Shown here: positions 1 to 64,000 of the stretch, piece after piece
Position numbering within the stretch: the first letter of the stretch is position 1
How the letters are laid out: the number at the start of each line of letters is the position of its first letter
NCBI GenBank assembly: GCA_033439255.1
Contig: CM065891.1
Coordinates: forward strand, 1,116,001-1,180,000
Length of the DNA stretch: 64,000 bases
From: Hericium rajendrae
Taxonomy: Eukaryota > Basidiomycota > Agaricomycetes > Russulales > Hericiaceae
Direction: 5' to 3'
The notes under the pieces: generated by a model
Database searches by the model: none
What the model was told of the DNA's origin: nothing
The model's input: the letters and a program-made list of their open reading frames with translations, nothing else
Program-made: the position numbers and the translations under genes

Positions 1-569
1 GAAGCACTGATTTCGCGGAGCGTTGTAACTACAGCAGTTGCCCTGCGCTCGTCTCGTTCGCCCGTTGGGCCCGTTTTGGCGATAACGAGCTCGTTTCTTG
101 CGTACGCGTCGTTTGCTGCGTATGCGACGACTACACGATCGGTTGACTCGATCGCAAGGCAGGCCGAGATGAAGTTCAACGGCTCCTGCACGGCTACGTC
201 TCCTTGAATGTCTTTCGGCTGAATGAGATTGATGACTTCATCGTGAGCGAGCGAGCCGCAGGGTTTGAGACACCAGAGAAGATGTATGAATTGGCTCAGG
301 TTTTGCTGCAACGAAGCTATCCGCATCGCGTCAAGACAGATCACATGCGATAAAGCATTAGAAGACGAAACGCTCTCACCTGACATGGTTCGCAGGAGTT
401 GTATTGAAGGTTGAGGATGATGCACTATGGTCATGGCGACGAATGATAGGTGACTAGTGGGCGATGCTAAAGAGTGTTGATGCACCCTTTATATATTGGA
501 GCTCGAGAGCCTCATCCACCGCCTCAAATCATTGCGTAATCAATGGAATGTGCCCGACGAGCCGTTTAT
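1..569. other. No gene recognised
   Basis: I see no convincing coding exon, RNA gene or element end in this stretch. Open frames here are short and carry no family motif. Confidence 0.4.
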
Positions 570-640
570 TGTGGCTCTGTAGTAGGTTCCCTGTGGCTCT
601 GTAATAGGGTCCCTGTGGCTCTGTAGTAGGGTCCCTGTGG
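570..640. repeat. 22-bp tandem repeat, about 3.2 copies
   Basis: The unit starts TGTGGCTCTGTA and recurs at 570, 592, 614 and 636 with one or two changes per copy. It is a small minisatellite with no visible coding role. Confidence 0.85.
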
Positions 641-689
641 CCTCCTTGAAGTTGAGGTAGGTCCAAGCTTCTCGATGCCAGAGTCGTGG

Positions 690-2580
690 CGTGCGCACTG
701 TATATAGGACCCCCGAATATCCCTATAAATGTTCCATCCTTATGCGGACGGAAACCAGTCTTATTGTTGGCCGAGGTATCATCATACTTAGTGCGGACGG
801 AAAGCCGCAAATTCTGGCGGACGTCCCATCCAGATTGAGGTCAGATTGGGCCGGTCGGCAGCCATGTCCCATCGACATGCGGACATATCCGAGGTCGGAT
901 GGGGCGCCTGGCTCGATGTTCGCTACAAACTCTTCCTGAGGTAATTCATCTTCTAACAGAACTTGTATGGACTACCTTAAGCGAGACAGCTTTTCTGTAG
1001 CCACTACAAAGTGGAATGTCATCGATTCATCGCCACCGCTGTTCTGTGATGTCCGTGGCGTGTTTTCTTCTCCGCGTATGCGGCGCTTATCGTTCCCACG
1101 CTTCTTACTCTCGTCCACAACGGCGCTGCAATCCTCAACTTGAACAATGCATGTTCTAGCCTCCAGGACTTTATGCGAAGGGTGAGGTCAGTCGCCTAAA
1201 TACATGGTTTACGAGCTTATCCTCCGCTCATGACGCGTGTCATGGCTTGACGTCAAGCATTGACAGTATTGGTGGTGCCTATCATATACCCTCGCGACAA
1301 CCCCCGCACGCCCAACTCCCGCTCTCATCCCTCGCTGCGCTGCACGAGCAACGCGCATGCCTAGCCTCTTCTCAAGCACTGCTGCATGTCTGAAGCCGCG
1401 CCAAGTCGCCCATGCCGGCAACCGCGCGCCAGCAACGGCAGCTTGCGGGCGCGCTACACCCTCCCTGTTTCGTCCGCCCGTTACGCGTGCATCACTGCCC
1501 ACGTAGAGGTAAGCCACGCGATGTGTTGAGCATGAACAGCGGCCGCTCACCTTCTGCTCCGCGCAGATTCACTGCGCATCGATGTGTACCCTCCCGTAGT
1601 GCAACACAACTTGAAGAGATGTACCTGTGCCTCCGGGACACGAAGGGCCAACGCCAACGCCACCCCAACATACGCGACGCTGCTCCACACCGGTTCTCCA
1701 TCTGACATTGACTTAGTTAGTCGCGACTCGTCTCGTTTGGCTCTTATATCCGACCCGTCGCAGGAAACCCACAACACGCACTGGACACCGCGCGCTCCTC
1801 GTCATCCAGTCTACCCGTGTCGATGGCCGGCACCACACAATGAGCGCAGGCGGCACTGAAGTCTGCCGTGCACCACATGCATCTCTTGGTTGATTGGAAT
1901 TGGGCATCGTGCTCTCATTCTCTGTGCGTCCTGTGCGCATGCGAGACGTTTTCCGCATGCTCAGTATGATAGCTCGCGCGCTCTGGTTCTTTGGCGCGCA
2001 CCTTCTCGTTGTCTGGCCTCTCGGCGTCAAGCCCTGTCGCGGCACCTCTCTGCTTTGATTTGCTCAACAATCCAGCTCACAAGCACGCTTCACTGCAGAT
2101 GCCCACAGTATCGGTCTTCATACATGAGCACTCAGCCTGCCGCTGCCTACGCTCAGCGTGGGACACCGAGAAACAGGTGTGCTGCAGCACCTTTATCATC
2201 CGCTGGAGCTTCATGCCTAGGTGGTGTTGTCTGCAAATATGTAGTAGTATATATCTGCCTGTAATCACATTTAGTGCGGACATGGCCAAGACATGGCAAT
2301 GATTTTATGAGCTTCCATCGCATTATGCGGACGATACACATGTAATGCAAGGTCCCATCCGGTTAGGCGGACGGATTGGTCGAAAATTATACGTCCCATC
2401 CGATTTTCGGACGTTTTCGGCCAAAATCCATGCGGACATAAAGGCCAGAATTTGGCGTTTTAGGATGGAACCTCTACACTGCCAACCATCTGATCGGGTG
2501 CTGCCACCGATATTTCGGGATCTCCGATTGCCCGACATCCGGATTTGTCGTAGCCATGAGTCCCTCCGATCGCATAAAGC
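690..2580. repeat. Dispersed GCGGAC / CCCATCC motif region, no gene
   Basis: A short motif, GCGGAC followed by A or G, recurs about eight times (near 742, 791, 817, 879, 2275, 2325, 2365, 2431), often close to CCCATCC. The open frames overlapping this stretch differ between strands, lack splice structure and match no family I know. It could be a decayed satellite or element remnant; no function is assigned. Confidence 0.35.
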
Positions 2581-2699
2581 CATGAATCAGACTTGCGGTT
2601 TTCACGATTGGTGGGGATTGGTGGCATCTTTTGCACGAATTGAACTATGTACCGAGCAATCTAAACACTATAACCCACTATTCCAAAATTCTATGTGAA

Positions 2700-3660
2700 T
2701 ACTACGAGCTCGTACGAGCTTCAGCCCGCAACAAGTGGTTAAGAAAGTACGAGAAGACGTACCTGTTCATATACACTCGCTGATCCTCGCGTACGCTCAT
2801 CTTATCTGCGTTTCACGATGCGCTGTCCGACAGCTGCAGAATGACATATTCTCCGAAGATGTTTGAGGATGCTTGACTTAGCTTGACAAGTGCCGCTTGT
2901 GTTTGTGCTGTCGCGGCGCGAAGGCGCAAGCGCACAATCCTGTGTTTCACGAGTAGAGATCAGAGGCTGCTCTGAATAAGATGCAATTCATGGCTCACAC
3001 AAATCTGGATTCATGGGCACATGCGATCGGAGGGACTCGAGATTTCACGTGATACAAATCCGAGGTACCCCGCGATCAGATTCCCGGTCACCGCTGATCC
3101 CGAATATCGATGGGTTCACCCAATCTCGTGGCCTCCTGTGTAACCGCATATTCAGGGGTCCTCTGTATATGTAGACTGGTCCTCGGATCTCGATGCGGTG
3201 GCCCACTGAAGTCTCTACACAATACTTGACTTGTTCGTCATTGTGTTCGAGAGACCGAGTCACCAGTCTAGAGTTCAAAGGCTGCTGTTCAAGCCGACGA
3301 GCTCTCGAGTCCGAGGGACGGAGACCACTATGAGAGCAAAAGAGGGTGAAATTCATGGTAGCATAGGGTGATTTTGACGATTAACCACATGTGAGGGTGA
3401 GGTTTGGGTGAAAGTTGAAATGCAGTGAATGCCGGTGAATTTCGCCTCATGCAGATTCACTGCAGGAAGCAGTTATTTTCACCGTTCACATGATATCGAG
3501 CCATTCACCGCCACGCGACAGTGAATTCCATCGTCTAATCACCCACGGTGGCCACAGTACTATAACACACCGTCCGGTGGCTAGTACTGGTGCAGCTCAA
3601 TTAATAAGTACAAGTTATATGGGTTGGAGTTTGCTGCTTTTCATGTGGGTATATATAGTC
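2700..3660. other. No gene; TTCACTG/TTCACCG-rich stretch near its end
   Basis: No coding exon is supported. Between about 3,340 and 3,545 the motifs TTCACCG and TTCACTG and their complements occur many times in both orientations, which looks like an old degenerate repeat. Confidence 0.35.
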
Positions 3661-3717
3661 CTCTAATTTATTGATAATGCTGCATAACGGACGGTTCGAG
3701 CGTGGGCAGCACTTGCT

Positions 3718-4134
3718 GTGGATCTCAAGCTTGACGCAGTCCGCCGCGTGTGCAAGACAGCAGTCCGCCGCGTGCGCAAGACAGCATTGCACCTCGCGCG
3801 TAGTGCGCCTGGTGTGCCGGACCTACTCACCATCGAGCTCGCCGTGCTCCTGCACGACGTGCTCGACAAGAAGCACGTTCCCCCCCGCAGTGTGCGCGGA
3901 CCCATACACATACTTCCTGCCCTTCTTCGCGTCACTCGCGGAGCACACACCAGGGGTCGACCTCGTCAAGACGGGCAGTCGCGTGGATCGTGAGGGTCGG
4001 TGAGTGCTTTGTTGGTCGTAATCATGTCGTAGGTGGGTAGGCGCATGGGGTGCGTGGCATGAGGGGTGTGTTGAGCTGCATTGCGTGCAGGATGCGGATC
4101 GGCTCAATGCGATCGGTGCATTTGGTGCACCATT
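3718..4134 (+). pseudogene. HD-domain hydrolase-like gene remnant, split by module A
   Basis: Two family signatures are readable on the plus strand. The first ends in the metal-binding HD motif (ELAVLLHDVLDKKHV). Another frame continues with a segment resembling the family's PxxYFLPFFA region. About 100 bases downstream comes ELHCVQDADRLNAIGAFG (about 4,073-4,132), which matches the conserved VQDADRLDAIGA signature of HD/PDEase-type phosphohydrolases. The frame changes around a run of seven C residues near 3,884, and a 24-bp unit is duplicated near 3,737-3,785, so the copy is broken. The last codons run straight into the end of module A at 4,135, and a plausible continuation (FCAAVG) resumes at 6,930. 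Family membership rests on remembered motifs; substrate is unknown. Confidence 0.6.
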
Positions 4135-4797
4135 CATCTGAAAAATTAGAAATCTATATAGCTCAGTACTAATGTATGTGTCCTAGCATAGTGCTATGAG
4201 GTCTATATAGCCACCCTTGCATCTATATAGAGCTATGCACACTATGATAGCCTTTATAGCAGCAGGCAGAAGGTACATAGACCTATGTACCTGTAAGCCA
4301 TTACTATCAGAGCTATGTACCATCATAGCCTTGCTATGGACTCTATCAGCCCTATGTCAAATATGGTAGACTCCATAATCAGAAGTGAAAATTTTTGATT
4401 TTATTATGTCAGAGTCATGATTGGTACAAGGCATCTAACTACGAAAACTAGTTGTAATTAAAAATATAATCCAGGCAGCCAGGTGGGCATGTAGACCGCA
4501 CCGTGCGCATCAAGTGGCAGCCATGCGCGGGCTACTGACATCGCGCGCGGGGTATTGATGCCGTGCGCATGGCGTCAATACCCTATCTGTGACGGTGGGG
4601 TCGCGTACAGGCTGTCGGGGTCCGTGCACGTGGCGTTATAGTCGCGCGCAGATGATGACGACGTGCGCGAGGTGCGCAGAGGGCGGAGAAGCGGCGAGGA
4701 GGGCGGAGAAGCGGCGAGGAGGGCGGAGAGGCAGAGCGCAAGGTGCGGACACGGCGCGGAGCGTGTGGACACAGCGCAGAGGGCGGGGACGCGGCGC

Positions 4798-5230
4798 GGA
4801 AGACGCCGGAGTGGGCGCGGAAGGCGTGGAGGCGGCGCGGAAGGCGTGGAGGCGGCGCGGAAGGCGTGGAGGCGGCGCGGAAGGCGTGGAGGATGCGCGG
4901 AAGGCGTGGACGCGGCGCGGAAGGCGTAAAGGCGGTGCGGAAGGCGTAAAGGCGGCGCGGATAGGGTGGAGGCGGCGCGGACAGGGTGGAGGCGGCGCGG
5001 ACAGGGTGGAGGCGGCGCGGACGGCGTGGAGGCGGCGCGGACGGCGTGGAGGCGGCACGGACGGCGTGGAGGCGGCGCGGACGGCGCGGACGGCGGCGCG
5101 GACGGCGTGGAGGGGGCGTGGACCGCGTGGAGGGGGCGCGAAAGGCGCGACGGATGCGCGGAAGGCTTGGAGGGGGCGCGGAAGGCTTGGAGGGGGCGCG
5201 GAAGGCTTGGAGGGGGCGCGGACACGGCGG
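4798..5230 (-). repeat. 20-bp G-rich minisatellite in leader intron of module A
   Basis: Units such as AAGGCGTGGAGGCGGCGCGG repeat about 20 times with point changes. On the strand of the leftward leader intron the array is C-rich. Long open frames on both strands are by-products of the repeat and are not called as genes. Confidence 0.9.
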
Positions 5231-5363
5231 AGGGGCGGCGGACAGGGTCGGAGGCGACGCGGACGGCGTAAAGGCGTCCCGGAGGGCGTAGAACGTCGCG
5301 GAGGGCGCGGACACGGTCGCAGGGTGGGGGAAACGAGCGCAGAGGCGCAGCGCGACGCATCGA

Positions 5364-5387
5364 GTCTCGTTGCCACGGCAACGAGAC
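5364..5387. other. Palindrome, GTCTCGTTGCC arms
   Basis: Perfect 11-bp arms separated by 2 bases. The same palindrome occurs in module C at 47,329-47,352, and a relative occurs at 20,765-20,792. Confidence 0.85.
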
Positions 5388-5670
5388 CCGACAGTCGTTG
5401 TCGTGTCGTTGTCCTGGTCATATGGGGTTGCTGCGAAGTGATGTCGACTGTCAGGGCGGCGTGGAGGGCGTGCGCGGCGTGAGGACAGGCATGGGCGGGC
5501 GCGAGGGCAGGCGCGGGCTGCACCAGGGGCGTCGGAGCCACACGCAGAGAACGTCGCGTGTTGTAACGCGACGGCGATGCGAGGGACGCGGCGAGGGTGT
5601 GAGGAGGGCCGCGAGGACGTGAAGAAGGCGGAGAGAGAGGGTAATGGGGGCCGAAGGCACGAAAGAACGG

Positions 5671-5699
5671 GAGTATCGCTCGGATAATGAGCGATACTC
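5671..5699 (-). other. Leader-intron hairpin (module A)
   Basis: Arms GAGTATCGCTC and GAGCGATACTC flank a 7-base loop. It ends 45 nt from the first base of the leftward leader 5' splice site at 5,744. Equivalent hairpins lie at the same spacing in five other module copies. Confidence 0.85.
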
Positions 5700-5744
5700 T
5701 CGGAATTAGTACAATAAACACATACATATGGTTTTTTTACTTAC

Positions 5745-6132
5745 CTTGAGCCCCCCGAGTCTCCAACTAATCCTGCCGACCTTCGGGGTGACGAAAAGCG
5801 AGGAGAACGACAAGGAGGGTGGGATGCAAGGGGAGCTGAGTGAAGGAGAAAGACAAGTCGAACGACGCGCCGTGCTTGAGCTACCGAAAGTGCGAGTTTA
5901 AACGTTTCGAACTTTACTGTTCGAATAAAATCGTTATATTTCAGAAAAAAAGACCGCATGTATATTTCATTAATACCATTCTATTGTATGAGCTACATAT
6001 CTAACTTATCTAACGTACGCTACTGAACGGCAGACACAAGTTAACGAAATCTATCACTTAGCCTCTGGCGCGGCGCCCGGCAGCGCCCGGCAGCCACGTT
6101 TGTGGCTCCGACCGGGCACGTCCGGGCTCAGC
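5745..6132. promoter_or_regulatory. Divergent promoter core of module A
   Basis: The leftward first exon ends CTCAAG at 5,745 before GTAAGTAAAAA on the minus strand. The rightward unit has TATATAAG at 6,133-6,140 followed by a pyrimidine-rich exon ending before GTAAGTC at 6,238. Transcription start sites are inferred, not seen. Confidence 0.5.
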
Positions 6133-7045
6133 TATATAAGGCTCGCACGACGCGCGTTCTCTTTCTCTCTTCAACCACTACCTTCTCCCTCCGCTCCGAG
6201 TTTTCTCTTAAGTCTGTCTTTCTTTGCTCGGTGTTCGGTAAGTCTTTTGTCTTTTATATTTGCTGGTCTATACTTATTTTATATCTTTAGACTACACCTT
6301 TTGTATAGTTTTGATAAGCTTTAGTATGTTTTGATGTCTTGTTGACTTCCTTAATCTTACAGGTTATGTTTTCGCTTTTTTTCATGTTTTGTTATAATCT
6401 TTGTAAGTGATGTTAGTCTTTCATCAAATATATTTCTTTGATTAACTTAATAACTTTTTAGTATCTCTAATGTATAATTTGTAGTTAATTATCAAATGTT
6501 GTAGTAGATTTAGATTGATTTCATATAATTTAATTTGATCAAGTCTTTTGCTATTATCTTTTGATGTGATCTTTTTAATAAGTTTGAAGTAAAATATAAA
6601 ATATGCTTTATAGTTGAATCATGATTCTGATAGCTCTAATAGATTTTATTGCTTTGATAGATGTGTTAAGTTTACATATTGAGTATAACATAAATAGATA
6701 ATATAGCTCTGATAGATTCAATAGCTAGGTATCCTATAATAGCTTCATAGTTAGCTATGATAGCTATGATAGCAGATCATAACATCCTCTTTGGCTCTAT
6801 AGCATCTTATAACACTATATAGCTCTCCCTTTGGGCTATAAGAGCTATGTAGTAAAGGGAGGTGCTATGGGCCTATGACTTCTATATAAGATATGTAGAA
6901 CTATGTAGGACCTGCATATTTTTCTGATGTTTTGTGCTGCGGTGGGGTGTGTGTGCTGATGGTGTGCGGCAGGTGTTATGCGGTGTGCAGCATATTAAGA
7001 TGGCACACATGTCATAGGGAGGAGATGGGAAGAATGGGAGATAAA

Positions 7046-8097
7046 TTAATTCACGTCCTCAGTATCTGGCATGTACAATGCTCGTGATAAGGAACCGCTG
7101 CGGTCAATGATGGCCCAGCGACCGCTTTGATACAATATGCGGCCAACTAGACATTGTACACATTGTAAGTCAAAAAACTCTTCCGTTTTTGACTCACTTG
7201 AGTAGTAATGAATGTCGAGAGCCTCATGCAAAGAGTCAATCTTGCAACAGGTGATGCCAGCAAGGAAGACCATCTCTCCAGGAGCAGATATGTTCAAAGC
7301 ACGTGATGGAGGAAGGAAGATGGCGAGAATCTGCTGTAGGCAGCCATAACACATCTTTGGCTCGAAAACGGGCTTCACACGTGGCCGATGTGCAAACTTG
7401 TCAATCAGGACCTCATACTTCAAGTTTCATTAAATGGTATTAGAATAATAGATACTGTGAGGCAGTGAAACAACTTACTTGCACATAGGTAGCGTCTCGT
7501 CGATCACTGTCACCATGACCGGCAGCACTGGACTTTGCTGCCACAATTGTGTTGCCATTGTCAATACGAACTTTAGCCCATTGCTCGATACGGGCAGACT
7601 GTAGGCACTGCTTGATGGACCTGATGTCTTTGACTTTGTTATAACGTGTCGCCAGGCATTTTTCGATGCGTCGCATGGTTAGATTGTCGAGAGAACCAGA
7701 ATTGCATGACGGAGGTAAGAGAATACACATGGGGTCTACAAAAGTGCACCATATGAGTTAACGATAGCCTGTGGGGTAAGGCATATGGTATTTGAAACTC
7801 ACATAATGGTGCTCGGATACCGCACACTTCATGCCACCTTTCCTGCGAGGAAGCAAGCATTGACAATGGCTCATCATCCAAATTATACATGAGTCGAATT
7901 TGTGTGATCTGAGCACATTCGACAACATAGCGATCTAGGGATGCGAACAGATGTTTCTTGCTCTTGATAGCGGGCCTGATGATCCTGCAGTAACGTTCCA
8001 TAGGAAAGGCCCAGTACACCCACACAGGCCCACATGCTTCAATAAGATCAGCGATATGCAACAGTGCGTGGATTGTAACCGGGCATGTTGAGATGCA
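7046..8097 (-). pseudogene. Plavaka (CACTA-type) transposase gene, C-terminal part
   Basis: The first exon (from about 8,097, after an acceptor ending CCCGCAG) reads CPVTIHALLHIADLIEACG, then PVWVYWAFPMERYC, the signature of the basidiomycete Tnp2/DUF4218 segment. Further exons carry IKSKKHLFASLDRY, then an exon with KCLATRYNKVKDI. The last exon ends with DIHYY, CVQCLVGR and RWAIIDRSGSLSRALY before a stop at 7,046. These are C-terminal landmarks of the Plavaka/Tnp2 family. The N-terminal part lies 8 kb away on the same strand (16.0-17.1 kb) and the central catalytic part is missing, so the gene is dead unless another copy supplies it. In functional relatives the product would be a nuclear transposase. 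Confidence 0.7.
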
Positions 8098-8460
8098 CTG
8101 CGGGTCATGGGGCCATCAGGAAAAACGGTTTTTTGGGTGATAGCCGAGGTATGGCTACGGTAGCCAAGCCTTGGCTGTAGTAACCGAGCCTTGGCTACTG
8201 TAAGCCACCGGTTTGATATTCGGGGACCCGGCAATCTTACAAAGCCAGAACTACAGCTACTGTACTTCCTGTAGCACTGGTATATCACAAAAATAAAATG
8301 TTCACTCTGAGCTATTCTGCACTCTCAAAAGCATGCTTAAATGCCCAAATTATCCTTTGATTTCACTATAGATGTTCACAATAATTCTCATTGGACCTAC
8401 ATGTAGTTACAAATATAATCTAATGTACAAGATTCTAATGTCTTCTTCGAAGTATCTGAG

Positions 8461-8498
8461 CGTGGGAACTGTTTTGCTGCAGCAAAACAGTTCCCACG
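8461..8498. other. Perfect 38-bp palindrome, left copy
   Basis: Begins CGTGGGAACTG and is centred on CTGCAG. It is identical to the copy at 15,498-15,535. Confidence 0.9.
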
Positions 8499-8519
8499 TT
8501 TTGCATCTGTAGGGGAGTT

Positions 8520-9770
8520 GGTGAGAGCATGCACGACTTGGCGCAGGCAGGAGGGACTGGGTGCGGGTGCGAGCAAGGTGGCGTCAGTGTCCGCAAAGCA
8601 GCGCGGATGCGCGGAAGGTGGCAGCATGGGGGAGAGGTGGCACCGCTGCGGAGGAGACAGCGCGGACATGCGCGCGGCAGTGTGGAGGCAGAGGAGATGG
8701 CAGGGGCGCAGCGGAGACGGCGTGGGCGCGCGTAAGGCAATGCGGGCACGCGCGCGAGACGATGCGGGCACGCGCGCGAGACGATGCGGGCACGCGCGCG
8801 AGAGATGCAGGCACGGAGGAGACAGAAAGGACACGCGGGAGGGGCATGCACGTGCAGAAGGTGTGCGTGCATGTGGGGGAGGCAGCGCGGACACGCGCGA
8901 GGCAGCGCCGGCACGGGGGAGGCAGCACAGGTGTGCGCAAGGTGTCGCAGGCATGGGCAAGGTGGCACGGACACGGGGGAGACGGCACCGCCATGCGCAA
9001 GGCAGCGCAGATGCGTCAGAGAGGGCGCTGGCATGTGCGAGGAAGACGACGCCAACCCGCACGAGGCGAGCAGGCGCGCGGGAGATGGCAGGGGCACGGG
9101 GGAGGCGGTAGAGAGTGCTGGGGAGGGGTCAGCAGCACGAGGAAGATAGCGCCAGCATGCGCGACATGGTGCAGACGCTGGGGAGATGGCGTGAGCAGGG
9201 GGGAGGCGATGTGGGCACGCGAGAGATGGCACGGGTGCGCAGGAGGCAGTAGGGAGTGCTGGGGAGGGGTCAGCGGCGTGAGGAAGACAGCGCCAGCGTG
9301 CGCGACACGGCGCAGATGCTGAGGAGACGGCGCGAGCAGGGGGGAGGTGATGTGGGCGCGCGGGAGATGGCACGGGCGCGCAGGAGGCGGCACGGGCACG
9401 TGCGAGTCTGCGCGGGCATGCGCAAGTCAGTGTGGGTGCGCTGGAGGTGGTGTGGGGTGCGTGAGTCCGCGCGGACGCGCGGGAGATGGTGTGGGCATAT
9501 GGGAGACGGCAGGCGTGCGGGGAAGACGGCACCCATGCAGGCGAGACGGTGCGGGCACGTGGGAGACGGCGCGGATGCACGGGGAAGGCGATGCAGGGGC
9601 GCGCGAGGCGACGCGGGTGTGCAGGAGATGGCGGTGGGCGCGAGGCGATACGGGCGCACGGGAGATGGCAGGGGCACGCAGGAGGCGGCAGGGGATGCGG
9701 GGAGGATGGCGCCGGCATGCGCGAGGCGACGCGTACGCATCCGCTCCCGCAGCCACGGGGGCCATTTCAA
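8520..9770 (+). repeat. G-rich degenerate minisatellite
   Basis: Blocks such as GAGACGGCGCGGGCACGCG and GGGAGATGGCACGGGCGCG recur irregularly. A larger duplication of roughly 150 bp is visible (around 9,060-9,150 and 9,210-9,300). Open frames span it on both strands because few stops arise in such sequence; none is supported as a gene. Confidence 0.8.
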
Positions 9771-9857
9771 GTCGGCGGGTGCTTGTGTGAGTGGGTGGGG
9801 TGCTGTGCAAGTTGGCGGGAGGTACGCACAAGCAAGGCGAAGATTTCGAACTTGGGG

Positions 9858-9893
9858 GTGGGAAGCGTTTGGCTGCAGCCAAATGTTTCCCAC
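9858..9893. other. Imperfect palindrome centred on GGCTGCAGCC
   Basis: Arms begin GTGGGAA and resemble the 38-bp palindromes at 8,461 and 15,498, with one or two mismatches in the arms. Confidence 0.75.
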
Positions 9894-10059
9894 ATGCCCC
9901 CCGCACTTTTTTTGTTCAAAGTCGAACTGTGCAGGCACGGCCCGCCGCGCACCGTGCTGTTTTATTGCCCATATATGGTCAATAAAAATGCATCGGGCCA
10001 CGCGGCTCCGTGCGGCGTGTGGTCGACTTGTTTGCCACGTCGTCTTCCACCTCCTTCCA

Positions 10060-10239
10060 CTCACTCCTCCCACCACCACTCCCCTCCCTATCCTCCTCCC
10101 CTCCCTCTGTCATCTCCCGTCAAACCGAATACCGAAGGACGGTAATAGGGTGACGAGGGCCCGTCAGGTGAGTAAAAAAAGTCTTTCCTCTTGCTTCTTC
10201 GTGCTAACATAGGGAGTATCGCTCGAATGGGTGATACTC
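10060..10239 (+). promoter_or_regulatory. Rightward leader exon, 5' splice site and hairpin in module E
   Basis: A C/T-rich exon ends CCCGTCAG before GTGAGTAAAAAA (donor at 10,168). A hairpin with GAGTATCGCTC and GGTGATACTC arms lies at 10,214-10,239. The exon shares CGAAGGA, GGTAA and GGGTGACGAGGGCCC with the leader of module D (36,960-37,008), showing common origin. Confidence 0.6.
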
Positions 10240-10249
10240 TCGCCTTTGT

Positions 10250-10760
10250 TGGTCTCTCCTGTCCACTCGCCTCCCGCCGCTGCCTCTCCCCCATCGACCC
10301 ACCCCCGATTCTGCCGCCACGCATACCACGGCACGATGCACACGGCAGCCTGCCGCTCACTGCCTCCCCGTCTCGTGCACGGGCCCAGGCGCTGCGTGCA
10401 ACCCCGTCATGCTGCGCACACCAGCGCACGCACGGCTGGTGGATGGCCACAGCAGTGCGTGGGTATGCCAGCCGGCACACACACACACACACGTCGTGCG
10501 TGCCCATGTGCAGGCATGCCAACGCTTCGCATGCGAGCCTCGTACATCACGCCTCGTGCCTCGTTGCTCAGGCCTGCTGCGTCGGGCTCGGGCTCAGTGC
10601 CTCACACACGCCCGCCGCGCCTCGCCCCAACTCCATGGTTCACGAGCCCGATGCCCCGCAACGCCGCAATGCCCCGCAATGCCCCACAATGCCTGTCTTA
10701 CCTCACGGACGCCCGCCGCACCTCGCGCACGGGGCCGTGGCAGCCCAGCACCCGAGGCGT
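10250..10760 (+). repeat. C-rich leader-intron tract
   Basis: Degenerate CCTCGCGCACGGGCC-type units follow the hairpin, as in modules B and D. No gene is supported. Confidence 0.6.
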
Positions 10761-10850
10761 CCTTTTAACCCATTTTAAACCTGTACCACTAACAATAGGA
10801 AGGAGGGTTGCAAACTGTACCAATAATAAGGGAGGGTTCAGGACCCATTC
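10752..10850. repeat. Short shared repeat with GGAGGG core, copy 1
   Basis: CGAGGCGTCCTT, then TACCA, GGAGGGTT and TACCAATAA blocks match the copy at 30,630-30,700. A partial inverted match lies at 14,420-14,490. The inverted pair at 10.76 and 14.49 kb may be the ends of an element nested in module E. Confidence 0.5.
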
Positions 10851-11089
10851 ACACTGCTCACGAAAAATCCGAAAAAATCATTATAAATATAGAAACCGGG
10901 CCGCTTATCGGGCCGTACACTACTCAATGACGCGCGCTTAGCATGCCTACACGAGCGGCTTCGCTCGGCACCATCCCGCCCTTGCTCGGCATCGTCGACC
11001 GCCCTGCGCGCTTCCCGCCTCCATGCCCTGCCCGACATCGGCTACGCGCCTGCACGTGCCTCTCTCGGCCGCTGCTCGTTCCTGCCGCT

Positions 11090-11230
11090 GCCACTCGCTC
11101 CCCGCTGCTGCCGCTCATTTCCTGCTGCCGCCGCTCGCTCCCCGCCACCGCCGCTCGCTCCCCGCCGCCGCCGCTCGCTCCCCACCACTGCCGCTCGCTT
11201 CCCGCCACCGCCACTCGCTCCCCGGCACGG
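11090..11230. repeat. CGCTCGCTCCCCGCC minisatellite
   Basis: About seven C-rich units of roughly 24 bp (CCGCTCGCTCCCCGCCACCG and variants) in tandem. Confidence 0.85.
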
Positions 11231-11289
11231 TTGCCACGATGCACGTCATCAGCGCCGCAGGCGCTGCCGCCGTCGTTGTCGCTGCGTTG

Positions 11290-12740
11290 CTAGTGTGGGC
11301 TACTGCGGTATTACGCACCGCGCGTCGCTGCCAGGATCCGTGCACCATCGTTGGGGCATCCTGCGCAGAGGCTGGACATCGTGCGTGGATGCTGGCATTG
11401 CGCATGGTGCTGGGGCCCGAGCGCGAGTGCATGGGCAGGCGGGCACCATTGCTGCACTCTGCGTGCAGGTGCCGGGGTGCTGCGCGTCGCGCGCAGGCGT
11501 TGAGGACCCGGCGCAAGCGTCGAGAGACGCCGGGGATGTTGAGGGAAGTGGGCGTGTGATGCGCGACACGTAGAGGCCGCGGACACACGCGTGCTGGAGG
11601 TCGTCATAGGCGTGGCTGCTGGTGTTGCACACGCGCATGCACGAGCGTTGGGGATGCGTCCTTGCGCGTGCATGGGCATCGGGCATGCGTCCTTGGCGCT
11701 GTGCGCAGATCCTGCGTGTTCGGAGCGTATAGTGCGCGAATCCGCGCGTGTCCGGGATGTGTGGAAGCGGGCGGATGGGCCGTGGACGGGGGTGTGGAGG
11801 ACTGCAGATGTGCGGGATAGATGAGGAAAGGGCGAGCGCGCGGAGATCGCGACGAAATGGGCGAAGAGCGCAGAGGAGCGCAGATCGTGTGGAGGGAGAG
11901 GAGGGCAGGTATGGAAGAGGGTGTGGGGAGGAAAACGAGCCGCGTCCATGCTGTGGCGTGGCTCGGGGAACGCCGATTGCTGGCAGCTGAAGGCCGAGAT
12001 GCCCGACGTTCGACGGAAGGAACGTTCGGGCATGGTCTCTGGGTCGAATTGAACCCACAATCAATATAGGACATGTATATGAAGTAGAATAGAGTCATTA
12101 AGCTAAATATCTAGTCAATATGGCCGAATCTTAAGCCATAACGAGCACTTCACGTTAACCCTATAGTAACCCTAGGACAGACATTCCATGGTACAAGATT
12201 CACTACGCAGAATTCAATCTATCTTCCACAGCGAAACGTTTTGTAATACTATTAGCTATATGCATACGAAGTTTCAATTTTTTTTGAAGTGATTTTAGAG
12301 CCTGGTGCCCAGAATACTTCCGAAAAAGACAGTCTGTACAGTCAAAAATCATGTATCTGCAAGATCCAGACGATCCATGACCGTAGAGAATACAATAAAG
12401 TAATATTATGCTACATATATATACTAGAAGCTACGACGGTCGACCGATAGAGTGTTGGAGAAATATGTGCTACGGAAATGCGACTCGAATCCGATGTCCG
12501 GCATGCCCGAGGCGTTGATCCGGGGCTCGACGTGTTTAGTCTTTTACGCATTTTAGACTTTCTTATTACTGCCTCAGCAGTTTCTCTTTCCCATCATCCT
12601 CTATTCCTATAAAAGTTTGTATTATGCTGTATTCATACCATCTACATCTACTCTATTATTATTAGGGTTTAAAGGAATTTATCTGCTCCTGCAAGACATC
12701 TTCGACTCAGAACGAGGCTAATTTCGGCAATTGCCGAACC
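11290..12740. other. GC-rich then AT-rich spacer, no gene recognised
   Basis: From 11,290 to about 11,980 the sequence is GC-rich and low-complexity; from 12,060 to 12,740 it is AT-rich without an identifiable exon. Nothing here carries a known motif. Confidence 0.4.
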
Positions 12741-12895
12741 GTGCCGCAAGCTCGGGGCTGAGGCTACCTCTTCCCTCCCTCCCTCAAGCGGGGCACAATT
12801 CGAGGCTCAATAGCCTCATAATTCGTAAGTCTTTTTCATTTCTTTCCCTATGTATGCTTTTGCTAACGAAATTTGATTTCTTCAGCCTTAACCGC
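12740..12895 (+). promoter_or_regulatory. Possible degraded leader exon and 5' splice site
   Basis: A CTTCCCTCCCTCCC tract followed by an ATAATTC/GTAAGTCTTTTTC donor resembles the leader exons of the modules, and a TTTCTTCAG acceptor-like site follows. No hairpin is found at the usual distance, so this is weak. Confidence 0.3.
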
Positions 12896-13271
12896 GATGA
12901 CGTGGCACGCTGCACACACCGCAATGCCGCCGCCAATCTATCCACCTGCCTCGCACTTCCAAACGCACGTCCGACGTCTCTCCATGCCATGAAGAGCCAC
13001 TCGCCAGCATATCAGATCCCGTGCTCGCAACTGCGCACCATCAAAGTCTCCCGGAGGCCCGTGCGCATGCCGCGTGAGACCATCCATCTCCATCTCCATC
13101 CCCACCCCCGCCACGCCACGTTCATGCCGACGTGTTCGCGTTCGCATGTGCGTCGGCCCAATACCGCGCACGCCCCATCAAGAAGCAACCAGATGCGGAT
13201 GCAAACGACGACCTCAAGACGCCCTCAAGACGCCCTCCCCCGCCCTCCACCAGCTCCGCGCCTGCACGCTG

Positions 13272-13440
13272 CATTGCCCGCGCGTCCCAGCCTCGTGCCT
13301 CCGCGCGTCCCAGCCCCATGCCTCTGCGCATCCCAGCCCCATGCCTCCGCGTGTCCCAGCCCCATGCCTCCGCGCGTCCCAGCCCCATGCCTCCGCGTGT
13401 CCCAGCCCCATGCCTCCGTGCATCCCAGCTCCCGCCCACC
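13272..13440. repeat. 23-bp C-rich minisatellite
   Basis: Units TCCCAGCCCCATGCCTCCGC plus three variable bases repeat about seven times. Degenerate copies continue to about 13,750. Confidence 0.85.
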
Positions 13441-14029
13441 ATCCCTCCTAGGCCCCCGCGCGCGTTCCAGTCCTGCGCACGTCCCATCTCAGCCTCGTGC
13501 CTCCGCACGTGCCAGCCTCCTGGCCGTCCCTCCCAGCGCCGCGAGCCTCGTGTCCCAGCCCTGCGAGCCCGCATGTCCCAGCTCCCTGCCCGCCGTCCTT
13601 CTCAGCCGCGTGCGTGTTCCAGCCCCACGCATGTTTCTCCAGCCCGCCGTCCCTCCCAGGCCCACGCCGGCATCTCAGCCCCGAGGTCGTGCGTCCCAGC
13701 CCCGAGCCTGCGCGCTCCAGTGCCGCATCCGCCATCCCAGCGCCGCACCGCGCCCATTTCACGCGCAGGAGCCATCAGTGGTGCGCGGCGGATGCGCGGT
13801 GAGCATAGTGGATGGTGCGGGCGCGTACCGCCTGCGCCGACCGGACCACGGCCCACATGCTCTGCAGCGGGCATGCGGCGAACAGTGCGCGCAACGTGCA
13901 TGCAGCCCGTGCGCAGCCGCGGGGCGGGAGCAGGAATGGCAGGCAGGAGTGAGCGAGGGTGCCGAAGCAGGTGCCGGCATGGCATGGCAGTGAGCGCCGG
14001 CGAGCACAAGGAAAGCGCGGCAAGCGCGA

Positions 14030-14270
14030 GAAAAGCGCCGGCGAGCGCGCGTGAAGCGCCGGCGAGCGCGAGGGGAAGCGCCGGCGAGCGCGAGGGGAAG
14101 TGCCGGCGAGCACGAGGGGAAGCGCCGGCGAGCGCGTGTGGAAGCGCCGGTGAGCGCGAGGGGAAGCACCGGCGAGCACGAGGGGAAGCGCTGGCGAGCG
14201 CGTGTGGAAGCGCCGGCGAGCACGGGTGGAAGCGCCGGCGAGCGCGGGTGGAAGCGCCGGCGACCCATAG
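14030..14270. repeat. 22-bp G-rich minisatellite
   Basis: About eleven units of GAAGCGCCGGCGAGCGCGAG with small changes (AGGGG or TGTGG at the join). Confidence 0.9.
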
Positions 14271-14285
14271 GTAGTATGTAATAGT

Positions 14286-14310
14286 GGCCGAGATCCTTAA
14301 GATCTCGGCC
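14286..14310. other. Perfect hairpin, GGCCGAGATC arms
   Basis: Ten-base arms with a CTTAA loop, directly after the 22-bp array. Confidence 0.85.
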
Positions 14311-14489
14311 GATATGTTTCTTTAAGAATATAACATGTTTTTTTGTATATGTTATTCTATGTAAAACATATTCTATGCAAAACATATGAAGTTCCAAACA
14401 TTGCATTAAGCCCGAAAATACTGCTTATAGTGTTACTGGTACATTTGGAACCCTCCCTCCTATTACTACTGGTATAGGTTGCAACTGAT

Positions 14490-15480
14490 CTACAGGGTCT
14501 GGTGAGCACCCCGCGCCCGCTCATTGCGCCTCGCTCACATTCGCCATGCCTTGCCCATGCTCGTCGCACCTCTCTTACACCCACCGCGCCTCGCACACAA
14601 GCCCACAGCAGCCCCAGGCCCTGCAACGCCCGCCGCATCTCGCGTACATCTGCCGTGCCTTGCACGCGCCTGTCACCCCGTGCGCGCCCGCCGCACATTG
14701 CGCATGGCCTCCGTGCCCCACCGCACCTTGCACACGGGCCCGGTGCCTCGCGCACGTGCACCGCGCTCTGCCACACCTCGCGTACAGATTTGCCGCAGTC
14801 CGACGCCGGCATGCACGGCCACCATGCCTTTCGCATGCCCGCCGCGCCTCGCGCATGGACCCAGCACCTTGTGAGTGTGCATGCCATTCATGCCCCGCCT
14901 TTCAACCCTGTAGTGACCCCCGCACCGCCTTCTGCGCCCCCACGCCGCCTCTTGCTCCCCCGCGCCGACTCGCGTGCGCCCCCTGCTGACTCGCACGCAC
15001 CCGCCGATGCTCCGGCACTCCCTTGCGCCCGTGCCGACTCCCGTGCACCCCCGCCGACTCGATCATGCTGGCGCCGCCTCCCATGCCCCCTCGCCGATGC
15101 CAACATGCCCCGTGCCACCTCCTGCGCCCTCCCCCGCTGCCTCCCACGCCCCACGTGGCCTCCAGCGCATCCGCACGGCCTCCAGCATGCCAGTGCAGAC
15201 TCGCACGCATCTGTGCGGATTCGCGCGTGTCCCCGCCGACTCGCCACGCCTCACATGGACTCGCACGCCCCCTTGCCGCCTCCAGAACACCCGCGCCGTC
15301 TCCAGCGTGCCCTTGCCACCTCGCCCGTGCCCGCACGGACTCGTGTGCACCTGCGCAGACTTGTGTGCCCATGGGCCCATATTGATGTCGTGCACCCATG
15401 CTGACCCCTGCGCGCCCCTGCCACCTCCTGCACACCCCTACCAACTTCTCCATGCCCCACACTGACCCCCCACATGCCCA
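14490..15480. repeat. C-rich degenerate minisatellite
   Basis: Irregular CCGCCTCCCATGCCC and CGCCGACTCGCACGC type units. Frames are open by composition only. Confidence 0.7.
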
Positions 15481-15497
15481 TATTGCATTCTGTAGTG

Positions 15498-15535
15498 CGT
15501 GGGAACTGTTTTGCTGCAGCAAAACAGTTCCCACG
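15498..15535. other. Perfect 38-bp palindrome, right copy
   Basis: Identical to 8,461-8,498; it sits 438 bases inside the right end of module E. Confidence 0.9.
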
Positions 15536-15973
15536 AGGGCTTGGGTGCTGTGGGTGCAGAAGAATATAGAGGGGGAGATTTTATGTATCAGTACTATACT
15601 ATTAGTGTACAGTTGTAACCAGTGAAATTAAAATGTTTTACATGATATATTGTTGGAGAGGTGATACGAGGGACTATTGTGGATTATATATCATACTGAA
15701 TCTCACATACTGCAATATAGCACTCCAGTAGCTAACATAAGCTACAGTGGCTAACATAAGCTACAGTAGCTAACATAAGCTATAGTAGATATATCATCTA
15801 CAGACTGCTACGGATCACTACAGATGGCTACAGATGGCTACAGATGGCTACCTGTAGTTGTAATAGAGACCCACCTATTAACAGATGCTACAGAAAATAT
15901 ATAATCTATTATAGCTACTGTAGACTATATTTTCTACTGTAGGCTAAAGTAGTGTGGACACTTTTTCCAGATG

Positions 15974-17095
15974 TGTTGATAATATAGCCTATTAAAATAA
16001 TCAAAATAAGGATGGGGCATAGCAAATACATAGATGTGATGTGGCATCTTGCAGTGCGGGCATGAGTCGAGGTCAGCATGTGGCCCCGTGTAGCAGATAC
16101 AAGAGTTTGGACAGCAATCGTATAAGGTAGGCTTGAAGCCTGCTAATGATGCAATACGCGTATGTGCAGAAGTGAGTGTCGGGACCTCCTGGTGTGGAAA
16201 ACAAAAACGAGGTCATTGTATGCACTGTCGGTGATGTGATGCCGAAGTTTAAAAGCATAGAGCCGCAACAATTGTCGATCACGATCACTAATGTCACTTG
16301 CTGCACACGGAACAAATCAGCCCAAGTAGATCCAAGCTGAGAACTAGAATTTACATACCATCTAATTGTGTCTCACGGATAAATCCCTCAGACACATGTT
16401 CGAAGGTCGCAAGGAAAGGGTCCTCTGGCTCAAGCGCACCGTACGAGTCCTCAACATCGCAGTCCGAATCAGTCTGAATGCCTGCATCATCTGCCCAGAT
16501 ATCATCATCGGAGTCGTCATCGGTTGATAAATTTTCCACGTCAAGTCCTGAGAGAGGCGACTCCATCCGAGATTGCTCCAATTCGACAGGGGGGACATCA
16601 TGATATGAAGGTGGTGGTGCATCGTAGGAACCTGCAAGAGAGAGACTTATGACATGAGCAGGTGAAACTGAAGTTCAAACGTACCTAATACATCTCCGTT
16701 ACTGTGCTGTTGCTGTCTCTGGTCTATATTGCCATGGTGGCGCGGATCCTCTGCTGCTCTCGACATGTCTGTTCTTTGCTCAATTTCTGAAAACAGCTGT
16801 CAATGAATACTGAAGAGAATATGGCGAATGCTGAGGGGAACGCACCTTCCGTCTGACGTGCCCGCTTCTTCAACTTTGGTGCCGAAAGAGCATCGACCAT
16901 GTCAGAATCACTTGATGCGTCCATGTTTTGCTCGTTTTGCCGTTTCAAACTGCCCGCCTTCGTGGCAAATTCTTCCACTTGTGCGGCCAGTGAACCGCGT
17001 ACATCAGGGACGTCAGTTGGTAAGATCGATCCGACCCATAAGTTGTAAGGGGTTATGGATTGATCCAACCCACAAGTTCTAAGGCAGTTACCCAC
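15974..17095 (-). pseudogene. Plavaka (CACTA-type) transposase gene, N-terminal part
   Basis: Exons on the minus strand carry a basic patch (PKLKKRARQ) and an acidic segment (LSTDDDSDDDIWADD). An exon beginning near 16,270 contains LYAFKLRHHITDSAYNDLVF, then RIASLAGFKPTLYDCCPNSC and YTGPHADLDSCPHC. The last motif, a cysteine cluster preceded by YDCC, is the N-terminal zinc-binding landmark of Plavaka/Tnp2 proteins. A one-base frame change separates the NDLVF and RIASLAGF segments. The gene runs into the right end of module E at 15,973. Together with 7,046-8,097 it appears to be one element split by module E with loss of its middle. Confidence 0.65.
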
Positions 17096-17139
17096 CCTAT
17101 ATAAATATAATCCGATATGTTTAGAGATGTATCCATTGT

Positions 17140-17570
17140 TACAATCTCATATAATCCAATCCAATCGGATCCAATATTCTGCACACACTATTAATCAGAT
17201 GAGAATAGGGCAGTCAAAATATAATAGATTAATCCAATCCAATCCAATCTGAGCACCATGATTATATACAACCTACTCTCATGGATCAATCCAATCCAAT
17301 CCTAAGTCATAATCTGATCCTACAAGCTCACATATTATCCGTTAATCCGACTTGTGCGATTCAAATCAATCCGAACCCATACAAATATATCCAATGGCAT
17401 CCAATCTCTACAATCCCATCCAATCCGATACCAGGCCCTCATTCAATCCAACCATCATCCCATCCGACTTCATCCTATCCGACTTCATCCCATCCGACGT
17501 CAACGAATCCGATGTCAACGAATCTGACTTTATCGAATCCGACTCCTTCATCAAATCCCATCCGATACTA
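17140..17570. repeat. ATCCAATCC / ATCCGACTTC simple repeat
   Basis: The 5-to-10-base motifs ATCCAATCC and CATCCGACTT recur many times. The tract forms the low-complexity tail (SDSLTSDSLTSDG) of the KDZ 1 frame. Confidence 0.8.
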
Positions 17571-20500
17571 ACCAATATCATCCATCTATCATGACCATGA
17601 TCAGTGACAGCTAACGGGCGATATTGTTCAAGCACAGGACATACATCAGGGAATTTAGCCTTTTTAAGTGCCCTTGCATGGAAAGTAGCTGCATCCTGGG
17701 CCAATCGCTCGTACATCGACCTGTGCTTGTGGGCGTACGCTCCAGCACCACGTGTCATTGCCTCGGAGGCCAAGACCATCCAGGCCTTGCTCATTGTTGT
17801 GTGCAAACGTCGTGTGTTTATGAATTCTTGATCAGTTATGTCAATTTCTTCTCGCCAGCGTTGGCAGTCTGCTCGATCGTGGAACCATTTGACATGTTCA
17901 CCTAGTGCATATCACGTCAGTGTCAAGACAGGGAAGGATGAAAAAACATGAACTCGGCGTACTCTCCATGCTCCATTCGGCTTGTTCTTCCTCGGTCAGC
18001 GCTGATGGACCAATTACTGTCCAGAACCAAGGATCCGGCTTCGCTGTATCACCTGGTTGCAAAGTCAGGACAATGCAGCTTATGATCTAACATGTCACTT
18101 ACCAATCTGCCGAGGTCGAGTGGTGTCTTTCATCCAAAGGTCCTCATTGTGTAATGGCTGCAACACCACATCATCCTCGGCCAGACCCAAACTCACTAGC
18201 GTAGCACGAGCACGATGATATTTGTCAGCTGCGCTGACTTGATCACGTTTGAGGTCACGAAGGAATGCCTGAGCTCGCGTCATTGGACCCTGGTTGAAGA
18301 TGTTGGATTTCTTGAATTTGAGGTTGTAATTGAACATCTTGATCGCATGCCGGACGTCGCGGAGGGCATCATGTGCTTGACCAACACGTAAGTTGTACTC
18401 CACCGACTCTGCATCGCCAAGACCTTGAGCCTTCTGAGTAGGTTCATTGAAAGACGACGGCAGCAATAACTTGATGTCTTTGGGCTCTTCATCATCGTTA
18501 ACATTGAGAAACATACGAAGGCTGGAAAACATTGTGACTTGACGCTGCCGCCAATGGTCAAGCTCATTACGAAATTTGAGTCGGCCTACATCTAAACGCT
18601 CCTGTTCCGCAGGCGTGCAGACTTTGATGGATGCCAATACCTGCAGACGTGCTCTGCCAGATATCAGAACAAAAGAGTAGTGATATAAATCCTGCACTCA
18701 CTGTTCTGCTTCAAGACGTAACCCATCATTGACCATCGCAACTACTCCCGCAGTCCCTTGGTCGCTGAGAGTGCGAACAGTCTCATCCTGGAGTAGTTCT
18801 TGAAGTTTCGAGAATTGCGTTGGTGGGCCTAAGTTGTCCATCAGGCCACTCGACAAAGATGAGCAAAAATGCAAGGAAGACATACCTTTCCTCGCCTTCG
18901 ATGCATAAACACTAGTCACTTTCCCATTGACAACTACTGGCTTGCAGTCCATGGCGGACCATTGGGAAACCAACGCCTGTCCATGTCGTGCGCAGAGCAC
19001 CTTGAACGTAGTATTATTCCGATGAAACATTGCCGCTGCATTTGTGTGACACTGATACAGGGACCGAGCTAAACTAATATGAGATATGGCATTCGTTCTT
19101 GGAAATATCAGAACGTACTCATCGAGATAACCTTCTGCCAGTTCCAGTACCCATGGAAATCATCTAAGATGTCATGTCGATGACCTGCATTCATCTCCTT
19201 GGTGCTTCCCGCCGTCTGATTGCCTTCGGCCCATGCCGTTTCAATCGTCTCCCCAAACATTCTGCCAACGTGGGAGGTTGTATTGAAAGAGAATTGTAAT
19301 TGGCAGTCCTCAGTGTGACCCATGATATGCAACTTCGGCACAAGTCCTTCGATCCGTGCGGCAATATCTTTCATCTCTGGAAAATGGGCATCTACACGCT
19401 TGAGGAGCTTGACTTTATACTGACAAAAGATGTCGTAGCTGAATTTGATGTAAGGAATTCTGCTAGACTCAATCAAGGTGGACATCAACGCATAGTCGGT
19501 GTTACAGAATCTGGGGTGAGCAAACGTCAACAATGACAATACCGGGTCAACCAGGAGTAAGTCATACCTTTCACCTTTCTGCAAGTCAACCATGCCCTGA
19601 GGCCAAAAGAATCCATGCCGCGCACACTGAACACCATCCACCCCACTCACAACTGTATGCTTGAACTTGAGAAGGTTTTGCAGATGGACGACATTCAGAC
19701 GGGCACATGTGGATCTCTGTTCGTATGTCAGCATTGATTGGAGGTATTATAATTAATGATAAGATGACCTCGTCGTCTGTTGCGATTTCCATTTTCTTGA
19801 GATATTCGTTATATGCTCGTGTCTCGACGAAATAAGCATTGCCTTGGAGTAGCTCCACATCGTCAGGGTCATCGATTTTAACCTTCCGTTGAAGTCTGAA
19901 GTTGCCATCGGCGGACAGAAATAAGGTATATCTATGCCTGGAACGGACAATTCAGCTCGTTTCACTCACATATGCATGTAGAACATTACATACATGTCTT
20001 CAGGTGAGATGTTTTCCAGTTCCTCCAGGGTCACATTGACTAGGGACCGACACGAGTCAGAGTCACCCGTGGGTCAACACGGGTATACCCGCGAAATTGA
20101 CCTGCAGGTTCCTGACCCGCGGCTCCGGATCACCTGGTGGCTGAAACCCGTCCGGATCCAGGTCAAGATTTTGCTGAACTTCATCGACCCGCGAGTAACC
20201 CGTGATGACTGGCAGCTTTAATTTTATTTCACGAACGCATAGTATATTTACATGAGCTCCTGTCTATGCATACTGTACAACTATACAACCAAGTACATAA
20301 TGGTGCTGCACAACCAGTGCTTGCTTACTATTGAGGTCGATGAGTGCGAGCGCAGCGAGGGCCGGCGTGCGCAACATGAGGAGCATATCCGTGGTGAGGC
20401 GTAGTGTGTGCAGCACAGTGAGCAGAAGGACACGTGCGAGGCACAGCAAGGCGTCACCGGGCATGTCCACAATGTCGCATGTGCAGGCTGGGAGATTGAC

Positions 20501-22426
20501 GACGTCGAGGAGGTGCGCAGTGGGGAGCGCAGGAAGCGTGAGCATGAGACTCGCGAGGCGGAACCAGGGCGAGGGCAGGACGCGAGGTTGTTCAGATCAC
20601 GTCGGACGGAGGCAGAACGATCTTGGCAGGGCGCGCAGGGGTAATTACACACTGTTGAAAGGTGAAAAGCATGTGGGCCCGGGCACGGTATTGAAGTCAC
20701 CGCATCGCACGGGTGCTGAAGCAGGCAGGCGCGACCCCACGTGGGTGACGAATGAACAGTAGTCGAGCCTCGTTGCTACAGCAACGGGGCTCCATGGTTC
20801 ATTGTCGCGGTCGCTGGCCTTCCACGCGCTACGTCGGGACTGTTCGTACTCTTAGGGATGGGTGGGGGCCGAGGCGCGGGATTAACTTGTCGACAAAGGT
20901 ATAGCGCGCTCGGGGGATTGACGGACACGCGGGCGACGAGCAAAAGCACGAATGGCGTGCGAGATGCGAGGAAAACATCGAAGGACCGTGGAGCAAATGG
21001 CATTGTCGAATAAAAACCGAGTCTCGCTCGATAACGAGCGAGACTCGCGAGATTAATATAGAACAATGAGATAAAAGTCGTTTTGACTCACCTGAAATCC
21101 CTCTGGCACCTACAAAACCCTCCTTACTGTTCGACTTGAGGAAAAGTCGTGAGAGAAGATATGATAGGGTGTAGAAAGTAGAAAGATCGACTGACCTGCG
21201 AGTGACCCGTGATGTTACAGGTACTCGACCCGCGGCTCCGGATCACCCAGTGGCTGAAACTCGTGCGGATCCAGGTCAGCCCTGCTGCCATGTTGAAAAC
21301 CCGCGGGTTCGGATCCGGGTCACCCACGAGTGCACTCGTGTCGAACCCTAACATTGACACTGGGTTTGATGCATGCAGGACATCTTACTGCATAACATCC
21401 CTGTTGTTGCAATGTCAAAACCTTGTCGATGCCATGGGCTTGCCCTGAACGATGAATCATCGCGAGGGCACGCCAAACATGCCCAACTCGCTGAAACTCT
21501 CGACGGCGATCCTAGTTATGCGGGTCAAAATTATAGAACTAAGTTGCTTGATTAAAATTACTCACAGGGGTGTTATTGGGAAACACATTGTCTGTGTGCC
21601 GTTGCAATGCGGCATAATGGTCGTATGCAGATTTCTTGGAAGCTAGGGTGTGAAGATGGAAGTCATCGAGGACATGGAAGGTAAAAGCAGTCTGGGGTAG
21701 ATCCATGGTTGCCGGAAAGAGGCCCTGACCCAATAGTTGAAGCGCTTCTGAGGTGGCATCATGGCAGCGGCAGAAGTCAACTTTGATATGATGAATGCCA
21801 CCGACATCGACGACGACTAAATCGTGCCCTTGCGAAGTTGAGGTGCGATTCGGACAGCGACGGCCACGGTGCCCTAGGCCGACGATTAATCCTAGGTCCT
21901 TCAGCGAAGAGCGTTCGAAAAAAAGGCCATTCCATTTCTGGATTCGGTGGAAGGGAGAGTATTCATGACTAGATGTCATGCATGCTTGACAAGAGGGATG
22001 GCGCTGCCAGCAATCAACGCAGCGATAAGTGGCTGGCAGTGCCTCCGGACTGCAGGTGCAGCGGTGTTCGACTGCGAGGTCAAATTCGCGACCAAGGATA
22101 GTATCTTGAATGGCGACCATGTTGTCGATAAAAGATTTCATGAAGGTGCTCGCACCCTAAGGTAAATAAGTGAGCTGTGTCTCGAGGTAATTCACAATCA
22201 GACGTACCTGTGGTCGTTTCGTTTCTTTGCATGCCTTTTCAGGCTCTGTCGTCACCAACGTTCTCCCCGCCGTCGTCGATGGAGGTTTCCGCTTCCTCGG
22301 AGAAATGACCTTATGAAAAGTTCTTTTGGCACCGTGATTATGACTGTAGTTCAAGCCAATCTCGATTTCGTTGTCTTCTTCCGAGTCGCTATCTACGCGG
22401 CCCGTGACACGTGATCGTTTCGGCAT
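17408..22426 (-). CDS. KDZ transposase 1 (CxC2-type), damaged
   Basis: The start ATG at 22,426 opens a basic/acidic leader (MPKRSRVTGRVDSDSEEDNE). A cysteine cluster follows (about 22,080-21,920): CTC, YRCVDC, and CQACMTSSH. The next block contains GGIHHIKVDFC and FTFHVLDDFHLH. The RNase H-like KDZ core includes GVDGVQCARHGFFWPQGMVD, SYDIFCQYK, KLHIMGHTEDCQ and GETIETAWAEGNQTAGSTKE with NAGHRHDILDD. The C-terminal helical region ends with EHVKWFHDRADCQRWREEI. These match the KDZ family: nuclear DNA transposases of mushroom genomes. A hAT-type element interrupts the exon encoding ACIKPSVNV, and at least one in-frame stop precedes DRRREFQRVGHVW near 21,510, so this copy is probably inactive. 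Introns are short GT-AG. The last approximately 60 residues are low-complexity repeat. Confidence 0.8.
20033..20040. repeat. Target-site duplication of hAT-type element, left
   Basis: ACATTGAC, matched at 21,351-21,358. Confidence 0.85.
20041..21350. mobile_element. hAT-type non-autonomous element, 1.31 kb
   Basis: Ends are TAGGGACCGACACGAG and, inverted, TAGGGTTCGACACGAG, flanked by the 8-bp duplication ACATTGAC. An 8-bp duplication with TAGGG-type ends is diagnostic of hAT. Subterminal segments containing GACCCGCGGCTCCGGATCAC occur near both ends as direct repeats (about 20,115-20,165 and 21,222-21,275). There is no transposase gene. The middle carries a fragment of the module family (G-rich tract, two hairpins and a leader 5' splice site), so the element has picked up or been invaded by that sequence. 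It lies in a coding exon of KDZ transposase 1. Confidence 0.85.
20330..21100 (-). mobile_element. Module fragment F inside the hAT-type element
   Basis: Minus-strand order: leader exon ending GATTTCAG, donor GTGAGTCAAAA at 21,091, hairpin at 21,018-21,047 (CGAGTCTCGCTCG arms), imperfect palindrome at 20,765-20,792, then a GC-rich tract. This is half of a module without terminal repeats. Confidence 0.65.
21351..21358. repeat. Target-site duplication of hAT-type element, right
   Basis: ACATTGAC, identical to 20,033-20,040. Confidence 0.85.
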
Positions 22427-22780
22427 GACAAGGGAAATTGGAGTCTCAAACAGTAAGCTGGGAGGCAAGATAGTAGGGGCGTACGAGATGGAGAAGTGGC
22501 AAACAGAAACTGTCGGGGCAGTGGGGGAACATGTATATATCGCAAATAATAACATTACAAAAAGCGACTGTGGCCTACTCTGACTATTGTGGCTCGGCAC
22601 GGCAAGACACGACACAACGTCCGATCCCCTGCGCATTGTTCGCCATGTGGCAAATCGTTGTGGACTCGCAGCCCCACATTGCATACCACAACACCGCGGC
22701 ATGGCGGCGAAAAATAATTGCAGCGGGAAACAACAATTAAATAACAATAAAGAAAATAGTAAACTATAACACTTACTAGT
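22427..22780. other. KDZ 1 upstream region
   Basis: AT-rich leader and presumed promoter of the KDZ 1 gene. No TET/JBP gene lies here, unlike KDZ 2 and KDZ 3. Confidence 0.4.
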
Positions 22781-22839
22781 CTCCTCTAAAAGCAACAGCG
22801 CAGGCTAATGAATATTGAAGGGTCAAAGAGAGTACACGA

Positions 22840-23532
22840 ACAGTTCTTTGCTCTGGTCGAAGTCCATCGTATCGCTTTGCAGCCTTCACGTCGAGAGCAT
22901 GTTCAGAACCTGTCGCCTTGTCCATGGATACCGGTGCCAACTCTTCCTTCATAAAGTCATCAGCGATGATAGGCTCGAGACCGCCATCGCCAAGGGTGGA
23001 GGCGAGAGCTTCGAGTTCGTCAATGCGCTACTGGATGCGAGCCTCTACAAAGCGATTGCGCTCAGCGAGGGCTTGATGTGGATCAAGGCCAGCCGGCGTA
23101 ATGGAGGGTATGAATAAGCACTGCAAATGACTAGCAAAAACGGAGGGGTTCGAGCCTGCAACACGCTTGATGTAGGTGAAGGGATCTGCATAGGAGTTCA
23201 CTGGAAAGCCAGCTGAGTCAACATCCTCCTCTGATAGAGATGGTTTCGGCACCTCGTCGTTCTGGCTCATGTCTTCAGTCTTCAATGTGCTACAAAGCGA
23301 TTGCGCTCAGCGAGGGCTTGATGTGGATCAAGGCCAGCCGGCGTAATGGAGGGTATGAATAAGCACTGCAAATGACTAGCAAAAATGGAGGGGTTCGAGC
23401 CTGCAACACGCTTGATGTAGGTGAAGGGATCCGCGTAGGAGTTCACAGGAAAGCCAGCTGAGTCAACATCCTCCTCTGATAGAGATGGTTTCGGCACTTC
23501 GTCGTTCTGGCTCATGTCTTCAGTCTTCAATG
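22840..23532 (-). pseudogene. SNF2/STH1 chromatin-remodeller fragment, partly duplicated
   Basis: Minus-strand reading gives EEDVDSAGFPVNSYADPFTY, LQCLFIPSITPAGLDPHQAL, AERNRFVEARIQ, a stop, then RIDELEALASTLGDGGLEP. This matches the region between the QLQ and HSA parts of fungal SNF2/STH1 ATPases (family pattern: SAGLPYNAYVNPYTYL, then ERNRFIEARIQQRIRELE). The stop replaces the second glutamine of the QQ pair. No ATPase domain is present. The first part is duplicated in tandem (23,046-23,287 and 23,291-23,532). Upstream it is fused to an RFC1 fragment. It is a captured host-gene fragment, not a working remodeller. Confidence 0.7.
23046..23532. repeat. 245-bp tandem duplication within the SNF2 fragment
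   Basis: Two copies with a period of 245 bp and only about six differences, so the duplication is younger than the capture. Confidence 0.9.
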
Positions 23533-23639
23533 CGGCGCCCTCGATGGAGCAGGGGTGGGCGAAGAAGTGGATGCGAGGGGGATAGGTGGTGCATCGCTTG
23601 GTCCTTTTTGCACCTGACATTACGATAGCACGGAAGACA

Positions 23640-24571
23640 TTCATGCCATTTTTGCCTGGTCTCTTGAAGCCAGACTTGAGACTACTGGACCTAGAATGAC
23701 AAAGCTCAGTTTACAAAGGTCTGCTTGCGAAAATAAATCAACAAACCAGTCATGCAACCACGTCTGTAGCTTTTCGACCTGCCCCTGTTTCCCACATATC
23801 TCCTTCAAGGTCTGTGGTTCGTATTTGTCTGTCCAGAGCTGAGCTGAATGATCAACGGCCTTCCTACTAGCATGATAAAAAAATTGACTCCACGCAATAT
23901 ACTGAGCTCAACGACGTACCTTCCAGGTTTGCCAGAGCCTGCTTTCGCAGCTTCGGTCTTCTCGTGTTTCTCCATTTCCTTAGCGCCATCTCGGATTGCC
24001 TGCATCTCCTTCTCCATCTTCTTCTTGGTCTTTGCATCCAGGCCTTCTCCACTTCTGGGACCTTTCCGCGTAGCGATCAGCTCCAAGAACTCGTCCTCAG
24101 ACAATGTGGCAAGGTTCTGCTTCTTGATCGCAGCGAGCTTCGCAGGGCCTGTGCCCTCTGCGAGCACAACGAATGATGTCTTGGATGACAGCTGGCCCGA
24201 GACATGACTGAAACCCCATCAGCCATCTCGAACGACTAATAGAAAACACATAATCACATACCCACCAAATCGCTTCGCGAGATCGACAGCCTCCTCGCGA
24301 GAGAAACTCGAAAGCTTGCCTGGAAAACCGAATGCAAGCCCTGCTAGACAGTCTGGATCAGCTGGATCAGCATTTTCCGGGACTGTTTTGGAACCAGGTG
24401 CGCTGGGCCCCGCCGCCTTCGCTGCCCTTGCCGCAGCCCAACTACAGCATATGGGCATTGATAAGTAGACTGAATCATCGGAGCCACGGCTTGCACCTAC
24501 TTGAATTCCTTGGCCTCCTCGTGCACCTCCTCGGCATCATCCTTTGCAATGAACTTGGCCTTAGGTTCTGA
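23640..24571 (-). pseudogene. Replication factor C large subunit (RFC1) fragment with BRCT domain
   Basis: Exons on the minus strand read NWAAARAAKAAGPSAPGSK, then DCLAGLAFGFPGKLSSFSRE with EAVDLAKRFGG. The next exon has HVSGQLSSKTSFVVLAEG, GPAKLAAIKKQNLATLSEDE and FLELIATRKG. Later exons have LWTDKYEPQTLKEICGKQG and KSGFKRPGKNGMNVFRAIVM. This is the BRCT domain and linker of RFC1, the clamp-loader large subunit. Homology stops immediately before the expected P-loop, where the sequence jumps to unrelated bases and then the SNF2 fragment, so the ATPase is absent. The start of the gene is also missing. Splice sites still look usable. Confidence 0.75.
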
Positions 24572-24806
24572 GAGCAGCCAAAGCGATGTGAGTAATAGAC
24601 TTATGACCAAACGGTCGTAGCACGCGTTCCGTACGATATGCGCCCGGGAGTAAGGGATTGTGCCAATCAATGGGCCCTCACGGCGGACAAACGTTGTCTG
24701 ACCGCGAAGGTTGTCCACAGAAGTGACAGAGAATCGAGTCCGCGGCACGGGAGAGGGAATACGACAGTACAAGCAAAAGACCGAAGTAAGGTAAAATAAA
24801 AAAAAG

Positions 24807-25662
24807 TGTCTATCCCCTTGATGGCGCACAGCAAGTCGTGCTCACGAAGACCCGAAAGGGTTGGAGCGACAGGTGAGCTGCGCACCAGGGAATCAACACA
24901 GGAAGAAGGAAAAAAAAGACAGCCGAGATGCGCCCGGGAGTGAGGGATTGTGCCAATCGATGGGCCCTCACGGTGGACAAACGTTGTCTGACCATGAGGG
25001 TTGTCCACCGAAGTGACAAAAAGTCGAGTCCGGGGGATGGAGGAGGTGGAGAGTGAGGCCTACAGCAGAGATTTAGCGAGAATGCCTAAGGAGATGGACT
25101 TACCTGTGAACGCGAATCGGTCTTGGAGATGAGACGTTGAGGCGAGACTGGGCGGGGATGGATGGAGGAGATCGCCTACCCTAACCCTGACAAGTCAGTC
25201 TTGCTAGTTGCTTATGTCATGGTGGCTTGCTAGTTGCTTATGTCACGGTGGCTTGCTAGTTGCTGATGTCAGGCGTTCGCTCTCCCACTTCGACATGCCA
25301 CATCGTCTTCACCTCCGTTACGCACTGGAGTCAGCAAGACCGTTTACAAAGTAAGTTCATCCGTCTCTCGTGCCCTTGGCAGCTTAACTTTGATTTCAGA
25401 TTGTCTTCATCTCACTCTACACCTCCTCCATCCCCCGGATTCGACTCTTTGTCATTTCTGTGGACCACCCTCGCGGTTAGACAACGTTTGTCCGCCGTGA
25501 GGGCCCATAGATTGGCACAATCCCTCACTCCCAGGTGCATCTCGGCCGTCTTTTTTTTTCTCCTTCCTGTGTTGATTCCTTGGCGTGCAGCTCACCTGTC
25601 GCTCCAACCCTTTCGGGTCTTCGTGAGCACGACTTGCTGTGCGCCATCAAGGGGATAGACAC
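24807..25662. repeat. Inverted repeat, about 242-bp arms
   Basis: The arm 24,807-25,048 matches 25,420-25,662 in reverse complement with scattered changes. A further direct copy of part of the left arm lies at 24,638-24,750. The arms contain a CACCTCCTCCATCCCCCGG block and a ggacaaacgttgtctgac block. Confidence 0.8.
25201..25270. repeat. 26-bp tandem repeat, 2.7 copies
   Basis: TTGCTAGTTGCTTATGTCA plus seven bases, starting at 25,201, 25,227 and 25,253. Confidence 0.85.
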
Positions 25663-26296
25663 TTTTTATGTTACTTTGGTCGTTTGCTTTTGCTGTCGTG
25701 TTCCTTGTCTCACGGCCGCCCTTGGGATTTTGTGCACTCAACATGGCTCATCCATCATCTTCTCGGCGTCCTAAGGTACGTTGCATGCTTCATTTATTTT
25801 AAATGGTGTTTGATCAATGTCTGATGACGAAAATCATGCGTTGGTAGGCCTTTCTATTAGAACTATAAATCTTTTTACAATCATATCAGAATTAGTGACA
25901 TATAATCACACAGATATAAACTATTTCAATGCATCAAGATTATACTAATATTATAAACACTACTACTAATTAAAGAGCAAAACAAATATATTTTTATTTA
26001 AAAAAAAGTAAGATAAGATAAGATAAGTGAGTAAGATAAGATGAATGAGTAAGAGAAGATAAGATGAGTGAGTAAGATAAGATAAAGAAAAGAATATAAG
26101 AAACTATATAAGTAAGAAAAGATAAGAAATCATTAGTCTGAAAAGATAAAGATAACACATAAAAACTTACCAAAGTAACAAAAAGTGAAATCTAGAAGAC
26201 AAACTTAAAGACATCAGTATTAGTATGAGCAATAAGAGACTAACAATAAAAGATTACCTTAAAGACAGCAACAACAAGCAAGAAATGATGCTCAAC

Positions 26297-26415
26297 GAGT
26301 AAGAGACAACGACGAGCGAGTAAGAGACAACGACGAGCGAGTAAGAGACAACGACGAGCGAGTAAGAGACAATGATGAGCAAGTAAGAGACAACGACGAG
26401 CGAGTAAGAAATGAT
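26297..26415 (-). repeat. 21-bp minisatellite in leader exon of module B
   Basis: Units CAACGACGAGCGAGTAAGAGA repeat about five to six times; the strand of the leftward leader transcript reads it pyrimidine-rich. Confidence 0.85.
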
Positions 26416-26965
26416 GACGAGTGAGCAAAGGACGTCGACGAGTGAGCAAAGGATGTCGACAAAGGCATCGACGTGGCAGGAGACAGTGGGGGTTAGGAGC
26501 AAGAGGTAATGCGCGTCATGCGAGCCTTATATACGAAGCTCGGGTGGAGCCGGGATTTGATGCTTGCCGAGCATCGCGTCAGAGACTGGCGCCAGACTTA
26601 ACTAAGTAGATTTTGCTACGCAAGGATGCAATGTATAGTAAATGGCTCGAAGTCTGACTAGTTTTGATTGTATGTACAATAGATAGTTGTTCCCTTTTTA
26701 TTTGAATTTATATGATTTTATTAGCTGAGTGAAGGCTCAAAATCTAAAGCTTCGACTCGTTCGGTGGCTGAAGCACCGAACCGCGCGTCGAAGTTCGTCT
26801 CGACTGTCTTCCTCAACCACCCTGGCCACTCCTCCAGTCACCCTCTTTCCTTCATCCCTCCCCTCTGTCTCCCTTCAAAACGAAAGCCGCGGGGGATAAG
26901 TAGCATGTAGAGGGGTTCAAGGTAAGTAAGAAATTTACCTTCTTTCATTTGTTTTTGCTAATGCA

Positions 26966-26995
26966 GAGAGTATCGCTCATTCGAGCAATACTCTC
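26966..26995 (+). other. Leader-intron hairpin (module B)
   Basis: Arms GAGAGTATCGCTC and GAGCAATACTCTC (one mismatch) with an ATTC loop, starting 44 nt after the donor at 26,922. Confidence 0.85.
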
Positions 26996-28462
26996 GACAT
27001 CTTCCCCTTCATGTGCCCCTCCGTTCCTCTCGCCTCCCGCTGCCGTCTCCACATCATCGACTCACCCCCCGACATCGCCGCTACCACCGCAGAGGCTGAC
27101 GCGCTGTCTCCAATGACCGCGACCGCATGCGCTGGCGCGTGCACACCACCGGACAACACGTACGCGGGCCCGCTGCCTTGCGCATGGGCTTCGCCCCTCT
27201 CGCATGACCTCGCCGTCCTGCATCCCGAATTGCTGCCTGGCGCATGGGCCAGCCACCTTGTGCGTGGCCTCCCCGTCTCGCGCAGGGGCCGACGCATTGC
27301 ATGCGACCCCGCCGTGGTCCGTGCGCATGGCCAGCGGGACAGGCAAGCACGCGCACACATCATCCACAGCCGTGCGCAATCATGTCGCAGCCGACGCCTC
27401 ACACGCGGGCTCCGCATGTCGTACTCCACGTCGCCGTCCAGCATGCAGCTAGTGCGCCTCGTGCGCAGGCTTACCGCACCGTGCACGGACCCGCGGCAGC
27501 GTGTCGACGTCGCCAGCTCACATCACACTCCAGTGCGCAAGGCTGCTGCATTGCGCACGGCCTCCGCGCTGCATCCCAGCTCCTCTATCTCGTGCATGGG
27601 CCCGGCATCTCAACCACTTACGCACAGGTCCCGGGCCTTGCACATGCCCGCCACGTCTCGCTCATGCCCCTCAACACACCACGCACGCACTCAGCACCGG
27701 CGCCGTCTCGCGGTACACCGTCCGCACCTCGTGCACGCCCGCCGCGGCCCTTGCACGTCCCTTGCGCCTCACGCATGGGCCCGCTGCCTGCCGCCCTTAT
27801 GCACATTCCCCGCGCCTCGCGTATGTGCCTGTGGCAGCGCGGCACCCCCACGCATGGGCATCCGCATCTCACGCACATACCCTACAGCCCCGCGTGAGCC
27901 CGCGACAGTCCGGCACGTCGCGCACAGGCCCCGGGCCTCCACGTTTCCCGTGCGCAGTCCGCGCTCTTGCGCACGGGCCCCGAGCTTCGCACGTGGCCAA
28001 CGTGTCTCACACGCAGCGTCACGCACACCAGCTGCGCCTTTGTCTGGTGCATGCTTTGTCGCACCCCGCGGGCGCACATGTCACGTAGTATACTTGTTTG
28101 TAGTAGTAATTAAATATAATCAAATTTGACCTGTTTCGAGTATATTTTGCTCAAAATCATAGACTCTACACTGACTACAGATATTATAGCAGCCTGAGGG
28201 TCCATAGTAACCTTTAGAAGCTCTGTATGGAACATAGTCTCTATAGGATACATAGAGGTAGACAGAGGATACATAAGTTACATAGTAGGCATAGTAGTGT
28301 CCTGTTACTATGTAATACTATATACCCATCACCTATGACTATGATAGCTATGATAGCTACCATAGTCCTGTATAGATGTGTGGCCCAACTACATAGTAGC
28401 CATAGCACTATGAAACCAGACATAGCATTGGCTGGCAGCTATGTAGATTTCACATTTTTGAG

Positions 28463-30294
28463 ATGATGCATGAATGGACTCGGTTTCCGCAGATTTTTGA
28501 TCCCTCCGCTCCGTTTCTAGCATACATCCCTGTATTGTTCTTGAGCTCGAGTGAGCGCCATGCCGTCCTTGGACGTGCTGTGTCGAAGGAAATATGGACA
28601 CCACACCCTAGTGATCGCCAGAAGCATGTTGCCGAGCCGTCCGTCCTTGGTGCCCTTCATGAAGAGTGGGAATGGGCGACCGCGATGACAAGACGGGTTT
28701 TCCCAGCCATCCAGGCCACAAAGGGCATGGAACATATCGCGCTGCCCCATACTGCATGTGCGCGCGCTCTGGATTGCTACGAACTACTCAAGCATGGCAT
28801 TCGTGCCTGGCGCGAGTTCGTCATCGTTTTCCGCCATCTGCAGTGTTGTCTTCTGGAACTGGTAGCCTTCGATGAGTGGTGGTCGGACTGTCAGATCCCC
28901 AAATCCATAAGGAAAGATAGTCTCACCGTTCGGGAGCGCCGAGGTAGATGTCGGGGTGTGTATGCGCCGGATCTTGTCGTCTATTCAGGTTTAGCGAAGC
29001 TGGGGGTTGCCGTGTATATCATTCTCAAGGCCGACGAATGGACTCTGGACTCGGACAAAATCAGTCGAATGACACAGCGGGATGTTCAATGCAAGCTTGC
29101 TCCATGGCCTGAAGCGACGCTTAAGCACAATGGACCCCACTGGTGGTACCCTCCGCTTGTCAACGATGCGAGAAACTTCGAGCCTGCTGCACAGGGGTGT
29201 GCTCCTTGGGATGATCACTTTAATCCTACGGATGAGTACAAGGCAGTTCTCAAGAAGCGAGAGGAGATATCGAAAGGTATGTTTCTAATTTAGCTCATGT
29301 GGTGCGCTTAGGCTCATCTTCATGCAGCACAGTCTCGACAGCCAAAGCCGGACATCCTGCATAACGAGTGGCGACGGTGGTACAATACCTCCGATCCGCC
29401 ATTGTGGATGCGTCAGCTCGTCGAAATCTATCGAAATGCGATGTACATGGTGAACCCCCACACGATGAAGGACACCGGCACCTCACGTCCCTTCCAAGTC
29501 CCTCCCTTCCATCTGTTTTGGGGCGCTACTCCTGAGAATCAAACCCCTTCCTTCCGACACACTCTACTCTTACGACATGCCTTAGACAAACGGTTCGCTC
29601 GCAATGCACTTGGTCTCAATACGCGCGACTGGAAGCGTATCCTCGGAGACTCGTATTGGCGTTGCCAGTGGCCTATCGTAGGTGACACATTCGATGCTGC
29701 TGTCGACCCTGCGTATGACTCGGATCATTTTTGGGTGTATGGGGGCTCCATCGTCTTTGGCCCTGACAACGACGCCATCGTTGCTAATCCGGACAAAGCA
29801 ATTTTGCCCCTGTGGCTGTCCCGTTGACGATGACGCTGCAAACGACCCGGATATTCGCTACGCAGTGTTGTATCACTTGGCCTGCCAGACAATTCAGTCA
29901 GATTTTGATGCAATGCACGCGAAATGCATCAACCCCTCATCCACATCTGTCTCGAACAATGATCTGCGAAGGGCTATCAAGACTTTTCTCGGGTCGACAA
30001 GCGATGGGTGCCAGGCTCTGTACGAGCTAGAGTGGACGAGGCGCATTGAATGGGCGGCGGCATTGAAAGATGTCTTGCAGCATTGGCCGGGCTTTGATCA
30101 GCAAAAATGGCAAAGAGTCTCCCGTATGTGAGATGTCCGCTTGGACGTGTTGGATGAACAGTCATTCCAGAGCGTGGAGCGCCAATTACTGACGTTCTAT
30201 GTACAGACTTTTATCGATCACCTAGGATATCTTCCAGCACCCCTACTCCCTGCTCCTCCCTTCCAGGAGATTCGTTGCCAGCGTCATCGGTAAC
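28463..30294 (+). CDS. Unrecognised basidiomycete-type protein, probably damaged
   Basis: The first ATG lies in the right terminal repeat of module B, so the leader intron of the module would be joined directly to this frame. Segments include MMHEWTRFPQIFDPSAPF, GVAVYIILKADEWTLDSDK and HWWYPPLVNDARNF (exon 1). A second exon from about 29,325 has PDILHNEWRRWYNTSDPPLW and FHLFWGATPENQTPSFRH. The frame changes by one base near 29,820 without an obvious intron, then continues DDDAANDPDIRYAVLYHLAC. A final exon after 30,207 reads FIDHLGYLPAPLLPAPPF and stops at 30,294. The four segments look like one gene by composition and spacing. I do not recognise the family and assign no function. It may have lost its own 5' end when module B inserted. 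Confidence 0.5.
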
Positions 30295-30629
30295 TCGCAC
30301 CAGTTTGTATCTTGTATCACAGTAGTGTTTGGTATCTTGATTTTCTATGATTGAGGTCATAATCCGTCTGCCCTCCCAGTGCCCCATAAGCGACATGTCT
30401 CTTGAGCCACCATTGTGAGGCAAGTCCACATGCGTTATGTCAAAGCGATGAGTACAGTGGTCCAAGCTAAGTCACTTCATTGTCTTAATTGTTGGAAATA
30501 GGCCGCTTACTGCCGGAATGCAGGAGTTATCTCACGGCTCGTTGGTTTTATATCCCTGGTAGAGCAAGCGCGATCTTATTGCCTGTGCTCTGACTTCGAT
30601 ATGCCGAAAGCTTCTCGCCCCTTCATCGA

Positions 30630-30700
30630 GGCGTCCTTGTAACCCCATTGTAACCTATACCAATGGCAACTGGAGGGAGGGTTACAACTTATACCAATAA
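30630..30700. repeat. Short shared repeat with GGAGGG core, copy 2
   Basis: Matches 10,752-10,850: CGAGGCGTCCTTGTAACCCC, CCTATACCA, GGAGGGAGGGTTACAAC and TACCAATAA blocks. Confidence 0.55.
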
Positions 30701-30919
30701 AAAAGCACAGTTATAATTGTTCTGGGGAAGGTTATAATTGTTCTAGGGAAGGTTATAATTGTTCTTCTACCAACAAAATCAGGTACTATAAATTCATTAA
30801 AATTCATTAAAAAAATAGATGACTCCAAAAGTCACAATAGTGGACAGAGAGTAAGGGATAAGACTACTGAAAGCTCAAATTACACACCAGATGCTAGAGA
30901 AAAAACTGCTGAGAAACCT

Positions 30920-31015
30920 AGAAAATCAGAGAAAATCACAAAAATTTGAGAAAAATCAGGAAAAATCAGGAAAAATCAGGAAAAATCAGAGAAAATCAGA
31001 GAAAATCAGAGAAAA
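30920..31015. repeat. (GAAAAATCAG)n decamer repeat
   Basis: About nine imperfect copies of GAAAAATCAG or GAAAATCAGA in tandem, between the previous gene and KDZ 2. Confidence 0.85.
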
Positions 31016-31103
31016 ATCTTCCAAACTGAAAGAAACTCAGAACAGTATATGATTTAGCTTGAGACCTACAACATATTGAATCAACCTGAGATACATCCCT
31101 ATA

Positions 31104-34100
31104 TCACATAGCTGCCTCAAGACTAGCTATAAAATCAGTAGCTTCACCCTGTATACCACTCCACAATTCCCGAACTGAGGCTACCTTGCGTTCATACATG
31201 GCGGCATGTCGTCCAGCATAGGCAATAAGGCCCTCCGAGAGAATGACATCCGGCTTTCGAGCTACGACAGTGTCAGAGGAGGGAGGCAAGCATCGTCGAT
31301 CAGCCTTGGAGATCCACCAGCGAGCCTTCCACAGGAAGAAAGCGATCACTCGGAACATCTCCGAGTCTAGAATCTGCACTTCCTCTTTCCACCGCATGGC
31401 TCGAGCTCGAGCTTTCAGCCATTCGATTCGAAAATCTAATAATTGAAATGCTAGTCAGTCAAGATGTAGACGAGGTGGATTTTGCTCACCTTCATTCAAA
31501 AGCTGGTCACCTACCCCAGTCTTCGGTGAATACCAAATCTATGACAGACGATAAGCACTCTGTCCTGTTACCATACCATGACCGGCAGTCTTCTTGACCT
31601 TGTTCTGTTCCAAGAGTTCTCGCTCCTTGAGAACGCGCTCTCCAAGCCCCCATATGTCCTCTTGCTTCAGCGGCTGCAAGGACTGCTCCCAATCACCTCC
31701 ACCTACAAGGCGCCGATATGCTTCCCTTGCTCGACAATAGCTCTCAGCAGCCTTACGAACCCTTCGATCAATACTAGCCTGAACCGCGCGAGCACGAGTG
31801 TTGGGCTGCTGGCCGCGGATCTGCCTGAGTTTAAAGCGACTCATGTAGGTCCGGACTCGAAGTTGTCGACGGAGATCATCGAGAGCATCAAAAGCTGCAG
31901 CGTAGCGAAGCTTGGCCTCGACGGATGATAGTCTTGAGTCGCAATACTCCTCTCGGGCAGACGAAGTGAGTCCAGACGGTAAGAACAACCTGATATGCTC
32001 CGGTGATTGAGTTGCATGCGTAGTTCCCTCTTTGTCAGCCGAGATGAGCTGTGAGACACCGAGCATGTGGACTTCTTGATCTGCACGAAATCGCCGAATC
32101 ATTCTCAGAACGGCCGTTCGTGATTCTTGTAGTTTGCCGAGAGCTCCAACTTGGCTTTCATCCTTCTGTCGAATGCTTGTCCTAGAGTAGAGTGAAATGA
32201 GCCAAGACAATGTAACATCAAGGACGAGAAACTCACTGCATTTCCTCAATCCTAAATCCTAAGAGAATGAACTCCGCCCAGCCTTCTTCGAGCTCTGCCT
32301 CTGCGTTATCAAGGTTGCTTGATCCCTCCTTGGTCAACGATTTGGTAACCTCTGCAAGCGAGACTCCTGCAAAGCAGAATTCAGCTATATGCAAAATACA
32401 AAAGACAGGGCGACAGAAGGACTCACTTTTTTCCTGGCTCTCGTAAGGATTTGGGCCCTTCGGCTCTTTTTCCCAGTGCTCTATAGCTGACTTCCACTCT
32501 TGAATTTGTTCGCCATGGTTCTCCTCAAGTGCTGCAGTGTAGTCCGCAAATAGTTCTTGCTGCTCCTTTGCCTCTGGTATAGCTACTTTCTGACGATGGA
32601 GAAGCTGCGGGCCTATGTCGGATAAGATAAGGACAAGTAGAAACGAATAATCAGACCTACCTAGCTGGACCACCTTGCGCCAATTCGAATGCCCACAGTG
32701 ATCATCCAAAGTATCATGTCTTGACCCAGGTCCCATCTCTTTCGTGCTCGATGCAGCACCGTTCGTGTTTGACCAGTTCCGCTCGGGTGCTTCTCCATCG
32801 GTCTGGCCGGCCCCCATCTTGAAGTGAAAGCTATAAGGCGCCTGGCAGGAATCTTCATGCGCAGGCAAATGGAATTTTGGGACTGCGTAGTCGACCAGAC
32901 TCCGAGATATAGAAATATGTAAGGAGGGTGGGAGGCCATTCATGCGGTGCCAGAGGTTGAGACCTCACTGACAGCAAATATCATATGATATCAGGAGGGC
33001 GATGACGTGTAGGAGGGCGATGCTGCTGAAGAACAAGTAGTCCATATTGCAATACCTGGTCACAGGCAATGAGCGCATAGCAGTGGAAAAAGCAGTAGCT
33101 TGCTCACCGCTCGCCCTTTTGTAGATCGCCTACACCGTTCCCTAACCACAGTCCGTGACGCGCATCAAAAGCCCCACCAACTCCTGTCGCCCTCAGTCCT
33201 TTCGTGCGCTTGGTATTTGCTGAGGCCATAGCTGAGAATCCCGAACATGTGCTGATCTACACGGAGTTGTTATCAGAAGCATATTTGAGATGCATAAGTC
33301 GAGACCTACCTCTTCTTGTGTTGCATGTTTTAAAACATGCTCTTCATAGCCGGACTCCGGAACAAAGTAAGCCAATCCGGTTACAAGCCCAGGGTCCTTC
33401 TCTCTTGATGATCGCAATCGATTTTTGAGGCAAAAATTTGCATCGAGGGCAATGATGAAGCGGTAGAGCCACCTAATAGAAGGTGAGCTAAGGCAGACAC
33501 GACGAGAAAATGTACTGATCAAGCGTTAGGGTCCGATTCCCAACCTTGAGGTAGATTTTTGCCTGGATGTGCGCAGGTGGGGCACTGCACCACCAGCTCA
33601 CCATTCGAGGTGCCCTTGATACCGTCATGTTCGTGACCACGACCCGCACGTTTGAACATCTTGAGCGCACGCCATTGACGAATCATGAGCATGAAGCTTT
33701 CGAGACGGTCCTAGAGCAAAGTAGTCAGCTACATAGAATATGCATGAATATAACGGCCTTACCGGAATGGCCACAAGGCCTGTATTGTCTGAGGCCAGTT
33801 CCAATGCTTTGTAGAAGTCATATGCCGTGGTTTTTCCTTGAAGCGACAGTAAATGAAATTGGCGAAGTACGGTAAAGGTAGCAGAGGTCTGAGGTTCGAG
33901 AGGAGTTGCAGGCCACCACTCTGTACGGAGAAGCTGCTGACGACGAGATATACCCACAGATGCGGTGCAGCCACAGAAATCCACGTTAACTTGATGAATT
34001 CCGTTGGTATGGATAACGGTGAATTTTTGGTGACCTTGCTCTCGAAGGCCACACGATTTCCCTGGCAAATGTCCTAGCTGAACGCGAAGGCCCAGCTCAG

Positions 34101-34795
34101 CAAGTGTTGCTCGTTCGAAGTACGTGCCATTCCAATTCTTATGGGTGGTAAGCGTAGAGCAAACAGTTCTACTAAGCCCGAACTTACCTTGATGACATGC
34201 AACGGATTTCGACGATGTTTAATGACCGCGCAATCAGTACACATCAGCTCCGATCCCAAACAATCCATGCAACGAATAACAGCCGGTGCTTTGGCATCAC
34301 AGAACCGGCATTCAGTTTTTGCTCCTGCTCGGCCTTCCAACTGAAGCATTTCGTCAAGATATTCCTCCTGGTAAGGAATCCAAGTCTTCAATGGGAGATC
34401 CTGATCCGCAAGAGATTGTAAGGCTAGATAATAAGAAGAATCATAAGACTCACTGAGGATTCATAACGACGCGCCTGTATCACATCCTGGACCTCCACCT
34501 CAACATTACCGTCCTCATCTACATTGAGGAGTGGATCCTGGTATGCTTCGTCCTGGTCGTCCTGATCGTCGTATTGACCTCCGTCGGAAGGTGCCATGGC
34601 AGCATCAGAGATAACTTGGGTTGGCACAGTCAAAGGAAGAGGTGTGGGCTCCATCGCCACTCTGTCGGACAGGAGTCGACGGCCATCCTGAGAGCGAGAG
34701 AGGACGATAGAACAACCGCGAGCAGCCGCAGTTTGTTCAAAGAAGCCAGAAGGAGCTGGCCGCTTGGTTTTCTTCGCTTTGGCTTTGGGGGGCAT
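31104..34795 (-). CDS. KDZ transposase 2 (CxC2-type), apparently intact
   Basis: The start at 34,795 opens a lysine-rich leader (MPPKAKAKKTKRPAPSGF) and acidic stretch. The cysteine cluster reads ECRFCDAKAPAVIRCMDC, then LMCTDCAVIKHRRNPLH. Next come GIHQVNVDFCGC and VVQCPTCAHPGKNLPQGW. The RNase H-like core includes ARHGLWLGNGVGDLQKGER, an intron, NMDYLFFSSIALLHVIALL then SYDICCQ, KFHLPAHEDSCQ, and GEAPERNWSNTNGAASSTKE with GSRHDTLDD. The C-terminal helical part has LLGFRIEEMQ, a QLRVRTYMSRF segment and RARAMRWKEEVQILDSEMFR, ending at 31,104. Catalytic acidic positions expected in SYD and GExxE are present. Introns are short and have normal GT-AG ends, and I see no internal break. It lies 256 bp downstream of, and on the same strand as, a TET/JBP gene, the arrangement known for KDZ elements. 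Confidence 0.85.
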
Positions 34796-35051
34796 GTAGG
34801 AGATCTAGGTCAAGAAGTAAGAGCAGTCAGCGTGCATCACCATCAGACAGTCGACAGGTGGCATGAACAAGGGACTGGATCGACAATCAACAAAGACTCA
34901 TCTCGGACGCGACGCGTCACGTCGCGTCGGAGCACGTAATCCGCCGCAATCCGTCGCCGCATTCTCTCCCTATAATGGAGCAGAGAAACGTAGAGTCGAT
35001 AATTGACTGCATATGCAAAAACAAAATTTGTAATTGATTCATTTAAATACT
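34796..35051. other. Spacer between TET/JBP 1 and KDZ 2
   Basis: 256 bp holding the presumed KDZ 2 promoter; GACGCGTC-type palindromes near 34,905-34,935 (CGCGACGCGTCACGTCGCG) are the only visible structure. Confidence 0.4.
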
Positions 35052-35770
35052 CTAGCCCTGCATTTCGAAGACAGTACGAACGTCAGAAGAGAGCTCGTCA
35101 TACTTAGAAAAAAAAGACAGCGCATTTCTCCACCAGTCCTCTCGCTCACGCTTCAGCCCCTCCCATCGAACTGGATCCTCCCGTTTGACTGTCTTCTCTG
35201 AGCGATACCCGTAGTTGACCCAACGAAAGAGAGCTTCGGCGGTGAATTGAGTAAACGAGGACCGTTTCTCGCCAGATAGAAGAACAGTGTTGCCGTGGCT
35301 GAGGCTTGCTGAAGGTAGATCTATGACAGAATGAGCTGGGAATCGGATAGCCAACTTCAATTCATATAGAACTAAAAAGGCGCTGGTGTCAGGATTGAAA
35401 GTGCCAAAAGGCACCACGCTGCACCAGCCATGCGGGAGGTTCCCAGTGTCGAAGTGCCTTGCGGTGGCGACGTCAGGGCTGAAGTTGAATGTGCAGGTGG
35501 CAAAGACCGGATTGTCGTATGGCACTTCGAAGGAATTAGGTTGGGACTCCTTCAGAGACTGCATGTTCTCCTCATAGTGCTTGTAGAGTTTTGGAGCACC
35601 AAATTTGAAAGTACCTAATCACGCCGGTGAGTGCTGGTTAAGGACACAAAAGAAAAGGACAGCACATACTGGATAAGAAATGAGATATCCACTTGAACTG
35701 CAAGCTATTTAGCAGCTCATCCATTGCGCGATCGTTCTTCATGCTGTAGTGGTCCAGATTCTTCGGTATC
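35052..35770 (-). pseudogene. TET/JBP-family dioxygenase 1, N-terminus cut off by module D
   Basis: Two exons remain (35,770-35,670 and 35,614-35,052, joined by a GT-AG intron). They encode the double-stranded beta-helix of a 2-oxoglutarate/Fe(II) dioxygenase: RHFDTGNLPHGWCSVVPFGT supplies the HxD iron ligands, LPSASLSHGNT the distal histidine, and GEKRSSFTQFTAEALFRW the arginine that binds 2-oxoglutarate. This is the pattern of fungal TET/JBP proteins, which oxidise 5-methylcytosine or thymine in DNA. The frame is open from the edge of module D (after TA at 35,771-35,772) to the stop at 35,052. The N-terminal part is not found beyond the module, so the gene is truncated, though the catalytic core as read is complete. 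Confidence 0.75.
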
Positions 35771-37054
35771 TACATCTGAAAAATTTAACAGTGGTATATA
35801 GCACTATGTAGCCTATATAGCTCTGATAGGGCCATAGCAGTCTCCTTTTCTACATAGCCCCTCATAGCAGCAAGACAATCTATATAGAGCTATCATAAGC
35901 TATCATAGCTATCATAGGGTGAGACAGTAACTATCATAGCTATCATAGTCATCTATTATAAAACAATAGCTGTCATAGCTGCTATAGTATATGGTGATTA
36001 TCATAGCTATATTAGCTATATGATTTATCTTTGGTATCATACTATATCTAGCTAGTAAGATTGCTATTTACTCTTTGTTATCTTTACTAATAATTTTGCT
36101 CAAAGAATGCTATAAACTTAACAATAAAATAAAATCACTATAACACATCTGAGATATTTAAAACATCGAAATCTTAAAAGCATTATATTTCAAACAGTAC
36201 TTAATTACCACAACCACTACTACAAATCTATGATATACTACAAAATAAGATAAAACTAAAAGATAAGATAAGATAAAAGATAAACATCAGATAAAAGATA
36301 AACATAAGAGATAAGATAAGACTGACTTCAAAGATAAGAAAAAAAGCGAAAATAATCTACAAGTCAACAAATGAGTATACAAGATAAAGATATAGATAAA
36401 AACATAAGACTTACCTAAGGAAATAAAAGCGAAAATGTAAAGTCTACAATAAACAATAGGGTTATTAGACAAGAAAACAACATAACAACTTACCGAGTAT
36501 AAGAAAGTTGAAGCACAAGAGGAGAGAATGATGAAAGACGAGAGATGATAGTGGTAGGGAAGAGAGAGAGACAGCGCGTCGCGCACGCCTTATATAGACG
36601 TGGCGAGCGGAGCACCAAATGTGAGTGACGTGACTCAGCCCGGGCACTGCCGGATGCTGCATCAGAGGCTAAGGCGGCAGACATCATTAGGTTCGTGTCG
36701 CTGCCCGGTAGCTTGTAGTACAGTAGCTAGATACTAAGCTCATTAAGTCGCATCCTTTTAATGAAATGTATCTACCGTCTTTTTCTTTGATTTTTTCCTA
36801 TTTTATTTGATTTACTATGCTCGAGACATTCGAACTCGCGCGCATTCGGTGGCTGAACCACCGAAACGCACGTCGAAGTTCGAGTGTTCAACTCGAACTT
36901 CCACCCTTCGACACCAACCACTGCCCTCCCTCTCCTCCTTCCCTCCCTCCGTCCTCTCCCGTCAAACGAACATCGAAGGAGGGTAACAGGGTGACGAGGG
37001 CCCCTTAGGTGAGTAAAAAAAAACTTCTCTATTGTTTCTTCGTGCTAATATAGG

Positions 37055-37080
37055 GAGTATCGCTCATTCGAGCGATACTC
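37055..37080 (+). other. Leader-intron hairpin (module D)
   Basis: Perfect GAGTATCGCTC and GAGCGATACTC arms with an ATTC loop, starting 46 nt after the donor at 37,009. Confidence 0.9.
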
Positions 37081-37089
37081 TCACCCTTG

Positions 37090-38240
37090 CTGCCCTCTCC
37101 CATCCACTCACCTCCCGCCGCCGCCTCTCCCCTGTCGATCCAACCCCGATTCCGCTGCCACACCCCGTCGACCACCCCCGATTCTGCCGCCCACCCCGAT
37201 TCCGCCGCCGCACACACCGCGCACGACGCGTCGGCAGCCCGTCGCCTCGCGCATGGGCCAGGCATGCCGCACACTGCCTCCCCATCTCGCGCACGGGCCC
37301 AGGCTGCGGAAGCTTGCCGTGCTGCGCATGCCAGCGAACGCATGGCCGGCAGATGTCCACGGCCGTGCGCGGGCATGCCAGCCAGCACACGCACGCGTGC
37401 ACGTCGTGCGTGGCCGTGCGAGGCGTGCTCGCACGCAGGCCCCGGTGCGTCGTGCGCAGGCCTCTGCGTCGTGCACAAGCCCGGTGCCTCGCGCACGCCC
37501 GCCATGCCGCGCCGTACCCCGCCGCACCTTGCATACGAGCCAGCGCCCGGCGGACATGCTCGCTGCGTCTTGCCCACGCGCCTTGCGCCTCGTCCACGTT
37601 CCCCACGCCTCGCCCACGTCCTCTGCACCTCGCCCAGGCCTCCCGCGCATCGCTTATGCCACCCGCGACATACCCAGGACCCGCGACGCCTGTAGTATCC
37701 CGCGAACGACCGCCGCACATCGCGGACGACCGCCACACCCCGTACACGGTCACCGCGCCCCGGGGTACCTCGCGCAACGAGCCAGAGGGAGCTCCATGCC
37801 CCGCGCACGTCCGACGCGCCTCGCGCACGGGCCATCGCCTCGTCCATACCCGCCGCGCCTCGCATACGGGCCTATCACAGCCCGGCGACTCGAGTATGCC
37901 CACCTCCGCGCCTCGTGCACGATCTAGCGGCAGCCCCGCGCCCCACGACCGCCGCACCTCGCGCATGGGCCCGCCGCCCGCCGCATCTTGCGACACCTCC
38001 CGCGTCTCGCTTACGGGCCCGCTGCAGCCCGATACCGGCGCGCACGGCCGCCACGCCATCTGCACGGTCTCCGCACCTCGCCACGGCCGTCGCGCACGCC
38101 GTGCCTGGCGCACTGGCCCACTGCGCCTCATGCACGATCGCCATGCCACGTGCACGACTACCGTACCACGTGCATGACTATCGCGCCGTGCCTCGTGCAC
38201 GTGCGCGCCCTTGTCTGCGGGGCATGGCTCAGCCTGTGAA
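37090..38240 (+). repeat. C-rich degenerate minisatellite in leader intron of module D
   Basis: Irregular units around CCGCACCTCGCGCACGGGCC. Frames of up to 400 codons are open on both strands through composition; none is called. Confidence 0.75.
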
Positions 38241-38609
38241 TCCGCGCATGACCATGCATGCTGCATTGTTCATACTAGTAGTATACTTGATTTTACTAGT
38301 ACCCATATTCAAATATAATTGATTTTTTTTTGTACCTGGTTGACTTGAGATAGTATATTCATACCTCACTTACTGTAGGGATCATAGGGACCATAGGGAC
38401 CATAGCAAGTCAGTGAATTTATATAGCAGCTATAGCTGCCTCTTAGAAATATATAGCTCTGTATAGTGTGTAACTACTGCTATGGAAGCTATGACAGGCT
38501 TCATAGCCTTATATAGTTGAGAAGGGTAGCTACATAGATAATGATAGATCTCATAGTGCTATGATAGCACATGAAACAGTCACTTAGTGCATTGAGGTAA
38601 TGCCAGGCG

Positions 38610-40770
38610 AACCTGACAAAGTGCCATTGTTGATTGGCCATCCTGCGCCGGCCCGTCGGTCACAATGTAGCAGTTACTCAATGACAGGCCTGCTCCCCTT
38701 ATGTACCAATAAGTCATTGTCTGGCCTCTGGTCATTTAATCTGTAGTGTCCATTTATCATTGACTGGCCTGGTTCACTATGTACCAATGGGTCATTGTCT
38801 GGCCCACTGGATGTGGTGGGAGGTCATTGGCTGGCCCGTACTCATGAAGTATCTACTATCCATTTCCCATTGACGGGCCTGTAGTATATACCAATGCATC
38901 ATTGACGGGCCGGTCCTCTCACAATACCGCTGTACATTCATCATTGACTGGCCCGTCCTCCAACGTCCATTGGGTCATTGACCGGCCCATTCCATCCCGC
39001 GGGTTGTCAATTGCTCGGCCCGTCCTCCAACATCCATTGGGTCATTGGCCGGCCAGTCCTTCTATAATACCACTGTACATTCATCATTGACTGGCCCGTC
39101 CTCCAACGTCCATTGGGTCATTGGCTGGCCGGTCCTCTTACAATACCGCTGTACATTCATCATTGACTGGCCCGTCCTCCAACGTCCATTGGGTCATTGG
39201 CTGGCCGGTCCTCTTACAATACCGCTGTACATTCATCATTGACTGGCCCGTCCTCCAACGTCCATTGGGTCATTGGCTGGCCGGTCCTCTTACAATACCG
39301 CTGTACATTCATCATTGACTGGCCCGTCCTCCAACGTCCATTGGGTCATTGACCGGCCCATTCCATCCCGCGGGTTGTCAATTGCTCGGCCCGTCCTCCA
39401 ACGTCCATTGGGTCATTGGCCGGCCAGTCCTTCTATAATACCGCTGTACATTCATCATTGACTGGCCCGTCCTCCAACGTCCATTGGGTCATTGGCTGGC
39501 CGGTCCTCTTACAATACCGCTGTACATTCATCATTGACTGGCCCGTCCTCCAACGTCCATTGGGTCATTGGCTGGCCGGTCCTCTCACAATACCGCTGTA
39601 CATTCATCATTCACCGGCCCGTCCTCCAACGTCCATTGGGTCATTGACCGGCCCATCCTCTCACAATTTCTACTATCAATTCCCCATTGACGGGCCTGCA
39701 GTATATACAAATGGGTCATTGATGGGCCCGTCCTCTTAGAATATACCATTGTACATTCATCATTGACCGGCCCACTCGATCCCGCGGCATCACAATTGCT
39801 CGGCCCGTCCTGTACCGTCCATCGGGTCATTGACGGGCCCGTCCTCTCACAATAACACTGTACATTGGGTCATTGGCCGGCCCGTCCTTTTACAATGTCT
39901 CCTGTACATTCATCATTGACGGGCCCGTCCTCCACCATCCAATGGGTCATTGGCTGGCCTGTCCTCCTACAATTTTTACCGTTTATTCATCATTGACGGG
40001 CCCGTCCTCTACCGTCCATTGGATCATTAACGGGCCGGTTCTCTCACAATGTCTACTGTACATTCATCATTCACCGGCCTGTCCTCTGACGTTCATTGGG
40101 TCATTGACAGGCCCATTCCATCCCACGGGTTGTCAATTGCTCGGCCCGTCCTCCAACATCCATTGGGTCATTGGCCGGCCGGTCCTCTTACAATACCGCT
40201 GTACATTCATCATTCACCGGCCCGTCCTCCAACGTCCATTGGGTCATTGACAGGCCCATTCCATCCCACGGGTTGTCAATTGCTCGGCCCGTCCTCCAAC
40301 ATCCATTGGGTCATTGGCCGGCCGGTCCTCTTACAATACCGCTGTACATTCATCATTCACCGGCCCGTCCTCCAACGTCCATTGGGTCATTGACAGGCCC
40401 ATTCCATCCCACGGGTTGTCAATTGCTCGGCCCGTCCTCCAACATCCATTGGGTCATTGGCCGGCCGGTCCTCTTACAATACCGCTGTACATTCATCATT
40501 CACCGGCCCGTCCTCCAACGTCCATTGGGTCATTGACAGGCCCATTCCATCCCACGGGTTGTCAATTGCTCGGCCCGTCCTCCAACATCCATTGGGTCAT
40601 TGGCCGGCCGGTCCTCTTACAATACCGCTGTACATTCATCATTCACCGGCCCGTCCTCCAACGTCCATTGGGTCATTGACAGGCCCATTCCATCCCGCGG
40701 GTTGTCAATTGCTCGGCCCGTCCTCCAACATCCATTGGGTCATTGGCCGGCCAGTTCTCTTATAATACCA
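38610..40770. repeat. TCATTGAC-GGCC satellite with 76-bp and 143-bp higher-order units
   Basis: The core is TCATTGAC(C/G)GGCCCGTCC, recurring every 35-40 bp. Around 39,045-39,320 copies repeat with a 76-bp period. From about 40,100 to 40,740 a 143-bp unit repeats about four and a half times almost without change. The first 400 bp are more diverged. Recent homogenisation is evident. It resumes at 41,980 after the ribosomal-exon array. Confidence 0.9.
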
Positions 40771-40923
40771 CAGTGCACGCTCGTTACTGGGGTGAAGGTG
40801 GGTGATACCGTGTTAATATATTCCATGAGATACAATGGAATTGCATGAATTTTGGAACCTAATGAGACAAGTGCGACATCATGGAAACATAAATTAGAAC
40901 GCAGCAGGCTGCTCCTGGTCCGT

Positions 40924-41640
40924 GGGTAAGGCAGGGACAACCCACCTGCCGCGGATAAGGCAGGGACAACCCACTTGCCGCCCACCTGCCAAGGCAAGGA
41001 CAACCCCACCTGCCGCGGGTAAGGCAGGGACAGCCCACCTGCCGCGGGTAAGGCAGAGACAACCCACTTGCCGTGGGTAAGGCAGGGACAACCCCACCTG
41101 CCGCGGGTAAGGCAGGGACAACCCCACCTGCCGCGGGTAAGGCAGGGACAGCCCACCTGCCGCGGGTAAGGCAGGGACAACCCCACCTGCCGCGGGTAAG
41201 GCAGGGACAACCCCACCTGCCGCGGGTAAGGCAGGGACAGCCCACCTCCCGCGGGTAATCAGCCGCCGCCGGTGATTGACTCACAGGATATATCAGACAA
41301 GTGCGACATGATGGAAACATACGGGCTGACCGGAGTGGATCATGAAGCCGTCGGTGAACTTCATCGACTTGGCACGGGCAGCACAAAGCTTGCCGGAAAC
41401 AACGACTTCGCAACCCTTGGCACCGGACTCCATAACGAAGCGGAGCACACAGCAGGGACAACCCCACCTCCTGCGGGTAAGGCAGGGACAACCCACCTCC
41501 CGCGGGTAAGGCAGGACAACCCCACCTGCCGTGGGTAAGGCAGGGACAACCCACTTGCCGTGGGTAAGGCAGGGACAACCCCACCTGCCGTGGGTAAGGC
41601 AGGGACAACCCACCTCCCGCGGGTAATCAGCCGCCGCCGG
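40924..41640 (-). repeat. 30-31-bp repeat array (left terminal array)
   Basis: Units CCACCTGCCGCGGGTAAGGC plus AGGGACAAC repeat about eleven times (40,924-41,260) and five to six times more (41,455-41,625). Each unit contains CCGCGG. The two blocks flank an S3 exon copy. Confidence 0.9.
41323..41448 (-). pseudogene. Captured exon of 40S ribosomal protein S3 (uS3), left copy 1
   Basis: Minus-strand reading: [20 protein letters not shown], then [11 protein letters not shown], then [11 protein letters not shown]. This is the strongly conserved middle of S3. The usual arginine after KL is cysteine here (a CGT to TGT change at a CpG) and this change is shared by all three copies, so it predates their amplification. 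After SGQP the sequence jumps to array spacer. Confidence 0.85.
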
Positions 41641-41710
41641 TGATTGATATATCCTGTGAGATACAATGGAATCTAATGAGACAAGTGCGACATGATGGAA
41701 ACATAAATCA

Positions 41711-41858
41711 AAAAGTCGACCAAGTTGCAGGCGGGCTGACCGGAGTGGATCATGAAGCCGTCGGTGAACTTCACCGACTTGGCACGGGCAGCACAAAGCT
41801 TGCCGGAAACAACGACTTCGCAACCCTTGGCACCGGACTCCATAACGAAGCGGAGCAC
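41711..41858 (-). pseudogene. Captured exon of ribosomal protein S3, left copy 2
   Basis: Same segment as copy 1, with KSVKF in place of KSMKF, and about 22 bases longer: after SGQP it continues ACNLVDF before the spacer. Copy 1 and the right-hand copy share the shorter end. Confidence 0.85.
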
Positions 41859-41979
41859 ACCGTAGCATGCACTGCAAGAGGCTCAGATGCTGAACACAAC
41901 ATCCAAATCGATTGAAGCACGCACCGACGGATGGCGAGGCCACTAATGAGCTTGTATAACATATACCCCCACACGCCGG

Positions 41980-42350
41980 TTCTCTTATAATACCACGGTT
42001 CATTCATCATTGACCGGCCCATCCTCTTATGTCCAATGGATCATTGGCTGGCCCATTCGATCCCGCCGGTTTTCAGTTGCTCGGCTGGTCCCCTACCGTC
42101 CATTGGGTCATTAATGGGACCATCCTCTTAACAATTTCTACTGGTCATTGGGTCATTGGCCGGCCGGTCCTCTTACAATACCACTGTATATTCATCATTC
42201 ACCGGTCCATCCTCTGACATCCATTGGGTCATCACCAGCTCGCCTCATCATGACATTTGAGTCATTGGTCACACTGTCCTCTAAAAATTTAGTGTACATT
42301 CTTCATTCACCGGGCAGTCCCCTTACGTACCATTGGGTCATTGGCAGGCC
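41980..42350. repeat. TCATTGAC-GGCC satellite, diverged second block
   Basis: Same family as 38.6-40.8 kb, less regular. The 17-base string TTCTCTTATAATACCAC occurs on both sides of the S3 array (40,754 and 41,982), either a satellite unit or a duplicated target. Confidence 0.75.
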
Positions 42351-42355
42351 CACTT

Positions 42356-42480
42356 GATGCCGCGGGATCAATTACAGCGTGATGCCGCGGGATCAATTAC
42401 AGCGTGATGCCGCGGGATCAATTACAGCGTGATGCCGCGGGATCAATTGCAGCGTGATGCCGCGGGATCAATCACAGTGG
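42356..42480. repeat. 25-bp tandem repeat with CCGCGG, five copies
   Basis: GATGCCGCGGGATCAATTAC plus AGCGT, starting at 42,356, 42,381, 42,406, 42,431 and 42,456. It marks the left edge of CCGCGG-rich sequence. Confidence 0.9.
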
Positions 42481-42677
42481 GGGGTTTCACTGCAGACAAA
42501 ATTAGTCATTCAAAATATAAACCAGCCGTATGGTATATAACATATACCCGCACATGTGCGCATTGCATAAAACACTAACTTTAACAATCACAACTGGTAT
42601 CGCGCACGTGCCTGAATTGTCATGTGGTACGGTTTCGCGGTGAGGTCTACACTTCATCTCCATCCATCACTTTCCAT

Positions 42678-43482
42678 ATGTCAACGAGTCCCTCACCAGA
42701 CCCCCTTGAAGAGTTCCGCACCCGCGATATACAGGAACGAAAACGTCGGGTGGAAAAGTCTCTTGCTGCACTACAGGCATCGGAAGTCGGTGACACTAAC
42801 CTGAATGTGAAGCAATGGGTACAGCAATCCATCTTCGCAAAGCCATGTCAATGTGCTAATCACACTATCACCATCGTTTTAGGTAGTACTTGCCAGAGAT
42901 TTTGGCTTGGTTCAACTGAGCCATGATAGCATCCAATGTTCCGATGAAGTCCAACAATCTATTTATCATCGCTTCATAGAAGATATGGATCGTTCATGGC
43001 ATCCTCTCATTCCTGAATCCACCTCAACCATGACTGCTCGTGCAGCTCGTGCGCACACATCCCGCAGCATTGTTAGCCCAGGACTCACCCACGGCATGCC
43101 ACCATTGACCGATACACTCCCGCGGTATAACGCCGCCCTCTTCTCGAGAGTGAGTTGAAATGTTTCTTGCCAGATCATACACACTAAATTCTCAAATCTA
43201 CCAAATATCTAGAATGGTTACTATACTGTACCTGGCTCTGCACCTCCTGCAGATCTTTTCGAGGAAACAAACAAAAGTTTTTTGGAGGCTTTGAACGAGT
43301 CAGAAACAGCCCAACAGGAAGCGCGCGGTATGCTGCAGAGGGCGTTGGCTGCCGAGGATACCAAGGTGAAGCAGTGGAATAGCGAAATAGGGGCGGCGAT
43401 GAAGGGTAATCATAGTACACGTGGTGCCAATGCAGAGGACGTCACCGATGGCAATGATACAGACGGACGCACAAATTCATAG
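42678..43482 (+). CDS. Small coiled-coil protein of the large KDZ element
   Basis: Three exons join in frame: 42,678-42,818, 42,883-43,149 and 43,213-43,482, with clean GT-AG introns of 64 and 63 nt. The product is about 225 residues. It starts MSTSPSPDPLEEFRTRDIQE, followed by a charged helix (RKRRVEKSLAALQASE). The middle has RSWHPLIPESTS, and the end has another helical stretch (NKSFLEALNESETAQQEARG) and a polar tail. An upstream in-frame ATG at 42,624 is possible but gives a less typical leader. I do not recognise the family. Intron 2 and exon 2 carry normal signals and one CCGCGG lies in exon 2. It is probably an accessory protein of the element. Confidence 0.65.
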
Positions 43483-43637
43483 ACCTTTTGTTCTTTAGCC
43501 TAAAGCGTTATCCAAATCTGGCAGTAGTATTCCACAGTCCGATGATCTGATCAATGCCCCTTTCGGTATTTTGTCCACACTTCCGCACCCTCTGTCATCT
43601 CGTTCTATTTGACCAAGTTCGCTGGAAAACAAGCCAA

Positions 43638-44657
43638 ATGCAGAGCCATCCTAGCAACGACGGTTCAGACCAGGATATCAATCCATTGACGGACCAAACC
43701 CGCGGCTCAGGTGTGTGCGGAATTGTCGAGATCCTGGCATTGCTAATCAGTAGTGTAGACAGTAGCTGGCCAACCCTAGACGAATATGGATATGATGAGG
43801 AGGAGTGGGATGGACCCCCTCCCCTAAATCCAGAAGACACGGACTTTCCCCAAGCACCTCCGCATTGCCTCGCACAACAGCTCCTCAACGAGTCTGCTTG
43901 GCGCATTCGTGATGCCATCCTATGGCTGAAAGACAAGGTGGATTACCCAGATTATGATATTATGAAGGATCAGATCTATGCCGGCATAAAGGCAGAATTG
44001 GCAAGTGGTGATTGATCTGATTGGATTCTGATTGATGCTGAACCCGACTAGGATGCCGCGGGTTTCATCATCGGGTGGGCAGCCTTCCACTGCGAACCCC
44101 TCCTAGTCCACGACTATTTAAGGAATGCGTACAACACATTCCACATATGCACCAAGGCATACGAGGCCCATAAGACCCCTGTTTCTGTGTCTCATATACC
44201 CTTTCAAAGGGGTAAGACTACCCTGACCAGAATTTACATGCCATTGTGGTGGATGGAACGTGGGGGGGAGTGGCTTTCAAAGAAGCAAGTGAATACCCAG
44301 GCAACAGCACTGGATAAGGCTTTCCGAAAGGGAGGGGTCTCGATACCGCCAAACGTTCTGGACCATCTCATCGTCGCCATCCAACTGGCTGTGACAGAGG
44401 TGAGCCACGACCAATGCTGCTGGACTCTACTTACTTCTGTATTCATACAGATTCGACGCAATGACCCCATGGTGCAGAACATCGACAGTGCAATTACCCT
44501 GACCAAGAACATGATAACCGGTCTGAAATCAAGGCAGGGTGAAGACGATCAGATGGCAATGGAGATGGGGGCCCTGCTCAAATGGGCCAACATAAGCAAA
44601 GCGTATCATGGTATCGAAAACATGGCGGGCAGCTCTGGGGATATATGTGACAAGTGA
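43638..44657 (+). CDS. Unrecognised accessory protein of the large KDZ element
   Basis: The first coding block (ATG at 43,638, or further upstream in the same frame at 43,554) contains SSVDSSWPTLDEYGYDEEEW, LNESAWRIRDAILWLKDKVD and YDIMKDQIYAGIKAELA. An intron of about 79 nt (44,009-44,087) containing CCGCGG leads to FHCEPLLVHDYLRNAYNTF, IPFQRGKTTLTRIYMPLWWM and GGEWLSKKQVN. After a second intron (44,400-44,451) it ends with a helical segment (DSAITLTKNMITGLKSRQ) and a stop at 44,657. The phase of the first intron is inferred. No catalytic motif is recognised. It is convergent with the KDZ 3 gene. Confidence 0.55.
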
Positions 44658-44670
44658 ATATGATAGGCAG

Positions 44671-44737
44671 TGGGATACAGTGCCGCGGGGCATGGGATAC
44701 AGTGCCGCGGGACATGGGATACAGTGCCGCGGGACGT
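44671..44737. repeat. 22-bp tandem repeat with CCGCGG, three copies
   Basis: ATGGGATACAGTGCCGCGGG plus AC, at 22-bp period, between the convergent ends of the accessory gene and KDZ 3. Looser copies follow to 44,790. Confidence 0.9.
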
Positions 44738-44867
44738 GGTACCATACGGTAGGATATGCTGCCGTGGGATTTAATGCCGCGGAATCGCATCAAAGACATA
44801 ACTACTGCCTTAGTGACAAATGTATGCATTGATTTGGACCCGACTCGAACTCAATAACCTGAATATA

Positions 44868-47800
44868 TTACATGCCAAACTGCGATAGAGGATCGTCGCC
44901 TCTAGCAAGAGCAAATGCAGCTTCTGCGGTGGTTGCGAATTCTGCCCACATTGCACTCTGACGGGCTGCATATGCCAAGTGACCCAGTTTCCCCTTCCTG
45001 TCAGCCCATATCTTCCTAGCATTCCAGGCTGCTCCACGTGTCCTGAACCCGCGGACAGTCCACTCCATTTCAAATGGAAGCACTACCATTTGCTCCTCCC
45101 AGCGATGCAACCGAGCACGGGCGCGGAGCCATTGGACACGATGGACTGTAAGACAAGGATGAACAATCGGACATGCAAGAATGATTTTGGCTCACAATCT
45201 GCCAGCCATGTAGCCTCAGCGGAGTCCCCTTTCACATCTACACTCCAGAACCATGGCAGATTTGCATTCCGCAGCCCCCTTGCCGCGGGATCCAATACCG
45301 CGGTATGGACCTTGAGCTGTGCCCTCTCCAGCAGCTGAAGTCGTTTCAGGACCGACGACTTGACTTTCAATGTAACTAATGCCTCTCTTGCCTTCCGATA
45401 TATGCGGGCCTGCTGTTGTACTGTGTTTTCGATGGACATGACATCTGCCCAGGCTCGGGTTTTGCCGCGTTGACTGCCAGCATTGCGGACGTCATGTCTG
45501 AAAACAAATGCCTTATGTCCCAATGCTAGACGAAGGCTCTGCAACGCATCATTTGCTTGGCCCTCCCTCAACTCGGCCTCCTTGGCAACAAGCGAGCGCA
45601 TCTCCGGCAACGCGCGCAACTCGTCGTCCAGGCAGGATGGGATTGACAGGGCGACCCTCTCCACTGGGACATACACATTTGTGCCGTCTGCTGCAGCATT
45701 CCCTGGAGCATGTTGCTGTTCCGGCTGCTCGATATCCTCGCCATCTTCACCTACAAGGTCGAAGTCTTCCCCTTCATTTTCAGACAATGGGATGCCACCA
45801 CCTGTGACATCTGTATCCTGTGGGAGATAGTCGCCTGCCGCCCTCTCAAATGTCGAAACCCTGGCCTGGAGACGACGTCTGCGGTCTGCTAGATCATTTT
45901 TCTGCTCCGCGGTAAGGTTTTTTCCCAACTTGCGCAGATGTGCTAGGATAGATAGCCTGCCAGTTCCATTAAAAGAATGAAATGCTGAATGAATAAGGCA
46001 TTCTTTGGCAAGACTTACTGAGTTTCCTGAATGCGAAGTCCTACATCTGAAAAAATGGAATTTTATATAGCTGCAGGTTAAGTTATGGATGCTATCATTG
46101 AGTTATCATAGCTATGTAGTTTGCTTATCAACTATGTAGAGCTATGAGAGCTTCCATAGCTTCCATAGCTATTAGTGTCAGTTATATAGTATTATCATAG
46201 CTTCCATAGCCAGCAGTCTGAAATATATAGCACTATCATACTTAGTAAGGTGAGCTATGAGTACTATGAGTACTCTTAGTACTATGTCAAGTCAAATATT
46301 CAAAGTCAAAATTACTTATATTCAATAAAATTACTACTACAGAACGAGTACACTACAAGTAGGAATACCGCAGGGATGCACGGCATGCACAGGTAGGGCC
46401 GCGCACAGGCACAAGCGCACTGGTGGGGTGCGACAAAGTGCACCTGCGCACGAGGCGCGGCGCGGTGCGGCAGTCGTGCACGACGCGGCAGTCGTGCACG
46501 ACGCGGCAGTCGTGCGCGAAGAGCGGCGGGCCCATGCGAGAGGCGCACGGGGGGAAGAGCAAGGGGCGGCGAGAAGTCGGTGGGCAGCTAGAGGCGCCGC
46601 ACTCGGGGCAGCGGGGCGCGCGCGAGGCATGGAGGCCAGGCGCTGGGCATCGAAGGCGGCGCGAGACGGGCACCGGCAGCGGGCCCGTGTGCGAGGCGCG
46701 AGAGGTGGGCGTGCGGGGCATGCACGACGTGGCAGTGCCTGTGCACGACGTGGCAGGCCCGCGCGCCAGAGGTGAGGTGCTGGGGACGTGCGATGCGCGG
46801 CGGGCATGTGCGAGACGTCGGCAGGCCGCGCGAGGCCCCCCGAGACTCGCGGGGCGGCGCAAGGCACGCGGTGGGCGCACGAGGACGTGGGGTGTCCGCG
46901 AAGCGTCGGGCTGTGGCGGGCTCCATGCGCGAGGCTCCTGCCAGCGCGCTCGCAGTCCGTTAGTGGCTGCGGTCGTGCGTGCGTGGACCTGACCGTACAC
47001 AGGGGCGCGAGCGTGGTCGCGGCCGTGTCCGTCCGTCCGTGCGCTGGCGCGAACGTGCGGAGCTGCCCGTGCACCTGTGGGGCCGTGCGCGGGCAAATTG
47101 GTGCAGCTGCGGGTGCACTGGCAGCCGTATGCGGCGTTGCGGCGACGCACGGCGCCGGTGACGTGTCGGGGGCGGCGGGGGCGCGAGGATGGCGACGGGA
47201 TGCGGTGGGGTGTGGAAATGACGGCGGCGGGGAGACGGCGACGGCGACGGGGTGAGCAGGACGGTGGGCGCGGGCTGTTGGAGCCACACGGCGATGCGCA
47301 GGAAGGCGGAGCGAGGCGTGCTGAACGAGTCTCGTTGCCGTGGCAACGAGACCCGACGACGTCGTCGTCCGCGTTGTCGAGGGAATGGCGCAGACGTGGT
47401 GTGGTGAGCGTCGGCGTGGGATATCGTACCATGTCGTGCGGGAATGGAGGTGATTGGCCCTAAGGCAGAGAAATAAAAGAAAACGAGTATCACTCGTGCA
47501 GAGCACGAGCGATACTCGTTTTATTAGCACGGTACAGCGATAAGAGAGACCGTGCTTACTTACCTGAAGGCCCTCAGCCCGGCTCCTAACCCTCCTGACT
47601 GCAAGGCGATGCGAACCGTTGAGTGTGGAGAGGGAGTACGGGGTTGGAGACGAGAGATGAGGGAGTGATGAGGTGGAAAGCGCAAGTCGCGACTCAGCCA
47701 GGACTGCGGTTAAGTTCTTTCGAGCACAACAAATCGAATAAATCGATTTTAAATCAGAAAAAAAGATTGATATTATAGAATGTACATAAAACAATATCGC

Positions 47801-50800
47801 ATGAGAAACGATCGTAGATAATGTACCGTAGGCCACTGGCCAGCGAAGACAACTTACTCGGATCTGGCACTTAGCCTCTGTTGCGGAGCCCGGCAACCTT
47901 CGGCCCGGCGCTCGGCAGCCACGTTTCGGGCCCCGCTCGCAACGCCTATATAAGGCATGCGCGACGCGCGTCCTCTCTCTCTCTTTAACCCCCACCATCT
48001 CCCGCTTTTATGACCTTTGCTTACTGCTTGCTCTTGTCTTCTTAGCCTCTAAGGTAAAGTCTCTTATGTTTCTTATGTTTCTACTACTCATGTTCTTATG
48101 TTTTTAGTTAATTTCGCTTTTTTGTAGTCATAGTAGGTCTTTTAGGTAAGTTTTCTTATCTTTGTTATATTTCTTAGCCTGATGTTTTTATATATGTAGT
48201 TTATTTTCGCTTTTTGTTATCTTGGTATGTTTTTTGTTGTCTTATCTTTTTTATCTTATCTTTTATTATTATCTTATCTTATCTTTCCTTATCTTATCTT
48301 AATTTAAAATCTTGCTGTACTCTATCTAGATTATAAATTTATATATAATTGCTTGTATAGTTTGATTAGTTAGTTTATATATTTTGTATTATTGTTATAT
48401 AATGTGTAATAAAATTTATATTGATTTGCTCTTTTGCTGGTTTGATTGTGTTGTAATATCAAGTTTAACAATTGGTCAAATTTTGAAATAATTCAGATAA
48501 ATAAAATATAGTGTAGAAAGTTGATATAGTCTTAATAATCTGAGATAAGATGACTAGTATTCATATAGCTTATAGTATGAATAGTACACATATAATATAT
48601 AGTTAGTATAGTTCTTATAGCTACTTTATACTATGATAGCTATGATAGCTCTCTATAGCTGTCCTATCTGGCTCTATAGCTCTATATAGATGACACTCAA
48701 GCTATATAGAGGTATGAAGAAAAGGAGACAGCTATGGAGCTATGAGAACTATGTAGTCAATATAGTCATATATAGCTCTGACAATTTTCTCAGATGTAGA
48801 GTAATCCATGCCGCGGCACCTTGCCCCTTTTCCTTCTTTCGCTCTCGCTCATTCAATTTGGATAGGATCTCTGCTCTTGAAGGGGCTGTGTATCCCGCGG
48901 AAATCAACCCCTTGCCGCGGGAACACGTCGTACCAGGTTACGCGCACCTGTTTTGATTACTGTGTCATATATCGGGACCATGACTTCAGGCTTATCGCTG
49001 CGCTTATCCTGCGCACGCTGCTCTGCTTTGAGCCACGTGTCCCTATTCTCAGCCCCGACTGTTGCGTCGATATTTTCGAACCCAAGACGTGCCTCCGCAA
49101 TGCCTGCCTTGCCCTCTTTATACTTGCGGGTAAGGTACGATACTGTGCACCATGATCAGGATCAATGATTATTGCTCGGGAGTGAATGAACCCACCCATC
49201 CCTGTCATCTTTTTCCAATTTGAGTCATTCATATGGTCGTCCAGGACCTCTCGGCGATGAGAAGTCGTCATACCAGACGTACTGCGAGAAATCTCGTTCA
49301 GTGGTGCCCAGAGTGTTTCGACGACTTCCCCATCAAACTGTCTGGCTCCAATGATGTAGTTTGGTGAGAACGACGGGATGCAAGTATCCTTGTGTCCGTG
49401 GACATGGAACAGCCCAATCGCCTTCTTCATTTCCTTCAAACTCGTTGGAAGGTTGAGATATGGACTTCTCTCTACTCGCTCATCGAAATGCTTCCACCAT
49501 TGACAAATGACGTCATAGTATTTCAAGATGATTTCTATCCCTTCAGTATTGTGGTTGATGGCCTGGCACATGGAGTAGTCCATGTTCATTTGTCTGGTTG
49601 AGGGGGGTGCATGAGCCATGCTGCGGGATAGCGATATGGAACCCGCGGGACGCACCTTTCGCCTTTTTGAAAGTCAACAACAGAATGGGGATAGTAAGCA
49701 CCATGGCCACAGGCGGTAGCACCGATTCCGGTGTTTTCAATGTTGTGACGATCCGAGTTGACACGGTTTACAGCGCGGTGCTCATTGCAGGTGGAGCGCT
49801 AAAACATGGTCAAGCAACCTTGACCCGCGGCAATGCTGAACCACCCTACCTTGGTGACCTCCAAAGCAACTTTAAGATGTTCCTGATACTCTTTCCTTCC
49901 CACCATGAATCCGGTGCCATCACTGAGCTGGACATCATTCTCTGGCTTTCGCATCTTCACCCCAGTCGAGTCAAAATTGCCATCCATGACAAATGTTCTT
50001 AAGAAAATCCACCTGACGAGGTATGAATCTGAGAGGAATATTCTTGAGGTGACATGCAGCTTACTTCCGTGGATCTAATTCCTTCCAATTGTCCGGCAAG
50101 TTGAACCCTGGCTGAGGGCATGCTGCACAAAACAGCGCAAATGCACCCGCAGCATCTGGCTTGTCCAAGTCCGTATGGCCAGCCCCAAACCATTTTCTCA
50201 ACTTCATATCGCGCCATTCTCTTTCTACTCTGAGAAGCTCTCTGTACCGATTCTGGAGGAATATCTGATCAAAGAAATTTCCCTCTGATTACAAGAAAGT
50301 ATGTATCTCACCGGTACACTGGCCGGAAATGCACTGCTCGTGAGCCGACGCAGTTTCGCATAGAAATGCCAGGCTGTGGTCTTGCATTCTAAATTATCCA
50401 GTCGGAAGTCATCCAAAACATGAAACGTGAATGCAGATTGTGGTGCATTGAAGGAGGCTGGGAAGAAGCCCATCCGAAACAGCTGCTTTGCTGGTGCCTC
50501 TGCATCTGGACACTGACACCATACGACTGGCAGCTGATGGACTCCGTTCGAATCGATCAAGCAGAGAATGGGATTGCCTTCATTATCCATGTCCTGCTTG
50601 CGGACTGAATCTGTCTGGAAGTGCAGTGTGTTGTCTTCGTTACTCTGGTTCGTCTGATCATCCTCCGCATCATCGTCCTCATCCTCAACCCGGACTCCAT
50701 CTCCCTTCCAGCTTCCCGCGGCATGTGGACATGCTTCTCCACCGTGACCAAGGTGGACCCGAACACCAGCTAGACGCAGCCATGAAGGTGCAAAAAATTC

Positions 50801-51360
50801 GCCAGTCCACTTTTCAACGCGATGGAGTGGAAGTGCCAGATGGCGCCGTGCGCAGCATGCCGTGCATTCAAAGGGTCGGCCCACACAATCTCCACATTTC
50901 CACAGACCTGGGCGCTCCTTGCATGAGATGCACTTGCCATCCGCAGGCCGACATTCATGCTCCAACAGGATATGGAGATAATCCTGACGCTCATCAAGCC
51001 ATTCCCGTAGGAAGTCATGCTGGCCCTATTGTAAAGCCAGTCATGCCGCCGCACTACGTGACTCGATGCCAATTCAATACTTACCTTCCTTAATGTATTT
51101 GCAAGGGGTACACGATCGGGATCCACATCCGGTATGGTGTCCTCTTTCGGGCCCTCTCCAGATTGCTGACCGGATGCGCCGCGCAGTGGTGTGCTCCTGG
51201 CCCGGCGGGCCGGGTTGCTGGGATTCACATTACGGATTGGAATCGCAACTTGGCGATATCCGCGGGACGTCTCCTTGAGCACTAGTGCCACTCGAGCGGG
51301 TTGACTTGGATTGCCAAATTCCTTGCGACGAACCCTGGTAGTACTCTTTCTGGTTACCAT
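44868..51360 (-). CDS. KDZ transposase 3, intact apart from module C in one exon
   Basis: The start at 51,360 opens a basic leader (MVTRKSTTRVRRKEFGN). Cysteine cluster: CRPADGKCISCKERPGLWKC, then CVGRPFECTACCARRH. Then GVHQLPVVWCQC and CAACPQPGFNLPDNWKEL. RNase H-like core: GATACGHGAYYPHSVVDFQK, YYDVICQWWKHF, GLFHVHGHKDTC, DGEVVETLWAPLNEISRSTS. C-terminal region: LTRKYKEGKAGIAEARLGF, IKTAPSRAEILSKLNERERK, WITL (module C here) GLRIQETQ, then RVQWLRARARLHRWEEQMV and a stop at 44,868. One copy of the TA target restores WITLGLRIQETQ, which aligns with EFILLGFRIEEMQ of KDZ 2. Several introns contain CCGCGG. With module C in place the C-terminal third is separated from the core, so this copy should not make full-length protein unless the module is removed. 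Confidence 0.8.
46350..47280 (-). repeat. G-rich (plus strand) degenerate minisatellite in leader intron of module C
   Basis: Includes a short block of ACGCGGCAGTCGTGC units near 46,470-46,520 and GCGAGGCGCGAGAGG-like units. Frames open on both strands are not genes. Confidence 0.75.
47329..47352. other. Palindrome, GTCTCGTTGCC arms (module C)
   Basis: Same as module A at 5,364-5,387 except for the central bases. Confidence 0.85.
47483..47519 (-). other. Leader-intron hairpin (module C)
   Basis: Arms ACGAGTATCACTCGTGC and GCACGAGCGATACTCGT with one mismatch; it ends 44 nt from the donor at 47,563. Confidence 0.85.
47565..47946. promoter_or_regulatory. Divergent promoter core of module C
   Basis: Between the leftward leader exon and the rightward TATA box (47,946-47,955). 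The downstream rightward exon contains GCGCGACGCGCGTCCTCTC, closely matching module A (ACGACGCGCGTTCTC). Confidence 0.5.
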
Positions 51361-51452
51361 GAGATTGGGTGAAGATGACTGTAGAATACAAGAACACAGC
51401 AAACCTGCTCGACGAGAACATGTGTAAATTTGATCGATGGTATTCGTAACTC

Positions 51453-52789
51453 TTATCGATGGCAATTATCACCATCTTCATCAGCTAGACCATCTCTATC
51501 CTGCGGCAATAAATCCGAATACTCCCGCAGGTTCATCCAGCCTGGAGAAATAACCTTTGCCCGTTCGTGAACGTTGTCTCTCAAAAACCACGCATAGCAG
51601 ATACGCTCTCCGCGGAATGGGCCCACAGCATGGTTCAGGGACTTCCCTGCCACGGCTATGACTGTGCGCCTGGGGTAGTTCAGGGTCCAATTCAAACCAG
51701 GAAGGTTGAATCGGGCCCCGGAGTAGTCTCCAATGGTACACAAGATGTCGTAGCCTCCAGTCAGGCCTTGGCTATCTCTGTGTGATGGGGTGATGCGATT
51801 TGATATGATGGAGACTCCGTTGAATACCGAACTCCATCGATGTGCAACTGAAGCCAAGTGTTCGTCTTCCCTCTGTACGCCAATCACGGAAGCCGCGGCA
51901 CGGTAAAGGTCTGGGTTGACCACTGCTAGAATTGCACTGATAAGAGCCGCGGATTCCGCAATATCTCGGAGCCATTTGAATGGTTTCGCTGTCATTTTGT
52001 TGCGACGTTTTGGGTTCAAATTTGCTGACACCGTCCAATCATCACCTGGCATCTGTACATACGTCAGAACGTAGCCTACGTATACGCATATATCCACTGC
52101 ACATACATCATGACCCTGTGCAAACCATCCTGGAGAGAGGGTGACCGTGCCAGGTGAGAAGCGATGGGTTGCCGCGGGATCAATGAAGAGCCCAGCATAC
52201 TCACGCCATGTTGCCTGGCTGGCGCTGGTAGCGACTTTGAAGTGTTCATTGAGGTGCTCTGTAGCCTCTAGCATCTTCCTCTGCATGTGAAAATCATAAA
52301 AATATTGCATATCGCAACTGAAACTAGGCATACTTCACGCTCCTCTGACAACAAGTCAGGCAAGTACCACAAGAAGGCCTGTTCCCCGATATCGACCCCG
52401 ACGCAAGGATTGGTCTGCACTGGGCGGTCAGATAGAGGCGGATAGCGCTTCAAGAATGCAGGGGTGTCCTCAGTCCTCCTCCGCTCTGCGTAGCGAGCCA
52501 TGTCCCAATGTACTTGTACTGCCAAGCACGTCAATCAGATGCCGCGGTACGATGCCGTAAACATACCTCTGGTTTCCGCGGCATCTGCCAGTTTGTGGGC
52601 AATGAAGTCCAACTCGATCAGGACATGGAGAGGTAGTATTGCAGGCCTTCGTACATCGCTAATGCTCGATCCCGCGGCTCCCCTCTGTGCCAGAACATTT
52701 GCAAAGCGGGCAGAAAGATAGTCTGCCATTTCAACCTCGTATGGGCATGCAACCGCTCTGGAATAAGGGATGGGCAGGAGAGGTGACAT
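51453..52789 (-). CDS. TET/JBP-family dioxygenase 2, complete
   Basis: Four exons (52,789-52,567; 52,518-52,334; 52,280-52,107; 52,052-51,453) join in frame through GT-AG introns to give about 393 residues. N-terminal helical part: EVEMADYLSARFANVLAQRG, LHVLIELDFIAHKLADAAET. Catalytic domain near the C-terminus: NRITPSHRDSQGLTGGYDIL provides the HxD iron ligands (HRD), IGDYSGARFNLPGLNWTL the sheet core, KSLNHAVGPFRGERICYAWF the distal histidine and the 2-oxoglutarate arginine. This matches fungal TET/JBP enzymes, nuclear oxidases of modified pyrimidines in DNA. Expected iron and cofactor residues are all present, so activity is plausible. It stops 93 bp before the KDZ 3 start on the same strand, a known KDZ arrangement. 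Intron 1 contains CCGCGG. The upstream 566 bp are shared with the divergent gene at 53,356. Confidence 0.85.
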
Positions 52790-53355
52790 GGCAGGGGCAG
52801 GCAGGGTGACAGCAACGACACAGGTTCTATTGATGGTGCGTTCATTAATGATTGCTTATGTTTGGTTCCTACGCGGCTATTGCTGGGCGTAGATACATCG
52901 TGCTGCCTTGCCATCTTTAAATTCATTTTTCGGGGCGGAATGTGTTTTTGTGGGTTTCTTATCACCGCATCTATTGCTGAGGCATCGAAGCTGTGTTATG
53001 CTTTGTATGTAATCATCAAATGGCTGCTGGCACCACTCCGTGGCAGGGACAGCCCTTGCTGCATAGTGCAGTGTCGCTGGACTGCATGACTGACGACGTC
53101 TCTTGCTCATCGACATTTCAGAGACAAGAATATAAATAGTTTGCTGTGTGCTGTAGATTGAGACCGTTGCCTACTACCTGACTGTTGGCCACTGCAACGT
53201 CTTGCTGTGCCCCAGACTTACGATAGCTTCACGCTAACCGACCGGGTGATTTAATACCGACGGCATTCGCTTGGGTAAGTGCTACGTGGTCCTCTCAACA
53301 AGTCAACCTACACCCTTACCCTCCCACATCCTCATTCCTACCTCCATCTGACAAA
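52790..53355. promoter_or_regulatory. Divergent promoter region between TET/JBP 2 and cargo gene A
   Basis: 566 bp without a coding exon, separating two outward-pointing starts. ATATAAATAG near 53,130 is TATA-like for the rightward gene. CCGCGG is absent here although dense on both sides. Confidence 0.45.
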
Positions 53356-56300
53356 ATGGCACCTCGCGGACCTTCCAAGGGCAAGACGAACAGCAAGAAG
53401 CCCAAGTCAACTGCGCCGCGGGACGTTCCCCCTCCCAAGGGTATCGATCCTAAGACCCTTTCGCTCCCGGACAGATACAAGAAGGTCATCAAGGCATATG
53501 TCGAAGAGTTCCGGGATGGCGATAAGCAGGCACGACAGACGGTCATCAACAATGCCATGAATTCAATGAGGGATAAGTATCCGAAGGAGTTCAAGGACTG
53601 GAAGGAAGACAGGTTTCTTGTGAAGCGGGTAAGCGTGCACCACATCATGTCGTTCCTTCCATATTTAATCCTTGCACCAGGCAGTCGCTCAGTGGTTCAA
53701 CAACAATGGTAGAAAAAAGGAGACAGGCCCCGACCATCACTTCGTCAGCAAGTACAACAAGCGGCTGGTCGCAGCGCAAGTTAGAAAAGCAGACTTGGAC
53801 GCATTCATAGCACACCATGCTCCTGACGTTAACCTCTTTTCGAATTGGCAACAATTACTGTCTGCGTTCCTCGAAGAACATGTGGATGCAGATGAGATGG
53901 AGGGATATGCTGCATTGGCACAGGAATGGTCGGAAAGTGGGCCGCCAGTTGAGGTCCAGCGGAAGTGAGTGCTTTCCGCAATGATCTCGTCTTGCAATGC
54001 TGATTTTTACCCAGAAATGCGGACAACCGGGCAGTGAAATACATCAAGGATTTCTCAAAGGAGATGTTCCGGCATTGCGGGATGACCCTCATTGTGATGT
54101 CCGCCCATGTGAATAGCAAGGGCATGTTGTGCCAAGCAGAGTAAGTTCGTATTTGTTGGAATGTGTCATTTTACTAACTATTTGCAGACATGACTACACG
54201 AATAACTTGATCCCGGACAAGAAAGGTTTTACGGACACCAACCCGAAATGGATAACGGAACCCAACGTGGCCGATGCATTCGGAAAGTGGGCAGAGTTCG
54301 CTTTGAGTGAGTGCATTATCTCCATCCCGCGGCATTCTCTCATGGCTCCCCCTCATGTCGTTTTGATGAATTCTAGATCCAGAAGTTCAAGGCTACGACG
54401 ACATCGATGAAGAGGACGTGAGCATCATGGAGATCAAGTACGATGTAGACAGCGGCTGGCCTGTCCTTTTGCCGATGGACGAGTGGAAGGTGTTGGACCG
54501 CACGACGCAACAGAAGTTCATCGGGGGTTGGCTCACAGCACACTACCGTAAGTCCCGCGGCATCGTATACCATGCTCTGCAGATATTGACATTTGAGAAG
54601 ACATCTCTAAAGGTGTGAACCAGGGACCTGTCCCCTGGGGTGATGTTTGGAAGTCTGGAACCGGGTACGTTAAGGCCGAATACCTTCCAGATGGCTGGGA
54701 CACTTGGCACCATCCCTCAAAATGGACTGTCAAAATGATGAACAAAATCTACCAGCACTGGATAGAGAGGGACGATGACAACAAGATGCCATTCCGCTGG
54801 TCTTTTTGGGCTGACACTGTACGTGGCAAGGCGGTGCCCAAACGTGCCCTTGATCCGGTCCCTGGGCAAGGGCCATGCACTGTGCTGCCCCGCAAGAATC
54901 GGCCAGCTCGTCCCGCGGCATCGGCTCCCACGGCGTCACATCCCACGGCATCAGCACCCGCGGCATCAGCGTCCAGCACCGCAAAGAAGCCACGGAAATC
55001 TCGGCAACGTTCTCCATCCGAGAAATCAGCTCGCTCGACCCGGAGCGATCTGAGAGCTCTGCGTCTGACGATTGGAAACCTCAATCCAGCGGCAACTCAG
55101 ACGAAGATGAGGAACAGGAACAGGAGCAGGATCCGGAAGAGGAACTGGAAGGCGAGGAGGAAGAGGAAGATTTTCAGAAGATGATGGATCTGGCTGACAT
55201 CTTTGGTGACGAATCACAAGAACCTGTGCCCATGGAAGAGGACGACGAGGAAGAACATGTTCCAGGCCCAGAGGAAAGCTCGCCAGCTCCAGACGGGGGC
55301 AATGGCAGGCAAGGCAAGGAAGCTCGGTCAGACTTGGAAGAGGACTCCGACACTGGGTTCGAGGACTTACTTCATTATGTACAAGAGGGAACCAATGGAG
55401 GTGGAAGCGATGAGGATGAGGATCCTGTGGTGACCAGTCGGCCCAGGGCTACCAACAAGGGGAATAGTCCAGGGCAAGCTGCGCCTGGGACCACCCCCAC
55501 ACCCTCCCGCCCATTAGCCGTCGGTGCGAAGTCGAGTGGAAGGCCTGACCACGGTCGAGCAGCCAGTGCGGTTCACTCCGACAGTGCAGCAGGTGCGCAA
55601 CCCACCCGTGGGATCCCCCCCGCTCTGCAAGAATGGTCGCGTACCCCCACACCCCCACCAGCCCCCCTGTCCGCAATTCATGGATCATACTTCGAAGATG
55701 ACATATCAATGGGTGAAGAGGAGGCTGGCAGCGAACAAGATGTCGAGCGTCTTATGGCACCAAACAGAAGTGCTGGTCGCCCAACTACCGGTGACAGCCC
55801 AGCGGCGACTGGTACCTCCGATGCAAATAGGATGGATTATCTTCGTTCCTTGAGCATGATTAAAGAGTACCACGACCTTCTGGATGCCATCAACAGCTCT
55901 AAGGTATGTGGTCATTAATTGTCATTACACGATCTGAACTTGGATGATATTGTAGAATTCCTACCCCCCGCGGGCAATGCATCTGCCTGAAGGGTGGGAC
56001 ACAAAGTGGGGTGGATGGTCTTTCCAGAAGGAGTGGCTTCCAAAATCCCTGCATACCAAAGAAAGCGTCCGACATGTGGTAGAGTGGATCGATGGTGAGC
56101 CTTGGTACATTCCACTTTCTGAGAAGAGCAAAGGCAAGTCAACAAAGCCGCGGGATCTATACTCAAAGAGGGCACTGTTAGTGTTGGCACTCCTTCTGGG
56201 CATGCTGATGCATGATGTGGAAGCGAAGACATATCGTGACGAAAATGCGCCAAAGCATGTGCATCAGTCAGGCTGGTTTGAAGAACAGTATGAACACGTG

Positions 56301-57477
56301 TTGGTTGCCGCGATTAAACGAATGTCGTCTGTGTTGGCTCGTTCTGGCAAAAAGGTTCATATTCTATTCCAATCGGGCCACGGGTTTCTGATCTGGAAAC
56401 TATCTCTAGGTGGCCGGCAAGTCGTCGGAGACCAGCAAGAAGCATCAAGACGATGACCAGGAGGCTGAAGAGGAGCCTGCACCAAAGGTCCATCTTCTGC
56501 CAGGATCCCGCGGTATCGATGACTCACCTGGAACTATTTGTTTAGAAACAGGGTGGTGCAAAGTCATCTCGGACTGAGACGCGGCGTGGACAGAGAGATG
56601 GGGCACAGCCACCTGCCAAGAAGGTATGTCTCTGGCTAAGACCTGGCCACATTGGTCACTTATCACGGTGCTATGTGTGTAAGGGGCCCAGTAAGCAGTC
56701 TGCGACGAGGAAGACTGGAGATATTGCCGAAGCTGAACAGGAACCTGCACCAAAGGTGTGACTCCTGCTAAGATGCAGCCACATGAGTAACTAACCACTG
56801 AGCCATGTCTCACTAACAGGCCACCGTCAAGTCGTCGCAGATGCTCATGAGGCGTCAAGAGCAGGATGCCGCGGAAGAGCCGCGTGCCAAGAAGGTACCA
56901 CTTCTCATACGATCCCGCGGCATGGGTCACTGACTGCAGAGTTGTGTCCAGAGGGGGAATGGCTTGACGCAGTCGTCTGACACTGGCAAGAAGCGTCACC
57001 GTGGAGATGAAGTGGAAGGGCAGCCAGCCCCCAAACGTAACAAGAATCACACGCAGGCAGACATTACCTCTGCCAACATCCTTGAGGTGCCCCGTCAACC
57101 AAAGCCCAGCCAACGGGTCCTTGAGTTTGTTGTCATCCCTTGCTATGTTTATTTGGTACTAACAGCAAGGCAGGGCGATGGCGCAGGATGCTTCGAAGGC
57201 AAAACGGGGTAAGGCCAAGGCAGCTGGTCCTGTTCGGAAGAGTGCAGCAGGACCTAGTGGCATGAATCCCGCGGGAATGATCGATGTTCCTGCTGCTGGA
57301 TCAAGCCGCGGGATTAGTACGGAAGAGCTCGAACGATCTGCAAGAAGGAAGGGGCGCCCTCTGGAGGTGGTTATTGAGACCCCAGCACTGCGAAAGAAAC
57401 CCGCTGCACGAATGACCGGTGATAAAGCATCAGGCACCAGTGGGAAGGAAGGTGCTAGCAGCCACAGAAGGCGTTAG
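53356..57477 (+). CDS. Cargo gene A: large acidic protein with lysine-rich micro-exons
   Basis: Exon 1 (53,356-53,628) encodes MAPRGPSKGKTNSKKPKSTA and SLPDRYKKVIKAYVEEFRDG. Exon 2 (53,681-53,964) begins AVAQWFNNNGRKKETG. Exon 3 starts at 54,015 (NADNRAVKYIKDFSKEMFRH). Later exons: DYTNNLIPDKKGFTDTNPKW, EVQGYDDIDEEDVSIMEIKY, PDGWDTWHHPSKWTVKMMNK. A long acidic stretch follows (DEDEEQEQEQDPEEELEGEE); a frame change near 55,030 is either a missed intron or an indel. Then comes LPEGWDTKWGGWSFQKEWLP and, from 56,411, an array of at least four phase-0 exons of 72-83 nt ending EEPAPK or PPAKK. The family is found in mushrooms, as far as I recall, without known function. A DNA-binding or adaptor role for the transposase is inference. 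Confidence 0.55.
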
Positions 57478-57798
57478 TATGGGCACCGACCATGGTGATA
57501 TCCCGCGGTTTCAACTCCACGGGAACAGATACTGGTGTGGTTTCAACACTGCATAGAGGCTTCCATACGAAATTACTGGACATTCATGACTCCCTGAAAC
57601 GATTGTTACCTTACCTCCCATCTCAATATATGTCAGTTCTGTTTGCAGAGCATCAAGACCATGATTGATTCAAAGACCATGATTAATTCAAAGACCACGA
57701 TTAATTCAAGATGATGATATCGTAAATAGACACGTAAACCGACAATCGAGTGATATGCAGAACAAAACAATTAGATGCGAGTGGAAAGCAGGTGTCAA

Positions 57799-60700
57799 TT
57801 ACGCATGCCCGGCACCTGCAGAGTCCTCATTGGCACTTTCCTGCAAGTCCCGGGGGGAGTGGGAACCCGCGGCACCAGCGGCACCGTTGGACTCCTGAGA
57901 CGGACAGGGCGTCAATGACTGACGGGAAGCCCACCCGAAGCCGAGGGTCAATGCCTTGTTCGGAGCCGGAGAGGCCGCTATAGTTGGGAGCTGACCGCCA
58001 TCTGGTGTGGACTGAGGGAGCCTCTCTGCATGAGTAGCAGTCAGTCTAGCGAGTTCAGCTCGCATTTCACCTCCTGCAGCCCGTTCTGCGGCTACCTCCT
58101 CCCTCATGCGACCCAAGTCGTTCTGCAGCATCTCGCGGTAAGACTCCAGCAGGTCCTGCTTGAGCTGGCTTTGGCCATCCTGCATTGTCTTCTGGAAGTG
58201 GTTTCCCACTTCCTCGAGAACCGCGGGGTCGATCGTCTTTGACTTCCCCTCTACGTCCGCCATCCGGTGCTCCATGCGCTCCATGTCGTTGAAGTGGGCC
58301 GTGTTGATGCAGTCCATGCGGGCATCGATGTCCTCGAATCTCGTGGCCATCGCGGTCTTGTGGTCGTCAATGTCATACGTCAGCTTCGCAAACTTTGGCT
58401 CCATCCCGCGGAGCTGCTCGATAACACCGCCTTGGGTGCGAACCTCCATGATGAGGTGCTCCATTCGGGAGACAAGGCCATCGTACTCCGTGCGAGATAC
58501 CACGGGTTGGGATCCCGCGGGAGCCGAGGACGTCGATGCCGCGGGATCTTGCGAAGCAGCTGATGCCACGCCAGCCGGCATGTGGTTGGGAGGCGGCGGC
58601 AGGTGCTTGAACCCAGGAGGAAGGGGTGGAAGAGGGCCTTGACCATGACGAATGAGGACATCCCAGAGCTCGGGTGTGGTGTAGTTGACCACCCCCACTT
58701 GTGACACCACAGGGTCGGAGGGAGCACTTCTTCTTGCCGGCGGTGCACAGGAGGCAGGCAGACCCCACTCCTGGGTAGGAGCACAGTTCCTTTTTGCCGT
58801 GCGCAATACAGTTCCCACAAGGACTCAGCTGGCAACACTGGTCAGTGTCGTGGAATGGAAACAGCGAAGGGATGTACCTTCACTGCTTTGGCAGCCAGTC
58901 GGAACCGGAGTTCAGCCTCGTTCAGCTGGCTGTCGCTGTACCGCTTTGTCTTGTCCTTGACCTCATTCTGCTACTCCTAATATCAGCCTCGCAAGACTTT
59001 TAGAGTATGACTTTCCACTACCTTCTGAGCAGGATCTGCGGGAGGGGCCTGTGATATGCCGCGGGATAAGGGCTGTGAGTGTGCAAACAACGGTCAGCAA
59101 TGATCATTGCTCACCTTACTCCGAAGCACCTTCTGCACTGTCTCTTGTGGTGATGCACGCTGCTTCCCTTTGTCCTTCTGTTCATGACAGGATCAGTCCT
59201 GGTCAACAATGCAACAATGCCACTCACATTTACGATGGGGATCTCCGCCTCTGTTTCAACAGGCTTTGCTGCCTGCTTACCTTTCTGCTTCTGTAAATGG
59301 TGGACGGAGTCAATTTGTGTCATCCTGATATTTGAAATACTAAGTACCTTGGTGGGAGGAGCATCACCCTGATTGTCAGGCGATGCTACCCGCTTTGTGT
59401 TCTTGCCCTTCTAGATTCCGTGGCATTGGTGTCTACACCTCAAGGCATCGAGAGGTACTTACCTTGCTTGATGGTAATTCGGGCTCTGCTGCCTGGCTAG
59501 TAGGGCCCTTTACCCTTTGACGCTGCACAGCAGATGTTATGGTCAGCAGTGCAATCATCTATGAAGGTGGGGCATCACCTTGGCCAAAGGCTCATCGTCA
59601 TCATCATCGTCGTCATCCTCGGTGGCGGCGGCATCCTCGTCCTCCTCGTCCTGGTGCTCCTCTTCATTCCGGACCTTGTCTTCATGCTCGTTCTCCTCGC
59701 CCTCAGCCATATCTTCGTCTATTGTGGCAGGCGGCTTGCTTCTGCGTGTCTGGAACCCGCGGGATCAGTGCACGGCACAAAATAGTTGTGGCTGCAGCTT
59801 ACTTTCTTAGCTGGCACGGGCTCCTCATCCTCCTCCTCGTCCTCAGTGGGAACGAGGGCCGGCGTCTTGTACACCCTCTTCTTCGGCCGAGAGGTCCCCT
59901 GGCCACTAGGTCCAGCGTTCACCTCATCCTTCTTGGTCGACTGGGTGGGCTTGCTGCGGGCACGCTTCCGGCCCTGCTCCATCATCGTGTTGGTCTCCTC
60001 GTCCGAATTCGCATGCTTGCGGCTCTGCCGGGTGTCGAGTTCCACGAAATCCAGCTTCTTCCGCGTTTTGGGCTGACGGCGCGGTGGGGCAGGATCCAGT
60101 GCTGTGCGTGGTGCGGGGGTGGTGCGTGCAGGGCGTCCCCGGCGTGCGGTGGGTGCCGCGGTTTCCGCGGGTGCCGCGGGTGCTGCAGGTGCTGCAGGTG
60201 TCGCGGGTGCTGCGGGTGCCGCGGGTGCCGCGGGTGCTGCGGGTGCCACGGGTGCCGCGGGTGTCGTCCGGGCTGGAGGTATCCCGCGTGTCGTGCGCCC
60301 AGCGGGTGCCGAGGGTGACACGGTTTCCGCGGGTGCCGCGGGTGCCGCAGGTGCTGCAGGTGTCGCGGGTGCTGCGGGTGCCGCGGGTGCCGCGGGTGCT
60401 GCGGGTGCCACGGGTGCCGCGGGTGTCGTCCGGGCTGGAGGTATCCCGCGTGTCGTGCGCCCAGCGGGTGCCGAGGGTGACACGGTTTCCGTGGGTTCCG
60501 CGGGTTCCGCGGGTGCCGCAGGTGCTGCAGGTGTCGCGGGTGCTGCGGGTGCTGTGGGTGCCGAGGATGCCGCGGGTGCCGCGGGTGCATTTGTGCTCTC
60601 AGGAGGCCTCGCCGTTGCTGGAGGCGGGGTTGCTGTGGGGGCTTGGGCACCGGTGGGGACCACAGGCCTGTCTACCACAGGGCCAGGTGGATGGTGGGGC

Positions 60701-61231
60701 GCTGCTTGTGGGGCAGAAGGGATATCAGAAAATGTTGAAAACAAAAGAAATATGCTGGAATGAAAAATACCTAAGTGTGCCCACCAGATACCTGAGCCAT
60801 CCGGCTGCCCCGCGGGACCCGCCGCCTCTTCCATCGTGGCCCAAATACGAACCCAAGCCTTGCGCGGCTCAACACGCGGATCATCTTCGTAGACATCACA
60901 GATGCGGATGGGACGATTTTGTTCCTTGGCTTTTTGGCTTTCGGCCACATAGCTGAGAAACAAGGCCGAGAGGCCACAATGATCACCGGCAATCATGATC
61001 TTTTTCATGCCGGCATGTACCTCACGCTGTCGGTGTGCGCACGGTAAGAAGAAAGTAGTCGTAAAAAATCAGTTGAAGGTAGCATACAACGTGGTTCTCC
61101 AGAAGGGCAGTCCAAGCGGCCACATCTGGGTTGTCCTGTTGCTTGTAACAAGCGATGGCCTGTGCCACGTATGCAACCCGCATGACGTGCTGGATCTGCA
61201 AGGGGGTGAGAGTGCGTTCTGGAGTGGACAT
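57799..61231 (-). CDS. Cargo gene B: Ala-Pro-repeat and coiled-coil protein
   Basis: The start at 61,231 gives MSTPERTLTPLQIQHVMRVA and VAAWTALLENHV; an intron leads to MKKIMIAGDHCGLSALFLSY and EPRKAWVRIWATMEEAAG. A second intron leads to an Ala-Pro-rich region with 54-residue repeats (60,150-60,600), then a basic stretch (QPKTRKKLDFVELDTRQSRK) and an acidic one. Between about 59,790 and 59,100 lie phase-0 micro-exons encoding KGKNTKRVASPDNQGDAPPT, KQKGKQAAKPVETEAEIPI and KDKGKQRASPQETVQKVL. The last exons hold a Cys segment (CLLCTAGKKKC, frame uncertain) and a coiled coil (RTEYDGLVSRMEHLIMEVRT), ending at 57,799. No enzyme motif is recognised. It resembles cargo A in its micro-exon tail design and is convergent with it (321 bp apart). 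Confidence 0.5.
60150..60610 (-). repeat. GCGGGTGCC repeat with 162-bp duplication inside cargo gene B
   Basis: Short GCGGGTGCCGCGGGTGCT units encode (PAA)n. A larger 162-bp unit (54 codons, containing TRGIPPARTTPAAPV) is present twice, with matching points at 60,263 and 60,425. Many units create CCGCGG. Confidence 0.9.
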
Positions 61232-61419
61232 TGTAAAGAGAGCAAACTGAGCAGATAGCAATGGGGAGTGGATGTGGACAGAAGAGATCAGACGCGACGG
61301 AGTTCACCGCGTCGTGTTGACTTGCGCCGCGTCTCTGACAGCTGATCACGTGATCTCGATCGGGTAATCCGTGGCTCGCCACGTCAACACGCGAACTACC
61401 TAATCTGGTCAACTTGTTG

Positions 61420-62556
61420 ATGAATTCCAACTTTGATCTCTCTCTCTTCGACGGGCTGTACACCATCCCGAAGGAAGAATCCCTGTCTCCTTTCATGCCA
61501 GTAGACGACTTGCCACCTTCTCATGGTCCGGACACCAGCAATGCGAGCAGGGTGAATGCTCCAGACGATGACGATTGGGCGGCGATGTTGGAGGATGCCC
61601 CGGACACGTTGTGGGCTCCTGCGAAAAATGAAAACCAGGCCCAGGAGCCTGTCGATTTGATGGAAGAACTCGACATGCTGCTCGCCAATGGCCCACAGAA
61701 TGCCGCGGCAAACACAATGTCCATAGGTAGGCCAACCAAGGACTAGATCCCGCGGGATGCTCATTGCCTCCAAACTGGGACCCTTACGTCCAACAGATCA
61801 GGAGAGAGAAGTCATCATCATTCCGGACTCTGATGAAGACAGGCCAAAGAAAAAGGTATGTCTCCTGCATTCATCAATCATGCTGGCACCAAAATTCTTC
61901 AACAGCGGAAGGCTGCTCCAGCAGGCAGCGAAGCCGCGGTAGGTGGTTGTTTGGATATCATGACGACCCTCCTACTGATGGAGGTCCTTCAGGTCAAGGG
62001 TGGCAATACCACAGCAGTAGGGGCCGTTATTGAGACTACATAATCAGTCTTAACACTGACTCACAGGGCTCATCTTCATGCCGCGGCAATCCGTTGCCAT
62101 CTAACAGCAAGGGCAAGGCTGTAGACCAAGGCTCCAATGCACCGGTAAGAAAATATGGACTATGTGATGATTGGGTCTCATAGACATTTAGGGTTTCTGG
62201 ACCACGAATATTGGTCCCAAGGGGGATCCAGAGGCCCGACAGGCCGCGTTGTCCACGATGGTAAATTATGATTTATGTGATTGAAGGTTGACCATTCACT
62301 CTCCATTTAGACAGATCTGGAGAGGAGTCTCCCACCCCTGGACCAGCCATTTTTGAATACCGGTGAAGTTGGACACCCGGCAGCGGTCATCATGCAGTCC
62401 GCCATTAGTTTGATGGCTTCCCAGAGGGACAATGCGGCGCGAAGCAGCAAGAGGTTTCAGGACATGATTGACATCCACCAGAAGGTAGAGGAATCATTGG
62501 AGCACTTGAAGGATCAGTATTTTGCATGGCGCGAGGATCGTCGTTGGGATCATTAA
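61420..62556 (+). CDS. Cargo gene C: small acidic protein with SUMO-interaction-like motif
   Basis: Starts at the ATG at 61,420: MNSNFDLSLFDGLYTIPKEE, then LEDAPDTLWAPAKNENQAQE and VDLMEELDMLLANGP. A short exon near 61,800-61,855 encodes EVIIIPDSDEDRPKKK, a hydrophobic core followed by acids as in SUMO-interaction motifs. Micro-exons follow, such as one with GNPLPSNSKGKAVDQGS. The final exon has SAISLMASQRDNAARSSKRF and KVEESLEHLKDQYFAWREDR, a helical segment, stopping at 62,556. Introns of about 50-75 nt; the first and the one before GNPLPSNS carry CCGCGG at their edges. It is divergent from cargo B with 188 bp between starts. The SUMO motif call is by pattern only. Confidence 0.5.
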
Positions 62557-63114
62557 TCAATGTGCTGTAGGATCCTGATCTGTGACGGACAATATTCAAG
62601 CATCATAGGAAATGGTGGTAGTAGACACTGTCCGATCCAAACGCTGTGCATGATCGCAGTCCAGAGCCAATTGTGAAAATGATGAATGAGTCCTTAGCAG
62701 TGTACCAGACTGGGGCATGACCCTTGGCTTATGGGTCGACTCATAAGAGTAAAGGCAATCATGAAGGTCAGAAACAGCCCTTGTTCGAGATACCCCGGGA
62801 TTGGTAGATAAGAACACGGGCGAGGTTGCTGCATGCAGGGGGGGAATCGTGCATTTGCCGCTGCCCCTGCACATGCACGGAAACGGGCGACCTGAGGAAA
62901 GGGACGGAATTGTGATGCCGTGGCACATCACGAAAACATCCTAAAGCAAATGGTGGCTCGTTTGTCCCAAGACCTGCAAGCACTGTGGCCTTGTCCCCAC
63001 CGGTCACGGACGAGTCGGCAAGCATGGAGGGGGTTCGGGTGTTGCTGGTGGTCTGCAGCACCACAGAATCAACTTCGATAAATACCATCCTGGTGTGGTG
63101 TGTGCTACAACACG
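62557..63114. other. No gene recognised
   Basis: Frames here are open for up to about 130 codons on the minus strand but match no family. It is the spacer between cargo C and the right terminal arrays and may hold further unrecognised captured pieces. Confidence 0.35.
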
Positions 63115-63161
63115 GGTTCAGCAAGGTACTCGGTAACGGCCAGCTGCCCAATCTTCCTGGA
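63115..63161 (+). pseudogene. Captured fragment of ribosomal protein uL15 (yeast L28), copy 1
   Basis: Reads [15 protein letters not shown], matching the conserved GYSKVLGKGRLPxxP segment near the C-terminus of uL15. It is only about 15 residues, so the identification is tentative, but a second copy lies at 63,326. Confidence 0.45.
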
Positions 63162-63325
63162 ACCCACCCAGACATCACCCTTCCCCTACCCGCGGCAATT
63201 GGGTTGTCCCCCCAACCCTATGGCCCGCGGAACCTATGGCCCGCGGAATGGGGTGGCTCTGGAGGCAAAGAAGCCCACCATGCATGATATGACATTATCT
63301 AAATTTTCGATGTGCTGCAGCACAC

Positions 63326-63363
63326 ATTCAGCAAGGTGCTCGGTAACGGCCAGCTCCCCAACC
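63326..63363 (+). pseudogene. Captured fragment of ribosomal protein uL15, copy 2
   Basis: [12 protein letters not shown] with two base differences from copy 1, immediately before the right-hand array of 30-bp units. Confidence 0.45.
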
Positions 63364-63366
63364 TAC

Positions 63367-63815
63367 ACCCACCCCTTACCCACGGCAGGTGGGGTTGTCC
63401 TTGCCTTACCGGCGGACCAGGAGCAGCCTGCTGCACTCTGATTTATGTCTCCATCATGTCGCACTTGTCTCATTAGGTTCCATTGTATCTCACAGGATAT
63501 ATCAATCACCGGCGGCGGCTGAGCCTGCGTACCAGGCGGCTGACCCTGCATTTGAGCAGCCAGCTGCCTACCAGGAGCAGCCTGCTGCGTTCTAATTTAT
63601 GTTTCCATCATGTCGCACTTGTCTCATTAGATTCCATTGTATCTCACAGGATATATCAATCACCGGCGGCGGCTGATTACCCGCGGCAGGTGGGTTGTCC
63701 CTGCCTTACCCACGGCAGGTGGGTTGTCCCTGCCTTACCCGCGGCAGGTGGGTTGTCCCTGCCTTACCCGCGGCAGGTGGGGTTGTCCCTGCCTTACCCA
63801 CGGCAGGTGGGGTTG
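63367..63815 (+). repeat. 30-31-bp repeat array and spacer (right terminal array)
   Basis: Plus-strand units CTTACCCGCGGCAGGTGGG, the reverse complement of the left array, at 63,367-63,410 and 63,678-63,815. Between them the spacer ATTTATGTTTCCATCATGTC and the string ACCAGGAGCAGCCTGCTGC occur twice; both are also found, inverted, at the left array. Confidence 0.85.
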
Positions 63816-63825
63816 TCCGTGCTGT

Positions 63826-63951
63826 GTGCTCCGCTTCGTTATGGAGTCCGGTGCCAAGGGTTGCGAAGTCGTTGTTTCCGGCAAGCTTTGTGCTGCCCGT
63901 GCCAAGTCGATGAAGTTCACCGACGGCTTCATGATCCACTCCGGTCAGCCC
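63826..63951 (+). pseudogene. Captured exon of ribosomal protein S3, right copy
   Basis: Same segment as left copy 1, including the [12 protein letters not shown] variant and the same end after SGQP, but on the plus strand. It is the counterpart expected in a terminal inverted repeat. The window ends 49 bases later inside the matching spacer. Confidence 0.85.
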
Positions 63952-64000
63952 GTATGTTTCCATCATGTCGCACTTGTCTGATATATCCTGTGAGTCAATC

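What the first reader, a model, noticed from the sequence alone, without database searches (positions are those of the whole stretch)
4135..48796. A family of mobile elements whose terminal repeats are 3' splice sites with a start codon
Modules A (4,135-6,929), C (46,044-48,796) and D (from 35,773), with B and E as truncated or nested relatives, share inverted ends CATCTGAAAAA. Read outward, each end is TTTTTCAG/ATG, a 3' splice acceptor plus ATG. Inside lie a central divergent promoter region, a leader exon and 5' splice site in each direction, and TATAGC-like repeats before each acceptor. The layout predicts that wherever the element lands, transcripts start inside it and are spliced onto flanking sequence on both sides. 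I know of no described family with this design. Seen: ends, splice signals, TATA boxes. Inferred: transcription and splicing.
Basis: partly seen in the sequence, partly recalled or inferred. Interest (0 to 1): 0.9.

Follow-up and report, generated by a model that had tools for sequence, protein, structure and literature searches.

The report
Non-autonomous fungal jumping genes, Plavaka-like
This fungus-like stretch of DNA holds five diverged copies of what looks like a cut-and-paste jumping gene that makes no protein of its own and seems to carry two outward-facing start regions for RNA; its ends look like transposase landmarks rather than devices for splicing onto neighbouring genes.

Summary
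The repeated modules are real mobile elements, but "ends are splice acceptors with a start codon" is not supported. Module C interrupts an exon of a KDZ transposase gene; joining its flanks with one TA left out restores a frame matching two other KDZ copies in the window, so C is a clean insertion with a 2-bp TA target duplication. The ends (CATC in 8 of 8), the short duplication and the subterminal repeats fit PlavakaB DNA transposons best (published: CATCA..TGATG, 2-3 bp), though the fifth base is T in 6 of 8. No transposase was found in the ORFs tested, so the modules look non-autonomous. Against the gene-trap idea: 2 of 8 ends lack the AG; 3 of 8 ATGs are followed by TAG; the arms hold many other YAG sites; each GC-arm donor has its own branch point and AG giving a 48-49 nt intron (5 of 5 modules; 0 in 100 simulations, pattern chosen post hoc). 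The notable remainder is a diverged family keeping a divergent promoter region with short leader introns feeding arms with no coding signal. My literature searches listed no description of it. New variant of a known kind; transcription and splicing untested.

The parts
4135..6929 (-). Element A (2795 bp): GC-rich arm on the left, AT-rich arm on the right; flanked by TT/TT (possible 2-bp target duplication)
   Evidence: ends and flanks; family alignment
46044..48796 (-). Element C (2753 bp), inserted in an exon of a KDZ transposase gene
46042..46043 (.). TA, left copy of the target duplication of C
48797..48798 (.). TA, right copy of the target duplication of C
35773..38600 (+). Element D: left (AT-arm) end intact, right end missing, runs towards satellite DNA; the right limit is approximate
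25801..28465 (+). Element E: right (GC-arm) end present, left end missing; the left limit is approximate
8114..15973 (+). Element B: ends CATCAGG / CATCTGG with GTAGC subterminal repeats, both arms GC-rich, D-like core at about 10060-10240, apparently interrupted by another element
10776..14490 (.). Apparent different element nested in B (limits judged by eye), with its own TATAAAAG, leader, GTAAGT..TGCTAAC..CAG intron (12825-12885) and GC-rich arms
   Evidence: read in the sequence; not tested further
5697..5744 (-). GC-arm local intron of A, 48 nt (predicted)
47515..47563 (-). GC-arm local intron of C, 49 nt (predicted)
37009..37057 (+). GC-arm local intron of D, 49 nt (predicted)
26922..26970 (+). 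GC-arm local intron of E, 49 nt (predicted)
10168..10216 (+). GC-arm local intron of B, 49 nt (predicted)
6133..6140 (+). TATA box of the AT-arm unit of A; candidate local intron 6238-6290
47947..47954 (+). TATA box of the AT-arm unit of C; candidate local introns 48054-48107 and 48146-48199
36589..36596 (-). TATA box of the AT-arm unit of D; candidate local introns 36493-36444 and 36414-36357
26526..26533 (-). TATA box of the AT-arm unit of E; candidate local intron 26257-26192
5668..5702 (-). Palindrome GAGTATCGCTC..GAGCGATACTC at the end of the local intron (A); equivalents C 47477-47525, D 37055-37080, E 26968-26993, B 10214-10239
5360..5391 (.). Second palindrome GTCTCGTTGCC..GGCAACGAGAC (A); equivalent in C 47326-47355

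Best explanation
The modules are non-autonomous cut-and-paste DNA transposons of the PlavakaB type (CMCT clade, which includes CACTA/EnSpm), in what looks like a basidiomycete genome. A Plavaka-type transposase supplied in trans recognises the CATCWG ends and the subterminal TATAGC repeats and inserts the element with a 2-bp target duplication (shown for one copy, C). The interior is a divergent promoter region driving two outward leader RNAs, each with short introns removed near its start; the GC-rich and AT-rich arms are non-coding. The TTTTTCAG/ATG look of some ends follows from the terminus sequence CATCTGAAAAA and is not itself conserved in all ends. Shown: ends, subterminal repeats, target duplication and exon insertion of C, shared promoter-like and intron-like signals, no coding signal in the GC arms. 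Inferred: mobilisation in trans by a Plavaka transposase, transcription, splicing, and the non-coding nature of the AT arms (not tested).
For: C lies between two parts of a KDZ gene (45086-46102 and 48960-51025, minus strand). Between the same aligned positions the other two KDZ copies have 629 and 636 bp and this one 3503-3533, i.e. about 750-780 without C and one TA (computed). Joining the flanks minus one TA reads ITL|GLRIQETQ in frame, like FILLGFRIEEMQ and MVNDGLRLEAEQ of the other copies. Published PlavakaB termini are CATCA..TGATG with 2-3 bp duplications. Subterminal repeats. GC-arm ends (A_L, C_L, E_R) look like each other, as do AT-arm ends (A_R, C_R, D_L) (judged by eye). GC arms show no coding signal: ORF lengths as in Markov sequences (p 0.09-0.48 in 5 arms), and 2 of 11, 8 of 26, 3 of 12 and 7 of 19 gaps are multiples of 3 in four pairwise alignments; no Pfam hit (E up to 0.01) for the one GC-arm ORF tested in each of the 5 modules. 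The 18 ORFs compared with the window by tblastn, KDZ and tnp2-like ones among them, hit nothing inside the modules. Local introns. Among 60-column blocks of the A/C/D/E alignment, invariant columns peak at 26 (TATA) and 31 (leader intron/palindrome); most blocks have 2-15 (further peaks 21, 23 and 20).
Against: The fifth terminal base is T in 6 of 8 ends, not the published A. TT/TT flanks of A are weak evidence (1 in 16 by chance) and B shows no target duplication. No autonomous partner with these ends was seen; the only tnp2-like remnant (7642-8115, DUF4218 hit below the curated cut-off) is a flanking pseudogene, and no Plavaka domain hit was obtained. Other ORFs of the modules, the AT arms among them, were not scanned. 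One pair of GC arms (D and B) has more mismatches in one codon position (0.37 against 0.28-0.29), the others do not. The host genome is not held, so copy number and a logo of the ends could not be made.
Confidence: 0.72

Rival explanations
1. One reading: mobile gene trap. Transcripts start inside and are spliced from the internal donors to TTTTTCAG/ATG at the ends, giving flanking DNA a leader and a start codon.
For: 5 of 8 ends read pyrimidine tract + CAG + ATG; donors exist in both directions; a frame of 276 codons follows the E_R ATG and one of 104 follows A_L.
Against: 2 of 8 ends lack AG; ATG TAG at C_L, C_R and D_L, and 10, 3 and 2 codons at A_R, B_L and B_R; 15-26 YAG in the last 350 nt of the 8 arms counted; branch point and AG close to every GC-arm donor.
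Confidence: 0.08
2. Introner-like element: inserted copies are removed from the host gene's mRNA as introns, the TTTTTCAG end serving as the 3' splice site of the whole element.
For: [quoted passage not shown] C sits inside a coding exon.
Against: Elements are 2.7 kb or more, against family median lengths of 30-654 nt for introners; they carry internal promoter-like signals; 2 of 8 ends lack AG. A donor at the opposite end was not searched for.
Confidence: 0.06
3. Origin of the interior (compatible with the best explanation): deletion derivatives of several autonomous two-gene transposons. The central region is what remains of the divergent promoters of a transposase gene and a partner gene, and the gene bodies were replaced by low-complexity DNA.
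For: Divergent leaders with short introns look like ordinary fungal gene starts (recalled); aligned stretches of different copies are 65-71% identical, as if derived from separate lineages.
Against: No transposase remnant was recognised in the ORFs tested, and the GC arms of B, D and E are related to each other, so those arms are an old part of the family.
Confidence: 0.35
4. KDZ (Kyakuja/Dileera/Zisupton) non-autonomous elements.
For: KDZ genes are abundant in the window.
Against: Published duplications are 8 bp for a Dileera family and 7 bp for two Kyakuja families; C has 2 bp, fixed by the reading frame.
Confidence: 0.03

Closest known systems
PlavakaB DNA transposons (CMCT clade), Kojima 2025, PMC12730594 (outline, abstract, parts 2-3 of 7 and six passages)
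   Same: CATC termini, 2-3 bp target duplication, reported from Agaricomycotina
   Different: fifth base mostly T; no transposase found inside; 'splic' and 'subterminal' do not occur in that paper's main text, and the parts I read do not mention a divergent promoter
CACTA/EnSpm elements, e.g. soybean Tgmt*, PMC2613891 (passages)
   Same: short conserved terminal repeats plus diverging, palindrome-forming subterminal repeats that are proposed to bind an element protein
   Different: CACTA termini, 3-bp duplication, protein-coding
Introners (PMC9860276, passages)
   Same: mobile elements, part of the families with inverted ends, some carrying a 3' splice site
   Different: short, spliced out of genes; 'promoter' does not occur in that paper's main text
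Marasmius oreades Plavaka/KDZ and non-autonomous elements (PMC8290104, PMC9674265, passages)
   Same: non-autonomous fungal DNA elements classified by terminal motif and duplication length
   Different: in most cases under 1,000 bp; the KDZ/Plavaka terminal motifs are in a supplement I could not read

Membership tests
PlavakaB | termini CATCA..TGATG | tested here: inconclusive
   CATC in 8 of 8 ends; fifth base A in 2 of 8 (A_R, B_L), T in 6 of 8
PlavakaB | 2-3 bp target duplication | tested here: met
   TA at C, fixed by the reading frame; TT possible at A; none at B; D and E have one end only. So met in one copy firmly, one weakly, of three testable
PlavakaB | Plavaka transposase (PF18759) inside, or an autonomous partner with the same ends | not testable with these tools
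   none in the one GC-arm ORF per module scanned; a partner needs the genome, which is not held
KDZ | 7-8 bp target duplication | tested here: not met
   2 bp at C
EnSpm/CACTA | CAC..GTG termini and 3-bp duplication | tested here: not met
   CATC ends, 2-bp duplication at C
Introner | the whole element is bounded by splice sites | tested here: inconclusive
   2 of 8 ends lack AG; donors at the opposite ends were not searched for; no RNA
Gene trap as proposed | usable start codon at each end | tested here: not met
   ATG TAG in 3 of 8; 2-10 codons in 3 of 8; 104 and 276 codons in 2 of 8
Gene trap as proposed | RNA junctions from internal donors to terminal acceptors | not testable with these tools
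   no RNA reads available

The most novel reading that the evidence does not exclude
A lineage of non-autonomous transposons that, across roughly 30-35% sequence divergence, has kept a working divergent promoter and length-fixed 48-49 nt leader introns in order to make two spliced, pyrimidine-rich, non-coding RNAs (a U-rich and a C-rich one) that serve the element, for example by keeping its chromatin open for a transposase made elsewhere.
Probability: 0.25. Interest if true: 0.65.

Novelty: new variant of a known kind. Interest (0 to 1): 0.38.

Why it matters
It removes a striking but unsupported claim (portable splice acceptors with start codons) and replaces it with a testable one: non-autonomous elements are expected to need only their ends, so a shared internal divergent promoter region with intron-bearing leaders asks why it is kept. 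Fungal genomes with RNA-seq could answer that directly. The restored KDZ frame gives one precise target duplication for this family.

Tried and rejected
GC-arm ORFs of 200-556 aa as proteins: rejected. KDZ membership: rejected by the 2-bp duplication. Rfam (0 hits at gathering score) and tRNA (0) as sources of the conserved core: nothing. Relatives elsewhere: the palindrome in prokaryote genomes gave 1 Alistipes stretch, taken as chance and not examined further, in viral contigs 0; the KDZ ORF gave 6 pattern matches but no relative in viral contigs, the tnp2-like ORF none. The subterminal motif gave 6 viral contigs; in the DNA held for them (6 of 6 loci) there were no such ends, no local intron pattern and no similarity to the window by blastn or to 18 window ORFs by tblastn, though 4 of 6 have 300-bp bins with 6-11 ATAGC/GCTAT words. 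Literature: looked for outward-splicing or bidirectional elements and listed 1 and 3 papers, none opened, none of whose titles or abstract beginnings describes this design. Searches were read as listings only, apart from PMC2613891 (passages). That CACTA ends of maize Spm can act as splice acceptors is recalled and comes from no call, as are the naming of the 7642-8115/15937-16212 gene as Plavaka-like and of 35055-35618 as dioxygenase-like.

Full report
What is there. The window looks like a transposon nest in a basidiomycete genome: Pfam finds KDZ transposase domains at 48960-49673, 19111-19746 and 32239-32964, CxC2 domains at 50228-51025, 33628-34218 and 21542-22156, and a Tet_JBP domain at 51456-52334. 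The host assignment is inference from these domains; no whole genome is held.

The modules. Eight ends belong to five modules: A (4135, 6929), B (8114, 15973), C (46044, 48796), D (35773 only) and E (28465 only). The exact 11-mer occurs 3 times against 0.01 expected. Six ends carry 7-18 ATAGC/GCTAT words in 300 bp, against a background mean of 0.25 and maximum of 2 in 146 bins outside the modules; against sequences of their own composition these six reach p = 0.00-0.013, the two B ends 0.19 and 0.53. The B ends carry GTAGC/GCTAC words instead, 5 and 10. Beyond about 11 bp the two ends of one element differ, while the GC-arm ends (A_L, C_L, E_R) resemble each other and the AT-arm ends (A_R, C_R, D_L) do too (by eye). 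The stretches that BLAST aligns between modules are 65-71% identical; the GC arms are 50-69% identical in forced alignments. This is an old, diverged family.

Module C is an insertion. It separates two parts of a KDZ gene. Between the same aligned positions the other KDZ copies have 629 and 636 bp and this one 3503-3533, about 750-780 without C and one TA (from the coordinates). Joining the flanks with one TA left out reads ITL|GLRIQETQ in frame, next to FILLGFRIEEMQ and MVNDGLRLEAEQ in the other two copies. With 0 or 3 bases left out this reading is lost. The duplication is therefore the 2 bp TA. D is also flanked by TA on its one end; A is flanked by TT on both sides, which alone is weak; B shows no duplication.

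Which family. Kojima 2025 (PMC12730594; I saw the outline and abstract, parts 2 and 3 of 7 of the text, and six passages) gives PlavakaB termini as CATCA..TGATG with 2 or 3 bp duplications, PlavakaA as TGT..ACA with 2 bp, a Dileera family with 8 bp and two Kyakuja families with 7 bp. The modules fit PlavakaB best, with the reservation that the fifth base is T in 6 of 8 ends. One GC-arm ORF per module was scanned and none of the 5 had a Pfam hit; 18 window ORFs, KDZ and tnp2-like ones among them, hit nothing inside the modules by tblastn. Other ORFs of the modules were not scanned. On this evidence the elements are non-autonomous.

The splice claim. Read outward, AG stands before the terminal ATG in 6 of 8 ends. 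The ATG is followed by TAG at C_L, C_R and D_L; the open frame is 10, 3 and 2 codons at A_R, B_L and B_R; only A_L (104) and E_R (276) are longer. E_R abuts an ORF with no Pfam hit (28406-29290), which would be expected if E also landed in a gene. The 8 arms counted hold 15-26 YAG in their last 350 nt.

Local introns. Every GC-arm donor (GGTRAGTAA) is followed by TRCTAAY and GAG such that the intron is 48 nt in A and 49 nt in C, D, E and B. The pattern occurs 5 times in the window, once in each module, and not at all in 100 order-3 simulations of the window; it was drawn up after looking at the modules, so the simulation measures rarity and is not a blind test. The branch point lies only about 9 nt from the AG. 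The AT arm has TATATAAG in A, C, D and E and a donor 103-107 nt on in A, C and D (276 in E, whose leader holds a minisatellite). Its candidate local introns, picked by eye, are 50-66 nt, with a branch-like motif in D and E and in the second intron of C, but none in the first introns of A and C, so this side is less certain than the GC side.

Arms. The GC arms are C-rich outward and stop-poor as composition predicts (p 0.09-0.48). Mismatches show no three-base rhythm in 3 of 4 alignments; in D against B one codon position is somewhat higher (0.37 against 0.28-0.29). CpG is at 1.0-1.46 of expectation in the GC arms and 0.08-0.22 in the AT arms of A, C and D, without a TpG/CpA excess; I have no explanation. 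A palindrome GAGTATCGCTC..GAGCGATACTC lies at the end of the GC-arm intron in all five; its left half is invariant, its right half varies, in B and C so that G-U pairs could form, in E with a mismatch. A and C share a second palindrome.

Conclusion. Non-autonomous, PlavakaB-like DNA transposons with a conserved divergent promoter region. Transcription and splicing are inferred from signals only. Precedents seen in passages: introners (PMC9860276), CACTA subterminal repeats (PMC2613891), Marasmius elements (PMC9674265 and PMC8290104). The statement that I found no description of this internal layout rests only on the searches in an open-licence library, most of whose listed papers were not opened.

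Noticed in passing
10776-14490: Apparent element of another kind nested in B with the same style of interior: TATAAAAG, leader, 61-nt intron GTAAGT..TGCTAAC..CAG (12825-12885), GC-rich arms. Limits judged by eye.
   Followed up: partly
8462-8497 and 15499-15534: Perfect 36-bp palindrome GTGGGAACTGTTTTGCTGCAGCAAAACAGTTCCCAC near both ends of B, with a degenerate copy near 9868.
   Followed up: partly
A 6240-6929, C 48050-48796, D 35773-36480: Strong CpG depletion (0.08-0.22 of expectation) in AT arms without TpG/CpA excess, beside CpG-rich GC arms.
   Followed up: partly
38822-40777: Satellite array (76/143/286-bp periods, GGCCCGTCCTCC..CATTGGGTCATTG) just beyond the missing right end of D.
   Followed up: no
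40920-41626 and 63677-63822: 29-bp minisatellite (consensus CCGCGGGTAAGGCAGGGACAACCCCACCTG) at two distant places, inside longer stretches about 85-99% alike.
   Followed up: no
24634-25704: Inverted repeats of 123 and 302 bp, 86-89% identical, facing each other: probably another small element.
   Followed up: no
35055-35618: Minus-strand ORF next to D that resembles a 2OG dioxygenase (recalled motif; no Pfam hit), apparently interrupted by D.
   Followed up: partly
7642-8115 and 15937-16212: Two pieces of a tnp2/Plavaka-like gene (naming recalled; DUF4218 hit below cut-off for the first; the second was not scanned) on either side of B, with the core not seen between them.
   Followed up: partly
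28406-29824: Two neighbouring plus-strand ORFs (295 and 171 aa) without Pfam hits, the first running across the right end of E.
   Followed up: no
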